DNA from: Schistosoma haematobium | Taxonomy: Eukaryota; Platyhelminthes; Trematoda; Strigeidida; Schistosomatidae | DNA length: 64,000 nt | Assembly: GCF_000699445.3 (NCBI RefSeq) | Contig: NC_067200.1 | Location: 3,694,950-3,758,949 of the forward strand | Direction of reading: 5' to 3' | Part shown: in pieces, positions 1-64,000 of the stretch | Layout: each line of letters opens with the position of its first letter | Numbering within the stretch: position 1 is the stretch's first letter | Notes under the pieces: model-generated | Told to the model about the DNA's origin: nothing | Seen by the model: the letters and a program-made list of their open reading frames with translations, nothing else | Databases searched by the model: none | Program-made: the position numbers and the translations under genes

Positions 1-95
1 AGTAAACTAACCATTACACTAATCGAATGGTTTATATAGCACACATCTATTTAGGGCCTTCTTATATCAATATTTATGTGTTCAATAAAACAAAA
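1..95 (+). repeat. Family D repeat, 3' end fragment
   Basis: The stretch from about 22 to 95 matches the end of a dispersed repeat also seen at 23940-24010 and 35765-35835. Shared landmarks are a short run ending in ATTTATGTGTTC and an A-rich tail. Only the 3' end is present, because the window begins inside it. The D family looks like a retroelement 3' end, but I cannot assign it to a clade. Confidence 0.5.
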
Positions 96-284
96 AATAA
101 ACACACTTATATTCAATAATCACTGAATAAACCAAAACAAAAATCTTTCTACATTGAAAATAATTGAATGAAATGAAATGAAATGTGTAAATAAACAAAT
201 ACCAATGGAACATTTACTATGGTTATATTCATTTCAATCATTGAATGAACTACTTATATATACTCAAATATATTATTTGATATG

Positions 285-400
285 TTTGTCTATTTGTGTG
301 TTTGTGTATGTATGGGTGTGTGTGGGTGTGTGTATGTGCACTTGCTATGTACACACATACATATATATATATATATAGACACACATACACACACATGCAC
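285..400. repeat. TG-rich and TA microsatellite cluster
   Basis: Imperfect TGTG/GTGTGTATG repeats run into ACATACATATATATATATAG. The open frame across it on the plus strand is low-complexity and has no recognisable product. Confidence 0.85.
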
Positions 401-539
401 ACAAAGTAAATCATCAAACTAGTACTGTTAACCTATAAATAAAAGTAAAATTATATATACTACTCAAGAACATCACTACTTATAAACTTGAATGGTAAAA
501 AGAAAAAAAAGCTTTGAGGGGGGGAGATTAAATGGAATA

Positions 540-690
540 CAAATTCAAACCATCATCAACATCAACATCGTCATGTTCATGATCATGGTCATGATCATCA
601 TGATCATCATCATGATCATCATCATTGAATTGTCATTTATTGAATGAATGAATGAATGAATGAATGAATGAATGAATGAATGAATTAGAT
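540..690. repeat. CAT/ATG-type triplet repeat followed by (GAAT)n
   Basis: Imperfect repeats of CATCAA and CATGATCAT lead into roughly eleven GAAT units at about 638-686. It is a simple-sequence cluster with no coding potential. Confidence 0.85.
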
Positions 691-1019
691 AGTTGACAAT
701 GTGTATTAAAGAGTAAAACAGCATGTATTCTATATTGTTTATTGTCAGTCATATTGAATAATGGCGTTCTATTCACTTGGTATTTCAGGGCTATGACATA
801 GTTTTTTTACAAATATAGAGAATATATATATTCATGTAGTAATTCAACATGTGTCATCAGAACATCTTTATATGTTGTATGTATTGGTGCATCTTAAAAA
901 CTGTTTTCAATGACTTATTATTAGGTTAATCATCTATGAAATCTTTTATTACATAATATAAAACAGGCAAATCAATAATGTTACATAATGACATGTGATA
1001 TACTACTTATTACTTTAAA
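690..1019. other. AT-rich sequence, nothing recognised
   Basis: No gene or known repeat is seen, apart from TACTACTTATTAC near 970-1010, which resembles one arm of the short palindrome described at 17500. Confidence 0.5.
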
Positions 1020-1115
1020 GCTAAGATAAGAAATAGGATTCAAAACAACTGTCAATCAATATCAATGTAAGAATCTTTAATACAAATGTTAAGACAGTTC
1101 TAATATACGGAGCTG
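1020..1115 (+). mobile_element. RTE-like retrotransposon fragment
   Basis: It corresponds to the stretch near the end of the RTE-like ORF that reads roughly RIFNTNVKTVLIYGAE in the plus frame, as in the longer copies at 22.5 kb and 54.2 kb. It breaks off where a family D piece begins. Confidence 0.6.
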
Positions 1116-1133
1116 AAGTGGGTAGAACACATA

Positions 1134-1346
1134 ATGAGTTCGAAAACCATGATTCCAAACCAATGGTACACATAGACTCCAGGATCTTGAGGTGACAAAC
1201 GGCGTATGAATCAATTACTGGACACTGGTTACCATGGGACTGGATCTCCTCACGTTGATCCACTGCCTTATGGATTAAACTGTTAGGTCGAAGGGTTCCG
1301 GTGTAGTCCCTAAGAAAACCACCTGTAGTAGTAGTAGTAGTGTGGT
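1134..1346 (+). repeat. Family D repeat fragment with a (TAG)5 tract
   Basis: Alignable by eye to 23700-23900 and 35530-35720, with landmarks CCAAACCAATGG, TACCATGGGACT and CTAAGAAAACCACCTG. Immediately after the last landmark come five TAG triplets. The minus-strand open frame over it is a shadow. Confidence 0.6.
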
Positions 1347-1399
1347 GCATGGTACTTACTTTGATATAATTAGTATATAATGCGAGTCAGGAAAGTAAT

Positions 1400-1475
1400 G
1401 TCTGGCAGCAGAAGATGGGTGAAGATCAAGAAAGCAAGAGCGGGAATATAATGCAATTTGTATGAGAATGTAAGA
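1400..1475 (+). mobile_element. RTE-like fragment
   Basis: Degenerate match to the KARIGKARAAFLQLKNI stretch of the RTE-like ORF. This protein segment normally lies before the one found at 1020-1115, so the two pieces are in the wrong order and probably come from separate insertions. Confidence 0.4.
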
Positions 1476-1622
1476 ACAATGAAGCCTGTGGCATTTTGAG
1501 ACAATTGGTGGAGATTTTGCAAATTAACGATTTAATATATGGTTCTCAGATTTTATTGAGATTCTCTGTAATTTTGTGTCGAATACATTCGGTTGTTCCC
1601 ACCCGTGTTCTGTTCACTACAG
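1475..1622 (+). repeat. Family E dispersed repeat fragment
   Basis: Shares AGAACAATGAAG, GAGACAATTGG and CTGTAATTTTGTGTCGA with copies near 17.1, 30.4, 33.4 and 36.1 kb. Non-coding and of unknown origin. Confidence 0.45.
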
Positions 1623-1832
1623 TAGTACTTAGCAAGAGCTAGCTTTGAATCCTGAAGGGATTACGGTAAATTGGAAGGCTGAAGAACACACTATGTCGGG
1701 AAATGAAATCAGATATGAAAAGGATGAATAACAACTAGAGATAACTAGAAAGGATTGTCCAGAACAGAGTTTTATGTAGAATGCTGGTGAGTGGCTTATG
1801 CTCTTCCATTACGGTGTAACAGACGTAATTAA
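1622..1832 (+). mobile_element. RTE-like retrotransposon 3' end
   Basis: Matches the last ~70 codons of the RTE-like ORF (degenerate [30 protein letters not shown]) with stops and indels. The sequence ends GTAACAGACGTAAT, the usual 3' terminus of this family. Confidence 0.65.
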
Positions 1833-2044
1833 GATCACAGATATTCCCTCTGTTCCAACTAATTTGGTTTGTATAGTCGCATAATATTACTAACTACTGT
1901 CAAACTAACAATATGGTTGTAATTCACGCGTATGTAACAATAGCGCTGTTTAAAAAGTTTATTAGTCTACAAGATATTTTCTGTCTATTTATTTTTGCTT
2001 CTTAATAATAAATCAATATTGACCATTTAATTTCTCTAATTCCC

Positions 2045-2390
2045 AAATATTTCACAGACTGAAATCATGAGCCAATTGAAGCTAGACCACTATGGTAAAC
2101 CTGGGAGCATTGGACGGTCGTTTTGTCCTAGTATGGGACTCCTCAACAGTGCGCATCCACAATCCCGCACCTCGTAAGACTCGAACCCAAGCTCTGTCAG
2201 TCTCGCGCCAGGCGCTTAACCAACTAGACCACTGAGCCGTCATCCAAAGGTGTTAATGTCTAACTTCAACCAATCCACGAAGTTACGCCACCGTACACCA
2301 TTGTCTTCAGTGAGCTGATATCTCAGATTTTCCATGGTGGTCTAGCTTCAGTTGACTCATGATTTCAATCTGTGAAACTTCTAAAATCTC
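2045..2390 (-). mobile_element. HH2 hammerhead SINE, foldback copy
   Basis: Minus-oriented SINE with a tRNA-like region (B box GGTTCGAGTC-like on the minus strand) and a hammerhead arm. The first ~55 bp (2049-2105) reappear inverted at 2325-2385, so the copy is bounded by inverted repeats. The ribozyme core is damaged: position C3 is U and the conserved GAAA is AAAA, so self-cleavage is not expected. Confidence 0.75.
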
Positions 2391-2489
2391 CACAAAACCC
2401 CTTCTGATCTTAAATATTTCTTAAAAAGAAGGGATAATTCCGGTTTAAATCTACCTAAATTAAATTAGGCGAACTAATTTTTAAAGGTG

Positions 2490-2765
2490 ATTCCCAGAGT
2501 TGTAAATGAGAAGCCGTAATCAATACAGTTTAATGATGGCAGGTGGCTATGAAAGATAATTGTACGATATCAAGAGATTAAGCATTCACACAAGAGATCG
2601 GATGTCTTGGATTCGAGTCTCGTGAGCGGGAATGTAGATGTGCATTACTGAAGAGTCTCATAGTAGGACGAAACGGCCATTCAGTACATCCAAGTTTTCC
2701 AAGATGGTTCAAGGTGTGGACTCATGAATTCAACTATTCAAAAGCTTCACAATTGAAATCATAAA
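2490..2765 (+). mobile_element. HH2 hammerhead SINE, plus orientation
   Basis: The tRNA-like part has B-box-like sequence GATTCGAGTCTCG near 2610. It is followed by hammerhead arm 2642..2687 and the usual tail ending CTCATGAATTCAAC. The inverted partner arm is not seen. Confidence 0.7.
2642..2687 (+). ncRNA. Hammerhead ribozyme motif (HH2), partly degraded
   Basis: Core CUGAAGA and GAAA are both kept; position 7 is variable in hammerheads, so A is allowed. Stem II is GUCU/GGAC with one wobble. Stem I (GCAUUA with CAGUAC) has mismatches. Activity is uncertain. Confidence 0.55.
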
Positions 2766-3029
2766 AATCAAATATTACATCATCAAAGTGTAAAACATTA
2801 ATCCTAAACTAAAGTAAACACTCTCTAATTTGAAGATTACAGTGGTAAAGTAGTCATTTGTAAAATGATTTGAAAAGAGATTAATTATCGAATTAGTGAA
2901 TAACAGAAAATCAAAGTGTTAACCATTTACAACAACCAAAAGAAAATGCTACCTATATGAATATACTACAACAGTATTCAACAATCATAAATAATATCAG
3001 AAAAGACCTTTTGTGGATATTATAGCAAT

Positions 3030-3520
3030 TTTAATACTTAAGATCATGAGTTAATTGAAACTAGATAACCATGGAAAATCTACAAGCACTGGATGGCTGT
3101 TTCATCCTACTGTGGGACTCTTAAGCAGTGCGCATGAAAGATTCCACCTCGTAGGATTCGAATCCAAGACCTATCGGTCATGCATATGAACAGTTAACCT
3201 CTAGATCACTGAGCTGACCGGTGTCCAACGGTGTTAGTGTCTTATTTCAACAAATCCATGAAATTATTCGACACGTCCACTATAGTCTTCAAGGACTTAC
3301 TATCTCACAACAGACTCGGTTGAACTATAATGGTCACTGCATCTCACTAGAACTTCGGAAAATACCTCATAAAGCCGGTCACTAGTAATCATATACTGAT
3401 TATTATTAGATGCGCACTGTTGACCAGTCCAACAATAGAAAAAAACCGCCATCTAGAGCTTCCAGGTTTTTCATGATGGACTACCTTCAATTCACTCATG
3501 ATCTTAACTATAAGATCATA
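3030..3520 (-). mobile_element. HH2 hammerhead SINE, foldback copy
   Basis: Long copy with arms at about 3036-3110 and, inverted, 3440-3515. The tRNA-like segment lies between, with minus-strand B-box-like GGATTCGAATCC complement near 3150. The left arm core has G5 changed to U and the right arm lacks the core, so both ribozymes should be inactive. Confidence 0.75.
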
Positions 3521-3880
3521 AAAAGGTTTGTACAGAATAAACTAAATATTACAAGCTATGGGTTAGTTTACTAAATATCAACAATTAGATTTGTATAAAC
3601 ATAGAAACATAAATAGATATCAATTCAAGAAGGATACACTACTGTTGCTATACACTACGAACAAACAAAATTACGAAATGAAAAATAAACGCTACTATAA
3701 AATAAAAGAAAAACATAACAGTTAACATAAGAAGAAATAAATCACATAAATAAACAAAGAAAGCAGTGTGATAATACTATAAGATGCAAACTGAAATAAG
3801 AAAGATTAGGTTCGGAAATAAAAAAAACGAATCAACACAAAAACATAAAGATTCGATGTGAAAATGAAACAAAGTGAAAC
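3521..3880. other. AT-rich presumed intron or downstream flank of the mucin gene
   Basis: No repeat or exon is recognised. It lies directly downstream (minus strand) of the giant exon's splice donor. Later exons of that gene were not identified here. Confidence 0.4.
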
Positions 3881-3882
3881 AA

Positions 3883-3889
3883 ACTTACC
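3883..3889 (-). promoter_or_regulatory. Splice donor of the mucin exon
   Basis: On the minus strand the sequence reads CCTG then GTAAGTTTGT, a consensus donor, with 3889 as the last exonic base. Without splicing the frame would run on to a stop at 3806 and add a short hydrophobic tail. Confidence 0.75.
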
Positions 3890-6800
3890 AGGAGTTAAAG
3901 TGGGATCAATCAACGAACCACTGAATGGAGTAAATTGTATAGGGATAGAAAACAAATCAACAGTGGAGAAATGAGCAGAATGTGAAGAAGATAGAGTGGA
4001 TATACGGGATGGTGTAGTGTTGATGGTTGTATACGTGGTCGGTGTTTGTGTGGTTGTGGACGATGGTGACGATGTGGTCTCGCTTGTGGTCGTCGTCATG
4101 GTCGTGGGTGTTTGAGTTGGCGTAGTAGATTCAGTCGTGATTTGTGTCGTGGTCGGCGTTTCGGTGTGCGTGGAAGGATTAGACTGTGTGGTTGTTAGTG
4201 TTGTGGGTGTTGTTTGTGTCGATGTGGTTCGCTCGAGTGTGGTGGTTTGCATGACGCTGGTTGTTGCGGGTGTTGTGATGAGTGTGGTTGTTGCTGGTGC
4301 TGTTGTGGCCAGAGTTGTCGGGATGGTGGTTGTGTCTGTTTGTGAATGTTGGGTAGTGGTTGTTTCCGTCGTGGTGGTTGTGGCGAGTGGTGTTGTTGTT
4401 GCGGTTGTGATTGTGCTTTCCACGGTGGGTGTTTGTGATGGTGTTGTGTTGATGGTTGTATACGTGGTCGGTGTTTGTGTGGTTGTGGACGATGGTGACG
4501 ATGTGGTCTCGCTTGTGGTCGTCGTCATGGTCGTGGGTGTTTGAGTTGGCGTAGTAGATTCAGTCGTGATTTGTGTCGTGGTCGGCGTTTCGGTGTGCGT
4601 GGAAGGGTTAGTCTGTGTGGTTGTTAGTGTTGTGGGTGTTGTTTGTGTCGATGTGGTTTGCTCGTGTGTGGTGGTTTGCATGACGCTGGTTGTTGCGGGT
4701 GTTGTGATGAGTGTGGTTGTTGCTGGTGCTGTTGTGGCCAGAGTTGTCGGGATGGTGGTTGTGTCTGTTTGTGAATGTTGGGTAGTGGTTGTTTCCGTCG
4801 TGGTGGTTGTGGCGAGTGGTGTTGTTGTTGCGGTTGTGATTGTGCTTTCCACGGTGGGTGTTTGTGATGGTGTTGTGTTGATGGTTGTATACGTGGTCGG
4901 TGTTTGTGTGGTTGTGGACGATGGTGACGATGTGGTCTCGCTTGTGGTCGTCGTCATGGTCGTGGGTGTTTGAGTTGGCGTAGTAGATTCAGTCGTGATT
5001 TGTGTCGTGGTCGGCGTTTCGGTGTGCGTGGAAGGGTTAGTCTGTGTGGTTGTTAGTGTTGTGGGTGTTGTTTGTGTCGATGTGGTTTGCTCGTGTGTGG
5101 TGGTTTGCATGACGCTGGTTGTTGCGGGTGTTGTGATGAGTGTGGTTGTTGCTGGTGCTGTTGTGGCCAGAGTTGTCGGGATGGTGGTTGTGTCTGTTTG
5201 TGAATGTTGGGTAGTGGTTGTTTCCGTCGTGGTGGTTGTGGCGAGTGGTGTTGTTGTTGCGGTTGTGATTGTGCTTTCCACGGTGGGTGTTTGTGATGGT
5301 GTTGTGTTGATGGTTGTATACGTGGTCGGTGTTTGTGTGGTTGTGGACGATGGTGACGATGTGGTCTCGCTTGTGGTCGTCGTCATGGTCGTGGGTGTTT
5401 GAGTTGGCGTAGTAGATTCAGTCGTGATTTGTGTCGTGGTCGGCGTTTCGGTGTGCGTGGAAGTGTCAGTCTGTGTGGTTGTTAGTGTTGTGGGTGTTGT
5501 TTGTGTCGATGTGGTTTGCTCGTGTGTGGTGGTTTGCATGACGCTGGTTGTTGCGGGTGTTGTGATGAGTGTGGTTGTTGCTGGTGCTGTTGTGGCCAGA
5601 GTTGTCGGGATGGTGGTTGTGTCTGTTTGTGAATGTTGGGTAGTGGTTGTTTCCGTCGTGGTGGTTGTGGCGAGTGGTGTTGTTGTTGCGGTTGTGATTG
5701 TGCTTTCCACGGTGGGTGTTTGTGATGGTGTTGTGTTGATGGTTGTATACGTGGTCGGTGTTTGTGTGGTTGTGGACGATGGTGACGATGTGGTCTCGCT
5801 TGTGGTCGTCGTCATGGTCGTGGGTGTTTGAGTTGGCGTAGTAGATTCAGTCGTGATTTGTGTCGTGGTCGGCGTTTCGGTGTGCGTGGAAGGGTTAGTC
5901 TGTGTGGTTGTTAGTGTTGTGGGTGTTGTTTGTGTCGATGTGGTTTGCTCGTGTGTGGTGGTTTGCATGACGCTGGTTGTTGCGGGTGTTGTGATGAGTG
6001 TGGTTGTTGCTGGTGCTGTTGTGGCCAGAGTTGTCGGGATGGTGGTGGTGTCTGTTTGTGAATGTTGGATAGTGGTTGTTTCCGTCGTGGTGGTTGTGGA
6101 GAGTGGTGTTGTTGTTGCGGTTGTGATTGTGCTTTCCACGGTGGGTGTTTGTGATGGTGTTGTGTTGATGGTTGTATACGTGGTCGGTGTTTGTGTGGTT
6201 GTGGACGATGGTGACGATGTGGTCTCGCTTGTGGTCGTCGTCATGGTCGTGGGTGTTTGAGTTGGCGTAGTAGATTCAGTCGTGATTTGTGTCGTGGTCG
6301 GCGTTTCGGTGTGCGTGGAAGGGTTAGTCTGTGTGGTTGTTAGTGTTGTGGGTGTTGTTTGTGTCGATGTGGTTTGCTCGTGTGTGGTGGTTTGCATGAC
6401 GCTGGTTGTTGCGGGTGTTGTGATGAGTGTGGTTGTTGCTGGTGCTGTTGTGGCCAGAGTTGTCGGGATGGTGGTTGTGTCTGTTTGTGAATGTTGGGTA
6501 GTGGTTGTTTCCGTCGTGGTGGTTGTGGCGAGTGGTGTTGTTGTTGCGGTTGTGATTGTGCTTTCCACGGTGGGTGTTTGTGATGGTGTTGTGTTGATGG
6601 TTGTATACGTGGTCGGTGTTTGTGTGGTTGTGGACGATGGTGACGATGTGGTCTCGCTTGTGGTCGTCGTCATGGTCGTGGGTGTTTGAGTTGGCGTAGT
6701 AGATTCAGTCGTGATTTGTGTCGTGGTCGGCGTTTCGGTGTGCGTGGAAGGGTTAGTCTGTGTGGTTGTTAGTGTTGTGGGTGTTGTTTGTGTCGATGTG

Positions 6801-9800
6801 GTTTGCTCGTGTGTGGTGGTTTGCATGACGCTGGTTGTTGCGGGTGTTGTGATGAGTGTGGTTGTTGCTGGTGCTGTTGTGGCCAGAGTTGTCGGGATGG
6901 TGGTTGTGTCTGTTTGTGAATGTTGGGTAGTGGTTGTTTCCGTCGTGGTGGTTGTGGCGAGTGGTGTTGTTGTTGCGGTTGTGATTGTGCTTTCCACGGT
7001 GGGTGTTTGTGATGGTGTTGTGTTGATGGTTGTATACGTGGTCGGTGTTTGTGTGGTTGTGGACGATGGTGACGATGTGGTCTCGCTTGTGGTCGTCGTC
7101 ATGGTCGTGGGTGTTTGAGTTGGCGTAGTAGATTCAGTCGTGATTTGTGTCGTGGTCGGCGTTTCGGTGTGCGTGGAAGGGTTAGTCTGTGTGGTTGTTA
7201 GTGTTGTGGGTGTTGTTTGTGTCGATGTGGTTTGCTCGTGTGTGGTGGTTTGCATGACGCTGGTTGTTGCGGGTGTTGTGATGAGTGTGGTTGTTGCTGG
7301 TGCTGTTGTGGCCAGAGTTGTCGGGATGGTGGTTGTGTCTGTTTGTGAATGTTGGGTAGTGGTTGTTTCCGTCGTGGTGGTTGTGGCGAGTGGTGTTGTT
7401 GTTGCGGTTGTGATTGTGCTTTCCACGGTGGGTGTTTGTGATGGTGTTGTGTTGATGGTTGTATACGTGGTCGGTGTTTGTGTGGTTGTGGACGATGGTG
7501 ACGATGTGGTCTCGCTTGTGGTCGTCGTCATGGTCGTGGGTGTTTGAGTTGGCGTAGTAGATTCAGTCGTGATTTGTGTCGTGGTCGGCGTTTCGGTGTG
7601 CGTGGAAGGGTTAGTCTGTGTGGTTGTTAGTGTTGTGGGTGTTGTTTGTGGCGATGTGGTTTGCTCGAGTGTGGTGGTTTGCATGACGCTGGTTGTTGCG
7701 GGTGTTGTGATGAGTGTGGTTGTTGCTGGTGCTGTTGTGGCCAGAGTTGTCGGGATGGTGGTTGTGTCTGTTTGTGAATGTTGGGTAGTGGTTGTTTCCG
7801 TCGTGGTGGTTGTGGCGAGTGGTGTTGTTGTTGCGGTTGTGATTGTGCTTTCCACGGTGGGTGTTTGTGATGGTGTTGTGTTGATGGTTGTATACGTGGT
7901 CGGTGTTTGTGTGGTTGTGGACGATGGTGACGATGTGGTCTCGCTTGTGGTCGTCGTCGTGGTCGTGGGTGTTTGAGTTGGCGTAGTAGATTCAGTCGTG
8001 ATTTGTGTCGTGGTCGGCGTTTCGGTGTGCGTGGAAGGGTTAGTCTGTGTGGTTGTTAGTGTTGTGGGTGTTGTTTGTGTCGATGTGGTTTGCTCGAGTG
8101 TGGTGGTTTGCATGACGCTGGTTGTTGCGGGTGTTGTGATGAGTGTGGTTGTTGCTGGTGCTGTTGTGGCCAGAGTTGTCGGGATGGTGGTTGTGTCTGT
8201 TTGTGAATGTTGGGTAGTGGTTGTTTCCGTCGTGGTGGTTGTGGCGAGTGGTGTTGTTGTTGCGGTTGTGATTGTGCTTTCCACGGTGGGTGTTTGTGAT
8301 GGTGTTGTGTTGATGGTTGTATACGTGGTCGGTGTTTGTGTGGTTGTGGACGATGGTGACGATGTGGTCTCGCTTGTGGTCGTCGTCATGGTCGTGGGTG
8401 TTTGAGTTGGCGTAGTAGATTCAGTCGTGATTTGTGTCGTGGTCGGCGTTTCGGTGTGCGTGGAAGGGTTAGTCTGTGTGGTTGTTAGTGTTGTGGGTGT
8501 TGTTTGTGTCGATGTGGTTTGCTCGTGTGTGGTGGTTTGCATGACGCTGGTTGTTGCGGGTGTTGTGATGAGTGTGGTTGTTGCTGGTGCTGTTGTGGCC
8601 AGAGTTGTCGGGATGGTGGTTGTGTCTGTTTGTGAATGTTGGGTAGTGGTTGTTTCCGTCGTGGTGGTTGTGGCGAGTGGTGTTGTTGTTGCGGTTGTGA
8701 TTGTGCTTTCCACGGTGGGTGTTTGTGATGGTGTTGTGTTGATGGTTGTATACGTGGTCGGTGTTTGTGTGGTTGTGGACGATGGTGACGATGTGGTCTC
8801 GCTTGTGGTCGTCGTCATGGTCGTGGGTGTTTGAGTTGGCGTAGTAGATTCAGTCGTGATTTGTGTCGTGGTCGGCGTTTCGGTGTGCGTGGAAGGGTTA
8901 GTCTGTGTGGTTGTTAGTGTTGTGGGTGTTGTTTGTGTCGATGTGGTTTGCTCGTGTGTGGTGGTTTGCATGACGCTGGTTGTTGCGGGTGTTGTGATGA
9001 GTGTGGTTGTTGCTGGTGCTGTTGTGGCCAGAGTTGTCGGGATGGTGGTTGTGTCTGTTTGTGAATGTTGGGTAGTGGTTGTTTCCGTCGTGGTGGTTGT
9101 GGCGAGTGGTGTTGTTGTTGCGGTTGTGATTGTGCTTTCCACGGTGGGTGTTTGTGATGGTGTTGTGTTGATGGTTGTATACGTGGTCGGTGTTTGTGTG
9201 GTTGTGGACGATGGTGACGATGTGGTCTCGCTTGTGGTTGTCGTCATGGTCGTGGGTGTTTGAGTTGGCGTAGTAGATTCAGTCGTGATTTGTGTCGTGG
9301 TCGGCGTTTCGGTGTGCGTGGAAGGGTTAGTCTGTGTGGTTGTTAGTGTTGTGGGTGTTGTTTGTGTCGATGTGGTTTGCTCGTGTGTGGTGGTTTGCAT
9401 GACGCTGGTTGTTGCGGGTGTTGTGATGAGTGTGGTTGTTGCTGGTGCTGTTGTGGCCAGAGTTGTCGGGATGGTGGTTGTGTCTGTTTGTGAATGTTGG
9501 GTAGTGGTTGTTTCCGTCGTGGTGGTTGTGGCGAGTGGTGTTGTTGTTGCGGTTGTGATTGTGCTTTCCACGGTGGGTGTTTGTGATGGTGTTGTGTTGA
9601 TGGTTGTATACGTGGTCGGTGTTTGTGTGGTTGTGGACGATGGTGACGATGTGGTCTCGCTTGTGGTCGTCGTCATGGTCGTGGGTGTTTGAGTTGGCGT
9701 AGTAGATTCAGTCGTGATTTGTGTCGTGGTCGGCGTTTCGGTGTGCGTGGAAGGGTTAGTCTGTGTGGTTGTTAGTGTTGTGGGTGTTGTTTGTGTCGAT

Positions 9801-12800
9801 GTGGTTTGCTCGTGTGTGGTGGTTTGCATGACGCTGGTTGTTGCGGGTGTTGTGATGAGTGTGGTTGTTGCTGGTGCTGTTGTGGCCAGAGTTGTCGGGA
9901 TGGTGGTTGTGTCTGTTTGTGAATGTTGGGTAGTGGTTGTTTCCGTCGTGGTGGTTGTGGCGAGTGGTGTTGTTGTTGCGGTTGTGATTGTGCTTTCCAC
10001 GGTGGGTGTTTGTGATGGTGTTGTGTTGATGGTTGTATACGTGGTCGGTGTTTGTGTGGTTGTGGACGATGGTGACGATGTGGTCTCGCTTGTGGTTGTC
10101 GTCATGGTCGTGGGTGTTTGAGTTGGCGTAGTAGATTCAGTCGTGATTTGTGTCGTGGTCGGCGTTTCGGTGTGCGTGGAAGGGTTAGTCTGTGTGGTTG
10201 TTAGTGTTGTGGGTGTTGTTTGTGTCGATGTGGTTTGCTCGTGTGTGGTGGTTTGCATGACGCTGGTTGTTGCGGGTGTTGTGATGAGTGTGGTTGTTGC
10301 TGGTGCTGTTGTGGCCAGAGTTGTCGGGATGGTGGTTGTGTCTGTTTGTGAATGTTGGGTAGTGGTTGTTTCCGTCGTGGTGGTTGTGGCGAGTGGTGTT
10401 GTTGTTGCGGTTGTGATTGTGCTTTCCACGGTGGGTGTTTGTGATGGTGTTGTGTTGATGGTTGTATACGTGGTCGGTGTTTGTGTGGTTGTGGACGATG
10501 GTGACGATGTGGTCTCGCTTGTGGTCGTCGTCATGGTCGTGGGTGTTTGAGTTGGCGTAGTAGATTCAGTCGTGATTTGTGTCGTGGTCGGCGTTTCGGT
10601 GTGCGTGGAAGGGTTAGTCTGTGTGGTTGTTAGTGTTGTGGGTGTTGTTTGTGTCGATGTGGTTTGCTCGTGTGTGGTGGTTTGCATGACGCTGGTTGTT
10701 GCGGGTGTTGTGATGAGTGTGGTTGTTGCTGGTGCTGTTGTGGCCAGAGTTGTCGGGATGGTGGTTGTGTCTGTTTGTGAATGTTGGGTAGTGGTTGTTT
10801 CCGTCGTGGTGGTTGTGGCGAGTGGTGTTGTTGTTGCGGTTGTGATTGTGCTTTCCACGGTGGGTGTTTGTGATGGTGTTGTGTTGATGGTTGTATACGT
10901 GGTCGGTGTTTGTGTGGTTGTGGACGATGGTGACGATGTGGTCTCGCTTGTGGTCGTCGTCATGGTCGTGGGTGTTTGAGTTGGCGTAGTAGATTCAGTC
11001 GTGATTTGTGTCGTGGTCGGCGTTTCGGTGTGCGTGGAAGGGTTAGTCTGTGTGGTTGTTAGTGTTGTGGGTGTTGTTTGTGTCGATGTGGTTTGCTCGA
11101 GTGTGGTGGTTTGCATGACGCTGGTTGTTGCGGGTGTTGTGATGAGTGTGGTTGTTGCTGGTGCTGTTGTGGCCAGAGTTGTCGGGATGGTGGTTGTGTC
11201 TGTTTGTGAATGTTGGGTAGTGGTTGTTTCCGTCGTGGTGGTTGTGGCGAGTGGTGTTGTTGTTGCGGTTGTGATTGTGCTTTCCACGGTGGGTGTTTGT
11301 GATGGTGTTGTGTTGATGGTTGTATACGTGGTCGGTGTTTGTGTGGTTGTGGACGATGGTGACGATGTGGTCTCGCTTGTGGTTGTCGTCATGGTCGTGG
11401 GTGTTTGAGTTGGCGTAGTAGATTCAGTCGTGATTTGTGTCGTGGTCGGCGTTTCGGTGTGCGTGGAAGGGTTAGTCTGTGTGGTTGTTAGTGTTGTGGG
11501 TGTTGTTTGTGTCGATGTGGTTTGCTCGAGTGTGGTGGTTTGCATGACGCTGGTTGTTGCGGGTGTTGTGATGAGTGTGGTTGTTGCTGGTGCTGTTGTG
11601 GCCAGAGTTGTCGGGATGGTGGTTGTGTCTGTTTGTGAATGTTGGGTAGTGGTTGTTTCCGTCGTGGTGGTTGTGGCGAGTGGTGTTGTTGTTGCGGTTG
11701 TGATTGTGCTTTCCACGGTGGGTGTTTGTGATGGTGTTGTGTTGATGGTTGTATACGTGGTCGGTGTTTGTGTGGTTGTGGACGATGGTGACGATGTGGT
11801 CTCGCTTGTGGTCGTCGTCATGGTCGTGGGTGTTTGAGTTGGCGTAGTAGATTCAGTCGTGATTTGTGTCGTGGTCGGCGTTTCGGTGTGCGTGGAAGGG
11901 TTAGTCTGTGTGGTTGTTAGTGTTGTGGGTGTTGTTTGTGTCGATGTGGTTTGCTCGAGTGTGGTGGTTTGCATGACGCTGGTTGTTGCGGGTGTTGTGA
12001 TGAGTGTGGTTGTTGCTGGTGCTGTTGTGGCCAGAGTTGTCGGGATGGTGGTTGTGTCTGTTTGTGAATGTTGGGTAGTGGTTGTTTCCGTCGTGGTGGT
12101 TGTGGCGAGTGGTGTTGTTGTTGCGGTTGTGATTGTGCTTTCCACGGTGGGTGTTTGTGATGGTGTTGTGTTGATGGTTGTATACGTGGTCGGTGTTTGT
12201 GTGGTTGTGGACGATGGTGACGATGTGGTCTCGCTTGTGGTCGTCGTCATGGTCGTGGGTGTTTGAGTTGGCGTAGTAGATTCAGTCGTGATTTGTGTCG
12301 TGGTCGGCGTTTCGGTGTGCGTGGAAGGGTTAGTCTGTGTGGTTGTTAGTGTTGTGGGTGTTGTTTGTGTCGATGTGGTTTGCTCGTGTGTGGTGGTTTG
12401 CATGACGCTGGTTGTTGCGGGTGTTGTGATGAGTGTGGTTGTTGCTGGTGCTGTTGTGGCCAGAGTTGTCGGGATGGTGGTTGTGTCTGTTTGTGAATGT
12501 TGGGTAGTGGTTGTTTCCGTCGTGGTGGTTGTGGCGAGTGGTGTTGTTGTTGCGGTTGTGATTGTGCTTTCCACGGTGGGTGTTTGTGATGGTGTTGTGT
12601 TGATGGTTGTATACGTGGTCGGTGTTTGTGTGGTTGTGGACGATGGTGACGATGTGGTCTCGCTTGTGGTTGTCGTCATGGTCGTGGGTGTTTGAGTTGG
12701 CGTAGTAGATTCAGTCGTGATTTGTGTCGTGGTCGGCGTTTCGGTGTGCGTGGAAGGGTTAGTCTGTGTGGTTGTTAGTGTTGTGGGTGTTGTTTGTGTC

Positions 12801-15800
12801 GATGTGGTTTGCTCGTGTGTGGTGGTTTGCATGACGCTGGTTGTTGCGGGTGTTGTGATGAGTGTGGTTGTTGCTGGTGCTGTTGTGGCCAGAGTTGTCG
12901 GGATGGTGGTTGTGTCTGTTTGTGAATGTTGGGTAGTGGTTGTTTCCGTCGTGGTGGTTGTGGCGAGTGGTGTTGTTGTTGCGGTTGTGATTGTGCTTTC
13001 CACGGTGGGTGTTTGTGATGGTGTTGTGTTGATGGTTGTATACGTGGTCGGTGTTTGTGTGGTTGTGGACGATGGTGACGATGTGGTCTCGCTTGTGGTC
13101 GTCGTCATGGTCGTGGGTGTTTGAGTTGGCGTAATAGATTCAGTCATGATTTGTGTCGTGGTCGGCGTTTCGGTGTGCGTGGAAGGGTTAGTCTGTGTGG
13201 TTGTTAGTGTTGTGGGTGTTGTTTGTGTCGATGTGGTTTGCTCGTGTGTGGTGGTTTGCATGACGCTGGTTGTTGCGGGTGTTGTGATGAGTGTGGTTGT
13301 TGCTGGTGCTGTTGTGGCCAGAGTTGTCGGGATGGTGGTTGTGTCTGTTTGTGAATGTTGGGTAGTGGTTGTTTCCGTCGTGGTGGTTGTGGCGAGTGGT
13401 GTTGTTGTTGCGGTTGTGATTGTGCTTTCCACGGTGGGTGTTTGTGATGGTGTTGTGTTGATGGTTGTATACGTGGTCGGTGTTTGTGTGGTTGTGGACG
13501 ATGGTGACGATGTGGTCTCGCTTGTGGTTGTCGTCATGGTCGTGGGTGTTTGAGTTGGCGTAGTAGATTCAGTCGTGATTTGTGTCGTGGTCGGCGTTTC
13601 GGTGTGCGTGGAAGGGTTAGTCTGTGTGGTTGTTAGTGTTGTGGGTGTTGTTTGTGTCGATGTGGTTTGCTCGTGTGTGGTGGTTTGCATGACGCTGGTT
13701 GTTGCGGGTGTTGTGATGAGTGTGGTTGTTGCTGGTGCTGTTGTGGCCAGAGTTGTCGGGATGGTGGTTGTGTCTGTTTGTGAATGTTGGGTAGTGGTTG
13801 TTTCCGTCGTGGTGGTTGTGGCGAGTGGTGTTGTTGTTGCGGTTGTGATTGTGCTTTCCACGGTGGGTGTTTGTGATGGTGTTGTGTTGATGGTTGTATA
13901 CGTGGTCGGTGTTTGTGTGGTTGTGGACGATGGTGACGATGTGGTCTCGCTTGTGGTCGTCGTCATGGTCGTGGGTGTTTGAGTTGGCGTAGTAGATTCA
14001 GTCGTGATTTGTGTCGTGGTCGGCGTTTCGGTGTGCGTGGAAGGGTTAGTCTGTGTGGTTGTTAGTGTTGTGGGTGTTGTTTGTGTCGATGTGGTTTGCT
14101 CGTGTGTGGTGGTTTGCATGACGCTGGTTGTTGCGGGTGTTGTGATGAGTGTGGTTGTTGCTGGTGCTGTTGTGGCCAGAGTTGTCGGGATGGTGGTTGT
14201 GTCTGTTTGTGAATGTTGGGTAGTGGTTGTTTCCGTCGTGGTGGTTGTGGCGAGTGGTGTTGTTGTTGCGGTTGTGATTGTGCTTTCCACGGTGGGTGTT
14301 TGTGATGGTGTTGTGTTGATGGTTGTATACGTGGTCGGTGTTTGTGTGGTTGTGGACGATGGTGACGATGTGGTCTCGCTTGTGGTCGTCGTCATGGTCG
14401 TGGGTGTTTGAGTTGGCGTAGTAGATTCAGTCGTGATTTGTGTCGTGGTCGGCGTTTCGGTGTGCGTGGAAGGGTTAGTCTGTGTGGTTGTTAGTGTTGT
14501 GGGTGTTGTTTGTGTCGATGTGGTTTGCTCGTGTGTGGTGGTTTGCATGACGCTGGTTGTTGCGGGTGTTGTGATGAGTGTGGTTGTTGCTGGTGCTGTT
14601 GTGGCCAGAGTTGTCGGGATGGTGGTTGTGTCTGTTTGTGAATGTTGGGTAGTGGTTGTTTCCGTCGTGGTGGTTGTGGCGAGTGGTGTTGTTGTTGCGG
14701 TTGTGATTGTGCTTTCCACGGTGGGTGTTTGTGATGGTGTTGTGTTGATGGTTGTATACGTGGTCGGTGTTTGTGTGGTTGTGGACGATGGTGACGATGT
14801 GGTCTCGCTTGTGGTTGTCGTCATGGTCGTGGGTGTTTGAGTTGGCGTAGTAGATTCAGTCGTGATTTGTGTCGTGGTCGGCGTTTCGGTGTGCGTGGAA
14901 GGGTTAGTCTGTGTGGTTGTTAGTGTTGTGGGTGTTGTTTGTGTCGATGTGGTTTGCTCGTGTGTGGTGGTTTGCATGACGCTGGTTGTTGCGGGTGTTG
15001 TGATGAGTGTGGTTGTTGCTGGTGCTGTTGTGGCCAGAGTTGTCGGGATGGTGGTTGTGTCTGTTTGTGAATGTTGGGTAGTGGTTGTTTCCGTCGTGGT
15101 GGTTGTGGCGAGTGGTGTTGTTGTTGCGGTTGTGATTGTGCTTTCCACGGTGGGTGTTTGTGATGGTGTTGTGTTGATGGTTGTATACGTGGTCGGTGTT
15201 TGTGTGGTTGTGGACGATGGTGACGATGTGGTCTCGCTTGTGGTCGTCGTCATGGTCGTGGGTGTTTGAGTTGGCGTAGTAGATTCAGTCGTGATTTGTG
15301 TCGTGGTCGGCGTTTCGGTGTGCGTGGAAGGGTTAGTCTGTGTGGTTGTTAGTGTTGTGGGTGTTGTTTGTGTCGATGTGGTTTGCTCGTGTGTGGTGGT
15401 TTGCATGACGCTGGTTGTTGCGGGTGTTGTGATGAGTGTGGTTGTTGCTGGTGCTGTTGTGGCCAGAGTTGTCGGGATGGTGGTTGTGTCTGTTTGTGAA
15501 TGTTGGGTAGTGGTTGTTTCCGTCGTGGTGGTTGTGGCGAGTGGTGTTGTTGTTGCGGTTGTGATTGTGCTTTCCACGGTGGGTGTTTGTGATGGTGTTG
15601 TGTTGATGGTTGTATACGTGGTCGGTGTTTGTGTGGTTGTGGACGATGGTGACGATGTGGTCTCGCTTGTGGTCGTCGTCATGGTCGTGGGTGTTTGAAT
15701 TGTCGTAGTTAATTCATTCGTGGTTTCTCTCATTGTCATTTTTTCTGTTTCCGTTATTGTTTCGGTCTCTATTGTGTTGACTTCACTTGTTGACTGTGTG

Positions 15801-15846
15801 CTATTGTCTATTGTTTGCTGCTGTCGCTTTTCTATATTTGATTTCC
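3889..15846 (-). CDS. Giant mucin-like exon with ~27 Thr-rich 143-residue repeats
   Basis: One open exon of 11,958 bp (3,986 codons' worth) runs between a TTTCAG acceptor and a GTAAGT donor. It starts with two bases of a split codon and ends with one, so it is a symmetric phase-1 exon. After ~36 polar residues come 143-residue repeats, each with 76 threonines by my count. The repeats also contain Ser, Pro, Gln, Ile, Ala, Glu and His, one Asn-Thr-Thr sequon, and no Cys, Lys, Arg, Gly, Phe or Trp. About 40 non-repetitive residues then end at LTPG. This composition is typical of a heavily O-glycosylated extracellular mucin; surface or secreted location is inferred. No catalytic domain is visible. 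The first methionine in the open stretch is at 15739, but the acceptor at 15847 makes an upstream start more likely. It is not a recognised named gene. Confidence 0.85.
4008..15697 (-). repeat. Coding minisatellite array, 429-bp unit, ~27.2 copies
   Basis: The period is exactly 429 bp throughout, with no indels, so frame is always kept. Units differ by a few substitutions. Private changes cluster in units near the 3' end of the exon (4137, 5424, 5853, 7569), for example Leu for His in the HEQ motif, Asp-Thr for Asn-Pro, and an Ile within ETTT. Units toward the 5' end are almost identical, indicating recent expansion or gene conversion. The complementary strand is also open for 135 codons per unit, an accident of composition. 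Confidence 0.97.
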
Positions 15847-15860
15847 CTGAAAGTTAACGG
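15847..15860 (-). promoter_or_regulatory. Splice acceptor of the mucin exon
   Basis: The minus strand reads GTTAACTTTCAG then GGAAATC. The open frame continues upstream of the first ATG (15739) to this acceptor and meets a TAA just beyond it (15854-15856). This supports an internal exon rather than a start at 15739. Confidence 0.65.
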
Positions 15861-16384
15861 ATTTTTTTGTTTTTATTCTAAATCTTTTTTGTGTTGAATG
15901 ATCCTATGTATGTTTTATTTTGTGTTTGCTAACTATATTTTCTTTTTTCTGATACCCATGTTATTTATTTTATTATTTTATTGCTATATTCGGTCTGCGT
16001 TAGGTTTTTACTTAGTACACTATAGGAAGTGATATGTTATTCTTGTTTTATGGGTTTAGATTTTGTTTTTATACATTGATCTATACTTTATTTAGGTTTT
16101 TAGTGAATCCCAGTTTTTCAACATGATTATCGTGTTAACATCTTTTGTCTACTTATATTCATTTAAGTAGACAAATCGATGTTTGATATTTTTAACTATC
16201 AGTCTCTTGAAAGGAATGTTTCAAACATTTTCTGTAACTTATGTACTACTGAATAATATGCAAAGTATGAATGTATACAAACTCAACAAAAGATTGTAAG
16301 TTTATCTGTTTGGTAGACATGGTTTGCATTCATATTGTTTAGTTTTTTGAAAGAAACTGAAATTTTTGTCATATACTTATGTTC
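15861..16384. other. T-rich presumed intron, nothing recognised
   Basis: AT-rich, T-biased on the plus strand, with no open frame of interest and no known repeat. It fits the intron just upstream of the mucin exon. Confidence 0.4.
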
Positions 16385-16885
16385 TAACAGAACCACCACC
16401 GATAACCTGGAAGCAGTGGAAGACCGTTTTGTCCTAACAACGGGATCCTCAATACTACGAGTCCATGATCCTACTCGGGAGATTGAACCCATGTCGCGCT
16501 CGAACGCTTAAACTATAGATCACTGAGCCGTTATTCAACGGCAATAATGTTGTACTTTTACCAACCGACGAAATTTCGGCTACGTCCACTAATGCCTTCA
16601 GAGAGTCATCACCTGACAATAGACACGGTTGAACTACACTGATCACGGCTTCTCACTAGAACTCCAGGAAATACCTTTTGATGCCAATCACTAGTGAGCA
16701 TATGATGATTATTATTAGGAATAAGTTGTTATAGAGATTGTACTTATTTAATAGTTGTTTGCTCACTGCTGAGGAGTGCCATATCAGGATGAAACGGCCA
16801 TCTAGTGCTTTCAGGTCTTCTCTGATGGTTTAGCTTTATTCGGTTCATGAATTCAACTATTATATCATTAAAATCATCACATAAA
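16385..16885 (-). mobile_element. HH2 hammerhead SINE, foldback copy inside presumed intron
   Basis: Left arm at about 16395-16465, minus-oriented tRNA-like segment, long tail with CTAGTGAGCATATGATG near 16690, and an inverted right arm at 16760-16860. The left ribozyme core is broken (UUGAGGAU, AAAA); the right arm (16763..16808) keeps its core. Confidence 0.75.
16763..16808 (+). ncRNA. Hammerhead ribozyme motif (HH2), core kept
   Basis: CUGAGGA and GAAA are intact and stem I (UCACUG/UAGUGC) is mostly paired. Stem II is weak, with a G-U closing pair and an internal G-G mismatch. Probably poorly active. Confidence 0.55.
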
Positions 16886-17039
16886 ACCCTCTTCTTAAAA
16901 AAAATTAGTGTTTGTTACATTTCAATGATTGAATGTTAAGTAAATTCAACTTTCCTCTCGTCAATCTGATTTAAGATGTTAAAAGGGAATTATTTATATA
17001 ATTAAACATCAAATTATCAAAAAATCAATAATCAAATGG

Positions 17040-17500
17040 ATTTTGTGTTGTGTACTACTTATATCAACAAGTAGTATGTAGCATCAACGAAAAGTAAAAT
17101 GCCTGTAGGCAGAATGTTAAAAAAGATTGAAGAAAAGAGAACGAGAACAATGAATGGTTGGTATGGAAACAAAAGAACAATGAGGCCTTGCAGAGATTAT
17201 AATTTATGGACAAATCAATCAGAGAACATATAACAGATCTTGGATGTTGGCGTAACATTCATTTATCGATTTAAGGGAAATAGCTCTTTAAGATTAGAGC
17301 TGATGTTAGTTCGTGATGAAAACCCTTAATCTAAATTTCTAACCTTAACCATCAACTGTAAATTATAATCTTTAATCTTATCACAAGTTTATAACCTTGA
17401 TTTGATCCTAGTTATTAAGTGAACACTCTCAAGGTTACTTTAGTGTCGCTCAATAGTCGAACATAAATAGTAGTCTCATCTAGGCATTTGACTTTCAATG
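17040..17500 (+). repeat. Family E dispersed repeat
   Basis: Begins at a short palindrome (TGTACTACTTATATC paired with AAGTAGTATGTAGC). It continues through landmarks GAAGATTGAAGAAAAGAG, AACAATGAGG, ATGGACAAATCAATCAG and CCTTAATC-type repeats shared with 33.3 kb and 44.1 kb. Non-coding, origin unknown. Confidence 0.5.
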
Positions 17501-17545
17501 GATGATATATACTACTTATATTTGTCGAAATGAGTAGTATACACC
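17500..17545. repeat. Short palindromic hairpin element
   Basis: The left arm GATGATATATACTACTTATA pairs imperfectly with the right arm AATGAGTAGTATACACCATC around a ~7-base loop. Related palindromes occur near 17046, 28380, 33250, 35935 and 53740. Confidence 0.55.
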
Positions 17546-18185
17546 ATCATTTTAATTTAGACGAAATTTTATGTAAATTATTGTATATATTATGAATAAG
17601 TACATCATCTAATTCATGTTATTACTATAAATAAAAGTTGATAAATGGATCTTCTTGTTAGAAGTTTAAGGCAACATAATTTTTACATAATAAGTAGCTG
17701 TATATTGTACATTTTATATCAATCAGTCAGTCAGCTACAACGTAGGACCAGGCATATCTATACATCGGTCAAAGTTTCCATAATACTATTATAATCTTCA
17801 ATCAAAGGCCGTGACCAATAAAACAGAAGAATAGACAATGGAGATAGCGTTGTACAGTTTGTCTAAAACGACCAATTCGTCTTTCAATTAAATTATCATA
17901 AAAAACAAACACAATGAATTCATTGACCACCTAAATAAACAAGACATAGTCAGTGGTTTCAATATGAAATTAGTTTTATCTACTCCATGATATCTAATCG
18001 GTCAGTTGAAGAAAATTGTACAACTAGATGATTGTATAACAGCTGAAAACTCTAGTCAGTAGAATATTTCGACAGTGAGATGAGAAGATGAAGCTGATCT
18101 GATTTTCAGTCATAAATTAAGTAAAAAGAAGTCAATATTGGTGAGAAGTTTACATTTAATTAATCAATTTAAATCGAACATTATT
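17546..18185. other. AT-rich sequence with a small LINE tail fragment
   Basis: About 17722-17790 matches the inverted 3' tail of the LINE family at 26020-26080 (landmarks CAGTCAGCTACAACGTAGGA and CATCGGT). The rest has no recognised feature. Confidence 0.4.
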
Positions 18186-18189
18186 AGGA

Positions 18190-18350
18190 TGAATAGAATT
18201 ATAAGATGGATAACGATCTGTATTCCTCATCTACATGAATGGGACGCTAAATTGCCTTACACATATATCTATACTAGATACCATTCCAGTGTCTACTCTA
18301 CAAGACTTCAATACAATTCAGATCAAGAACACTTGATTGGCCGAATTAGA
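18190..18350 (+). repeat. Dispersed repeat shared with 48640-48800
   Basis: The stretch through CTATACTAGATACCATTCC resembles the reverse complement of 48640-48800. Both look like decayed copies of one repeat. The 72-codon open frame over it has no recognisable product. Confidence 0.35.
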
Positions 18351-18529
18351 ACATAAGTATATTTTAACACCAAAAACCAACAACAATCACAATAATAATA
18401 AGGGTAGGGAAATATCGAACTCATCTAATAAATATTAGACTATCTCTACTGGTCTGCTTAAGCAAACAACCAATTGTTATCTAATGACAAATTGTTTCAA
18501 AGATTATTTTTAATAATTTCATCACGTGA

Positions 18530-18715
18530 GATCAATTGAGTCACTTGAAGCTAGACCACTATGGAAAACCCGGAACCACTGGATGACCGTTTCACCCTAG
18601 TATGTGACTCCTCAGCAGTGTGCATCCACGATCCCGCACCTCGTTGGTTAAGCGCCTGACGCGAGACTGATAGGTCATGGGTTCGAATCTCGCGGGGTGC
18701 GGGATTGTGGATGAT
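18530..18715 (-). mobile_element. HH2 hammerhead SINE, folded-back fragment
   Basis: A minus-oriented ribozyme arm (18530-18650) is joined to a plus-oriented tRNA-like segment (18651-18715, B-box-like GGGTTCGAATCTC). The junction makes a ~22-bp hairpin: CATCCACGATCCCGCACC pairs with GGTGCGGGATTGTGGATG. Confidence 0.7.
18576..18621 (-). ncRNA. Hammerhead ribozyme motif (HH2), core kept
   Basis: On the minus strand the core CUGAGGA and GAAA are intact, the cleavage triplet is AUC, and stem I (ACACUG/CAGUGG) is nearly complete. Stem II has two wobble pairs and an A-G mismatch. It lies in the presumed intron of the mucin gene in the same sense as that gene. Confidence 0.55.
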
Positions 18716-18719
18716 GGTT

Positions 18720-19080
18720 TGTAGTTAATAATTAAAGTTAAGAATGTTTGTTTTGTTTTACCATGAACTAATATCAGCTAAAATCACAAAATGTTCTATC
18801 ATCAAATGAATAAATGAATTTAGCGCCACAATTCAAGATCTATTATCCTGAAGCCTAATTAGTTCGCTTTACCATTGTTTATATCATTATAGAGAGGTTA
18901 TAAATACGTTTAATTAGAATTTAGTCTATCAATATTATTGTAGATTATCAAACATTCATGAGAAGAATATAATTTAAGTCAATGAATAAGAAATCCAAAT
19001 GACAGAATATAAAATTAGGTAAAAGAAAAAGGAATACCACATCAGTTGATAATTATTAGTAATATAGTATAGTTTCATTG
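18720..19080. other. AT-rich sequence, nothing recognised
   Basis: No gene, repeat or structure was identified in this presumed intronic segment. Confidence 0.4.
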
Positions 19081-19084
19081 AAAT

Positions 19085-19520
19085 ATATTTTTAATAGTTG
19101 AATTCATGAGTCATTTGAAGCTAGATCATCAAAGAAAACCTGGATGTACTGGACAACCCTTTTCGTTCTAGTATGATACTCCTGGTTAGCTGGCTCTGCG
19201 GGATTCGGATCTAGGACCTATCGGTCACGCACGTGAGCTCTTAACCACTAGATCACTGAACTGGCCAGTATCCAACGGTGTTATTGTCTAACTTCAACTA
19301 ATCCACGAAATTGATCAACACATCCACCATTGTCTTCAATGAGTTACTATATCATAATAAACCCGGTTGAACTTCACTGGTTGTTACATCTCACTAAAAC
19401 TCCAGGAAATACCTCATGAATCCAGTAGGGGCCTCCTCAATGGAAGTGCACAATCACGATCTCTCCTTAACAGATTCAATTGACTCATGATCTCAATTAT
19501 TAAACTTACTCTAATATTCA
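19085..19520 (-). mobile_element. HH2 hammerhead SINE
   Basis: Minus-oriented copy with tRNA-like region (complement of ACTAGATCACTGAACTGGCC near 19245) and long tail. A short inverted arm remains at its right end (ATTCAATTGACTCATGATCT). The ribozyme core is lost near 19170. Confidence 0.7.
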
Positions 19521-19568
19521 TTAAAACCCCTTCTGAAATTAATTTCAATGGAATTAATTAATGAATAA

Positions 19569-19575
19569 ACTTACC
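19569..19575 (-). promoter_or_regulatory. Splice donor of putative first exon
   Basis: GTAAGT (complement of 19569-19574) directly follows the last exonic base 19575. The frame would otherwise stop within five codons. Confidence 0.65.
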
Positions 19576-19926
19576 TAAATCATTGATAGCCCGTTTTTCT
19601 AATTGTTCATTCATATTTTGTTCTTTATAGATAACATGATTATCATTTTTAATATGATCAAAAAATTTTATTGTCCAATCTTTTGTTTGATAAAACAAAT
19701 TTACCGACGATGATGATGATGACGATGCTGATACTGTCGTTGCCGCCGCCGCCGCCGCCGCTGATGATGATGATGATGATAATCGTAATGAATGGAACAA
19801 TGATAAAGATGAGTATGATTGACTTTCCAATGATATAATAGTGACATAAGTAACATAGAAAAGAATAGCTTTTATAATAATATTTTGAATGAGTAGTAAT
19901 GAACTACTCAAATGAATTATACTCAT
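19575..19926 (-). CDS. Putative first exon: hydrophobic leader plus Ser/Ala-rich segment
   Basis: ATG at 19926-19924 opens a frame of 117 codons plus one base, ending at a strong donor (GATTTAG then GTAAGTTTATT). The first ~35 residues (MSIIHLSSSLLLIQNIII...) are hydrophobic and could be a signal peptide or anchor. Next come runs of Ser and seven Ala encoded by AGC/GCC-type triplets (19705-19785). The rest is a polar helical stretch containing KDWTIKFFDHIK and EKRAINDL. The phase-1 donor exactly matches the phase of the mucin exon acceptor 3.7 kb downstream, so direct splicing would keep frame. I do not recognise the family; the Trp-x-x-Lys pattern after a leader is loosely like calcium-channel alpha2-delta N-termini, but too weakly to call. 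Confidence 0.6.
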
Positions 19927-20109
19927 TTTTTTCAATGTTATAAACACAATGTTCTCTCTGTTGTTATATAATTATGTTCCAATAGTTGTTATTGATCTAT
20001 TTTCTTCTTCACTTCTTCTTTTTGAAAGAATCTAAATAGGAAAAAAGGTAAGATGAATGAATGAAAACAACAAACAATATGATAATAGTTCTTGAGTGGA
20101 AGCTTATGC

Positions 20110-20490
20110 TTTTGGCGCCAACGGTGTTAATGTCTAACTTCAACCAATCCACGAAGTTGCGCTACCGTACACCATTGTCTTCAGTGAGTTCCTATCTCAC
20201 AACAGACCTGGTTGAACTCCACTGGTAACGACTTCTCACTAGAACTCCAGAAGTGTCTCCTGAAGTCAGTCACTAGTGAGCAGGTGATTATTATTATTAT
20301 TATTATCAGAATGTGTTTTGTGGAGATTTTTAGAAATTTTCACAGATTGAACTCATGAGTCAGTTGAAGCTAGACCACCATTGAAAACCTGGAAGCACTG
20401 GACGGCCGTTTCGTCCTAGTATGGGACTCCTCAGCAGTGCGCATCCACGACCCCGCACCACCCGGGGCTCGAACCCAGGACCTATGTTAT
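20110..20490 (-). mobile_element. HH2 hammerhead SINE, tandem-like copy
   Basis: The tail half (20110-20290) is followed, across an ATT triplet run at 20290-20315, by the start of a second unit (20340-20490) in the same orientation. The second unit carries the ribozyme arm and the start of the tRNA-like part. This head-to-tail order suggests a tandem or dimeric source molecule. Confidence 0.75.
20395..20440 (-). ncRNA. Hammerhead ribozyme (HH2), consensus-perfect
   Basis: Minus strand, 46 nt. Stem I GCACUG/CAGUGC has 6 pairs. The core is CUGAGGA, and stem II GUCC/GGAC (4 pairs) closes a CAUACUA loop. GAAA is followed by the very short stem III AC/GU (loop GGCC), then cleavage triplet GUC. 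Every invariant core position of a type I hammerhead is present, with position 7 = G. Self-cleavage between the bases complementary to 20401 and 20400 is predicted; the short stem III may require a dimer, as reported for schistosome satellite hammerheads. Confidence 0.85.
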
Positions 20491-20544
20491 TGTCAATAAT
20501 GACATCATCATTAGTTACCTTTCTCAAAATACTGACATTTTAAA

Positions 20545-20775
20545 TTCCCATGATGTTGTTTTACTTGTATCTTCTCATTTTTATTTAGGATTGCAATTGA
20601 TCAGTCTCTTATTGGCATATGTATATCCGATGCGAATCACCTCGATATTGTCTTAAGCCATAAGCTTTATAAGCAAAGATAGAATCAAAAGTTACTGAGT
20701 TCGAGTCCTGTATTGAACATCAACTGTGAGATGCAGATACATCCATCTGATAACCTAGAGTATGGAATTTTAAGT
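20545..20775 (+). mobile_element. Sm-alpha-type (HH1) SINE, decayed
   Basis: Starts with an inverted arm (landmarks TATCTTCTCATT, CAATTGATCAGTCTC, CTCGATATTG). It then has a tRNA-like end with B-box-like GAGTTCGAGTCCTG and a hammerhead remnant at 20750 that has lost the core after CUGAUAA. Confidence 0.65.
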
Positions 20776-20959
20776 ACAAACTCTTATTTCTATCTATCTG
20801 TCGACACATCTATCTATCTATCATAGTTTTAGTCGCCATTATAATCTATCACGTATTTGATACAGATCTCGAAATTCCAAAATAACAATGAAATTGTTAG
20901 AAGATTCATTGACCACTTATAATGTGATAGTCGATTTCTTAAAACAATGAAATAGTAAG

Positions 20960-21145
20960 CAAAGATGAATAGTGGCTGGTAGTGAAATCCACGACACGTG
21001 CCACTTTATCCTAATTAAGACTCAATAACTAAATTATACCTTGATCTCAGAATTCATCTTCACTCTAGGACTCGAACCCAATACCGTTCGTTTCAAGTGA
21101 CATCGCATTATCCAATTAGCTACTGAGTCCTGATAACCATTTATT
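20960..21145 (-). mobile_element. Sm-alpha-type (HH1) SINE, minus orientation
   Basis: tRNA-like B-box complement (GGACTCGAACCCAATACC) at 21066-21084 and A-box-like complement (TAGCTACTGAGTCC) at 21117-21130. The decayed ribozyme 3' half lies at 20975-21010. The core is not intact. Confidence 0.65.
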
Positions 21146-21689
21146 TGTATAATGTATCATGAATTTGATTATTCTTTCTCAAATAATATCTAAGTGTTAT
21201 GTATTAGTAAACTCAATCATAATGTAGTTGTATATGAGTCAGTTTGTAACTGTGAAGTTTAATAATACTGCCCAAATTGAATTCAGTTGAATAGGCTTCG
21301 ATAAATTGCCAGTAAACAAGGCTATAAACAGTTTCCTATTGATTACTTTCGGAGTCCAGTTACTAAGACTGATATGATCATATTGTATGCTAATATCAAT
21401 AAAATTTGATCATAACTAAAGGATTAGATCATTATGACATTAGTTACTATTCAATAGTCAGTCAATTAACTATACATTACTTATTCATACACTTATTAGG
21501 CTTAACTATCTTAAAGGTAAGACCATTGACTTGATTTCAAAACTGGATAGAATGTAACCATTGAGAAATCAAAATAGTTTATCTTTGAACTTCTCTTCTT
21601 TTCTTTCATTCGTAATCAACAATCTATTGCTTAAACGAATTTAATAGATTTATGAAGAACGAATTGGGTATTTGAAACGTAATGTACTG
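21146..21689. other. AT-rich sequence, nothing recognised
   Basis: No supported feature. Confidence 0.4.
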
Positions 21690-21875
21690 TATATTGAAAT
21701 CAAAGGAAAAGAGAAAGATCAAAGAACATATTACGACGAGAAATGGAGCCAGACAAGAGAAAATGAACAGAAATTGGATAGAACTAGAAAGGAAGACCCA
21801 GGACATAGTGTGTTGGAGAATGATGGTCGGCGGCCTATGCTCCATTGTGAGTAACAGGCGTCATTAATTAAGTAA
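21690..21875 (+). mobile_element. RTE-like retrotransposon 3' terminal fragment
   Basis: Covers the final ~55 codons: RPKEHITTRNGARQEKMNRNW in a shifted frame, then ERKTQDIVCWRMMVGGLCS. It ends in GAGTAACAGGCGT. Short and frameshifted. Confidence 0.7.
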
Positions 21876-22137
21876 TGTACTGTATATTACATAGATCCAC
21901 CTTGTTGAGATCCGAAAAGAACAAAATTTACATCTTGTTCCTGGAATAATATAAATTTAATAGAACTTGTTATTAAAGGTAATATCGAGACAGTAATATA
22001 AACATATCTATATAGAATAATCTTCTGGAACCTTGATTATCAATCATGGGAAATTACAGGTTATACTTGATCCATCTTGATTAGTCTACTCAAAGGCATA
22101 TCTATTTGTAATTTATCTGTAGTATAAAGACTACTGG
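21876..22137. other. AT-rich sequence, nothing recognised
   Basis: No gene or repeat recognised between two RTE-like 3' ends. Confidence 0.35.
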
Positions 22138-23020
22138 ATTATGAAGACTTTGACATCTGAGAAGAAGCGCGGAATACAATGGACAGCTTGGAATAAATAA
22201 GAAGTTTTAGACTTCGCAGATGACCTGACCCTTCTACCTCATACACACGAATAAATGCAGATAAAGATAACTAGTGTAGCACCAGCGTCTGCATCAGTGG
22301 GCCTCAACATACGTACGGAAAAAGCAACATCCTCAAATACAACACAGAGAACACCAACCCAATCACAATTGTTGGAGAAACTTTAGAATAGGTGGAAACT
22401 TTCACGAACTTGAAGAGTATCATCGATGAACGAGGAAGATCCAATGCTGACGTAAAGGTGAGGATCAGCAAAGCAAGGGCCGCATTCCTACACTTGAAGA
22501 ACATATAAAACTCAAAACAACTACCAACCATTATCAAAGTCAGATTTTTCAATACGAACATCAAGACAGTTCCACTGTACGGATCTGAAACGTGGAAAAA
22601 TACCAGAACTATCATCGAAAAGTAAAAGTATCTATAAACAATTGTCTACACAAGATACTCCAGGTTTTTTCGTCAGATACCATTAGTAAAAGCCTACTGT
22701 GGGAGAGAACAAACCAGGTTCCAGCTGAAGAGGAAGTCAGGAAAAGACATTGGAAGTGGATAAGACATTCAGTGTGGAAATCATCAAACTGCATCAAGAA
22801 GCAAGCCCTAGCTTGTAATCCTGTAGGGAAACAGAAAAGAGGAAGGTTAAAGAACACATTACGTTGAGAAATGGAAGCAGACATGAAAAGGATGATTAGC
22901 AACTGGAAAATGTTTTCTAGGACAGGGTTGGATGGAGAGTGTTGATTGGCGGCCTGTGCTCTTTGATGAGGGTTAACAGGCGTAAGTAAGTGAGTGAGTA
23001 GGTAAGTAAGTAAAAAGTAT
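22138..23020 (+). pseudogene. RTE-like retrotransposon 3' end with RT motif (broken)
   Basis: The longest RTE-like copy here. It begins with TSEKKRGIQWTAWN, then the reverse transcriptase catalytic motif FADD (22213-22224), an ASVGLNI-like segment, a segment matching SFTYLGSIIDEQG in a shifted frame, and the C-terminal RRWKWIGH- and RPKNTLR-like parts. It ends near GGCGGCCTGTGCTC and a TAAG/TGAG-type simple tail (22983-23013). Multiple stops and frameshifts make it dead. 5' truncation and the microsatellite tail are normal for RTE elements. Confidence 0.8.
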
Positions 23021-23519
23021 GTGGTAATAAGTAGTTCAACCTTTTTAAGAAACATTTCCCAAAAGAAAATAATGATATAAAACCACTTTTCATTTACTTA
23101 TTATTATACATCTTTATCAAATATAACTACTTAGAAGTAGATAAAGAGTAAATAAGTGTTCACTTAATTAGATATTTAACTAATCTATTCATCAATTATA
23201 ATTGATCATATGTTATAATAGAAAATACACTTGACATAAGTGACATAAAATTATGTTAGTTTATTATGGAGATTGTTAAATTTCCCATAGTTTACATGAT
23301 GAACTAATCTATAGGTTAAGCATTCATTCACAAGACTTAATGATCTACGGTTTTGAAATAGTGAATGATGATGGATGGTGGTCGATCATCTCTGATCCGG
23401 TTATAGATGTGTACTGTTGAGTATATTATTACAAAATAACTGTACAATCTTTTCCTGATTTTCAATAATGACTTAATTAAGATCTACTAATGATGTAATC
23501 TAAGAAAATTTTGTATTAA
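23021..23519. other. AT-rich sequence, nothing recognised
   Basis: A faint tRNA-like remnant may lie near 23310-23420 (GGTTAAGCATTCATTCAC), but it is too decayed to assign. Confidence 0.35.
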
Positions 23520-24015
23520 ATGCTTGCTAAGGCCAAAGGTGGGGAGAGTCCAATTTCCCTCTCGAAATGCTCTCACATGGCCGCGCGTATACAATCATTA
23601 CCAGGGAAGTTCAACTCACTGCCTTCTCACTGTGAGGGTGTTGTTTACAAAATTGAGAGGACGGAAAGCGAATGTCCGGTGATTTAACCAGGTGGATGGA
23701 AACGGAGGATCCATCTATGGAAGTTGGAAAACCCTGATTCCAAACCAATGGTGCACATAGGCTCCAAGATCCTGAAGGAACAAATCGCATATGAACCAGT
23801 TGTTGGTCATCGGCTACCATGGGACTACATCTCCTGACATTGCTCCACTGCCTTGTGGTTCAGACCTTTAGGCTGAAGCCTCTGAGAAAACTACCTACTT
23901 CAGTCTGGGCACCCAGGCAGTATCATAGCCCACACACAAATCAAGTGACTTGCGTGACGTATATGCATTCGATGCTCCTTTGTACCAATATTTATGTGTT
24001 CAAATAAATAATTAA
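23520..24015 (+). repeat. Family D repeat, near full length
   Basis: About 490 bp with the landmarks used for this family: GGTGGATGGAAACGGAGGATCC, CCAAACCAATGG, TACCATGGGACTAC, CACTGCCTTGTGG and an end in ATTTATGTGTTCAAATAAATAA. The A-rich end resembles a retroelement 3' terminus. The two short open frames over it are shadows. Confidence 0.6.
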
Positions 24016-24354
24016 ATAAAGACTAATCAGAATGAACGATGAAAATTATAATAAAAAACTTTGATGTTTCAAAATGAAAGATTTAGAGGTAACTATGCTA
24101 GATATATATTACTTAATATATTTATTCATCAGTATAGTAACTATGGCAACTGATAAATTTTGGGAAAAAAATTTGTTTTACTCAATAGTTTTATGAGTTT
24201 TCTGTGAATTTTCCTTAAATTACTTTAACTTTTCAAATAAATTTCTAACTGGATGTATGATTCAGTATATCAGTGTACAACTCATAAGAATTTTCATTGA
24301 ATTTGAGTATATCCCAACTGACGAGTTTAAAATAAGACGAAATATTTGTGTTCA
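24016..24354. other. AT-rich sequence, nothing recognised
   Basis: No supported feature. Confidence 0.4.
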
Positions 24355-24715
24355 ATACCATTCTGCAGCAATTTGAATGACCCCCTCGGTCTCTCATATT
24401 GTACGAGCATTCGATGTACCTAAATTAATGGTTGCTCTGGTTGTCAGAAGGAGCATAAACTTCGTGACTTCCAAAAGAACTCGGCTTTCACCAATGAAGC
24501 ATCATATCTCTTCTAAATGAAGACATTCTAACACCCAGGGCAGAATTTAAATGGTTTGAATTATTTTTTCTGGTTAGGGTTTTTTAACGAGTTAGTTTTC
24601 TACGAGATGAGGTCACCAACCCCATGCCCAACCCTCCTCCTTTATCCAGGCTTGGGACCGATAGTAGCCTCAAAGTGACTTCGGGTGGAGTTCTTCAATA
24701 CCATCGCTACATATT
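24355..24715 (-). mobile_element. RTE-like 5' end, minus orientation
   Basis: Reverse complement of the sequence at 53200-53545. It contains a GC-richer leader (GGCTACTGTCGGTCCCAAG-like, CCCATGCCCAACCC complement) and, at 24365-24420, the complement of the region that reads VRTMWETGR..QIA in intact elements, the start of the endonuclease ORF. Truncated and mutated. Confidence 0.6.
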
Positions 24716-24964
24716 AACTCGACTGATATTGGATACTCCAAGATGATATCGAAAGCTGTTTGTAAAGTTCCTAGATTAGTCATAATATTTGTGAATAACT
24801 ATCATATTTATGAGATGAACTTTCACTGATGCTGCGACACTGTCCAGCTGATAAGCTTGAACAAAAGAAATACAAATTATAAGGTTCAATGCTTACAGCC
24901 TTATACTTATTGACATTGATATTTAGTCAAATGTGAAACGTTAACACATTCTCCATTTAAATTT

Positions 24965-26085
24965 CAAGGGGTTGAACTTCTACTAGGAGATTCACTTGTT
25001 GACATGGATAATGCCGATAACATAGTTCTATTTGTTGAAGACGCTGACAAAATGCAGAGTCTTCTAACCACTCTAAGCAACAATGCAAGCACGTTCGGGT
25101 TGCAATTCCCCCTCTCGAAATGCAAAATGTTACTTCAGGATTGGGTTGCATCGACACACGAACTAATGATAGGGAGTGAAGTAGTTGAGTGTGTCGACCG
25201 CTTCACTTATCTTGGAAGTCTCATCAGCCCTTGTGGTCTAGTGTATGACGAAATCTCAGCACGGATACAGAACGCTCGAATAGCTTTTACCAACTTGCGT
25301 CATCCATGGCGTAGGCGAGATATTCGTCTACCAACTAAAGGACGGGTCTACTGCACAACAGTCCGTTCCGTCCCACTTTATGGCAATCAAACGTGACCGG
25401 TAAGAGTAAAGGATATTTGTAGATAACTAGTATTTGATCATAGGTGTCTTCGAAACATTGCTCGTATATCCTGAGACCATCGAGTAAGTAATGCAGTTGT
25501 TAGGAAACGGAAACTAGGTAAGGTTGGCAAATCAATTGATGAAGTAGTGAAACTTGATCAGTTGGGATGACTGGGCCACGTGTTACCTATGCCCAACCAC
25601 CGACTGCATCGATGTGCGATGTTCAGTGGTATAGGAGTAGATTGGGAGAAAGCTAGGGGCGGCCAAACCAAAACATGGCACAAGTCCATGAAGTCACTGA
25701 CAAGTGGACTGAACCATATTGGTAGATGTAGACTACCTGGTTGTGGTCCGCGAGACGACAGCTCTCGATGGTTAGAGACCTTGAATGACATGGCTCAAAA
25801 TCGTTTACAATGGCGCAGGTGCATCCACTCTCTATGTTCTCTCAAATTCTAATCTTCTCAATTCTTCATATACCTTCTTTTCTCTTTCCGAATTTATTTC
25901 ACTGGATTATACTCCTTGAATTACATCTTCAAACCCTAATTTTTCTGATCACAGCTTATAATTTTACTACCTCTACCACTACGGGATTTGAATTGATCAC
26001 TGCATCTCTGTACTAATGTGGTATGGTAACACGAACTGATGTACGTATGTACGAAGTTCTACGTTGTTACTGACTAACTGAAACG
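24965..26085 (+). pseudogene. Non-LTR retrotransposon reverse transcriptase C-terminal part (broken)
   Basis: The frame starts within GVELLLGDSLVDMDNADNIVLF, where the catalytic YADD is replaced by NADN (25010-25021). It continues with RFTYLGSLISPCG, DEISARIQNARIAF and a PLYGNQT stretch, then a TGA at about 25396. After several stops it resumes with WLETLNDMAQNR and QWRRCIHSL (to ~25850). The remaining ~230 bp is 3' UTR ending near GTTACTGACTAACTG. 5'-truncated, catalytically dead. It is distinct from the RTE-like family elsewhere in the window; the precise clade is not assigned. Confidence 0.8.
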
Positions 26086-26089
26086 TTAA

Positions 26090-26744
26090 ACTCCAGGATG
26101 TTATTAGATTCTTGAGAAATCTATTAAAAAAACTATTAGACAATAGAATTCTATAGCAAAACAGCTATAAAATAGGTTGGTATACTGATAAACAGATCAT
26201 TTAAAGTAAATTCTTCTACAATCAAGATTAATTGACAAACTTTTATAGCCTATAAGTCAATGAGTTGCTTCATCCTTTAAGATACTCCGGAACATGTACG
26301 AATTACTTAATGAAACATTATAGGGAATAATAATCATGTACATAATGGTGATTGACTTTTGAAATTGATTTCTTACAATTATCATGAAAATCTGTGGGGG
26401 GGGGTTGGAGGCAAAAAGAAGAGAAACGATCATCACCGTTGACTTTATACTCAAGTCAATGATATAAATATCCAAAGCATAATCCTATGTTTGACCTTTG
26501 CTATATACTATTGAGAGACCTTCAACGAAGACGAAACAGTTTTCCTCTACACACCATAGCAAACAAATGTTTCCTAGGTAATTTTACATTCAATGTCTAC
26601 TTTTTTCACTTGTCATTCACCAACCACTAAACGATTGAAAGTAAACGCAATTGCCAATGTATATATATCATGGATTCAGTGTAATATGAATAAAAAGCCA
26701 TAGAAAGGGTTTCAAATTTCTAGTTTATTAAGAAACTAGTATCT
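26090..26744. other. AT-rich sequence with a G10 run
   Basis: No gene recognised. A run of about ten G lies at 26396-26406. Confidence 0.4.
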
Positions 26745-27190
26745 GTCAACCAACACCAATGTCAGAATTTTTCAATACAAATGTCAACACAGTTCTACTG
26801 TATGCAACAGAAACTTGGAGAACTACGTAAGAAATTATCCAGAAGATACAAGTGTTTATTAACAGTTAACTACGCAAAATACTTCGGATGTGTTGGCCAA
26901 ACACACTTAATAACAACCTACTGTGGGGGAGAACAAACCAGATCTGAGAGGAGGAAGATATTAGAAAGAAGCGCTGGAAGTGGAAAGCACCCAACTGTGT
27001 CACAAGGCAAGTCCTTACTTGGCATTCTCAAGGCCAAAGGAGAATAGGAATATCAAAGAACACATTACTCCGAGGAATGAAGACAGACATGAGAAGAATG
27101 AACAACAGTTGGATAGAACTGTAAAAGGAAGGCCCAGAATACAATGGGTTCAATAATGCTGGTCGGCGGCCTAAGTAAGTAAGTAATAAA
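26745..27190 (+). mobile_element. RTE-like retrotransposon 3' end (broken)
   Basis: Degenerate VRIFQYKCQHSSTV, then LRMCWPN-, ENKPDLRG- and GRRP-type segments in several frames. It ends ATGCTGGTCGGCGGCC followed directly by a TAAG tail at 27171-27187. 5'-truncated. Confidence 0.7.
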
Positions 27191-27469
27191 CTTGCATTCA
27201 GTTTCGTAGATTATTAACTTAGTGTGTATAGTTAATTGTATTAGATTCTAAGGATTTTCCCTAAGAACTTAATTATGACTTATTTATCATGAATTATTTT
27301 TAAAATATCTGTTGTATGAAGAAATCGTCATGCCAACTGACATCATAGATAGTATTATTAAAAATCCGTGAAAACATTAGAACACATTTACGTCATAGAT
27401 TAAGAGTAGAGATGGATGGTATCTATCAGTAAAATTCGGAACAAACACATGCTAGTGGCTATATGGACT

Positions 27470-27560
27470 CAGTATCTCAGTCAGCTACAACGTAGGATCA
27501 GACACATATATGCATCGGTTCAAGTTGCCATACCTCATTAGCACAACAAGATGAACAGCG
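27470..27560 (-). mobile_element. LINE 3' tail fragment
   Basis: The inverted tail of the family at 26020-26080 (landmarks CTCAGTCAGCTACAACGTAG and CATCGGTTCAAGTTGCCATAC). It directly precedes an Sm-alpha-type element. Confidence 0.5.
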
Positions 27561-27589
27561 GATTCATAGAAGTAGTTAATTCAACGGTG

Positions 27590-27955
27590 GTAATATATGA
27601 AATAAAGACTCATTAGCTAAGTGGATAATGTGATGGAGTTTGAGGCGAACGTTACTTGGTTCGAGTCCTGGAGCGAACATCAACTCAGATTCGAGTACAT
27701 CCAGTTGATGAGTCCCAAATAAGACGAAATGGCACGCATCCTGGTTCCCACTACTAACCACCATTTATCTCTGTTTCTAATGCTTGTGAATTAAAGCAAT
27801 ATCTAAGTAATCTGCACTGGATGCACATTTGTCAATAGGATAATGATCTATCGCAGTCCTAAACACTAATGGTAAGATTCAAACAACCAATACATCACAC
27901 ATTAAGATTTTTAAACAATAGAGTTTTGTTCTCTGAACTAAACGTTGACGTTTAC
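27590..27955 (+). mobile_element. Sm-alpha-type (HH1) hammerhead SINE
   Basis: tRNA-like promoter with A box TAGCTAAGTGG (27614-27624) and B box GGTTCGAGTCC (27658-27668), then hammerhead 27699..27746, ACCACCATTTATC, and the 3' arm (27780-27930) with AGTCCTAAACACTAATGG. The layout matches the known schistosome Sm-alpha element. Confidence 0.8.
27699..27746 (+). ncRNA. Hammerhead ribozyme (Sm-alpha type) with C3 mutated
   Basis: Stem I AUCCAG/CUGGUU, core UUGAUGA (C3 to U), stem II GUCC/AGAC with one mismatch, GAAA, stem III AUG/CAU with loop GCACG, cleavage triplet AUC. Loss of C3, which pairs with G8, should abolish or strongly reduce cleavage. Confidence 0.75.
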
Positions 27956-27956
27956 A

Positions 27957-28124
27957 GAACAAGCTGTGAGCTATACTTGGAGAAATTCGAACAATTAACT
28001 TCTGCTTGTGCTGAGAATGTCATTCTGAAGAATGATGAAAGCTCCACAACAAAACCATCCAGCTCAGAGAACAAAATTCCATCTTTAAAAAAACAGACAA
28101 AAGAGATTAGCTTTTTAGAGGAGG
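27957..28124 (+). CDS. Possible internal exon, function unknown
   Basis: After GACGTTTACAG an open frame reads TSCELYLEKFEQLTSA, a polar Ser/Lys/Glu-rich stretch and KEISFLEE, followed by the possible weak donor GAG/GTTATAA. The frame stays open to a TAG at 28166. The helical, non-repetitive composition differs from the repeats around it. No family is recognised and no partner exon was found. Confidence 0.3.
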
Positions 28125-28169
28125 TTATAAATCATGACATAATGTATATTCATAAACTAATCATGTAGT

Positions 28170-28860
28170 GAACAAGAACACGAGTGGGTAAGATCTATGG
28201 ATCATACAGTAAATACTTCATATGTAAAATATCAATCAATTGTCTAGAATTTGATTGTTTCTTTTACAAATATCAGTCCATCGTCCCAGATTTCATTGTC
28301 GCTGCATTTTCATACAAACGTCCCCGTTCTTTCTTTCACTATTTTACACTGAAATATATTCTATTGCTGACTATCATTATATATACTACTCATATAGATA
28401 TAAGTAGCTCACACCATATTCATATCATATAATGAAATAATGAATTAAAACACAGTGTATATACACACATGATTCCAGCAGTGTAATTTATATACTTGTC
28501 TATTGATTACATAATTCATGTCAAAAATAGAAGAAAAAGAAGTATTCATTGAAAAAACATTAGCCAGGTCAAACATCTTCTTTAAATCAAAGTAGCCGAT
28601 ACTATGTTAGTTACTTAGATCACCATGACTATATTATTACATAATAGATTACATAATGAATGAATGAAAGTATTAACTTGTCTTCTATTATGTAATCGAA
28701 TTAATCATAATGTATTTAGTGATATGAATGATCTTTGTATTTGAGATGGTGTACTTTATCTTCATTCTTTCTTTTCTTTTCTTTTTTTGATTAAATTCAA
28801 GTTACATGTGATAAATCATGAAAATAACTAAGAATTTCTTTCTTTTTTTTCATCAGAGAA
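28170..28860. other. AT-rich sequence with one short palindrome
   Basis: ATATATACTACTCATATAG and ATATAAGTAGCTCACACC near 28378-28410 form a version of the short palindrome. Otherwise nothing is recognised. Confidence 0.4.
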
Positions 28861-28864
28861 GGGG

Positions 28865-29240
28865 TTTTGTGAAGAGTTTAGCAATTTTATAGTTGGATTC
28901 ATTAGCCAATCGAAGCTAGACTATCATAGATGACCTGGAAGCAGTAAACGGTTGTTTCATTCTAGTACGGAAATCCTCAGTAATACGCATCCAATTTCGT
29001 GGATTGGTTGAAATAAGACATTAACACCGTTGGATTCCGACCAGCTCAGTGGTGTAGAGATTAAGCGTTCACGAGCGAGACTAATACGTTCTTGGGTTCA
29101 AATCTTGTGGGGCAGGATCGTTGGTGTGCACTACTGAGGAGTCTCATACAAAGACGAAACAATAGTCCAGTGCTTTCAGGTTTTCTATGATGATCTATCT
29201 TCAATTGACTTATGAATTCAACTATCAAATTTGTAGAAGT
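28865..29240 (+). mobile_element. HH2 hammerhead SINE, foldback copy
   Basis: The left arm (28895-28995) is inverted relative to the rest. Then comes a plus-oriented unit: ATTAACACCGTTGG lead, tRNA-like region with A-box-like CAGCTCAGTGG and B-box-like GGGTTCAAATC, hammerhead 29128..29173, and tail to GAATTCAACTATC. Confidence 0.8.
29128..29173 (+). ncRNA. Hammerhead ribozyme (HH2), near intact
   Basis: Stem I GCACUA/CAGUGC pairs at five of six positions. Core CUGAGGA is intact, stem II GUCU/AGAC is fully paired, and GAAA is followed by the short stem III AC/GU and cleavage triplet GUC. One of the best-preserved motifs here. Confidence 0.75.
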
Positions 29241-30315
<1,075 letters not shown>

Positions 30316-30329
30316 AGGAAAGAGAATGA

Positions 30330-30470
30330 AAATACTGGATGATTAGTTTGGAAATGTAAGAATAATGAAATATCAGTTGATTGACTAATATTTTCCAAAT
30401 GAAATACTGATTGTAATTTTGTACCGACTTGTATTCTCGTTCACTAGACTATTATATATTAAGCTGAAGA
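30330..30470 (+). repeat. Family E fragment
   Basis: Landmarks AAGAATAATGAAATATC, TTTTCCAAATGAAATACTG and GTAATTTTGTACCGACTTG align with 33370-33500. Confidence 0.4.
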
Positions 30471-30479
30471 ATATAATAT

Positions 30480-30765
30480 TGATCAATGTCCTGTGTGTTA
30501 GGTCCTTCTTAATATCGATCAAGTTGTAATATGGTCATTAGTCTAGGTAACTGGACATTGAGCGCTGTCTATTGAGATGAAATGGTAGTTGGTGGTAGTC
30601 AACAGGAAACCCCATACATAGGTTTCGTGCTACTTGGTAGTTGTCAGCAAGGTGTACCTGTAATCCTGAGGGAACTGATACACCCTGACGGATTTAATCC
30701 TGTATCACCGAGCTTCATAGTCAGAGACGTCACTACTGAGCTATATACATAATATATATTTCAGT
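30480..30765 (-). mobile_element. HH3 hammerhead SINE, minus orientation
   Basis: Landmarks of this third family: GGTAGTCAACAGGAAACC, a ribozyme arm at 30625-30655, and the complement of the tRNA-like part (GAGACGTCACTACTGAGC near 30722). The core G8 is changed to A, so it should be inactive. Confidence 0.65.
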
Positions 30766-30809
30766 TTTCACAGAATGATATTTGTTTTCAGTATGTTAGT
30801 TAAAAAGAT

Positions 30810-31130
30810 TGTTGATTTTATTGAGACTATGAAACGATCTCAGTTAGACAGCCATTGAGAACCTGGAAGACCTGGACAGGTGTTTAGTACCAGTATTGGA
30901 ATACTTAGCAGATCACATCCACTAAATTGCCACCTGAGATTATTTTAAAGGCTTTTGGTCCTTTTAGTGGATTTAGACTTGGACATCTCAGTTCTGTGTT
31001 CTTCTGGTTAAGAGTTTGTGTGCGCAACTGAAAGCTTTAGGTCTGATCCCCATTTAAGCCGTCCTGGATGAGTACCGCTTGAGATTTTTATACCAGGATG
31101 GAACGGATTTAGAAACGGTATTTGTTTTAT
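30810..31130. mobile_element. Decayed HH2 SINE
   Basis: A minus arm (CCATTGAGAACCTGGAAG, near 30850) and a plus tRNA-like remnant with TCTTCTGGTTAAGAG (31007-31021). The ribozyme parts are unrecognisable. Confidence 0.4.
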
Positions 31131-31199
31131 AAAAGAAAAAAAACTCGATGTTACTGATATTAAATGGTTTGATTTTATCTCAGATTCTGAGTAGGTATT

Positions 31200-31335
31200 G
31201 ATTGATTTTCGACTCGGCCTGGAGTCCCTGCGGGGCTACTGCCGGTCCCAAGCCCGGATAAAGGAGGAGGGTTGGACATGAGGTTAGCGACCCCATCCCG
31301 TAGAAAACTAACTCGCTAAAAAAAACGCTAACCTA
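31200..31335 (+). mobile_element. RTE-like 5' leader fragment
   Basis: Leader sequence GGCTACTGCCGGTCCCAAGC with GACCCCATCCCGTAGAAAAC, shared with 24560-24690 and 53205-53330. Ends before the coding region. Confidence 0.6.
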
Positions 31336-31419
31336 TTGATTGATTTCGACTGAATAATCAGTATTATGTAATTGTCACAAGTCTAAATGTGTTGGTTTTA
31401 TTGTGGATGTTTTTAATTT

Positions 31420-31610
31420 GCTATATGATAGGAAGTAGACAAGAGGAAGCCATAGACTTAGGTTTCATTCTAGTGGGAGTCCGCTTACAAGGTGTAAATA
31501 CATTATATAGGGAACTGGGGATTCCTTCCAGGAGTACTTAGACTAGTATCCACGTTATAGCTTGACTGCTAGAACTTAATTATCACTGGAATCTAGACAA
31601 ATATGACCAT
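31420..31610 (-). mobile_element. Decayed HH3 SINE
   Basis: Landmarks GGTTTCATTCTAGTGGGAG and CAAGGTGTAAATAC correspond to the ribozyme arm, but the core is gone. Confidence 0.4.
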
Positions 31611-31614
31611 GGTT

Positions 31615-32080
31615 ACTATTCAGTGGTCAATCAATATGAATGTCTGTCTTACAGGAGATTAATTGCTGTTGAAATAGATGTATGAAACTAGTTATTTAGA
31701 ATATGAATCCTATAAGGATTGAAGGCATGACCTATGGACAAGTGGCAACTAGCATGAAACTTATGTCTGAAGTTTAACTACCGTCTATCCTAAATCAAGC
31801 GACAATAGATTTTGATTCACTCTGAAAATCTGATCTTCTGATGAGAATGTTTTTTGCCAAGTGATCCCAGCTAAAAATCATTTTGTATTTGGAAGCAATA
31901 AACATTTGTTTGATGGAATTAAATCCTACAATTTTATATCTTGCGTTGATTGCGTAGATTTAAGATTGTCGAATGATGAATAGCTTGAAACAACTCAATA
32001 CAAGTTAAGGAATTTATCTAGAAATCAGTTATTAGTTAGGCTACAATGATGTGAGGATTGATTTCGATATTGACATTAAG
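31615..32080. other. AT-rich sequence, nothing recognised
   Basis: No supported feature. Confidence 0.35.
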
Positions 32081-32084
32081 TTCA

Positions 32085-32965
32085 GTCAGTAACAACGTAG
32101 AACTTCGTACATACGTACATCAGTTCGTGTTACCATACCACATTAGTACAGAGATGCAGTGGCCGATTCAAATCCCGTAGTGGTAGAGATAGTAAAATTA
32201 TAAGGTGTGATCAGAAAAATTAGGGTTTGAAGATGTTATTCAAGCAGTATAATCCACTGAAATAAATTCGGAAAGAGAAAAGAAGGTATATGAAGAATTG
32301 AGAAGATTAGAATTTAAGAGAAAAGAATGATTGGATGCACCTGCGCCATTGCAAACGATTTTGAGCCATGTCAATCAACGTCTCTAACCATCGAGAGCTG
32401 TCGTCTCGCGGACCACAACCAGGTAGTCTACACCTACCAACATGACTCAGTCCACTTGTCAGTGACTTCATGGACTTGTGCTATGTTTTCGTTTGGCCGC
32501 CCCTAGCTTTCTTCCAACCTACTCCTATACCACTGAACATAGCACGTCGAGGTAGTCGGTGGTTGGGTATAGGTAACACGTGGCCCAGTCATCCCAACTG
32601 ATCAAGTTTCACTACTTCATCAATTGATTTGCCATCCTTACCTAGTTCCCGTTTCCTAACAACTGCGTTACTTACTCGATGGTCTCAGGATATACGAGCA
32701 ATGTTTCGAAGACACCTATGATCAAATACTAGTAACCTACGGATATCCTCTACTCTTACCGGCCATGTTTCACTGCCATAAAGTAGGACGGAACGAACTG
32801 CTGTGCAGTAAACAAGTCCTTTGGTTGATAGACGGATATCTCGCCTACGTCATAGGTGACGCAAGTTGGTAAAAGCTATTCGAGCGTTCTGTATCTGTGC
32901 TGAGATTTCGTCATACACTAGACCACAAGGGCTGATGAGACTTCCAAGATAAGTGAAGTGGTCTT
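32085..32965 (-). pseudogene. Non-LTR retrotransposon C-terminal part, inverted copy
   Basis: Reverse complement of the element at 25190-26080, covering the RFTYLGSLISPCG region through the 3' UTR and tail. The catalytic motif is missing because the copy is more strongly 5'-truncated. With 24965-26085 it forms a large inverted pair about 6 kb apart. Confidence 0.75.
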
Positions 32966-33240
32966 GACATTAAGTTACAAGCATTATAAGGAAGGTACTT
33001 CGTACAAGTTGCACATATGCTTATAAGAGACTGATCAATTATAGTTTTAAACATCAATCGAAGATTCAAATTAACAATACAAAATGAATTTAAACTTCAC
33101 TTTATTATACAAGCCAGTGGTTGTATGAACTCAGTAGCTAAGTGAATAACCTGATTGCCTTTGGAACGAACGTTACCGATTAATAGTTTCGGAGTGGACT
33201 TCAACTGTGGGATGTGAGTACATCCATCTGAAAAGTCACT
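32966..33240 (+). mobile_element. Sm-alpha-type (HH1) SINE
   Basis: The 3' arm (TAAGAGACTGATCAATTATAG near 33022) precedes a tRNA-like segment with A-box-like TAGCTAAGTGA (33131-33141) and a ribozyme start at 33220 that breaks after CAUCUGAAAAGUC. The inverted arm before the promoter again shows foldback order. Confidence 0.6.
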
Positions 33241-33244
33241 AATA

Positions 33245-33560
33245 AAAATATAGTGTATACTACTGATATTGACAGATATAAGCAGTATGTCTCATCAATC
33301 GAAAGTGAAAGACTTGATGGCAAAAGGTTAAGAAGATTGAAGAGAAGAAAACAAGAATAGAGAATGATTAGTGCTGAAACGAAGGAATAACAATGAAGTC
33401 TGAGAAAATTGATTGACATTTATGCAAATGAAGTATTAACTGTATGATTCACAGATTTTACTAAGTGATTCCATAATTTTGTATTTGTACTTGATTATGT
33501 TCTCATTCATTACAAGACGAAGTATTGAGTATCATGGATTCAACTTCTATCTATCATTCA
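33245..33560 (+). repeat. Family E dispersed repeat
   Basis: Starts with the palindrome GTGTATACTACTGATATTG / GATATAAGCAGTATGTC and continues through GAAGATTGAAGAGAAG, AATAACAATGAAGTCTG and TGTTCTCATTCATTAC. The minus-strand open frame here is a shadow. Confidence 0.5.
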
Positions 33561-33839
33561 TGTCTACTTATAATGATACCTATTATATTACTGATATAGT
33601 TGAACTCTATGAAATGAGATATTTCAGTAATCGCTTGTGATTATACATGATTATGATAAACTTTTTTTTTAAAGTTTGGCAATGATAAGTTTAATGTTGG
33701 AATCATTTATTCATAATGTCATGTGTTATATCATAAGTTGACAAAGGTTGACTATGATAAACTTATAAAATTTCAATTTAGTTGCCATGGTGATTAAGTA
33801 TTGTTGAGATTTTTATAAGTTTCTGAAATATCCTGATAC

Positions 33840-34105
33840 ATTTTATCACGGTCCAATTTTAAGATTAACCTTAAGTTGATAGATATGGAAGATCCATCTA
33901 GGGGAATTTGAAAAAGTTGATATCAAAATAATAGTGCACATGGATTTTAGAATCTTGAGGGAACAAATAGCGTATGAACTTATTGTTGGCTACCGGTTAT
34001 CATGGGACTGTATCTCTTTAGGTTGCTTCACAGCCTTGTTGATGAGACATTTATGTCAAAGGCTTGGAATGTGACCCCTTCCCTAAGGAATGGTGATTCG
34101 TTTAA
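33840..34105 (+). repeat. Family D repeat fragment
   Basis: Matches family D from GGTCCAATTTTAAG through GGAAGATCCATC to TATCATGGGACTGTATCTC, then stops before the usual 3' end. Confidence 0.55.
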
Positions 34106-34279
34106 TTTCATAATTGGTTTATCTTTTACATGAAATACTACAATGAACTTAGAAGTAGAATCATTTGTTCATGTGTTGTATCATAAGTTGACAAATAATC
34201 AACGTATAATCTAGTTGGATTCTCTTCATAATTCCATGGTGATTGTCACTTATTCAAATCTACAACGTGTGTCACGTCA

Positions 34280-34545
34280 TTTTATTTGAGACTCGTCAGC
34301 TGGATGTACTTACATCCTACAGATGATGTTCACTACTGGACTCTAACCTAATAACGTTCGCTTCAAACGCTATCGTGTTAGTCACTTGGCTACTGAATCC
34401 TGTTAGCTACTTGCTTGTGCAATGAGGTGAAGTTTGAATTCATTTGGTATTGTTTACTGAAATTTTTCCATTGATGTTTAAGAGACTGATCAACTACAGT
34501 CCTAAATATCAATGAGAAGATTCAAGTAAAACAATACAAAGTGAA
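34280..34545 (-). mobile_element. Sm-alpha-type (HH1) SINE, minus orientation
   Basis: The minus-oriented ribozyme start and tRNA-like part (complement of CACTTGGCTACTGAATCC, 34381-34398) are followed by an arm with AAGAGACTGATCAACTACAG (34490-34509). The core begins CUGACGAG but its 3' half is lost. Confidence 0.65.
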
Positions 34546-34674
34546 CATAATGCTTTTTGTTAGAATTAAGTCTAAAATATTTTTCATAAAAGACATCAGA
34601 TGCATTTCGACTGTTTGTAATTGCTTATCATCAAATCTAACTAAAGAATATAGAAATAGATGGGCTTAACAATC

Positions 34675-35180
34675 TTATTTATTTATTTAAACACATAAAC
34701 ACTGGTACAAGAAGGCATTAAATAGATATGCACCACATAAATCATTCGATATATGTGAGGGCTGGGATACTACCCGGGTGCTCAAACCGAAGCAGGTTGT
34801 TTTTGTTAGGTAGTCACAGTCCGAGCCCTTAATTTAAAGGTCTAATCCACAAGGCAGTGTAGCCACGTCAGGGGATGTAGTCCCATAGTAGCCGGTGATC
34901 AACAACTGGTCCATACGCCTTTTGCTTCCTTAGCATCCAGGAGCCCATGTACACCATTGGTTTGGAATCAGGGTTTTCCAATTCTCATAGGTGGATCCTT
35001 CATTTCCACCAACCCGGTTAAATCACCGGACATTCGATTTTCGTCCTCTCAATTTTGTAAACAATACCTCCGCCACGAGAAGGAAGTGAGTAGGACTTCC
35101 GTGGCAGTGGTTGTATGCACGTGTCCACGTGAGAGCATTCGGAGATGGAGAGCTGACTCTCCCACAGGACATTTAGGGGC
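34675..35180 (-). repeat. Family D repeat, inverted copy
   Basis: Reverse complement of 35430-35840 and 23520-24015, near full length, with CCGGGTGCTCAAACCGAAG near 34777. The pair at 34.7-35.2 and 35.4-35.8 kb is head to head with ~250 bp between. Confidence 0.6.
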
Positions 35181-35429
35181 TTAACAAGCTGAAGTAATCA
35201 AACTTATATTCTTAGCAATGGATTACTGTTGACTTTTATTATATGAAAGACGAATATTAATGACTGTATTCTTAAAAATGTAGCTAGATATTATTATTTA
35301 TATAATGATTAGTATACCAATTAACTGATTGAAGTTTCTTGTATGCTGTTTAACTAAATAGGGGTATAATAATATTCGAGATATACACCGCTGTCATTGG
35401 TAAATCTACCTTGAATCTAATAAAATGTA

Positions 35430-35840
35430 AGTTCTTCTGAAATTCGTATTGGTTCCTGTAAAATCCTTAAACATTTTACCGTGGCCTTATCCTAACCCTA
35501 ACCCTAACATGGTGGATATGAAGGACCAATTTAGGGGAGTTGGAATATTCTTATTCCAAATAAATCATGCTCATGGTCTCCAGGATCAGAAAGAATACAT
35601 GGCGTATGAACCAGTAGTTGGTCTCCGGCTACCATGAGAAGGCATCTCCTGACGTTGCTACACTGCCTTGTGGATTAGACCTTTAAATTAAAGGCTCGAA
35701 CTGTGACTACCTAACAAAAACAACCTGCTTCGGTTTGAGCACCCGGGTAGTATCCCAACCCTCACTTAGATCGAATGGTTTATGTGGTGCATATCTATTT
35801 AATGCCTTCATGTACCAATGTTTATGTATTTAAACGATAA
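35430..35840 (+). repeat. Family D repeat
   Basis: Carries GGTGGATATGAAGGACC, GGCTACCATGAGAAGG, ACCTGCTTCGGTTTGAGC and the end ATGTTTATGTATTTAAAC. Three CCCTAA-like units at 35490-35508 lie inside it and are probably fortuitous. Confidence 0.6.
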
Positions 35841-35929
35841 TAGTAATATTATTATAACATGAATGCACTGAAAGTAATAATTCATTTAAAATATGAAATA
35901 AACTGTTAGGTTCAAAGTGTCGTACTGTG

Positions 35930-36168
35930 GTATGGGTTACTTATATCCACATAAGTAGTATATAACTATGGTCAGGTATGGAATTTATTTCAGCAGAATA
36001 TCAATGGGGAATGAACAATGAAATCTGAGACAATGGACTGATATTTGCAAAGGAACAGTGAAGTTTGAGACGGTGGATTGATATTTTGCAAATTAACGAT
36101 TTGCTATATGGTTCTCAGATATTATTGAGATGTTCTGTAATTTTTTATGCAAACACATTTGATTGTTT
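35930..36168 (+). repeat. Family E fragment with palindrome
   Basis: GGTTACTTATATCC and ACATAAGTAGTATATAAC lead into family E sequence repeated twice in short form (GAGACAATGGACTGATAT and GAGACGGTGGATTGATATT). Confidence 0.5.
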
Positions 36169-36169
36169 T

Positions 36170-36520
36170 TGATTGAGATCACAAAGCGATTGATGTTAGA
36201 CCACCATTGAAAACCTGGAAGCACTGGACGGCCGTTTCGCCCTATTGTGGGATTCCTCAGCAGTGCGTAACCACGATCACACTCGCGGGATTCGAACCCA
36301 GGGCCTTCAGTCTCACGCGTGAACGCTTAACCTACTAGACCACTGAGCCGGCATCCAATGGTGTTAATGTCTAACCTCAACCAATCCACGAAATCCCACA
36401 ACCATCTTCCACTGTACTGAGGTAGATACCTGTCTCTACCCAACATGGATTACCTCCACTGATCACGGCTTCTCACTAGAACTCCGAGAATTCCCTCACG
36501 AAGCTAGTCACTAGTGAGCA
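36170..36520 (-). mobile_element. HH2 hammerhead SINE
   Basis: Minus-oriented, nearly complete: arm with ribozyme (36221..36266), tRNA-like complement GGGATTCGAACCCAGG (36289-36304), ACCACTGAGCCGGC, then the tail to CACTAGTGAGCACATG. No inverted second arm. Confidence 0.8.
36221..36266 (-). ncRNA. Hammerhead ribozyme motif (HH2), stem II closing pair lost
   Basis: Stem I GCACUG/CAGUGC is perfect and core CUGAGGA and GAAA are present, with cleavage triplet GUC. Position 10.1 is A opposite C11.1, which should impair folding. Confidence 0.65.
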
Positions 36521-36784
36521 CATGTTAATTACTGGTATAAGGGTTGTGAAGATTATTTGATTGTCCCTGTTGGTGTCCTTGTTCACTATAGTACAGTAAA
36601 CAGTATAACAAAGAAAACAATCTATATCTATCATTGAGAAATGCTTAACAATGACACACATAGTCTAAAACACTTTGATCTAATTGATTGAATAATAAGA
36701 TGAGATACATAATCTGGATTATACTTGTCTTTATAAAACATCTATTCTGAATAACATTTTTATAAAGATATTATTATATTAATT

Positions 36785-37020
36785 TCAATCGTTGAATTCA
36801 TGAATCAATTGAAGCTAGACCACCATTAGAAAATCTGGAAGCATTGGGCAACCATTTCGTCCTAGTATAAGACTCCTCAACATTGTGCACCTATGATTCC
36901 GCCTCGCGAGATTCGAACCCAGCACCTACCGGTCTCGCGTTTGAATACTCGACTTCCAGACTACTAAGCCGATAGGTATCCAACGGTGTTTATGTCTAAC
37001 TTCAACAAAGTTATAAATAG
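36785..37020 (-). mobile_element. HH2 hammerhead SINE
   Basis: Minus-oriented arm and tRNA-like region (GAGATTCGAACCCAGC at 36908-36923), truncated after TCTAACTTCAAC. The core has C3 to U. Confidence 0.7.
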
Positions 37021-37024
37021 AACA

Positions 37025-37460
37025 AAGTATTTATTTATGTCTTATTTCCACAATTAATTCCAATATATAATGTAAACACAATTTAGCTCGTTATTAATGT
37101 AAAAGAATGGTATATCATATTAGTGTCGGTTGCTATGTTAAGCCCATATAACTTATTCTAGCTTCTAAACAAGCCAATTTATCCATTCTCCTTGAGTCAC
37201 ATTTTGACCATTATTAATTATTCACTTATCATCCCTAACTCTTTTTATAAGAGAGTACATCTGTATACATCTTATCCTACTCATCATATATCTGTAGCTT
37301 ATTATTGCTTGACTATAAACATCGATTCACACTTGGTTAAAATGAGTTAGAACATTCACCTTCTCTCTATTGCGAATCATTTCATTTCACTTTCTTCTCC
37401 TTGATTCTCCGATGTTTTGTCTGAATCAACGATTATATGAAATATACGTATTCAATCATC
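37025..37460. other. AT-rich sequence, nothing recognised
   Basis: No supported feature. Confidence 0.35.
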
Positions 37461-37469
37461 CATTCTTTT

Positions 37470-37855
37470 AATTGAGATCATGAACTGATTGATGTTAGAC
37501 CACCACAATTGAAAACCTGGAAGCATTGGACGGCCGTTTCGCCTTATTGTGGGACTCCTCAGCAGTGAGCATCCACGATCCCACTCGCGGGATTCGAACC
37601 CAGGGCTTCAGTCTCGCGCGCGAACGCTTAACCTACTAGACCACTGAGCCGGCATTCAATGATGTTAATGTCTAACCACAACAAATCCACGAAGTTGTGC
37701 GACCATCTTCCATTGTACTGAAGTAGACACCTGTTTCTACCCGACATGGATTAACTCCACTGGTCACAATAGGACGAAATGGCCGTCCAGTGCTTCCAGG
37801 TTTTCAATGGTGATCTAACATTAATTGGTTCATGATCTCAATTAAAAGCTTAACA
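37470..37855 (-). mobile_element. HH2 hammerhead SINE, clean foldback copy
   Basis: The first ~80 bp (37471-37550) and last ~80 bp (37767-37847) are near-perfect inverted repeats starting TTGAGATCATGAAC and ending GTTCATGATCTCAA. The tRNA-like complement (CGGGATTCGAACCC) and tail lie between. It is one of the clearest examples of this architecture. Confidence 0.85.
37523..37568 (-). ncRNA. Hammerhead ribozyme motif (HH2), core kept
   Basis: CUGAGGA and GAAA are intact and the cleavage triplet is GUC. Stem I has one C-A mismatch; stem II keeps the closing G-C with one wobble and one mismatch. Confidence 0.6.
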
Positions 37856-37859
37856 ATCC

Positions 37860-38300
37860 CCACAACCACTAAACTGATAATCCATTCTTTTAATTGACAT
37901 ATTTTAATTCTGTTATTCAATAACACAAGTTCAATTGATGATTATATACGAGAATAGTCAGAATGTATATTTCAACAGTAATTATTTGATAATAATGAGA
38001 GAGAAATGATTCAACTGGAATCAGATATAAGATTCATTATTATATCAATCAATATTACTTATATCTATTATGTAAGTAATAGTGAAATTTAAGATATAAG
38101 TTTTATTTTGTTTCTATATCTGGTACACTTCAGTTAACTGTATACACAAATCAAATGTAATGTTCAAACTGAGAGTTGAACTTAGTAAGCTTTAGAGTTC
38201 AATTACATACTAACCTATTTAACAATTATGATAATATTAATAAGAATTTTATAGTTGAATAATTTCTATTGTTATATGCATAGGCTAAGAAGATTGTTAA
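37860..38300. other. AT-rich sequence, nothing recognised
   Basis: No supported feature. Confidence 0.35.
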
Positions 38301-38309
38301 GATAAGATG

Positions 38310-38610
38310 ATAATTGGAGGTAGTCAACGACAAACGATGAAACTAAGTTTCGTACTACTTAGCACTCGTCGACAAGGTGTACCTATGGTAACGTCTCTAA
38401 CTGTGAATCTGGGTGACACAAGATTAAATCCATCAGGGAGCATCAGTTCCCGCAAGATTATAGGTACATCTTGCTGACGACTACCAAGTAGCACGAAATC
38501 TACGTCCAACGTTTCATGTTGACTATCTCCAATCATCATCTTATCTCGACTCAATGTTGAGTCACTTAGACAAGTGGCCTCATTGCAATTTGGTTGATTG
38601 GATTCGTGCT
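38310..38610 (+). mobile_element. HH3 hammerhead SINE, foldback copy
   Basis: The left arm (38315-38390) is the reverse complement of the right arm (38462-38530). Between them is the tRNA-like core with GGTAACGTCTCTAACTGTGA and ACAAGATTAAATCC. The left core is broken (UCGACGA). The right core CUGACGA and GAAA are present, but the stem II closing pair is C-C. Confidence 0.75.
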
Positions 38611-38859
38611 GCACTAAGAAGGAACTGACATACATGACATGGATCACCACTCAATTGTAAATAAGAGGATTGTCTAGATACAGACTTCTGTCATACTTTT
38701 TTAGTGAAATTTCGATTATTGAAATTTGAGAAGAAAAAAATTGAAATTTATTGATACTGTGTTTTTCATTTTCATGAATAAAAACTAGGTAGCAAATCAT
38801 TGAGATCACTAACTAATAATGGATTATCACTATGGGGTTGTGGAGATTATTGAGTTTAT

Positions 38860-39130
38860 GATTGAGATCATGAGTCGATTGATGTTAGACCACCATTGAA
38901 ATCCTGGAAGCACTGGACCGTCGTTTCGACCTAGGATGGAACTCCTCAGTAGTGTGCGTTCACGATCCCGCTCGAGGGATTCAAACCCGGTGTCTTCGGT
39001 CTGGCGGCAAAAACTTAACTTCTAGACCACTGAACTGATCGGCATCCATTGTACTGAGATAGATGTCTGTCTCTACCCGATAGGGATTAACTTCATTGGT
39101 CACGGGTTCTCACTAGAACTCCGAGAATTG
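38860..39130 (-). mobile_element. HH2 hammerhead SINE
   Basis: Minus-oriented arm, tRNA-like complement (GGGATTCAAACCCGG) and a shortened tail to CTAGAACTCCGAGAATTG. The start of another arm follows at 39130. Confidence 0.7.
38910..38955 (-). ncRNA. Hammerhead ribozyme motif (HH2), core kept
   Basis: CUGAGGA and GAAA are intact with cleavage triplet GUC. Stem I is mostly paired; stem II has only two Watson-Crick pairs. Confidence 0.5.
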
Positions 39131-39239
39131 TGATTGAGATCATTAACTGATTGGAGCATCTGAACAATTTCTTATCTTACAGGTGACTGGATAAACAGAA
39201 TCCTTTAAGGAAAAAGAAAAACGTATTTTCATAGGGTAG

Positions 39240-39420
39240 ATTACTAATCTGCATGATGTTCACCGACTCTAAAATTGACAGTCCTGAGTTCAATTCCTGA
39301 TTATATGGTCGAGGGTGCGCTACTGAGCAGTCTTATACCACGACAAAATGACTGTCCAGTGATTCTAGGTTTCAAAAAGTTGTATAATATTGAATGGTTC
39401 ATGGCTTCATTGAGATTTGT
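39240..39420 (+). mobile_element. Decayed HH2 SINE fragment
   Basis: GAGTTCAATTCCTG (B-box-like) and a ribozyme remnant near 39333 where the core reads CUGAGCA (G8 lost). Confidence 0.45.
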
Positions 39421-39529
39421 AATGAGAATCATACAGCCCTCAATATTCAAAGAAGTCTGTTTGGACTGGTCCAAACCATTTTGAAATTTGAATAAATTAG
39501 TAATTTTGATTATAATAAACACCATTGAA

Positions 39530-39725
39530 CATCGGCCGGCCCAGTGGTCTAGTGGTTAAGCGGTCGCGCGCAAGACTGATAGGTCCTGGATTTGAATCTC
39601 ACGAAGTGAGATCGTGGATGTGCATTGCTGAGGAGTCCCACAATAGGACGAAACGATCTTCCAGTACTTCCAGGTTTCCCATGGTGGTCTGGCTCCAAAT
39701 GACTCATGATCTCAACCACTGAAAC
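39530..39725 (+). mobile_element. HH2 hammerhead SINE, compact copy
   Basis: Contains the tRNA-like segment CCCAGTGGTCTAGTGGTTAAG with B-box-like GGATTTGAATCTC, the ribozyme 39622..39667 and the tail ending ATGATCTCAACC. The left part is absent. Confidence 0.8.
39622..39667 (+). ncRNA. Hammerhead ribozyme (HH2), near intact
   Basis: Core CUGAGGA and GAAA intact; stem II GUCC/GGAC fully paired with loop CACAAUA; cleavage triplet UUC. Stem I GCAUUG/CAGUAC has one mismatch and one wobble; stem III is reduced to a single A-U pair. Confidence 0.65.
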
Positions 39726-40289
39726 ATATTATATGTTTTTATTCTTGTTTGGATCATTGCAAGTAATTTCCATTTGGCGAACTATACTATAGAGAACAAT
39801 CACCTTTAAGCGTCTATTTATAATTATTATCATTATGTATACGACACTTTGAAAATAATAATTTGAATCAAACAGAATAATCAGAACATTTGTGGCTAAA
39901 CTAAAAAAATGGGATCAGTTTGTCCAAGAGTTCATCGACTGTTTCTACTTTGTCGATAGATTGATGAAAACGATTGAATCATGTTAGAAAGCTGAGATTG
40001 AATTGTTTACAGTCGTAGTTAACGATTTGCTTATCTAATTTGTAAAGATTTTTTACAAACACGAAATAGTAAAATTCTAGAACATCACCTTAAACGATGT
40101 TGTAAATGAGAGGAATTTAGTAATTGATCAACGTAATTTACCGTTTAATCACAATATCACCATTGGATGAGTGAGATATTATAGATGTAGTTCTCCTGTA
40201 TTGAATTAATTTCGAACTTTCTTCTGAGTATTCGTAGCATTAGTATTTCATGAATTATGTCACCTCTAAACTGTAAACATTGATACAAT
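39726..40289. other. AT-rich sequence, nothing recognised
   Basis: No supported feature. Confidence 0.35.
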
Positions 40290-40575
40290 GAATTCACTTG
40301 GTATTGTTTACTTGTATCTTCTCATTGTTGTTTAGGGCTGCAATTAATCAGTCTCTTGTAGGTAGATGTGCATTCTGTGCGGACTACCTCGATATTGCCT
40401 TAATTCACAAGCTTTATAAGCGAAGATGGAAGTGAACGGTACTGGGTTTGAGTCTTGGAGTGAACATCAATTGTGAGATGCAGGTACATCCGTCTGACGA
40501 GTCCCAAACAGGCCGAAGTTGCACGCATCCTAGATTCCACTGCTAGCCACCATCCACCGAGATGAACCTGATTTG
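40290..40575 (+). mobile_element. Sm-alpha-type (HH1) hammerhead SINE
   Basis: An inverted arm (TTACTTGTATCTTCTCATTG to CACAAGCTTTATAAGCG) precedes the tRNA-like B-box region (GGGTTTGAGTCTTGG). The hammerhead 40488..40535 and CCACTGCTAGCCACCATCC follow. This is a fairly complete Sm-alpha-type copy. Confidence 0.8.
40488..40535 (+). ncRNA. Hammerhead ribozyme (Sm-alpha type), degraded
   Basis: Core CUGACGA is intact and stem II is GUCC/GGCC with one mismatch. The following GAAA is GAAG and stem I has three mismatches. Cleavage triplet AUC. Probably inactive. Confidence 0.65.
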
Positions 40576-40579
40576 CCGT

Positions 40580-41155
40580 ACTGGTGCGCTCACTTAAACT
40601 TATTACTAATACTCACCGATTTAAATATAGCAGGCTAACAGGTTACTACAACCGATAATGTAGTTGATCATTGTGATATTTATAATCTATTGTAAGAGTT
40701 TGTACTATATCTCTGTTGATTATCACTATCGGGTACTATTGAAAATTTAAGTACGGTTTAAGTATAGACAGTGTCAAGATATTCTTTCAAGATGGCTTAT
40801 ATCCTAGGTCTGAATAAAATATTTAACATTGATTCCAAAGAATATCTGAGCTCAAATACCGAACATGAAGATCAGTTAAGTTTGTTGACAGTATTCACCA
40901 GTAATTGACCTCAGCTAGATTATCATTGAGAACTACAGACGATGACCTAGTGTAAAACTCGACAATGTCCATTCATGATCTGTAGGATTTGTGTCCAATC
41001 TATAGCGCAGTGACTTTGTACACGCTATTATAATCCTATATTTAAATGAAGCAGATATACATTGTGCAATAGTTTTTAATAGTATTCCAAATTTGTTCAA
41101 TTCAAGAGGAGTACTACTTTAAACAATCAAATAAATTGTCAGAATGAGGGTTTGT
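40580..41155. other. AT-rich sequence with a decayed HH2 remnant
   Basis: A decayed minus arm may lie at 40905-41000 (CATTGAGAACTACAG and GTAGGATTTGTGTCC). Otherwise nothing is seen. Confidence 0.35.
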
Positions 41156-41159
41156 GGAA

Positions 41160-41505
41160 GTTGTAGTAATTTAATGGTTAAATTTATGAGTCGATCTAAG
41201 CTAGACCACTATTGAAAATCTGGAAGTACTAGACAGCCGTTTCGTGGTAGTATGGGACTTCTCAGCAGTGTGCATTCATGACCCTGTATGCGGGATTCGA
41301 ACCCGGAACCTTTGATCTCTCACGTAAACTATAAACCTCTAGACATCCATCAGTGTTAATGTCTAACTTCACTTGATACATACAGTCTGAGATGGACAAC
41401 TGACCAACACCCGACGCGGACTAGACAAAACGACCGTCAAGTGCTTCCAGGTTTTCAATGGTGGCCTAGCATAGATCAACTCGTGAATTCAACTGTGCGA
41501 ACTTA
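41160..41505 (-). mobile_element. HH2 hammerhead SINE, foldback copy
   Basis: Arms at 41170-41250 and, inverted, 41432-41497. tRNA-like complement GCGGGATTCGAACCCGG lies at 41290-41306. The left ribozyme core has G8 to A and the right arm lacks the 5' core. Confidence 0.75.
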
Positions 41506-41694
41506 TCATTTATCTATTTTGCTATTAGCAGTTATAGGATATATAGTTTAGGACGAAACCAGCTGGACTGATGATAAAATAGAATTACAGCTAATTAATA
41601 AATACTAGGAGATTTTTAAGTTTCTCTACTTCCAGGATATTTTAAAGATTACAAGTGTCAGTTTGAGGTGCTGAACTTAAACAATGGTGAATTA

Positions 41695-41945
41695 ATTAAT
41701 TAAAACTCGTCAGCTAGATATACCTGCATCCCAGAGTTAATATCTACCCAGGGACTAGAATCCAGTTCAGTTTGCGAAACGCTCTTCTTGGATTTCACTG
41801 CTGGCCACCATCCATCTCTTTATAATACTCATGATTTAAGGCAAATATCAAGGATGCATTTATGTTAATAAGAGACTGGTCAATTGCAGTCCTAAACACC
41901 AATCTGAAGATCCAAACAAACAATGCATATCAATTAAAATATATC
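41695..41945 (+). mobile_element. Rearranged Sm-alpha-type (HH1) SINE
   Basis: An inverted ribozyme 5' half and tRNA-like end (ACTCGTCAGCTAGATATACC) is fused at ~41778 to a plus-oriented ribozyme 3' half (GCGAAACGCTCTTCTTGG). ACTGCTGGCCACCATCC and the 3' arm follow. The two halves of the ribozyme point in opposite directions. Confidence 0.65.
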
Positions 41946-42004
41946 TTCCGTAGCAAGTTCTAAGTACAGAACACTCAGCAAACTATTAAAATTGCATATA
42001 ATTG

Positions 42005-42400
42005 ATTGATGACCAATGCCACTTATGTTAAGTCATTTTGGGTGTTAATCAACTGCTATCTATCATGCTCCAGTGTAACCATTAGACTAAATGATTCGGT
42101 GTCACGTGGACTATATTGGTCGATAGAACTCAATCAGCGCTAAAAACGACTTGACATCTATGACACTGGTGATCAAACAATTATAAAGATATCTCAGTCC
42201 TACAGGAAGTCAGTTACCGACTTAATAGCTCAGTGATAAATTCTATGTTTATGAAACTGAGTGATATGGGATCTAATCTGTCAGATAGCATTTTTTTATA
42301 TCGTTTAGAGGTACACCTTTCTGAAGAATGTTAAGCAGCACAAAATCTAGGTCGATAAGGATTTCCAATCGATCAACTTGAACAACTATCTTACTGTAAA
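42005..42400 (+). mobile_element. Decayed HH3 SINE
   Basis: Landmarks TCAGTCCTACAGGAAGTCAG, TTAATAGCTCAGTGATAA and a ribozyme remnant at 42310-42350 (CUGAAGAAUG with AAAA). The preceding part carries TAACCATTAGACTAAATG, seen reversed in other HH3 copies. Confidence 0.55.
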
Positions 42401-42504
42401 CGATAAACACTATTAGTTATAAATACTTAGTCAGAGATGATCAGAGGAGAATCAATAAACGTTTATGCAACTAACTGGTCACAGACATACTTTAATTTTT
42501 AATT

Positions 42505-42815
42505 ACAACTATCATTAAATCTAGGCCACACTGGAAAACCTGTAAGCATTGAACGGCTGTTTCGTTCCGGTATAGGACTCCTCAGCAGTGCGCATCCACG
42601 ACCCTATTCGAGAGACTGGAACCCAAGACCTATTGGTTTCGCGCTTGAAAGTTTAGCCTCTAGACCATTGAGCTGGCCGGCATTCAACGGTGTTAATGTC
42701 TAACCAATGCATCAAATTGCGCCATCGTCTATCATATCTTCAGTGAGTTATTATCTCCAATGCTTCCAGATTTTTCATGATGGTCTAGCTCATGAATTCA
42801 ACTATTAGATTATCA
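42505..42815 (-). mobile_element. HH2 hammerhead SINE, foldback copy
   Basis: Minus arm with ribozyme 42546..42591, tRNA-like complement and tail, then a short inverted right arm (GCTTCCAGATTTTTCATGAT, 42762-42781). Confidence 0.75.
42546..42591 (-). ncRNA. Hammerhead ribozyme motif (HH2), largely intact
   Basis: CUGAGGA and GAAA intact; stem I GCACUG/CAAUGC with one mismatch; stem II closing G-C kept with one mismatch; stem III AC/GU; cleavage triplet GUU. Confidence 0.65.
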
Positions 42816-43550
42816 TGTTGTTAAATAGTATAGAAAATGGAGAAATAAATACTACATAAAATTCCATGTATGAATCCTATTCGTCTCTTAAATACACGAT
42901 AAATTCAGTATAATATCCTACATCCAATAGTCGTATTAACTATTGTTTCTGACATAAAGTCTTTAATTTTAATAATGATTGATTATAAGTAGTGATGATA
43001 CCTAGTAATAGAATCCATGATGCCTGTTTCGTCCTCAATCCGAACTCGTTAGTGCTATAACTAGTGGCTTTGTGCCTTATTAATATCTAATGTAATGATA
43101 CCGCCAATTAGAGAACAGTGACTTATCGATCGGATCAATGACACGTAAACCCGTATGGGAAGTCTAGAGTCCTTAACGGTCCTTTTTCCTACCTAACCCT
43201 ACCTGTTAGAGTCCAGGACATCAGTCTCAGCCTCTGAGATATAAATCATGTATTTCAAACATACCGGGTTTATATACCGACCAAACAGACCACATCGTAC
43301 CATAAAATAGAGAATAACGTTTGTACAAGTTCAAGCGAAAAGTGGCTATGAATGTAACAGACTGTAATTGATAGACTGGGTATAACTCAAGAATGTTAAA
43401 ACGTAACATAACAGTTCCTAGATCAAAATAAAGCTTATGATAAGAGGAACACGAATATGAATAGTTTAACTACTTAATAATTATACAATAAAGATATATG
43501 TATCGTATTTTTCCATAAATATTTCTCAAAAGTTACCATTCACAATTCTC
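42816..43550. other. AT-rich sequence, nothing recognised
   Basis: No gene or repeat recognised. The 60-codon minus-strand open frame at 43227-43409 has no supporting signals. Confidence 0.35.
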
Positions 43551-43554
43551 GTCG

Positions 43555-43735
43555 GGATATAACAGTCAGCTGGATGTATCTACATCTTAGAGTTGATGTT
43601 CATTCCAAGACTTGAAGCTAATAGCGTTCGCTACTGAGTCTAAAATAATTACTGGCTTATATTATTAAAATACTGATTCATTTCACTTTTAAACATTAAT
43701 GATGAGAAGATCCAAACAACCAATATAAAAAGGAA
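43555..43735 (-). mobile_element. Decayed Sm-alpha-type (HH1) SINE
   Basis: Complement of ribozyme start and tRNA-like part (GTCAGCTGGATGTATCTAC; GCGTTCGCTACTGAGTC), then an arm remnant with AGAAGATCCAAACAACC. Confidence 0.55.
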
Positions 43736-43789
43736 TATGTATACTTTTACATATAATTCTTAGATTAAACTATAAAATTATATCAGAAG

Positions 43790-44040
43790 GGGTTTTGTGG
43801 AGATTGTAGCAATTTCAACAGTTGCGATCATGAGTCAGTTGAAGCTAGACCATCATGGAAGACCTGGAAGCACTCGACGGCTGTTTTATCTTATTGTGAG
43901 ACTCTTCCGTGGTAGTGTGCATCCACGATCCCGACTCAAGAGTAATAGGACGAAACGGTCGTTCAGTGCTTCCAGGTTTTCCATCGTGATCTAGCTTTAA
44001 TTGACTCATGATCTCAACTTTGAAATTAAAAATTACAACA
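43790..44040. mobile_element. HH2 element reduced to its two inverted arms
   Basis: Arm at 43795-43905 followed after ~35 bp by its reverse complement at 43945-44025. The tRNA-like centre has been lost, leaving a near-palindrome. Neither side keeps a complete ribozyme core. Confidence 0.7.
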
Positions 44041-44104
44041 TTTCCATATAGACTTAGATCTACTTTCATTAATCAATATCATACTATTTATCTTACAATT
44101 TTAC

Positions 44105-44365
44105 CTAGATCCTAATATAGACTTGTTTGTCGAGATTATAATATATGGATGAACCAATCAGATTTAGAAGAATAGGTCTTGGATTTCGGCGCAAAATTGA
44201 CTCTACCATTTGATTATATAGAGGTTTAGCACTACAGCTTATATCAGTTCATGATGAAACCCTTAATTCTAATTTCTAACCTTAATATTATTAATTGTAA
44301 ATCGTAATTTTAATTCTTCATACTAATTTATAATCCTCATTTGACTCTAGTTATTAGGTGAACAT
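44105..44365 (+). repeat. Family E fragment
   Basis: Aligns with 17190-17440 (ATGGATGAACCAATCAG, CATGATGAAACCCTTAAT, CTAGTTATTAGGTGAACA). Confidence 0.45.
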
Positions 44366-44420
44366 ATTACGTCGGGAAATAGAAGCAGATGTGAAAAGGA
44401 TGAATAACAACTGAATAACA
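44366..44420 (+). mobile_element. Tiny RTE-like fragment
   Basis: ATTACGTCGGGAAATAGAAG with AAAAGGATGAATAACAACTG matches the region encoding RREIEADVKRMNNN. It is followed directly by an HH2 arm. Confidence 0.5.
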
Positions 44421-44424
44421 ACAT

Positions 44425-44535
44425 CGTGAATACGCACTGCTGTGGAGTTCCATGCTAGGACGAAACAGCCGTCCAGTGCTTCCAGGTTTTAAGTGGTGGT
44501 CTAACATCAATCGGTTCATGATCTCAATCAAAAAC
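44425..44535 (+). mobile_element. HH2 ribozyme arm, solo
   Basis: Stem I GCACUG/CAGUGC is perfect and GAAA is kept, but the core reads CUGUGGA (A6 to U), so no activity is expected. The arm ends GGTTCATGATCTCAATC. Confidence 0.65.
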
Positions 44536-44539
44536 TCAA

Positions 44540-44834
44540 TAATCTCCACAACCCCATAATCATAAACATAATCTATGTGATAATGGGTAATTTAACCTTT
44601 GCATCACATAATGATTCCATTTATAGAATTCAATTAGTATCTAGTGATGGGTAATGATGGAATTTGTTATTAAACAATCATTATGTAATGAATAATCTCT
44701 TACATACAAAAGATGAGTCTCATACTGAACAACTTACAAGTAATATCTCACACTTGTAAAACTTAGTAACCAAAGTTAGAACATAATTAAAGTCATCTAT
44801 TTCCGGATATTTTAATGAATAGCTAGAATGAAAT
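44540..44834. other. AT-rich sequence, nothing recognised
   Basis: No supported feature. Confidence 0.35.
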
Positions 44835-45385
44835 TTAACTCAAGCAGATTTTATGGCAAGAGCAGTATATTCACAACTGAAGAATATCTGGAAATCAAAA
44901 GAATTGTCAACCAACACCAAAGTCACAATTTTCAGTACAAATGTCAACACATTTCTATTGTATGCGGCAGAAACTTGAAGAACTACGAAAGCCATCATCC
45001 AATAGATACAAGTGATTATTAACAGTTAACTACGTAAAACAATTCGGATCCGTTGGCCAAACACTATCAATAACAGCATACTGTGGGAGAGAACAAACCA
45101 GATCTGAGAGGAGGAAGAAATCATGAAGAAGTACTGGAAGTGGATAGGACACACATTGAGGAAAACACCCAACTGTGTCACAAGGCAAGCCTTCATTTAT
45201 AATGCTCAAGGCCAAAGAAGATAAGGAAGACCAAAGAACATATTACGCCGAGCAATGGAGATAGACATGAGAAGAATGAACAACAATTGGATAAAACTAG
45301 AAAGGAAGGCCCAGGATAGAGTGATATGAGGAATTCTGGTTGACGACCTATGCTCCATTAGGAGTAACAGGCGTAGGTAAGTAAG
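44835..45385 (+). mobile_element. RTE-like retrotransposon 3' end (broken)
   Basis: Covers LKNIWKSK through CWPNTINNSILWE-like segments in several frames to GAGTAACAGGCGTAGG and a short TAAG tail. It is tail to tail with the minus copy that starts 160 bp further on. Confidence 0.75.
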
Positions 45386-45544
45386 GTCATTTTATAGCTA
45401 ACCGCCTTTAAATATCTAACACTGATTACTGTTGAATATATCGAATTTTTTGCCAGTTACAATTTTTTGGATACAACATTAAATGTTATTTTTAATGTTG
45501 AATAAGCATGGAGAACGATAACTTTTTTTTACTTCTAGTTCAAA

Positions 45545-46260
45545 CTTATTTATTTACGCCTGTTACTCCTCGTGGAGGAGCATAGGCCACCCAACAGCAT
45601 TCTCTATCCAACTCCGTCGTGGGCAATCCTTTCCACGCCTTTTCAGTTGTTATTCATCATTTTTATATCTACTTCCGATACCTGACGCAGAAGTTCCCTG
45701 GCCTTTCACTTTTACGTTTCCCTTAAGGATTGCTAGTTAGCTCTTGCTTCGTGATGTAGTTTGATGATTTCCTTAATGTATGTCCTATTCACCCCCAGCG
45801 CTTTTTTAATTTCCTGTTCAGCTGGAAGCCAGTTTTCCACAGTAGGTTGTGGCTGATGGTATCCGACCAATAGATGTTGATTATCTTGTGTATATATTTG
45901 TTTATAAATACTTGTCCGTTTTTGAAGATGATTGTAGTAGTTCTCCACGTTTCAGCTCCATACAGTAGAACTCTTTTGACGTTCATATTGAAAATTCAGA
46001 CTTTGATAATGAATGATAGTTGTTTTGAGTTTCATATATTCTTCAAGTGTAGGAATGCGGCCCTTCGCTTGACAATCTTCACTTTTAGGTCAGTATTAGA
46101 TCCTCCTTGTTCATCGATAATACTGCCCATGTACGTGAAAGTTTTTACACATCTTCCAGAATATCTTCTATCAAATATGATTAGGTTGGTATTCACTGTA
46201 TTGTATTTGAATTCATATCTTTCTATTTATATCACATCAAATCTTAGTGTAATGAGTTCT
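45545..46260 (-). mobile_element. RTE-like retrotransposon 3' end, minus orientation (broken)
   Basis: Begins (on plus) with ACGCCTGTTACTCCTCGTGG, the reversed family terminus. The minus strand reads QLPAEQEIKKALGVNRTYI and VKRVLLYGAETW, then the YTGEGRT/ADVK-like region and a TNLIIF-like stretch. Frameshifted and 5'-truncated. Together with the preceding plus copy it can form a long hairpin. Confidence 0.75.
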
Positions 46261-46264
46261 TTTG

Positions 46265-46700
46265 TGATATTTAACATGGATTTGTCAAATGAATGAAACT
46301 TATTGACAACATAATACATATTCATGTACTCAGCTTGAATTATACTTTTGATAGGATTATTAATGACATTACATTGATTATTCAAAGTGAACTATACAGA
46401 TACTGGTTAATTGAAATGAATGAAAGTATGTTAACTACTAATCTATCATAGTATATATGTATATTTATTTATATAATGGAGAATACTGATCAGTAGCCTG
46501 TGCTCAATTGGGGGTAATTAATGTTTAATCATAGGATACTTAGGTGATTTCATGAGGTTTACTTCACTTCTATTAAACAAATATTGATCATATTTAATGA
46601 TTTGTACAACAAAAGTTCGTTAACTATTCATAGACCTAGCTGAATAGGCTAATAGACATTAATAGACATAATGATATGTTGAAATAAACAACAAGAAGAA
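46265..46700. other. AT-rich sequence, nothing recognised
   Basis: No supported feature. Confidence 0.35.
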
Positions 46701-46709
46701 ACAAGTTTT

Positions 46710-47145
46710 TGATTGAAATCATGAATTGATTAATGTTAGACCATCATTGAAAACCTGAAAGCACTAGATGGACGTTTCATCCTATTTTGGGACTCCTCAA
46801 TGGTGAACATTTACGCTCTCACTCACTAGTGACTAGCTTTGTGAGATAAATCTCGGAGTTCTAGTGAGAAGCTAATTCATGTTGAATAGAGACAGGTATC
46901 TACTTCAGTAAAATGGAAGATGATCGCGAAATTTTTTTGGATTGGTTGAGGTTGCTGGCCAACTCAGTGGTCTAATGGTTAATCGATCTCGCGCGAGACT
47001 GATAAGTCCTAGGTCAGAATCTCTCTACCGAGGTCGTGGATGCGCATTGTTGAAGAGTCTCACAATAAGACGAAACAATCGTCCAGTACTTCTAGATTTT
47101 TCAATGATAGTTCAATATCAATTGATTCATGATCTGAATTATTGA
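46710..47145 (+). mobile_element. HH2 hammerhead SINE, foldback copy
   Basis: Inverted left arm (46715-46800), then a plus-oriented complete unit: tail-type lead (CTCACTAGTGACTAGC, CTAGTGAGAAGC), tRNA-like region with CAACTCAGTGGTCTAATGG, and ribozyme arm at 47027-47100. Both cores have C3 to U. Confidence 0.75.
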
Positions 47146-47765
47146 ATGTAATCATTTCACTATAATAAATTGATTACTAAACTTCATAAATCAGTATTCT
47201 CATTTCAGATCATACTTTTGATCCTTAATACATCATGAATCTAGATGATGTAATTAATTATTGAATTCTATTCAAGCTTCAAAAGGTGTTCATCATCAAC
47301 TTATACAGATATATATATGAATCTATTAAGATAGATTAATCTCTATTTAATAGTTTAGTATTTTTATGGTTGATTTATATTAGATCTTTTATTATATGAA
47401 TCATATGACTGATTGTAAGCCTAATGTATAGTAATCAATTTAATCACTAATTGACAACTATGAAATGTAAGGCATTAGTATATATGGGTCATTATGGAAA
47501 GTCAGTACATAGATACTATATACAAATGATCATATGTACTGTAATCACTAAGCAAGATGTTACTACTGAGATTTTAAGCGATTTATATATATATATATAT
47601 ATATATGCTATGCTCGGATGATAACATGTGTATCAATACTGAAGTATGACTACACTGAAGTATCTTTTACTTAAATATGTTTTCAGCGTTTCATTATATA
47701 TTATCTTTAAGTTTCATAGTTCATATGATGAAATATTATCATTATTTATTAAACTAAATGATAAG
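47146..47765. other. AT-rich sequence with (TA)n at 47583-47607
   Basis: A 12-unit TA run is the only simple feature. Confidence 0.5.
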
Positions 47766-47948
47766 ATTCGAACTCAGGTCACAATTGATTGATCACTGGG
47801 TGGTGATCAATGTCATGCTTGTCTAGTCCTTATTAGTGCAGATCGAATGCTATCGATCATGTTGCAATGTGGCCACCAGTCTAGGTGACTCAACACTGCG
47901 GGCACTATGTATTGAGATTAGATGGTGGTTGGAGGTAGTCAACAGGAA

Positions 47949-47993
47949 ACCCTGTACCCGGGTTTCGTGCTACATGGCACTCGTCAACAAGGC
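47949..47993 (-). ncRNA. Hammerhead ribozyme motif (HH3), C3 mutated
   Basis: On the minus strand the core is UUGACGA (C3 to U). Stem II GUGC/GCAC and GAAA are intact, stem III ACC/GGU and cleavage triplet GUA are kept. It should be inactive despite good stems. Confidence 0.7.
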
Positions 47994-48088
47994 TCGGATA
48001 GCTCAGTGGTAACGTCTCTGACTGTGAAGCTGGGTGACACGAGATCGAATCGGCCAGGGAGCACCAGTTCCCTCAAGATTACAGGTAC

Positions 48089-48133
48089 ACCTTGCTGACG
48101 AGTGCCAAGTAGCATGAAACCCGGGTACAGGGT
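48089..48133 (+). ncRNA. Hammerhead ribozyme (HH3), core intact
   Basis: Stem I ACCUUG/CAGGGU pairs with one wobble. Core CUGACGA is intact. Stem II GUGC/GCAU has a G-U closing pair. GAAA is followed by palindromic stem III ACC/GGU and cleavage triplet GUA. It is the best preserved HH3 ribozyme in the window. Confidence 0.7.
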
Positions 48134-48159
48134 TTCCTGTTGACTACCTCCAACCACCA

Positions 48160-48505
48160 TCTAATTCGAACTCAGGACCTATCGGTCCAACGTGCGAATG
48201 GTTGATCATTCCGCTGGCCGGTATCCAATGGTGTTAATGTCTAACTTCAACTTTTCCACGAAATTGAGCGACACATCCATTATTGTCTTCAGTGAGTTAC
48301 TATCTCACAAAAGACCTGGTTGAACTCCACTGGTCACGGCATCTCACTAGAACTCCAGGAAATATTTCTTGAAGCTAATTACTCTTGAGTCGGGATCATG
48401 GATGCACACTGCCACGGAAGAGATGAAACATCCGTCCAGTGCTTCCAGGTTTTCCATAGTGGTCTAGCTTCAATTGACTCATGATCTCAATTATTAAAAT
48501 TAACC
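48160..48505 (-). mobile_element. HH2 hammerhead SINE joined to HH3 copy
   Basis: Starts at the tRNA-like complement (AATTCGAACTCAGGACC) and has the full tail to GAAGCTAATTACTCTTG, then an inverted arm at 48400-48490 whose ribozyme has lost CUGANGA. Confidence 0.75.
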
Positions 48506-48634
48506 ATAATATCCACAAAACTCCTGATACTAAATGGTAAGAGTTTTACGACGGTGAACCCTGGTTCAGGTCATCTCGTAGCTCTTTGGGGATCATGAGG
48601 TACAGACTTATAAACTTTAGTGGTCTATAGAGAA

Positions 48635-48805
48635 CGAACCAATCCCTCTACTATGTTGTAAAACAGGATTAACAATATTTTGACTTATGATGAACACACG
48701 AGTATACCTATACCTATACATATACTTGGATTTGTTAGGTTGGTTTGATCTGTGTAATTCAGGTATGCATATAAAGCACAACCGAAGGAATACTTTCGAT
48801 GCATA
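48635..48805 (-). repeat. Dispersed repeat shared with 18190-18350
   Basis: Contains ACACGAGTATACCTATACC and GTTTGATCTGTGTAATTCAGG, the reversed counterparts of the 18.2 kb sequence. The minus-strand open frame is not a recognisable protein. Confidence 0.35.
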
Positions 48806-49118
48806 TGTAGTGAGTATTTTACAAAAATGCATTCTGATATTTAATTACTAAATAAGGGATTTATGCGTCTGTACATGCCATAGAGCACATGAATCACAAG
48901 CTTGTATATTTCTGATGGGCATGTGATGTATATTTGTCAAATGACAGTGGCTTCTTTCACCTTCTTTTGACAGTATCAAATGTAGAATCCGTTCTTGGAG
49001 TTTTTGACGTTTCTCTCCGCAAAACATATATTCTGGTTAAGGTATATGTCCCTATATGTATTTTAACAAATGTCCAGAAAGCCTAATAGTCTCGTCTGAT
49101 AAAGTCTGACCAATCTTC
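48806..49118. other. AT-rich sequence, nothing recognised
   Basis: No supported feature. Confidence 0.35.
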
Positions 49119-49328
49119 ATGTGTGGAAAGGTCAACACTGACAGAATGAACTGTACCAGTTACAGTTCTCACTTTACATCTGTAAATTCATCTATAGATC
49201 CACATCGAATTTATGAAGATTTCTTAAGTTTGAAGCGAGATTGTTCTCATTATAAACAGATATTAGTTAAATCTTTCAAGAATGACAGTATTTATCATCT
49301 GTGTCAGACTGGTTTCCGACTACTATGA
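49119..49328 (+). CDS. Possible exon fragment, function unknown
   Basis: A frame ending IYHLCQTGFRLL then TGA, with a possible acceptor in TTCATCTATAG before DPHRIYEDFLSLKRDC. Composition is protein-like rather than repeat-like. No family recognised; could be chance. Confidence 0.2.
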   Translation: MCGKVNTDRMNCTSYSSHFTSVNSSIDPHRIYEDFLSLKRDCSHYKQILVKSFKNDSIYHLCQTGFRLL

Positions 49329-49900
49329 AGTACTGCATTTTCTTAAACTTTTATGTAATGGAAATCAAGATTTTCAAATCTTGTGGAAGGAACAAAACGT
49401 TTAGGCTACGAGTTCAAAATTGAATGATTTTCTAAATCCTGAAGGGTCGCATACTAGAACGAAACAGTATCTACTTCTTCCATGTTTCTAATGATGGTCT
49501 AGCTAAGATCAGTTGCTGATTAGTTTCGTAAAAACGTTATCTCTATTAGAGTTTAAGTGATCAATCTACAGTATTGAAAATTGACACAACTTAGAAGTAG
49601 ATATCAATACACCTTAATGTCTTGGTCTAAATGATATCGTCTTAAATTCAATATGTGGCTCGGCCATAGAGTGAATTGTAGTGAATAATAGTCTTAAACA
49701 ATGACAAAACAACTGTCTCTTGTTCTAGAAGATTTCTCAAGTGGATACCAATTCAAGATGAAACCTATCTTCGAATAAAACTGATCTCTACAAATCATCT
49801 AACGAAATGATCTCATTTCAGTCATTTCTTATAATAAATTTCAATTGAGAAATAAACAGACTGACTATGAAAAATGGAATAAACAAACAGATATTAATTT
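49329..49900. other. AT-rich sequence with a decayed HH2 arm
   Basis: GAACGAAACAGTATC and CTAATGATGGTCTAGC at 49460-49505 look like an HH2 arm without a core. Confidence 0.35.
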
Positions 49901-49904
49901 CAAT

Positions 49905-50265
49905 GGCTAAGATCATGAGTCAGTTGAAGTTAGACCACCATGGAAAACCTGGAAGCACTGGACGGCCGTTTCGTCCTATTGTGGGATTCCTCAACAACGC
50001 GAATCCATGACCTCGCCCCCTGCGAGATCCGAACCCAAAACCTACTGGTCCCGCGCGCGAACACTTTACCACAAGACCACTGGGCCGGTATCCAACGGTG
50101 TTAATATCTAACTTCAACTAATCCACGAAGTTGAGCGACACATTCACCACTTCTGAGGAGTCCCGCAATAGGACGAAACGATCTTCCAGTGCTTTCAGGT
50201 TTCCCATGGTGGTCTAGCTTCAATTGACTCATGATCTTAAACATTGAAATCACCATAATATCCAC
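49905..50265 (-). mobile_element. HH2 hammerhead SINE, foldback copy
   Basis: Left arm 49912-49990 (core C3 to U), tRNA-like complement GAGATCCGAACCC, then the inverted right arm (50140-50240), which has an intact core. Confidence 0.8.
50147..50192 (+). ncRNA. Hammerhead ribozyme (HH2), near intact
   Basis: CUGAGGA and GAAA intact, stem II GUCC/GGAC fully paired, cleavage triplet UUC. Stem I CCACUU/CAGUGC pairs at four internal positions. Confidence 0.6.
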
Positions 50266-50299
50266 TAAACCCATCTGATATTAAACAGATATTAATAAA

Positions 50300-51185
50300 A
50301 AAGCCGCCATGTTGTAAAATGTTGCTTCAAGACAGTTTTGTATTAGTGGCTAAGCTGATGATGGGAATAGCATTAGTTGATCTGATCAACTTTCATGTGT
50401 AGACGTCTCATGAAATCTCGACATGAATGCAGAAAGCTTCCATGGCTTTTCTCAATTTGTACCAGTTGTGGCCTAAACGAGGTGTTCGCTCACTCCGTTC
50501 TACTTGACGACTGTGAACTGTATCCTTTAAGAATAAACGACGTTAGTTAGTGACTATTATCCAATTGTTGGTGGTTTACAAGTATTATTAATGTATTTTT
50601 GGGCCACCGAGTAAGCAACGCTGGAGTTCTGGATAGGTTACTAGGTAAAAATGGTGAATTGGTTGAGGGAATTTTCACTGGCTAAGATAGTTGAGAAATA
50701 TGTTACTTATGTCCAACTACCACCTACCTCGACGGGGAACTTTATCTGGCTTATAAGTAGGCTGGAAAAGAGTTGAGGGCAACTAAACTAAGAGGCGACA
50801 CAAGTTCATGAGGTTACTGATAACTGAACTAAACCATGTATACAGGCACAAACTACTTGGTTGAAATGTGCATAACTATCATAACTATTGGTTAGAAACT
50901 GTGTTAGATATGGTTTAGAATTATTTGTAATAGTATAAATGCATTCGCCCTCCATCTTTATTTAATTCCCGAATGTCAGGATCTCCTTATACCTGTTTTC
51001 TTACTTTTTGTCACTTCACCTAATCTTTTCTACTACTGATGCTGTTACTACGTTTAATAATCTGAGAATGAAATTGTTAATTTTACCTCACTGTGCTAAT
51101 GTGATATCGCGACCTAAACTGGTGTTCATACTTGTAAGGCTTTACCTTATATGTAACTAACTGACTGATTAACGTTGTAATTCTA
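50300..51185 (+). pseudogene. Non-LTR retrotransposon C-terminal part, old copy
   Basis: Diverged copy of the 25.0 and 32.1 kb element: KMLLQD, LISS-, FLNLYQLW- and GHRVSNAGV-like segments, the GRQ/W motif area, and a 3' UTR with CTTTTTGTCACTTCACC. Many stops and indels. Confidence 0.6.
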
Positions 51186-51189
51186 TCCT

Positions 51190-52425
51190 CAAAAGAGCGA
51201 TTGATGGAATGGAGTATTATTCGATGTAACAACTTTATCTACCAAAACATCGTTTCTTGAAACCATAGACATAATTTGCGAGCAATGTGACTTCTTACCT
51301 TTACCAGCACCAGAACTCAAATAACTACTAATTATGTGCATACAAGATGTCCAATTTCAATTTGACAACACCATCTATCATCAAACGGATAGGGTAGCAA
51401 TGGAAAGTCTAATTTTTCCTGTCCTAGTAGAAATATTCATGGATAACCTTGAAATGAACAAGCTTAAATGAGCGATTGATGAAATGGCGAATGAGGAGAG
51501 GTATGCTGACGATAATTTTATTGTGTGTAATGATCGATAACAAGCAAACAACTGCTAAACGTTTTGTCAACGACATCCATAAAAATATTCAAATGATTAT
51601 GGAACAGGAAAAGGATGATGCATTCCACATTCTTGACTTTGCTATACAATCGAGGGAAGATAGTACAGTGCAACATTCAATGTATTGAAAAGATACGTGG
51701 AATCGTATTTATTTGAATCTTAACAGCATTTTTACGATTAGTTACGAAAAGGCACTGATCAAAACGCTGTTTCACAGAACGGTAAGGATATGTACGACGA
51801 ATAAACTAGAAACAGAATTAATGAACGTGAAAGAATAACTTAAGAGCAATGGGTATACAAAGGAAACTTTTAAGAAATATGGGAAAAGTAAAGACAAAAC
51901 ACCTAAAGGAACCACAGTAGATAGAAAAAAACTATTTTTATTCAACTTGAACGTAGCAATGTTGCTACAAAAATAAACTGAAGATAAAAAAGCACATTGA
52001 TCTGAGCTTATCCCTCAGTCAAGCTGACACTCTTTTGTTTAAAATAATATGTCCTTTACTTCAATCAAAGACAGTTAGGTACCCCTTACATGTCACCCCA
52101 AATTGCGTATACAAATTTATATATACCTAACAAAGCAGTTACTTTGGTAGAACAGTAAGAAGAGATTACGTTCGATTCCAAGGACATATCCCAAAAATTC
52201 TTAAGTCAGTAAGATTTAAGGCATATATCACTGGTATTGTAAACTTCTCTCTGACACAGGGCAACAAGTTGGTAGACTTATGTCTTTCAGTATCATCATT
52301 CGATGGTTGAATGCTTTGTGTCGTTTCACAAATTCCCCGGGATCATAGTCATTTAATGACTAAAGCCGGAATAATGTATCCAAAAGGATACAGTAACAAA
52401 TCTATCCTTACCATGGTGATTTGTC
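51190..52425 (+). pseudogene. Penelope-like element remnant (RT plus GIY-YIG-type endonuclease)
   Basis: Frames in sequence read FQFDNTIYHQTDRVAM, then PVLVEIFMDNLEM and RYADDNFIVCND, with the catalytic YADD at 51502-51513. Next come DIHKNIQMIMEQEKDDAF and ALIKTLFHRTVRICTTNKLE. After a gap, RYPLHVTPNCVYKF and FGRTVRRDYVRFQGHIPK resemble the Cys/GIY-YIG-type endonuclease tail of Penelope-like elements. Several stops and frame changes; it is not a working copy. Penelope-like elements are known to carry hammerheads, but I see none at its ends. Confidence 0.75.
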
Positions 52426-52614
52426 GTCAGTTTATTACATCATATTTTGCTATTTCATTCTCTCTCTCCCTTTTTTCCCATTTTAATTGCATCACTTATA
52501 TCGAAGTGATATCCTTATTGCTTGATTTTTTTCACTGATTGATCTCAGCTCATGTTATTCTTTATTGTTATTAAGTTATATCCAACTACTTCATTATATA
52601 AAAAATTGATTAAC

Positions 52615-52950
52615 TCCGGAAGGGGGTTTTGTAGATATCTTAGTAATTTAATGGGTGAGTTCATGAGTTGATTAAAGCTAGACCACAACGGAAAACCTGG
52701 AAGCACTGGACAGCCGTTTTGTCCTAGTATGAGACTCCTCAACTGTGTGCGCCCATGATTCCACCTGCGGTATTCCCGTTTGCGTGCGAGACCAATAGGT
52801 CTTGGGTTCGAATCTCGCGGGGCGAGATTGTGGATGTACACTTCTGAGGAGTCTCATACTAAGACGAAATGTCCGTCCACTGCTTCCAGGTTTTCCATAG
52901 TGGTCTAGCTTTAATTGACTAATGAACTCAACTAATAAATTAATTATTTG
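52615..52950. mobile_element. HH2 hammerhead SINE, foldback copy
   Basis: Left minus arm (52665-52750), then a plus-oriented tRNA-like segment with GGGTTCGAATCTCG at 52804-52817 and the right arm with ribozyme 52838..52883. The left core has C3 to U and AAAA. Confidence 0.8.
52838..52883 (+). ncRNA. Hammerhead ribozyme motif (HH2), core kept
   Basis: CUGAGGA and GAAA intact; stem II GUCU/AGAC fully paired; cleavage triplet GUC. Stem I is poor and stem III has one wobble. Confidence 0.55.
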
Positions 52951-52955
52951 TTCCT

Positions 52956-53165
52956 ATGTCTAATGATCCAGACTTTCTTCTTTATTCTTGTTCTATTCAA
53001 TACGATAATGGAGGGAATGAAATATATGGAACTATAAATAACCAAACAACAGAAGAAAATTATTTCGTCAATACTTATTACATCTTCAGTCATTTGACGA
53101 ATAGTGCACCTTCTGGACAAATGATTAAAACGTATAGCTTTAGTCATAGTCATAATATAACTTAA
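52956..53165 (+). CDS. Possible terminal exon, function unknown
   Basis: An open frame of ~69 codons reads DPDFLLYSCSIQYDNGG, then EIYGTINNQTTEENYF and ends KTYSFSHSHNIT then TAA. A possible acceptor (AATGATCCAG/AC) lies at 52971, and AATAAA overlaps the region just after the stop (about 53164-53169). Composition is protein-like and unrelated to the repeats. No partner exon found. Confidence 0.3.
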   Translation: MSNDPDFLLYSCSIQYDNGGNEIYGTINNQTTEENYFVNTYYIFSHLTNSAPSGQMIKTYSFSHSHNIT

Positions 53166-53199
53166 TAAATATTAAATATCAATAATGATAACCTAGGTC

Positions 53200-53545
53200 A
53201 ATACTAATTCCGCCTGGAGCCCCTCTGAGGCTACTGCCGGTCTCAAGCCCAGACAAATCAGAACGGTTGGGCATAGGGTTAGCAACCCCATCCCGTAGAA
53301 AACTAACTCAGTAAAAGAAATGCTAAACAGAAAATATAATTCAAACCATTTAAACTTTGCCCTGGGAGTTAGAAGATCTTTATTTAGAAGAGTTATGATG
53401 CCTCATGGTGGAAGTCAAGTTCCTTCGGAAGTCACGAGGCTGATTACCCTTCTGAAAACCAGAGTAACTATCTAGTTAGGTACATAGAATGCTTGTACGA
53501 TGTGGGAGACCGAGAGAATCATCTAAATTGCTACAGAAAATGAAA
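53200..53545 (+). mobile_element. RTE-like 5' end
   Basis: Leader GGCTACTGCCGGTCTCAAGC and CCCATCCCGTAGAAAAC, then ~200 bp to a segment corresponding to the N-terminal endonuclease start (ETEN..KLLQKMKRYNLKLLGI in mixed frames). Truncated soon after; no 3' part adjoins it. Confidence 0.65.
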
Positions 53546-54049
53546 AGATACAACCTGAAGTTGCTTGGAATCCGGTCAATACTGATTTAATTGACCCTCA
53601 TTAGTTAGAACCTTCCTAAATAACATAAGTATTTTATCAAACAATTTATTAAATAATAAGTTAGCTGAAACCTGTAAACTATAAACCATTTGAGTATATA
53701 AAAGTTAATCAATTTGTCTGATGTTTGGACAGTACTACTTATTACTTGAGTATAAGAACATATACTACTTAAATCAGTAGGATACAAATTTCTATTGAAT
53801 ATTACTGTCTTCTTAGAATACAATACACAATGTTCAACCACATAATGTAATAACATAAATCCAAAAAAGGTGGTTAGCACCAGTCTACTCAACAATAATT
53901 AATAAATTCTATTATTGATAATGTATTGAAGGATAGATTTTGATTAGTTAAAGAACTCAATTGTTTACCAATATGTTACAAGTTCGAATGCTACTATATC
54001 TACATCAAGTTTAATTAACCAACTAGTTTCACCAGAATTCATACACCCT
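53546..54049. other. AT-rich sequence with a short palindrome
   Basis: AGTACTACTTATTAC and CATATACTACTTAAATC near 53733-53775 are palindrome-type halves. Nothing else recognised. Confidence 0.35.
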
Positions 54050-54660
54050 TAGAGCCGAATATTATCTGAGCAGCATCATTGATGAACACGGTGGATCTGA
54101 TGCAGATGTGAAGGCGCGGATCGGAAAAGCGAAAGCAGCATATCTACAACTGAAGAATATCTGGAAATCAAAACAACTGTCAACCAACACCAAAGTCACA
54201 GTTTTCAATACAAATGTCAACACAATTCTACTGCATGCTCCAGAAACTTGAAGAACTACGAAAGCCATTATCCAGAAGATACAAATGATTATTAACAGTT
54301 AACTACGTAAAACACTTCGGATGTGTTGGCCAGACATAATTAGTAATAACCTACTGTGGGAGAGAACAAACCAGATCCTAGCTGATGAAGAAATCAGGAA
54401 GAAGCACTGGAAGTGGATAGAATACACACTAAAGAAAACACCCAAATGTGTCACAAGGCCAAAGAAGATGAGGAAAACCAAAGAACACATTACGCCGAGA
54501 AATGGAGACAGACATGAGGAGAATGAACAACAATTGGACAAAAGTAGAAAGGAACGCCCAGGACAGAGTGATATGAAAAATTCTGGTTGGCGGCCTATGC
54601 TCCATTGGGAATAACAGGCGTAAGTAAGGAAGTAAGTAAGTAAGTATGTATGTATGTAGA
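54050..54660 (+). mobile_element. RTE-like retrotransposon 3' end (broken)
   Basis: Begins DEHGGSDADVKARIGKA and continues [45 protein letters not shown] and [13 protein letters not shown] ends in shifting frames. It ends GGAATAACAGGCGTAAG with a TAAG/TATG tail to 54656. Confidence 0.8.
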
Positions 54661-54800
54661 GCCGAATATATAAGTATGTACTTGATAAATAATTCGTCTT
54701 TAATGGATAATATTTGTGATTGTAGTGTTGAGTAGTGCTAACAAGTGTAGAAAAACTTCAACAAAACATAGCTTTTCATCAACTTTCTACAATAACTGTT
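54661..54800. other. AT-rich sequence, nothing recognised
   Basis: No supported feature. Confidence 0.3.
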
Positions 54801-54804
54801 TATT

Positions 54805-55105
54805 TACAATCGATTGATTGCTGGTTAGTGATCGATGTCAAGTGTGTCAGGTCCTCGATAGTGCATACCGAACTCTACTGACCAGGTCACAATACAGCCG
54901 TTCGTCTAGGTGACTAGACATCGCGTGATGAGATGAGATAATGGTTGAAGGTAGTCGACAGGAAATCTTGGACTTAGGTTTCGTGCTATTTAGCAGTCTT
55001 CAGAAAGCTGTACCTGTGATCTTGTCGGAATTGGTGCTCGCTGACTGATTCATTCATATGTCACTTTGCTTCATTGTCAAAAACGTTACGACTGAGCTAT
55101 CTGGG
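54805..55105 (-). mobile_element. HH3 hammerhead SINE, minus orientation
   Basis: Full-length minus copy with GGTAGTCGACAGGAAATC, ribozyme arm at 54965-55012 and the tRNA-like complement ending ACTGAGCTATCTGGGCC. The core CUGAAGA and GAAA are present, but the stem II closing pair is C-C. Confidence 0.7.
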
Positions 55106-55139
55106 CCGTAAGTAACGTCCTATAGGATTAGGATGTATT

Positions 55140-55275
55140 TGCAATCGAATAATCATTGACTAGTGATCAATGTCAAGTGTGTCAGGTCCTCTTAAGGTCA
55201 AATTCAATAGATAAGTGCCGAATAGCACGTAACGTAGGTCCAGGGTTTCATATCAACTATCTCTAACCACCTGTT
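55140..55275. mobile_element. HH3 tandem remnant
   Basis: Repeats the first ~60 bp of the preceding unit (GTGATCAATGTCAAGTGTGTC) and then a plus-oriented arm (AGTGCCGAATAGCAC, CAGGGTTTCATATCAAC). The ribozyme 5' core is missing. Confidence 0.55.
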
Positions 55276-55534
55276 TTATTCTATTGTTGTTACCTAAGTA
55301 ATAATATTGATGATTATTATCTAATTCAATAGTAAATAAATTTTCTTTAGTTGAAAGGGTCTTGTGGAAATTGATTAAATTTGTACTATGAGTGGAGCAA
55401 TTATCATCAAGTTGAAATTGTACCATTCAATTGTATCATTCAAGTAAATTCTAATAGTTAACTATTCACTTTAAGACTTAAAGATCTTATATTATGATAA
55501 AACAGTTGTTGAATTCTAATCTAAAAAGAGTTTT
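55276..55534. other. AT-rich sequence, nothing recognised
   Basis: No supported feature. Confidence 0.3.
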
Positions 55535-55795
55535 TGTGGGTACTATAATAGATTGGTTGAAGTTAGACATTAATACTGTTGGATACCGGCCTAGTGATTA
55601 AGCGATCTCTCACTAGACTGATAGGTCCTGGTTTCGAATCTCACGAAGCGGGATAATGGATGAGTACTGTTGAGGAGTCCCATACTAGGATGAAACGGCT
55701 GTCTAGTACTTCCAGATTTTCCATGGTGGTCTAGATTTAATTGACACATGAATTCAACAATTAAATGGCTATAATGTCTACAAAAACTCTTCTCT
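55535..55795 (+). mobile_element. HH2 hammerhead SINE, plus orientation
   Basis: Leads with GGTTGAAGTTAGACATTAA, then the tRNA-like part with CCTGGTTTCGAATCTC and the arm with ribozyme at about 55655-55700. C3 is U, so inactive. Confidence 0.75.
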
Positions 55796-55809
55796 GGTTA
55801 TAATCATTA

Positions 55810-56185
55810 TATGCTCACTAATGACGGTCTCCTAGGGGTATTTCCCGGAGTTCTAGTGAAAGGCCGTGACCAGTGAAGTTCAACCTGGTCAGTTGTGAGA
55901 TAGTAACTCACTGATGATAATGGTGGACAGTGGCACAACTTCGTGGATTAGTCGAAATTAGACATTAACATATATGGATGCCAAGTTGATAGTCTAAAGG
56001 TGAAGCACCCGCACGCGTAACCAATAGATCCTGATTTCAAATCTCACGAGGCCAGATCGTTTGATACGTGCTGCTGATGAGTCCTACAATAGGATAAAAC
56101 AGCCATTCACTGCTTCCAGATTTTTCATAATGATCTAGCTTAAATGGACTCATGAATTCAACTATTGAAATTATTGAATTCTTAC
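55810..56185 (+). mobile_element. HH2 hammerhead SINE, full plus copy
   Basis: Complete from CACTAATGACGGTCTCC through the tRNA-like region to a ribozyme at about 56072-56118. CUGAUGA is kept, but GAAA is AAAA. Ends ACTCATGAATTCAAC. Confidence 0.75.
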
Positions 56186-56754
56186 AAGTTTTCAATGATA
56201 GCCCCTCACCCCCACCCCAACAACAATAAAAAAAACAAATCCTTCTTTTTAAATTTTACTGAAAAATCACTTACCCTTCCTCCCCCCTCAAAGAAAAAAT
56301 AAAGAAAATTATGTAAGTTTTCCTTTCGTTAAATAGAATAAACAACCGATTAGTGTTAATGATTATTCTCACATAAATGTAATTAATTGTTATATAATAA
56401 ATGAATGAATGTAGTTGAAAGCAAATATCTATCTATGTATCTATCCATATATATATATATATATAGGCTTATTATAACAAGAATTGAATTGGTTAGTAGT
56501 ATATCACTATCTATTAACTGGTAATCATTTCTATTATAATCATTACATAGATGACCTTCAATAAATAAGATATATCTTCATATTATTTGAAGTATAGTTT
56601 ATATTATTAACACTTGTATAGAGAGAGAGGTACATTAATTACATACATTTATATATATATATAAAGACATATACATTCAGAGTAATCATTTCTGTATAGA
56701 TTTATAAGTAATATAAGTATTTCAATAGAAAATAATTATATAAAACAAAATATA
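56186..56754. repeat. Simple-sequence-rich stretch, (TA)n tracts
   Basis: C-rich and A-rich tracts at 56205-56300 and TA runs at 56447-56464 and 56650-56663. No gene. Confidence 0.6.
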
Positions 56755-56935
56755 TTCAATATCCAGCTGATGAGTCCTAAATAGGACGAAATGCACATGA
56801 AACTAGATTCCATTGTTAAACATTATTCAACTTTGCTTAAAGTGGTTTTTATGTTATTAGAGCAATATCGAGGTAATATGCACAGTATGCAAATTGTGAG
56901 GACAGTTCACGGGTGAATTAGAGAAAGCTTTAAGA
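56755..56935 (+). mobile_element. Sm-alpha-type (HH1) arm with ribozyme
   Basis: A hammerhead-like segment 56761..56808 followed by the 3' arm (GAGCAATATCGAGGTAATA). The tRNA-like promoter is missing. Confidence 0.65.
56761..56808 (+). ncRNA. Hammerhead ribozyme (Sm-alpha type), 3' side broken
   Basis: AUCCAG, core CUGAUGA, perfect stem II GUCC/GGAC and GAAA are all present. The sequence before CUAGAU is not an NUH triplet, so the cleavage site is lost. Confidence 0.65.
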
Positions 56936-57074
56936 AGTTCAGAAATATTGTATTTAAACATTCGAGAATCCTTACATGAAGCTTTCCATATTGGACAAAT
57001 GCTAATAATTCACTGTATACAGATTGGAAGATTATAATTATGATTATGTTTTTGCTAAAAACTATAAATATTTG

Positions 57075-57475
57075 ACAAGCATGACATTGATCACCACCCA
57101 GTGGTCAATCAATTGTGATTACATCTCAGTCCTACAGGAGGTTAGTCACGGCTCGGTTAGCTCAGTGGTAACGTCTCTGACTGTGAAGCTGGGTGACATG
57201 AGATCGAATCGGCCAGGGAGCACCAGTTTCCTCAAGATTACAGGTACACCTTGCTGACGAGTGTCAAGTAGCACAAAACCCGGGTCCAGGGTTTCCTGTT
57301 GACTACCTCTAACCACCATCTAAATCTCAATACATAGTGCCCGCAGTGTCGAGTCACCTAGACTGGTGGCCACATTGCAACATGATCGATAGCATTCGAT
57401 CTGCACTAATAAGGACTAGAAAAGCATGACATTGATCACCACCCAGTGATCAATCAATTGTGATTTGACAATTTT
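57075..57475 (+). mobile_element. HH3 hammerhead SINE with direct repeat of its start
   Basis: tRNA-like core with TTAGCTCAGTGG (57157-57168) and GAGATCGAATCGG, ribozyme 57248..57292, CTGTTGACTACCTC and CACCTAGACTGGTGGCC. A ~42-bp stretch at 57080 (AGCATGACATTGATCACC) recurs almost exactly at 57426, so about 1.1 units of a ~346-bp tandem are present. Confidence 0.8.
57248..57292 (+). ncRNA. Hammerhead ribozyme (HH3), G12 mutated
   Basis: Stem I ACCUUG/CAGGGU, core CUGACGA, stem II GUGU/GCAC, stem III ACC/GGU and triplet GUC are present. The conserved GAAA is AAAA (G12 to A), which should abolish activity. Confidence 0.7.
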
Positions 57476-57604
57476 GTACCATAATTGACATTGTTTTGGA
57501 ATAGCATCCCTTTTAGCGATCTTCTTATTTGAGACTTCGGAGGGTTCTAGCGTTCATATGCTCAAGTTATACGTGATATATTAAGAATCTAAACTCTAAA
57601 TATA

Positions 57605-57865
57605 ATATCAATTACAGACTGATTAATTGCAGTTCTAATAATCAATGGGAAGATTCAATTAAACAATACCAACTGAATTCAATATAGATAGTTGTTATTT
57701 ATTGAAAACCCGATGATTCATAACTAAATGATGAAAATTCAGCGAGACTATAATTTTATTATGGATGAATCAATCAGAAATGTTTAAGGGGTTTTAAGGT
57801 CACGGTGCCAATTTCACTATTTAATGCTCGTGTACGATCGGTTCATAGTGGATTTTAGAGAAAAT
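57605..57865 (+). repeat. Sm-alpha arm and family E fragments
   Basis: 57610-57680 is an HH1 arm end (ACAGACTGATTAATTGCAG), and 57745-57865 aligns with family E (ATGGATGAATCAATCAG). Confidence 0.45.
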
Positions 57866-57884
57866 GTAATAATGGAGCGGGTAC

Positions 57885-58414
57885 AACAAATGAGACTACT
57901 AAGAACTTCATTTATTTGTTTGTGATTGTGGTAATCAAATGACTTGTGGATGTTGTACTGACTACTGTGATGATGCTATATGTGTTCGAGGAAGAAATGT
58001 GCTAGAATAGGATTTTTTTCGCCCAATTCAGATTGAGACTAAGGCAAATTATGACAACTGTTGCAAAATGGATAATAAGAGCACTAGTAACTCTGGCTGC
58101 AACTGGGTACTACAATATATACGGATGATTGGAGAGCGTACAGATGCGTACATAGACTTGGTTATGAGCATTGTGTTGTTAACCACAAGCGGCATTTTGT
58201 GGACTCAACAACCGGAGTGCACACAAACAATATTGAAGGTATATGGTCGACGCTGAAACAGTTTGTGCCACCTAATCATGAATCCAGAGGTCGACTATTC
58301 TATAGCCTTATAGATGATTTCCTCTACTATATGCATTATGATTTTAGAACCTCTGAACCTCTTCCTAACCTTGACAAGTTTTTGAACCATGTAAAAGAAG
58401 TGTATCTATTTTAA
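57885..58414 (+). pseudogene. Merlin-type (ISXO2-like) transposase remnant
   Basis: Two blocks. At 57921-58010 a Cys-rich segment reads CDCGNQMTCGCCTDYCDD and stops, resembling an N-terminal zinc-binding region. At 58121-58414, in one frame, TDDWRAYRCV is followed by GYEHCVVNHKRHFVDSTT and GVHTNNIEGIWSTLKQFV, to a stop after VKEVYLF. This matches the ISXO2-like DDE transposase domain of the Merlin superfamily, which is known from Schistosoma. The middle, with the first catalytic Asp, is missing or scrambled, and inverted termini were not identified. Confidence 0.75.
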
Positions 58415-58880
58415 TTCTTTGGTATTGTTTTCTGATTAGCCAATATTTCCCAAGGTAACTTAAGAGTTGTACAGAGGTCGTCTATAAATTGTAATCTGGC
58501 CGTTCGAACTATTATTCATTTATCTTGTTTTAGGCAATCAAGGATAGTTTGAGAAAATCGATTATAAATGCTTTCACATGATAAATAAGTTACTGAGTAT
58601 TAGATTAATCCAAAACAGAAAAGAACTTAGACATCTTGACAATAAGAAGTTCATAGGCACCTACTATTGTAAGGTGACAAATAGGGACGAAACAATTGGT
58701 TAGTGTTTCTTGGTTATTCTTTTCTATAATGATGATAACTGTAGAACCTGGTATGTTTGTATATATCCCATTAGCGCAGAGAAATGAAATTGTCATGCTA
58801 AATTTCAGAATAGTAGAAGTAGTGATAGTATTAGTGGTGATTGAAAAGACTAAACATCAAAGATATGATTCAAGAGAATA
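58415..58880. other. AT-rich sequence, nothing recognised
   Basis: Faint HH2-like arm near 58675-58735 (GACGAAACAATTGG), too decayed to call. Confidence 0.35.
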
Positions 58881-58884
58881 TAAA

Positions 58885-59985
58885 TTAGTGAGTACGGATG
58901 TTCAGAATTCGAGTAGAGGCGAAGAATTGATGCACCAGCACCAATGCAAACGATTCTGAGACATTTCATTTAAAAGTCTCTAATCACCGAATACGATCAT
59001 CACGAGCACCGCAATCAGTTAGTCTACAGTTATTAAAATGGCTAAGTCCAATTATCGCTGATTTCATGAACTGATGCCAGTTTTAAGTTTGACCGCCCTT
59101 AGCTTTCTTCTTTCCAGCTTCTTTATTACACAGTATCGCAGATCTAGGTAGGCGGAGGTCGGGCACACATAATACATGTGCCAACAACCTCAGATGAATA
59201 TTCATTACCTTATCAATTAATTTGACATCCTTGATCAATACTGATATGATGGAAAGAAAAGTTATTATAAGTTTTGTTCAAGATGACTTCCGTTTTGATT
59301 CAATGTAATGATTACTCAATGTAGTATTTGTTTTCTTTTCTCGTATGCGATATTCTTGTATTCCATTGACATGAACTATCCTCAGTCTGTGCTCTGTTAT
59401 AACTCTAAATATTCTTCATATATGTGATTTCATCCTAATTATTAATCAGAATGGTTGTACAATCAATGTGTAAATGAGTATATTTTCTAAAAGAGTCGTC
59501 GTCGTGTTTTGGGGTTAACAAATCATCACTTCTACCAGTCTTTGTGTTCTTACTTTCGCGTCGTGGGAATTGCAGAGGTCCCTCGTTCCGAGTATAAGTG
59601 ATAAGCGTTTCCGACATAACAATCAGCGACAACCAGATATAAAAATTAGCATTAAGGGAGCCAAAACAATAAGCATTCAAACGACAAGTTATAACAAACA
59701 CCCTACTTCAAACCTCAGGATTATTTACTTGATGATCTCAAAATATACGAGTGATGGTCTAATGACACCTATGATCGAATACTAATAAACTACGAATAAT
59801 TTCTGCTCATAATGGCCATGCCTCACACTTATAAAATAGCATGGAGTGAACCGCTACGCAGTAAACTCGTTATAACCCAACTAAGGTCTAGAAAATCCTT
59901 CAAGCAAACCAAAATCGTCTCTGAAAACGCTGAGAAACATCTTATCCAATCAGCATTCAATAAAAGTTTTGCCAGAAACATCTAG
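58885..59985 (-). pseudogene. Non-LTR retrotransposon C-terminal part, interrupted old copy
   Basis: 58885-59235 and 59725-59985 align in the minus sense to the 32.1 kb copy (ACCAATGCAAACGATTCTG, CCGCCCTTAGCTTTC; ACTTGATGATCTCAAAATAT). They are separated by ~490 bp of unrelated sequence. The interruption is described separately. Confidence 0.6.
59236..59724. other. Insertion-like block of unknown origin
   Basis: Unrelated to the flanking LINE copy. Contains a modest GC-richer patch (59490-59580). No clear terminal repeats or target duplication seen. Open frames here are short. Confidence 0.35.
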
Positions 59986-59989
59986 AAAG

Positions 59990-60305
59990 TGAAAAGTCGC
60001 ATGCCGAATTTCTGACTGGATAGTTACACATACTACTACTATGTTTAGTAGCGTTCCAGAACTTTCCGGAGATTCAAGGCCATTTAACATGTTATAAAAA
60101 CCCTAGATTTTCTGTACATGAAAGAACCTTTGGAGTAAAGCGTTTCTTTCATATTTCACGCCTTTTTTTCTCATGTCCAAATTCCTTCGTTGATCTAGCC
60201 TAGGGGTTACTAGAAGAGCTTAAGAACCGAATCTAGCATTTAATCACCCACTGAGTAATATTGGAAGATAGTTGCATGATATTACGTTTTCATTGAAGTT
60301 TGAGC
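59990..60305. other. AT-rich sequence, nothing recognised
   Basis: No supported feature. Confidence 0.3.
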
Positions 60306-60309
60306 ATGA

Positions 60310-60460
60310 TGACCATTGGATATCGGTCCGCTAGTCTGAACGTCAAGTATTCTGTATGAAAACCTATGATTCCGGGTACGACCTCCGGTGGCATGGTTGT
60401 AGGTGTGTATTGTCTAGAGACCCTATACTAAGACAAAGCAGTTGTCCATCTTCTTGTAGT
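60310..60460 (+). mobile_element. Decayed HH2 SINE
   Basis: GGATATCGGTCCGCTAGTCTG resembles the tRNA-like start. GTCTAGAGACCCTATACTAAG with ACAAAGCAGTTGTCC is a ribozyme-arm remnant without a working core. Confidence 0.45.
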
Positions 60461-60516
60461 TTTCAATTATTGCTTCCCACTGAATAATTGTCTGTTATTA
60501 ATGGTCTCACACTTAA

Positions 60517-61089
60517 TTTACTGTGTTTCGGAAAGTGCTCAAGGCATTTAGCAGGGTATATGGTGAATTTTTTGAGGCAATTATTAATATGGTTACAGAT
60601 AGACACATAAAATTTTGCAAACTCATGTCAAGTGTGATTATATCAGATCTTAATCATCCATTTCATACACATCTTTCTCCTTTTATATATTCTGGTAAAA
60701 CGAGGCGTCAGTACATTAGAATCCATGCACGCAAGCAAATATATCTAAGCTCTACAACACCTTATCTAGCAATTATACTAGATTTCAGATTTGTGTACCA
60801 AGGACAGAAAGCCTACGGTTTATGTTATTCCTTTTCTAGTAGTCTTCTGTTGAATAAGTCAGTTGAAGATGTGGACACTATTGCTTCGGATAACAGGTTC
60901 CAAAAATTAATGACTCGATGTGAAAACCTATATTTCATGGGTATTTTGTTCATTCTTGGCTATTCTACTCACCTGCTATATCCTCTAAAATGTCCCAATC
61001 TAATGCGAAGAAAATGGCAGAGTACATTAGTTCCAAAATCATTTCATAGCATTCCGTACATCAAAATTAGGTCACTTCTTAATCTGTAG
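60517..61089 (+). pseudogene. LINE ORF C-terminal tail fragment
   Basis: Open from 60517 to TAG at 61087 with no natural ATG at its start. An internal block, DLNHPFHTHLSPFIYSGKTR to RIHARKQIYLSSTTPYLA, resembles the end of Jockey/CR1-type non-LTR retrotransposon ORF2 (HPL-x-R-TR-x-F/Y-S-x-P pattern). The rest to RSLLNL is unrecognised. Likely a retroelement fragment rather than a host gene. Confidence 0.45.
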
Positions 61090-61164
61090 TAGAGCAAAGT
61101 AAAAAGGTTCGGCTTTTCAAGTCGCATTTGTATAGTACACCCCGGTGTTCTGGAATTGCACTAT

Positions 61165-64000
<2,836 letters not shown>

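Follow-up and report, generated by a model that had tools for sequence, protein, structure and literature searches.

Hammerhead-bearing SINEs of three related groups, many in head-to-head mirror-pairs, in a 64-kb window of Schistosoma haematobium DNA

Introduction

Hammerhead ribozymes are common in the repeats of animal genomes. In schistosomes, SMalpha of S. mansoni and Sjalpha of S. japonicum (Ferbeyre 1998 and Laha 2000, as cited in PMC8490949 and PMC2770079) are SINE-like repeats with a type I hammerhead, and tRNA origins have been reported for such elements, from tRNA-Gln for SMalpha and from tRNA-Pro for S. japonicum pseudogenes (PMC2770079). S. mansoni further contains the hammerhead families W25.2, W26.2, W27.2 and W36.2, which have a very short stem III and are described mainly as W-chromosome satellites, with autosomal copies as well; in vitro cleavage was seen with three of five candidates taken from W25.2 and W36.2 (PMC8490949). 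Outside the schistosomes, metazoan non-LTR retrozymes are non-LTR retroelements with type I hammerheads in tandem units of 150–450 bp, and act as dimers in some animals (PMC7229834). Dimeric hammerheads with a palindromic stem III are known from the newt and from a viroid, and have been proposed for other repeats (PMC3088659, PMC6155905).

The DNA analysed here, referred to as the window, is a single stretch of 64,000 nt. A sequence-only reading of it had proposed three distinct tRNA-like SINE families, HH1, HH2 and HH3, each with its own hammerhead and with HH1 corresponding to SMalpha. That identity fits the Rfam match of HH1, the comparison being with the Rfam model. Like SMalpha and Sjalpha, all three are SINE-like repeats with a type I hammerhead; judged by the published descriptions at hand, HH2 and HH3 have stems, loops, heads and tails unlike those of these two, as well as a consensus stem III that is palindromic and loop-less.

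Results

Three clades of one kind of element

Consensus and profile searches placed 27 HH2, 9 HH1 and 7 HH3 loci in the window, many of them decayed or partial, which bears out the abundance of SINE–hammerhead units claimed earlier. The grouping into loci is our own sorting of the search rows, and the HH2 total takes in two loci from the profile search (23308 and 60334). As far as the sequence tells, the element consists of a 5' region, a Pol III-like head, a type I hammerhead and a tail; the order of head, hammerhead and tail is common to all three families, and 5'-truncated copies are present. The HH2 consensus unit, with 412 bp and 48% G+C, falls within the bounds given for retrozymes (tandem type I units of 150–450 bp, below 50% G+C), and head-to-tail tandem forms occur at 55551–56173, 57064–57478 and 20118–20485. 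Unlike the retrozymes as described in PMC7229834, the copies found here are mostly single or in mirror-pairs and carry a Pol III-like head.

A tree was built from 52 aligned copies, hand-picked from the profile-search matches and leaving aside six short HH2 arms, the weak HMM matches at 58649, 24301, 31429 and 31700, and tail fragments (57578). It resolved into three clades of 9 (HH1), 34 (HH2) and 9 (HH3) rows, each family being split from the rest by a branch of 98–99% ultrafast bootstrap, and none of 500 label shuffles scored as low; the labels come from the profile hits and are thus not independent of the sequence. Median head identity was 58–76% within families and 39–46% between them. 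In this tree the copies did not collapse into one family. On the other hand, the iterated HH3 profile also recruited HH1 and HH2 copies over both head and ribozyme, so that "distinct" overstates the separation of three otherwise supported clades with one shared order. Since heads and ribozymes can be aligned across HH1, HH2 and HH3, the three are taken as subfamilies of one superfamily.

Ribozymes

All three families have copies above the gathering threshold of the Rfam type I hammerhead model RF00163, with best scores of 50.8 (HH2), 48.0 (HH1) and 35.8 bits (HH3), and HH2 and HH3 thus do score as hammerheads. The model gave 13 matches at that threshold and 10 further ones at E up to 1. Both core motifs (CUGANGA and GAAA) are intact in 17/52 ribozymes, the other 35 being without one or both, and CTGANGAG occurs 24 times against 5.0 expected (0/100 shuffles had as many). 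The core signatures assigned to the families earlier (CUGAUGA, CUGAGGA and CUGACGA for HH1, HH2 and HH3) proved looser than claimed: CTGATGA was found once and CTGACGA three times among 9 HH1 rows; CTGAGGA 12 times, and CTGATGA and CTGAAGA once each, among 34 HH2 rows; and CTGACGA three times and CTGAAGA twice among 9 HH3 rows. The families cannot be told apart by the seventh core base. No match to the HH2 core was obtained in bacterial and archaeal genome contigs or in viral contigs.

Stem III is a loop-less palindrome in the HH2 and HH3 consensus and has a loop in HH1. The palindromes proposed earlier do stand in the consensus but are absent from most copies, ACGGCCGT being present in 4/34 HH2 rows and ACCCGGGT in 3/9 HH3 rows. 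Pair covariation among 28 HH2 copies was weak (score 0.236 against 0.208 in shuffles, with 24/500 shuffles as high; 8 pairs changed on both sides against 7.3; 79.8% of cells paired against 78.2%). Cofolding of two molecules returned an exact double hammerhead for the HH2 ribozyme at 20395 (−36.1 against 2 × −13.8 kcal/mol) and the HH3 ribozyme at 48089 (−30.5 against 2 × −9.2 kcal/mol); in two of the four ribozymes cofolded the strict double hammerhead was not the best fold.

Heads

The heads carry putative Pol III-like boxes. The B-box-like GGTTCGAATCC was found 37 times in the window with up to two mismatches, against 8.8 expected (0/100 shuffles as many). The A-box-like TAGCTNAGTGG, likewise with up to two mismatches, was found 45 times in the window against 45.3 expected; being at chance level by itself, it counts only by its position within the units. 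Among the long rows, and by counts made with no shuffle control, a B-box within two mismatches is present in 4/5 HH1, 18/25 HH2 and 0/6 HH3 (3–4 mismatches in HH3, whose B-box is poor), and an A-box within one mismatch in 4/5, 14/25 and 5/6, respectively. A recognisable tRNA origin of the heads was rejected: ARAGORN found no tRNA in them, and a search of three units, each from a different family, gave no Rfam tRNA match at E up to 10.

Mirror-pairs

Consensus mapping revealed a second, inverted ribozyme/tail arm at 15 of the 27 HH2 loci (Table 1), and no arm at the other 12. The arm lies head-to-head with the main copy in all 15 of these mirror-pairs, at most 5 nt from it in 12. Most were missed by whole-window or tiled self-comparison and were recovered by the mapping together with a short-chunk comparison. 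Such arms were no part of the sequence-only reading. Their abundance suggests that insertion may follow an unusual route.

Table 1. Positions of hammerhead elements in the window, with inverted arms and target-site duplications.
Element	Position	Strand	Score (bits) or duplication
HH1: head, hammerhead 27699–27746, tail	27592..27912	+	Rfam 37.0
HH1: hammerhead 56761–56808 and tail, headless, both core motifs intact	56761..56895	+	48.0
HH1: inverted tail arm 5' of copy; breakpoint also at 20540–20751	40289..40556	+	
HH2 tandem form: partial head, consensus-perfect hammerhead 20395–20440; tail continues into following unit's 5' region	20118..20485	-	50.3
HH2 head-to-tail tandem, two hammerheads	55551..56173	+	
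HH2 single copy, about one unit	36170..36575	-	10-bp duplication
HH2 mirror-pair: arm 50148–50296, main 49891–50149	49891..50296	-	14-bp duplication
HH2 mirror-pair: arm 37765–37902, main 37472–37767	37472..37902	-	21-bp duplication, 1 mismatch
HH2 mirror-pair: arm from 2324, main 2049–2325	2049..2410	-	9-bp duplication
HH2 mirror-pair, full 5' region: arm 3409–3511, main 2988–3408	2988..3511	-	
HH2 mirror-pair: arm 16760–16895, main 16392–16757	16392..16895	-	
HH2 mirror-pair: arm 18645–18713, head only	18508..18713	-	9-bp duplication
HH2 mirror-pair, 45 nt between arms	19040..19544	-	
HH2 mirror-pair: arm 28857–28993, main 28992–29238	28857..29238	+	
HH2 mirror-pair, 57 nt between arms, main shortened	30821..31106	+	
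HH2 mirror-pair, 48 nt between arms	41130..41493	-	
HH2 mirror-pair	42514..42813	-	
HH2 mirror-pair	43771..44028	-	
HH2 mirror-pair	46710..47146	+	
HH2 mirror-pair, main ends at HH3 element	48164..48540	-	
HH2 mirror-pair	52605..52942	+	
HH3 mirror-pair, recent: arm 47774–47992, main 47988–48167, hammerhead 48089–48133	47774..48167	+	13-bp duplication
HH3: hammerhead 57248–57292; 5' end 57064–57120 repeats 3' end 57409–57465	57064..57478	+	9-bp end match, at 95% null limit
HH3 mirror-pair, hammerhead 54965–55009	54788..55271	-	
HH3 mirror-pair	38297..38662	+	

Inverted arms were also found at five of the nine HH1 loci, two of which have a common breakpoint, and two inverted pairs belong to other, LINE-like repeats of the window (13/43 against 2/38 by Fisher test, p = 0.004, segments being taken as independent and the 13 including one pair, 2604/3072, that joins two adjacent loci). 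The HH2 arm breakpoints lie scattered between head position 18 and tail position 24 and do not cluster at the cut, for which reason their origin as products of ribozyme cleavage was rejected.

Duplications at the ends of the 15 HH2 composites exceeded the 95% null at four (49891, 37472, 2049 and 18508), fell short at nine and lay at the limit at 2988; at 30821 a duplication exceeds it some 10–30 bp outside the mapped ends. The perfect duplication around the HH3 pair at 47774 is also above the 95% null. Duplications above the null thus surround a minority of loci, with lengths varying from 9 to 21 bp, and the composites that they enclose are taken to have entered as one event.

Discussion

Mirror-pairs are not described for SMalpha and Sjalpha in the accounts at hand, the available text of PMC8490949 mentions inverted repeats in W-elements but gives no head-to-head form, and no title on mirror-pairs of schistosome hammerhead SINEs was among the matches listed from open-licence literature. 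A close likeness is the twin-primed, 5'-inverted L1, which has an inverted 5' segment, an abutting junction and a flanking duplication, as here. Such inversions were counted in 639 of 2,068 human and chimpanzee L1 insertions, and in 1 of 5,554 human Alu and 4 of 477 SVA insertions (PMC2912911); set beside these rates, the present counts compare one 64-kb sample with genome-wide young insertions. In the L1 type it is the upstream part of a single RNA that is inverted, whereas 14 of the 15 HH2 arms fall in the hammerhead and/or tail, a 3' part also present in the main copies, and the elements here are SINEs. A head-to-tail dimer RNA would bring 13 of the 15 HH2 arms into line with the L1 type.

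The preferred explanation, given a probability of about 0.65, joins three diverged SINE subfamilies, which would form one superfamily of the SMalpha/Sjalpha kind, to a LINE-driven insertion in which both target strands prime and so produce mirror-pairs. Transcription would start at the internal promoter of the head, and the reverse transcriptase of a LINE would copy the element RNA into DNA at a nicked target. With its loop-less palindromic stem III, the HH2 or HH3 ribozyme would be most effective in dimeric form, whether the partners are two RNAs or two units within one RNA, and this dimer would trim multimers to unit length. Both nicked strands of the target would often prime on element RNA, as judged from the scars alone, and the two converging cDNAs would be joined at their meeting point, leaving a mirror-pair inside one target-site duplication. 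Self-comparison showed no tail of a partner LINE in the window. Inverted arms in HH1, with its looped stem III, and inverted pairs in LINE-like repeats tell against part of this account, as mirror-pairs may have a cause other than the palindrome. Snap-back of a single cDNA is disfavoured, as in the tail the arm outreaches the main copy at several loci (49891, 2049 and 37472); at 2988, 41130 and 43771 it is the main copy that extends further.

Schistosome hammerhead SINEs are a known kind of element, and HH2 and HH3 may be among the known families. The chances are even that they are already published as W25.2, W26.2, W27.2 or Sjalpha and that only the mirror-pairs are new: S. mansoni has four hammerhead repeat families with a minimal stem III, three of which have relatives in S. 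rodhaini, S. haematobium and S. japonicum (PMC8490949), and tRNA-Pro-like pseudogenes, as well as more than 5,000 hammerhead matches, are reported from S. japonicum (PMC2770079). HH2 and HH3 have been set beside these families by description. The earlier statement that no published description of such families was known is in any case weakened, W25.2, W26.2, W27.2 and W36.2 being in print (PMC8490949).

Twin priming could also take place on one head-to-tail dimer RNA, the first target strand priming on the last tail and the second on that of the unit before it, with no need for a second RNA molecule. Head-to-tail tandems do occur (55621/56024; 57074/57419), and by our reading the main copy starts downstream of the arm start in dimer coordinates in 13/15 HH2 composites, but this number is expected anyway from mains that rarely exceed one unit. 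Moreover, the second half of the tail at 16392 and part of the head at 18508 are present in both arm and main, which one dimer forbids, and a dimer RNA with two hammerheads would be prone to cutting itself. This route is accordingly judged unlikely, though it keeps some weight.

It is doubtful whether the palindromic hammerhead serves as a dimer-linkage device, by which two RNAs paired through stem III into a double hammerhead would enter one retrotransposition particle and each be reverse-transcribed from one of the two nicked target strands to give the mirror-pair. Such linkage would yield mirror-pair insertions much more often than is reported for Alu or SVA.

A built-in foldback element, with a master copy that had inverted ends and later deletions that shifted the breakpoints, is improbable. 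It would account for the nearly complete ribozyme arm beside a nearly complete 5' region at 2988 and 16392, for the breakpoint common to two HH1 loci, and for the inverted repeats contained in W-elements (PMC8490949). Against it, duplication lengths vary, 12 of 27 HH2 loci are without a found arm, arm and main can fall in different subgroups (46829, 50148), and the pairs of arm and main breakpoints differ between HH2 loci as mapped, which speaks against a single inherited structure. Some of the events may not be independent, since the breakpoints at 46710 and 48164 lie within 3 nt by BLAST ends, and the arm at 48164 agrees with the main at 43771 in its head end and in a variant of the ribozyme. 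Chance insertion of opposite copies beside or into each other is very improbable even in a window this dense in hammerhead elements (43 intervals by short-chunk comparison), given the head-to-head order in 15/15 against 1 in 4 expected for random neighbours (9e-10), the close abutment of the arms and the position of the duplications at the outer ends.

If these SINEs insert as mirror-pairs as a rule, the resulting genomic scar can be counted, and it can be asked whether its rate tracks the dimerisation of the ribozyme or the partner LINE alone. The SINEs would then also be a source of long hairpin RNA in a parasite that is being studied for its small-RNA pathways. In S. haematobium, hairpin-derived small RNAs have been reported at hammerhead-like loci, in 9 of 16 clusters (PMC5993326), and, in the doubtful reading with a dimer-linkage device, hairpin RNA from mirror-pairs could feed such small RNAs. 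Read-through RNA of the mirror-pairs folded in silico into a hairpin with 72–92 long-range base pairs, in which the ribozyme is buried (4/4 folded).

Inverted insertion of HH2 elements

The HH2 consensus (unit 412 bp) mapped to 25 loci, or 27 including two from the profile search. At 15 of these 27 the main copy faces another, inverted fragment of the element head-to-head. The inverted fragment consists of hammerhead and/or tail in 14 of these mirror-pairs; at the locus starting at 18508 it is head only. The arms are ≤5 nt apart in 12 of the 15, seven of these overlapping by 1–3 nt, and 45–57 nt apart in three. All 15 breakpoint pairs are distinct as mapped, those of 46710 and 48164 differing by ≤3 nt. 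Outer-end target-site duplications above the 95% null were found at 49891 (14 bp), 37472 (21 bp, one mismatch) and, with 9 bp each, at 2049 and 18508. An 8-bp duplication at 2988 sits right on the null limit, a 10-bp one at 30821 lies beyond the mapped ends of that locus, and the other nine composites showed no outstanding duplication at their outer ends. Such duplications also flank non-inverted copies (36170, 10 bp; 38814, 16 bp with one mismatch). Both ends of the HH2 copy 36170–36575 (−) map to almost the same point of the tail; the copy spans about one full unit, as if excised from a tandem or a circle.

Inverted arms in other repeats

Three of seven HH3 loci are mirror-pairs (38297, 47774 and 54788), and 47774–48167, with 96% arm identity across 76 bp and a perfect 13-bp duplication, is young. 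Inverted tail arms occur at five of nine HH1 loci, one breakpoint being common to two, and no HH1 duplication was above the null. Short-chunk comparison of 43 intervals of hammerhead elements gave 13 local inverted pairs, versus 2 for 38 other repeated segments, an excess (p = 0.004) in which one of the 13 pairs joins neighbouring loci and segments are treated as independent. The two latter pairs sit in LINE-like repeats and are perhaps 5′ inversions of the LINEs themselves. Given these two cases and the arms in HH1, a palindromic hammerhead is not necessary for inverted pairs.

Read-through RNAs of four mirror-pairs are predicted to form hairpins with 72–92 long-range pairs, burying the ribozyme. 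Nine of 16 hammerhead-like small-RNA clusters of S. haematobium were predicted to be hairpin-derived (PMC5993326), and we infer a link between these small RNAs and mirror-pairs.

Origin of the arms

Ten arms were compared (seven HH2, three HH3). In seven, the arm's own main copy ranks first or second among its relatives; it ranks lower for arms 16760, 46829 and 55210. In the tree, arm 46829 and its main copy fall in different HH2 subgroups, and arm 50148 groups with 39546 (98/81), not with its own main copy. Judged by this relatedness, the two arms can derive from different element copies, which fits either a pair of RNAs or one tandem RNA with two units. The mechanism proposed is two-strand priming, with two separate RNAs or a single dimer RNA as the source, and the palindromic hammerhead would be a possible reason for RNAs coming in pairs. 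In PMC2912911, 5′ inversion is frequent for L1 in human and chimpanzee (639/2068), whereas L1-mobilised SINEs are almost without it (Alu 1/5554, SVA 4/477).

When the ribozymes 20395 and 48089 were each cofolded as a pair, the best predicted fold was an exact double hammerhead with a shared 8-bp stem III. For 36221 the best predicted dimer has a shifted stem II (−33.9 versus −27.3 kcal/mol for the strict double hammerhead), and the predicted cofold of 39622 forms no double hammerhead. Six ribozymes, two from each family, were also folded singly, and in no case was the three-stem hammerhead the best prediction. Dimeric hammerhead action with elongated stem III is known in newt and viroid; for other repeats it has been proposed (PMC3088659, PMC6155905).

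Hammerhead families and their heads

Rfam gave 13 hammerhead type I matches at gathering and a further 10 at E ≤1, all counts referring to one 64-kb window. Together with mir-3492 and twister-P1 matches below threshold, these hammerheads give the window the look of schistosome DNA. Sorted by eye, most of the 23 fall into the three types proposed in the sequence-only reading, and copies of HH1, HH2 and HH3 each exceed the Rfam cut-off, HH2 and HH3 thus scoring as hammerheads. In the window, CTGANGAG is over-represented (24 versus 5.0 expected; 0/100 shuffles had as many).

Copies were collected by iterated profiles, and 52 rows were aligned for the tree, whose midpoint root serves drawing only. 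HH1 (9), HH2 (34) and HH3 (9) are each confined to one side of a branch (support 98/91, 99/97 and 98/89); 0/500 label shuffles were as low, the labels being taken from profile hits, so that the clusters are tested and not the independence of labels. HH1 and HH3 stand together versus HH2 (99/97). Median identities within and between families are 58–76% and 39–46% for heads, 65–71% and 49–56% for ribozymes. The HH3 profile also picked up HH1 and HH2 copies, so that all belong to a single superfamily; the three families claimed earlier persist as supported clusters, as its subfamilies. Both core motifs are kept in only 17/52 rows, so most copies are fossils, and covariation, measured on 28 HH2 ribozymes, exceeds that of shuffles only slightly.

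The heads had also been called tRNA-like. A- and B-box-like words occur in the expected order, but none of the tRNA programs used recognised a tRNA in the heads. Across the window the B-box-like word is over-represented (37 versus 8.8 expected), whereas the A-box-like word occurs at chance level (45 versus 45.3). The HH3 B-box has 3–4 mismatches in 6/6 long rows.

Several families of hammerhead-bearing repeats have already been published for a single schistosome (PMC8490949, PMC2770079, PMC4350168). This places HH2 and HH3 within a known kind, and the families themselves may already be known. Any newness lies in the insertion form: among the open-licence papers listed, no description of mirror-pairs was found.

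Other features of the window

Features other than hammerhead elements
Feature	Position (strand)	Source
429-bp tandem repeat, ~27 copies, 99% matches	3806–15853	
mir-3492 matches, both below threshold	25199–25276 (−) and 32883–32960 (+)	Rfam
Twister type-P1 matches, three, below gathering score	31206–31275 (+), 24628–24697 (−), 53201–53282 (+)	Rfam
Inverted pairs, non-hammerhead repeats	34801–35719 and 45262–45671	
AGT repeat, ~900 copies, up to window end	61310–64000	

On the minus strand of the 429-bp repeat a single frame stays open over 4015 aa (143 aa per repeat), predicted to encode a threonine-rich, mucin-like repeat protein. A single LINE-like repeat has both mir-3492 matches inside its copies. 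The first match is antisense within a reverse-transcriptase-like frame (24920–25396; Pfam RVT_1, E 7e-4, below the Pfam cut-off), and this 'microRNA' family may represent a retrotransposon fragment. The twister matches overlap repeated segments, and the AGT repeat shows a strong skew of G over C.
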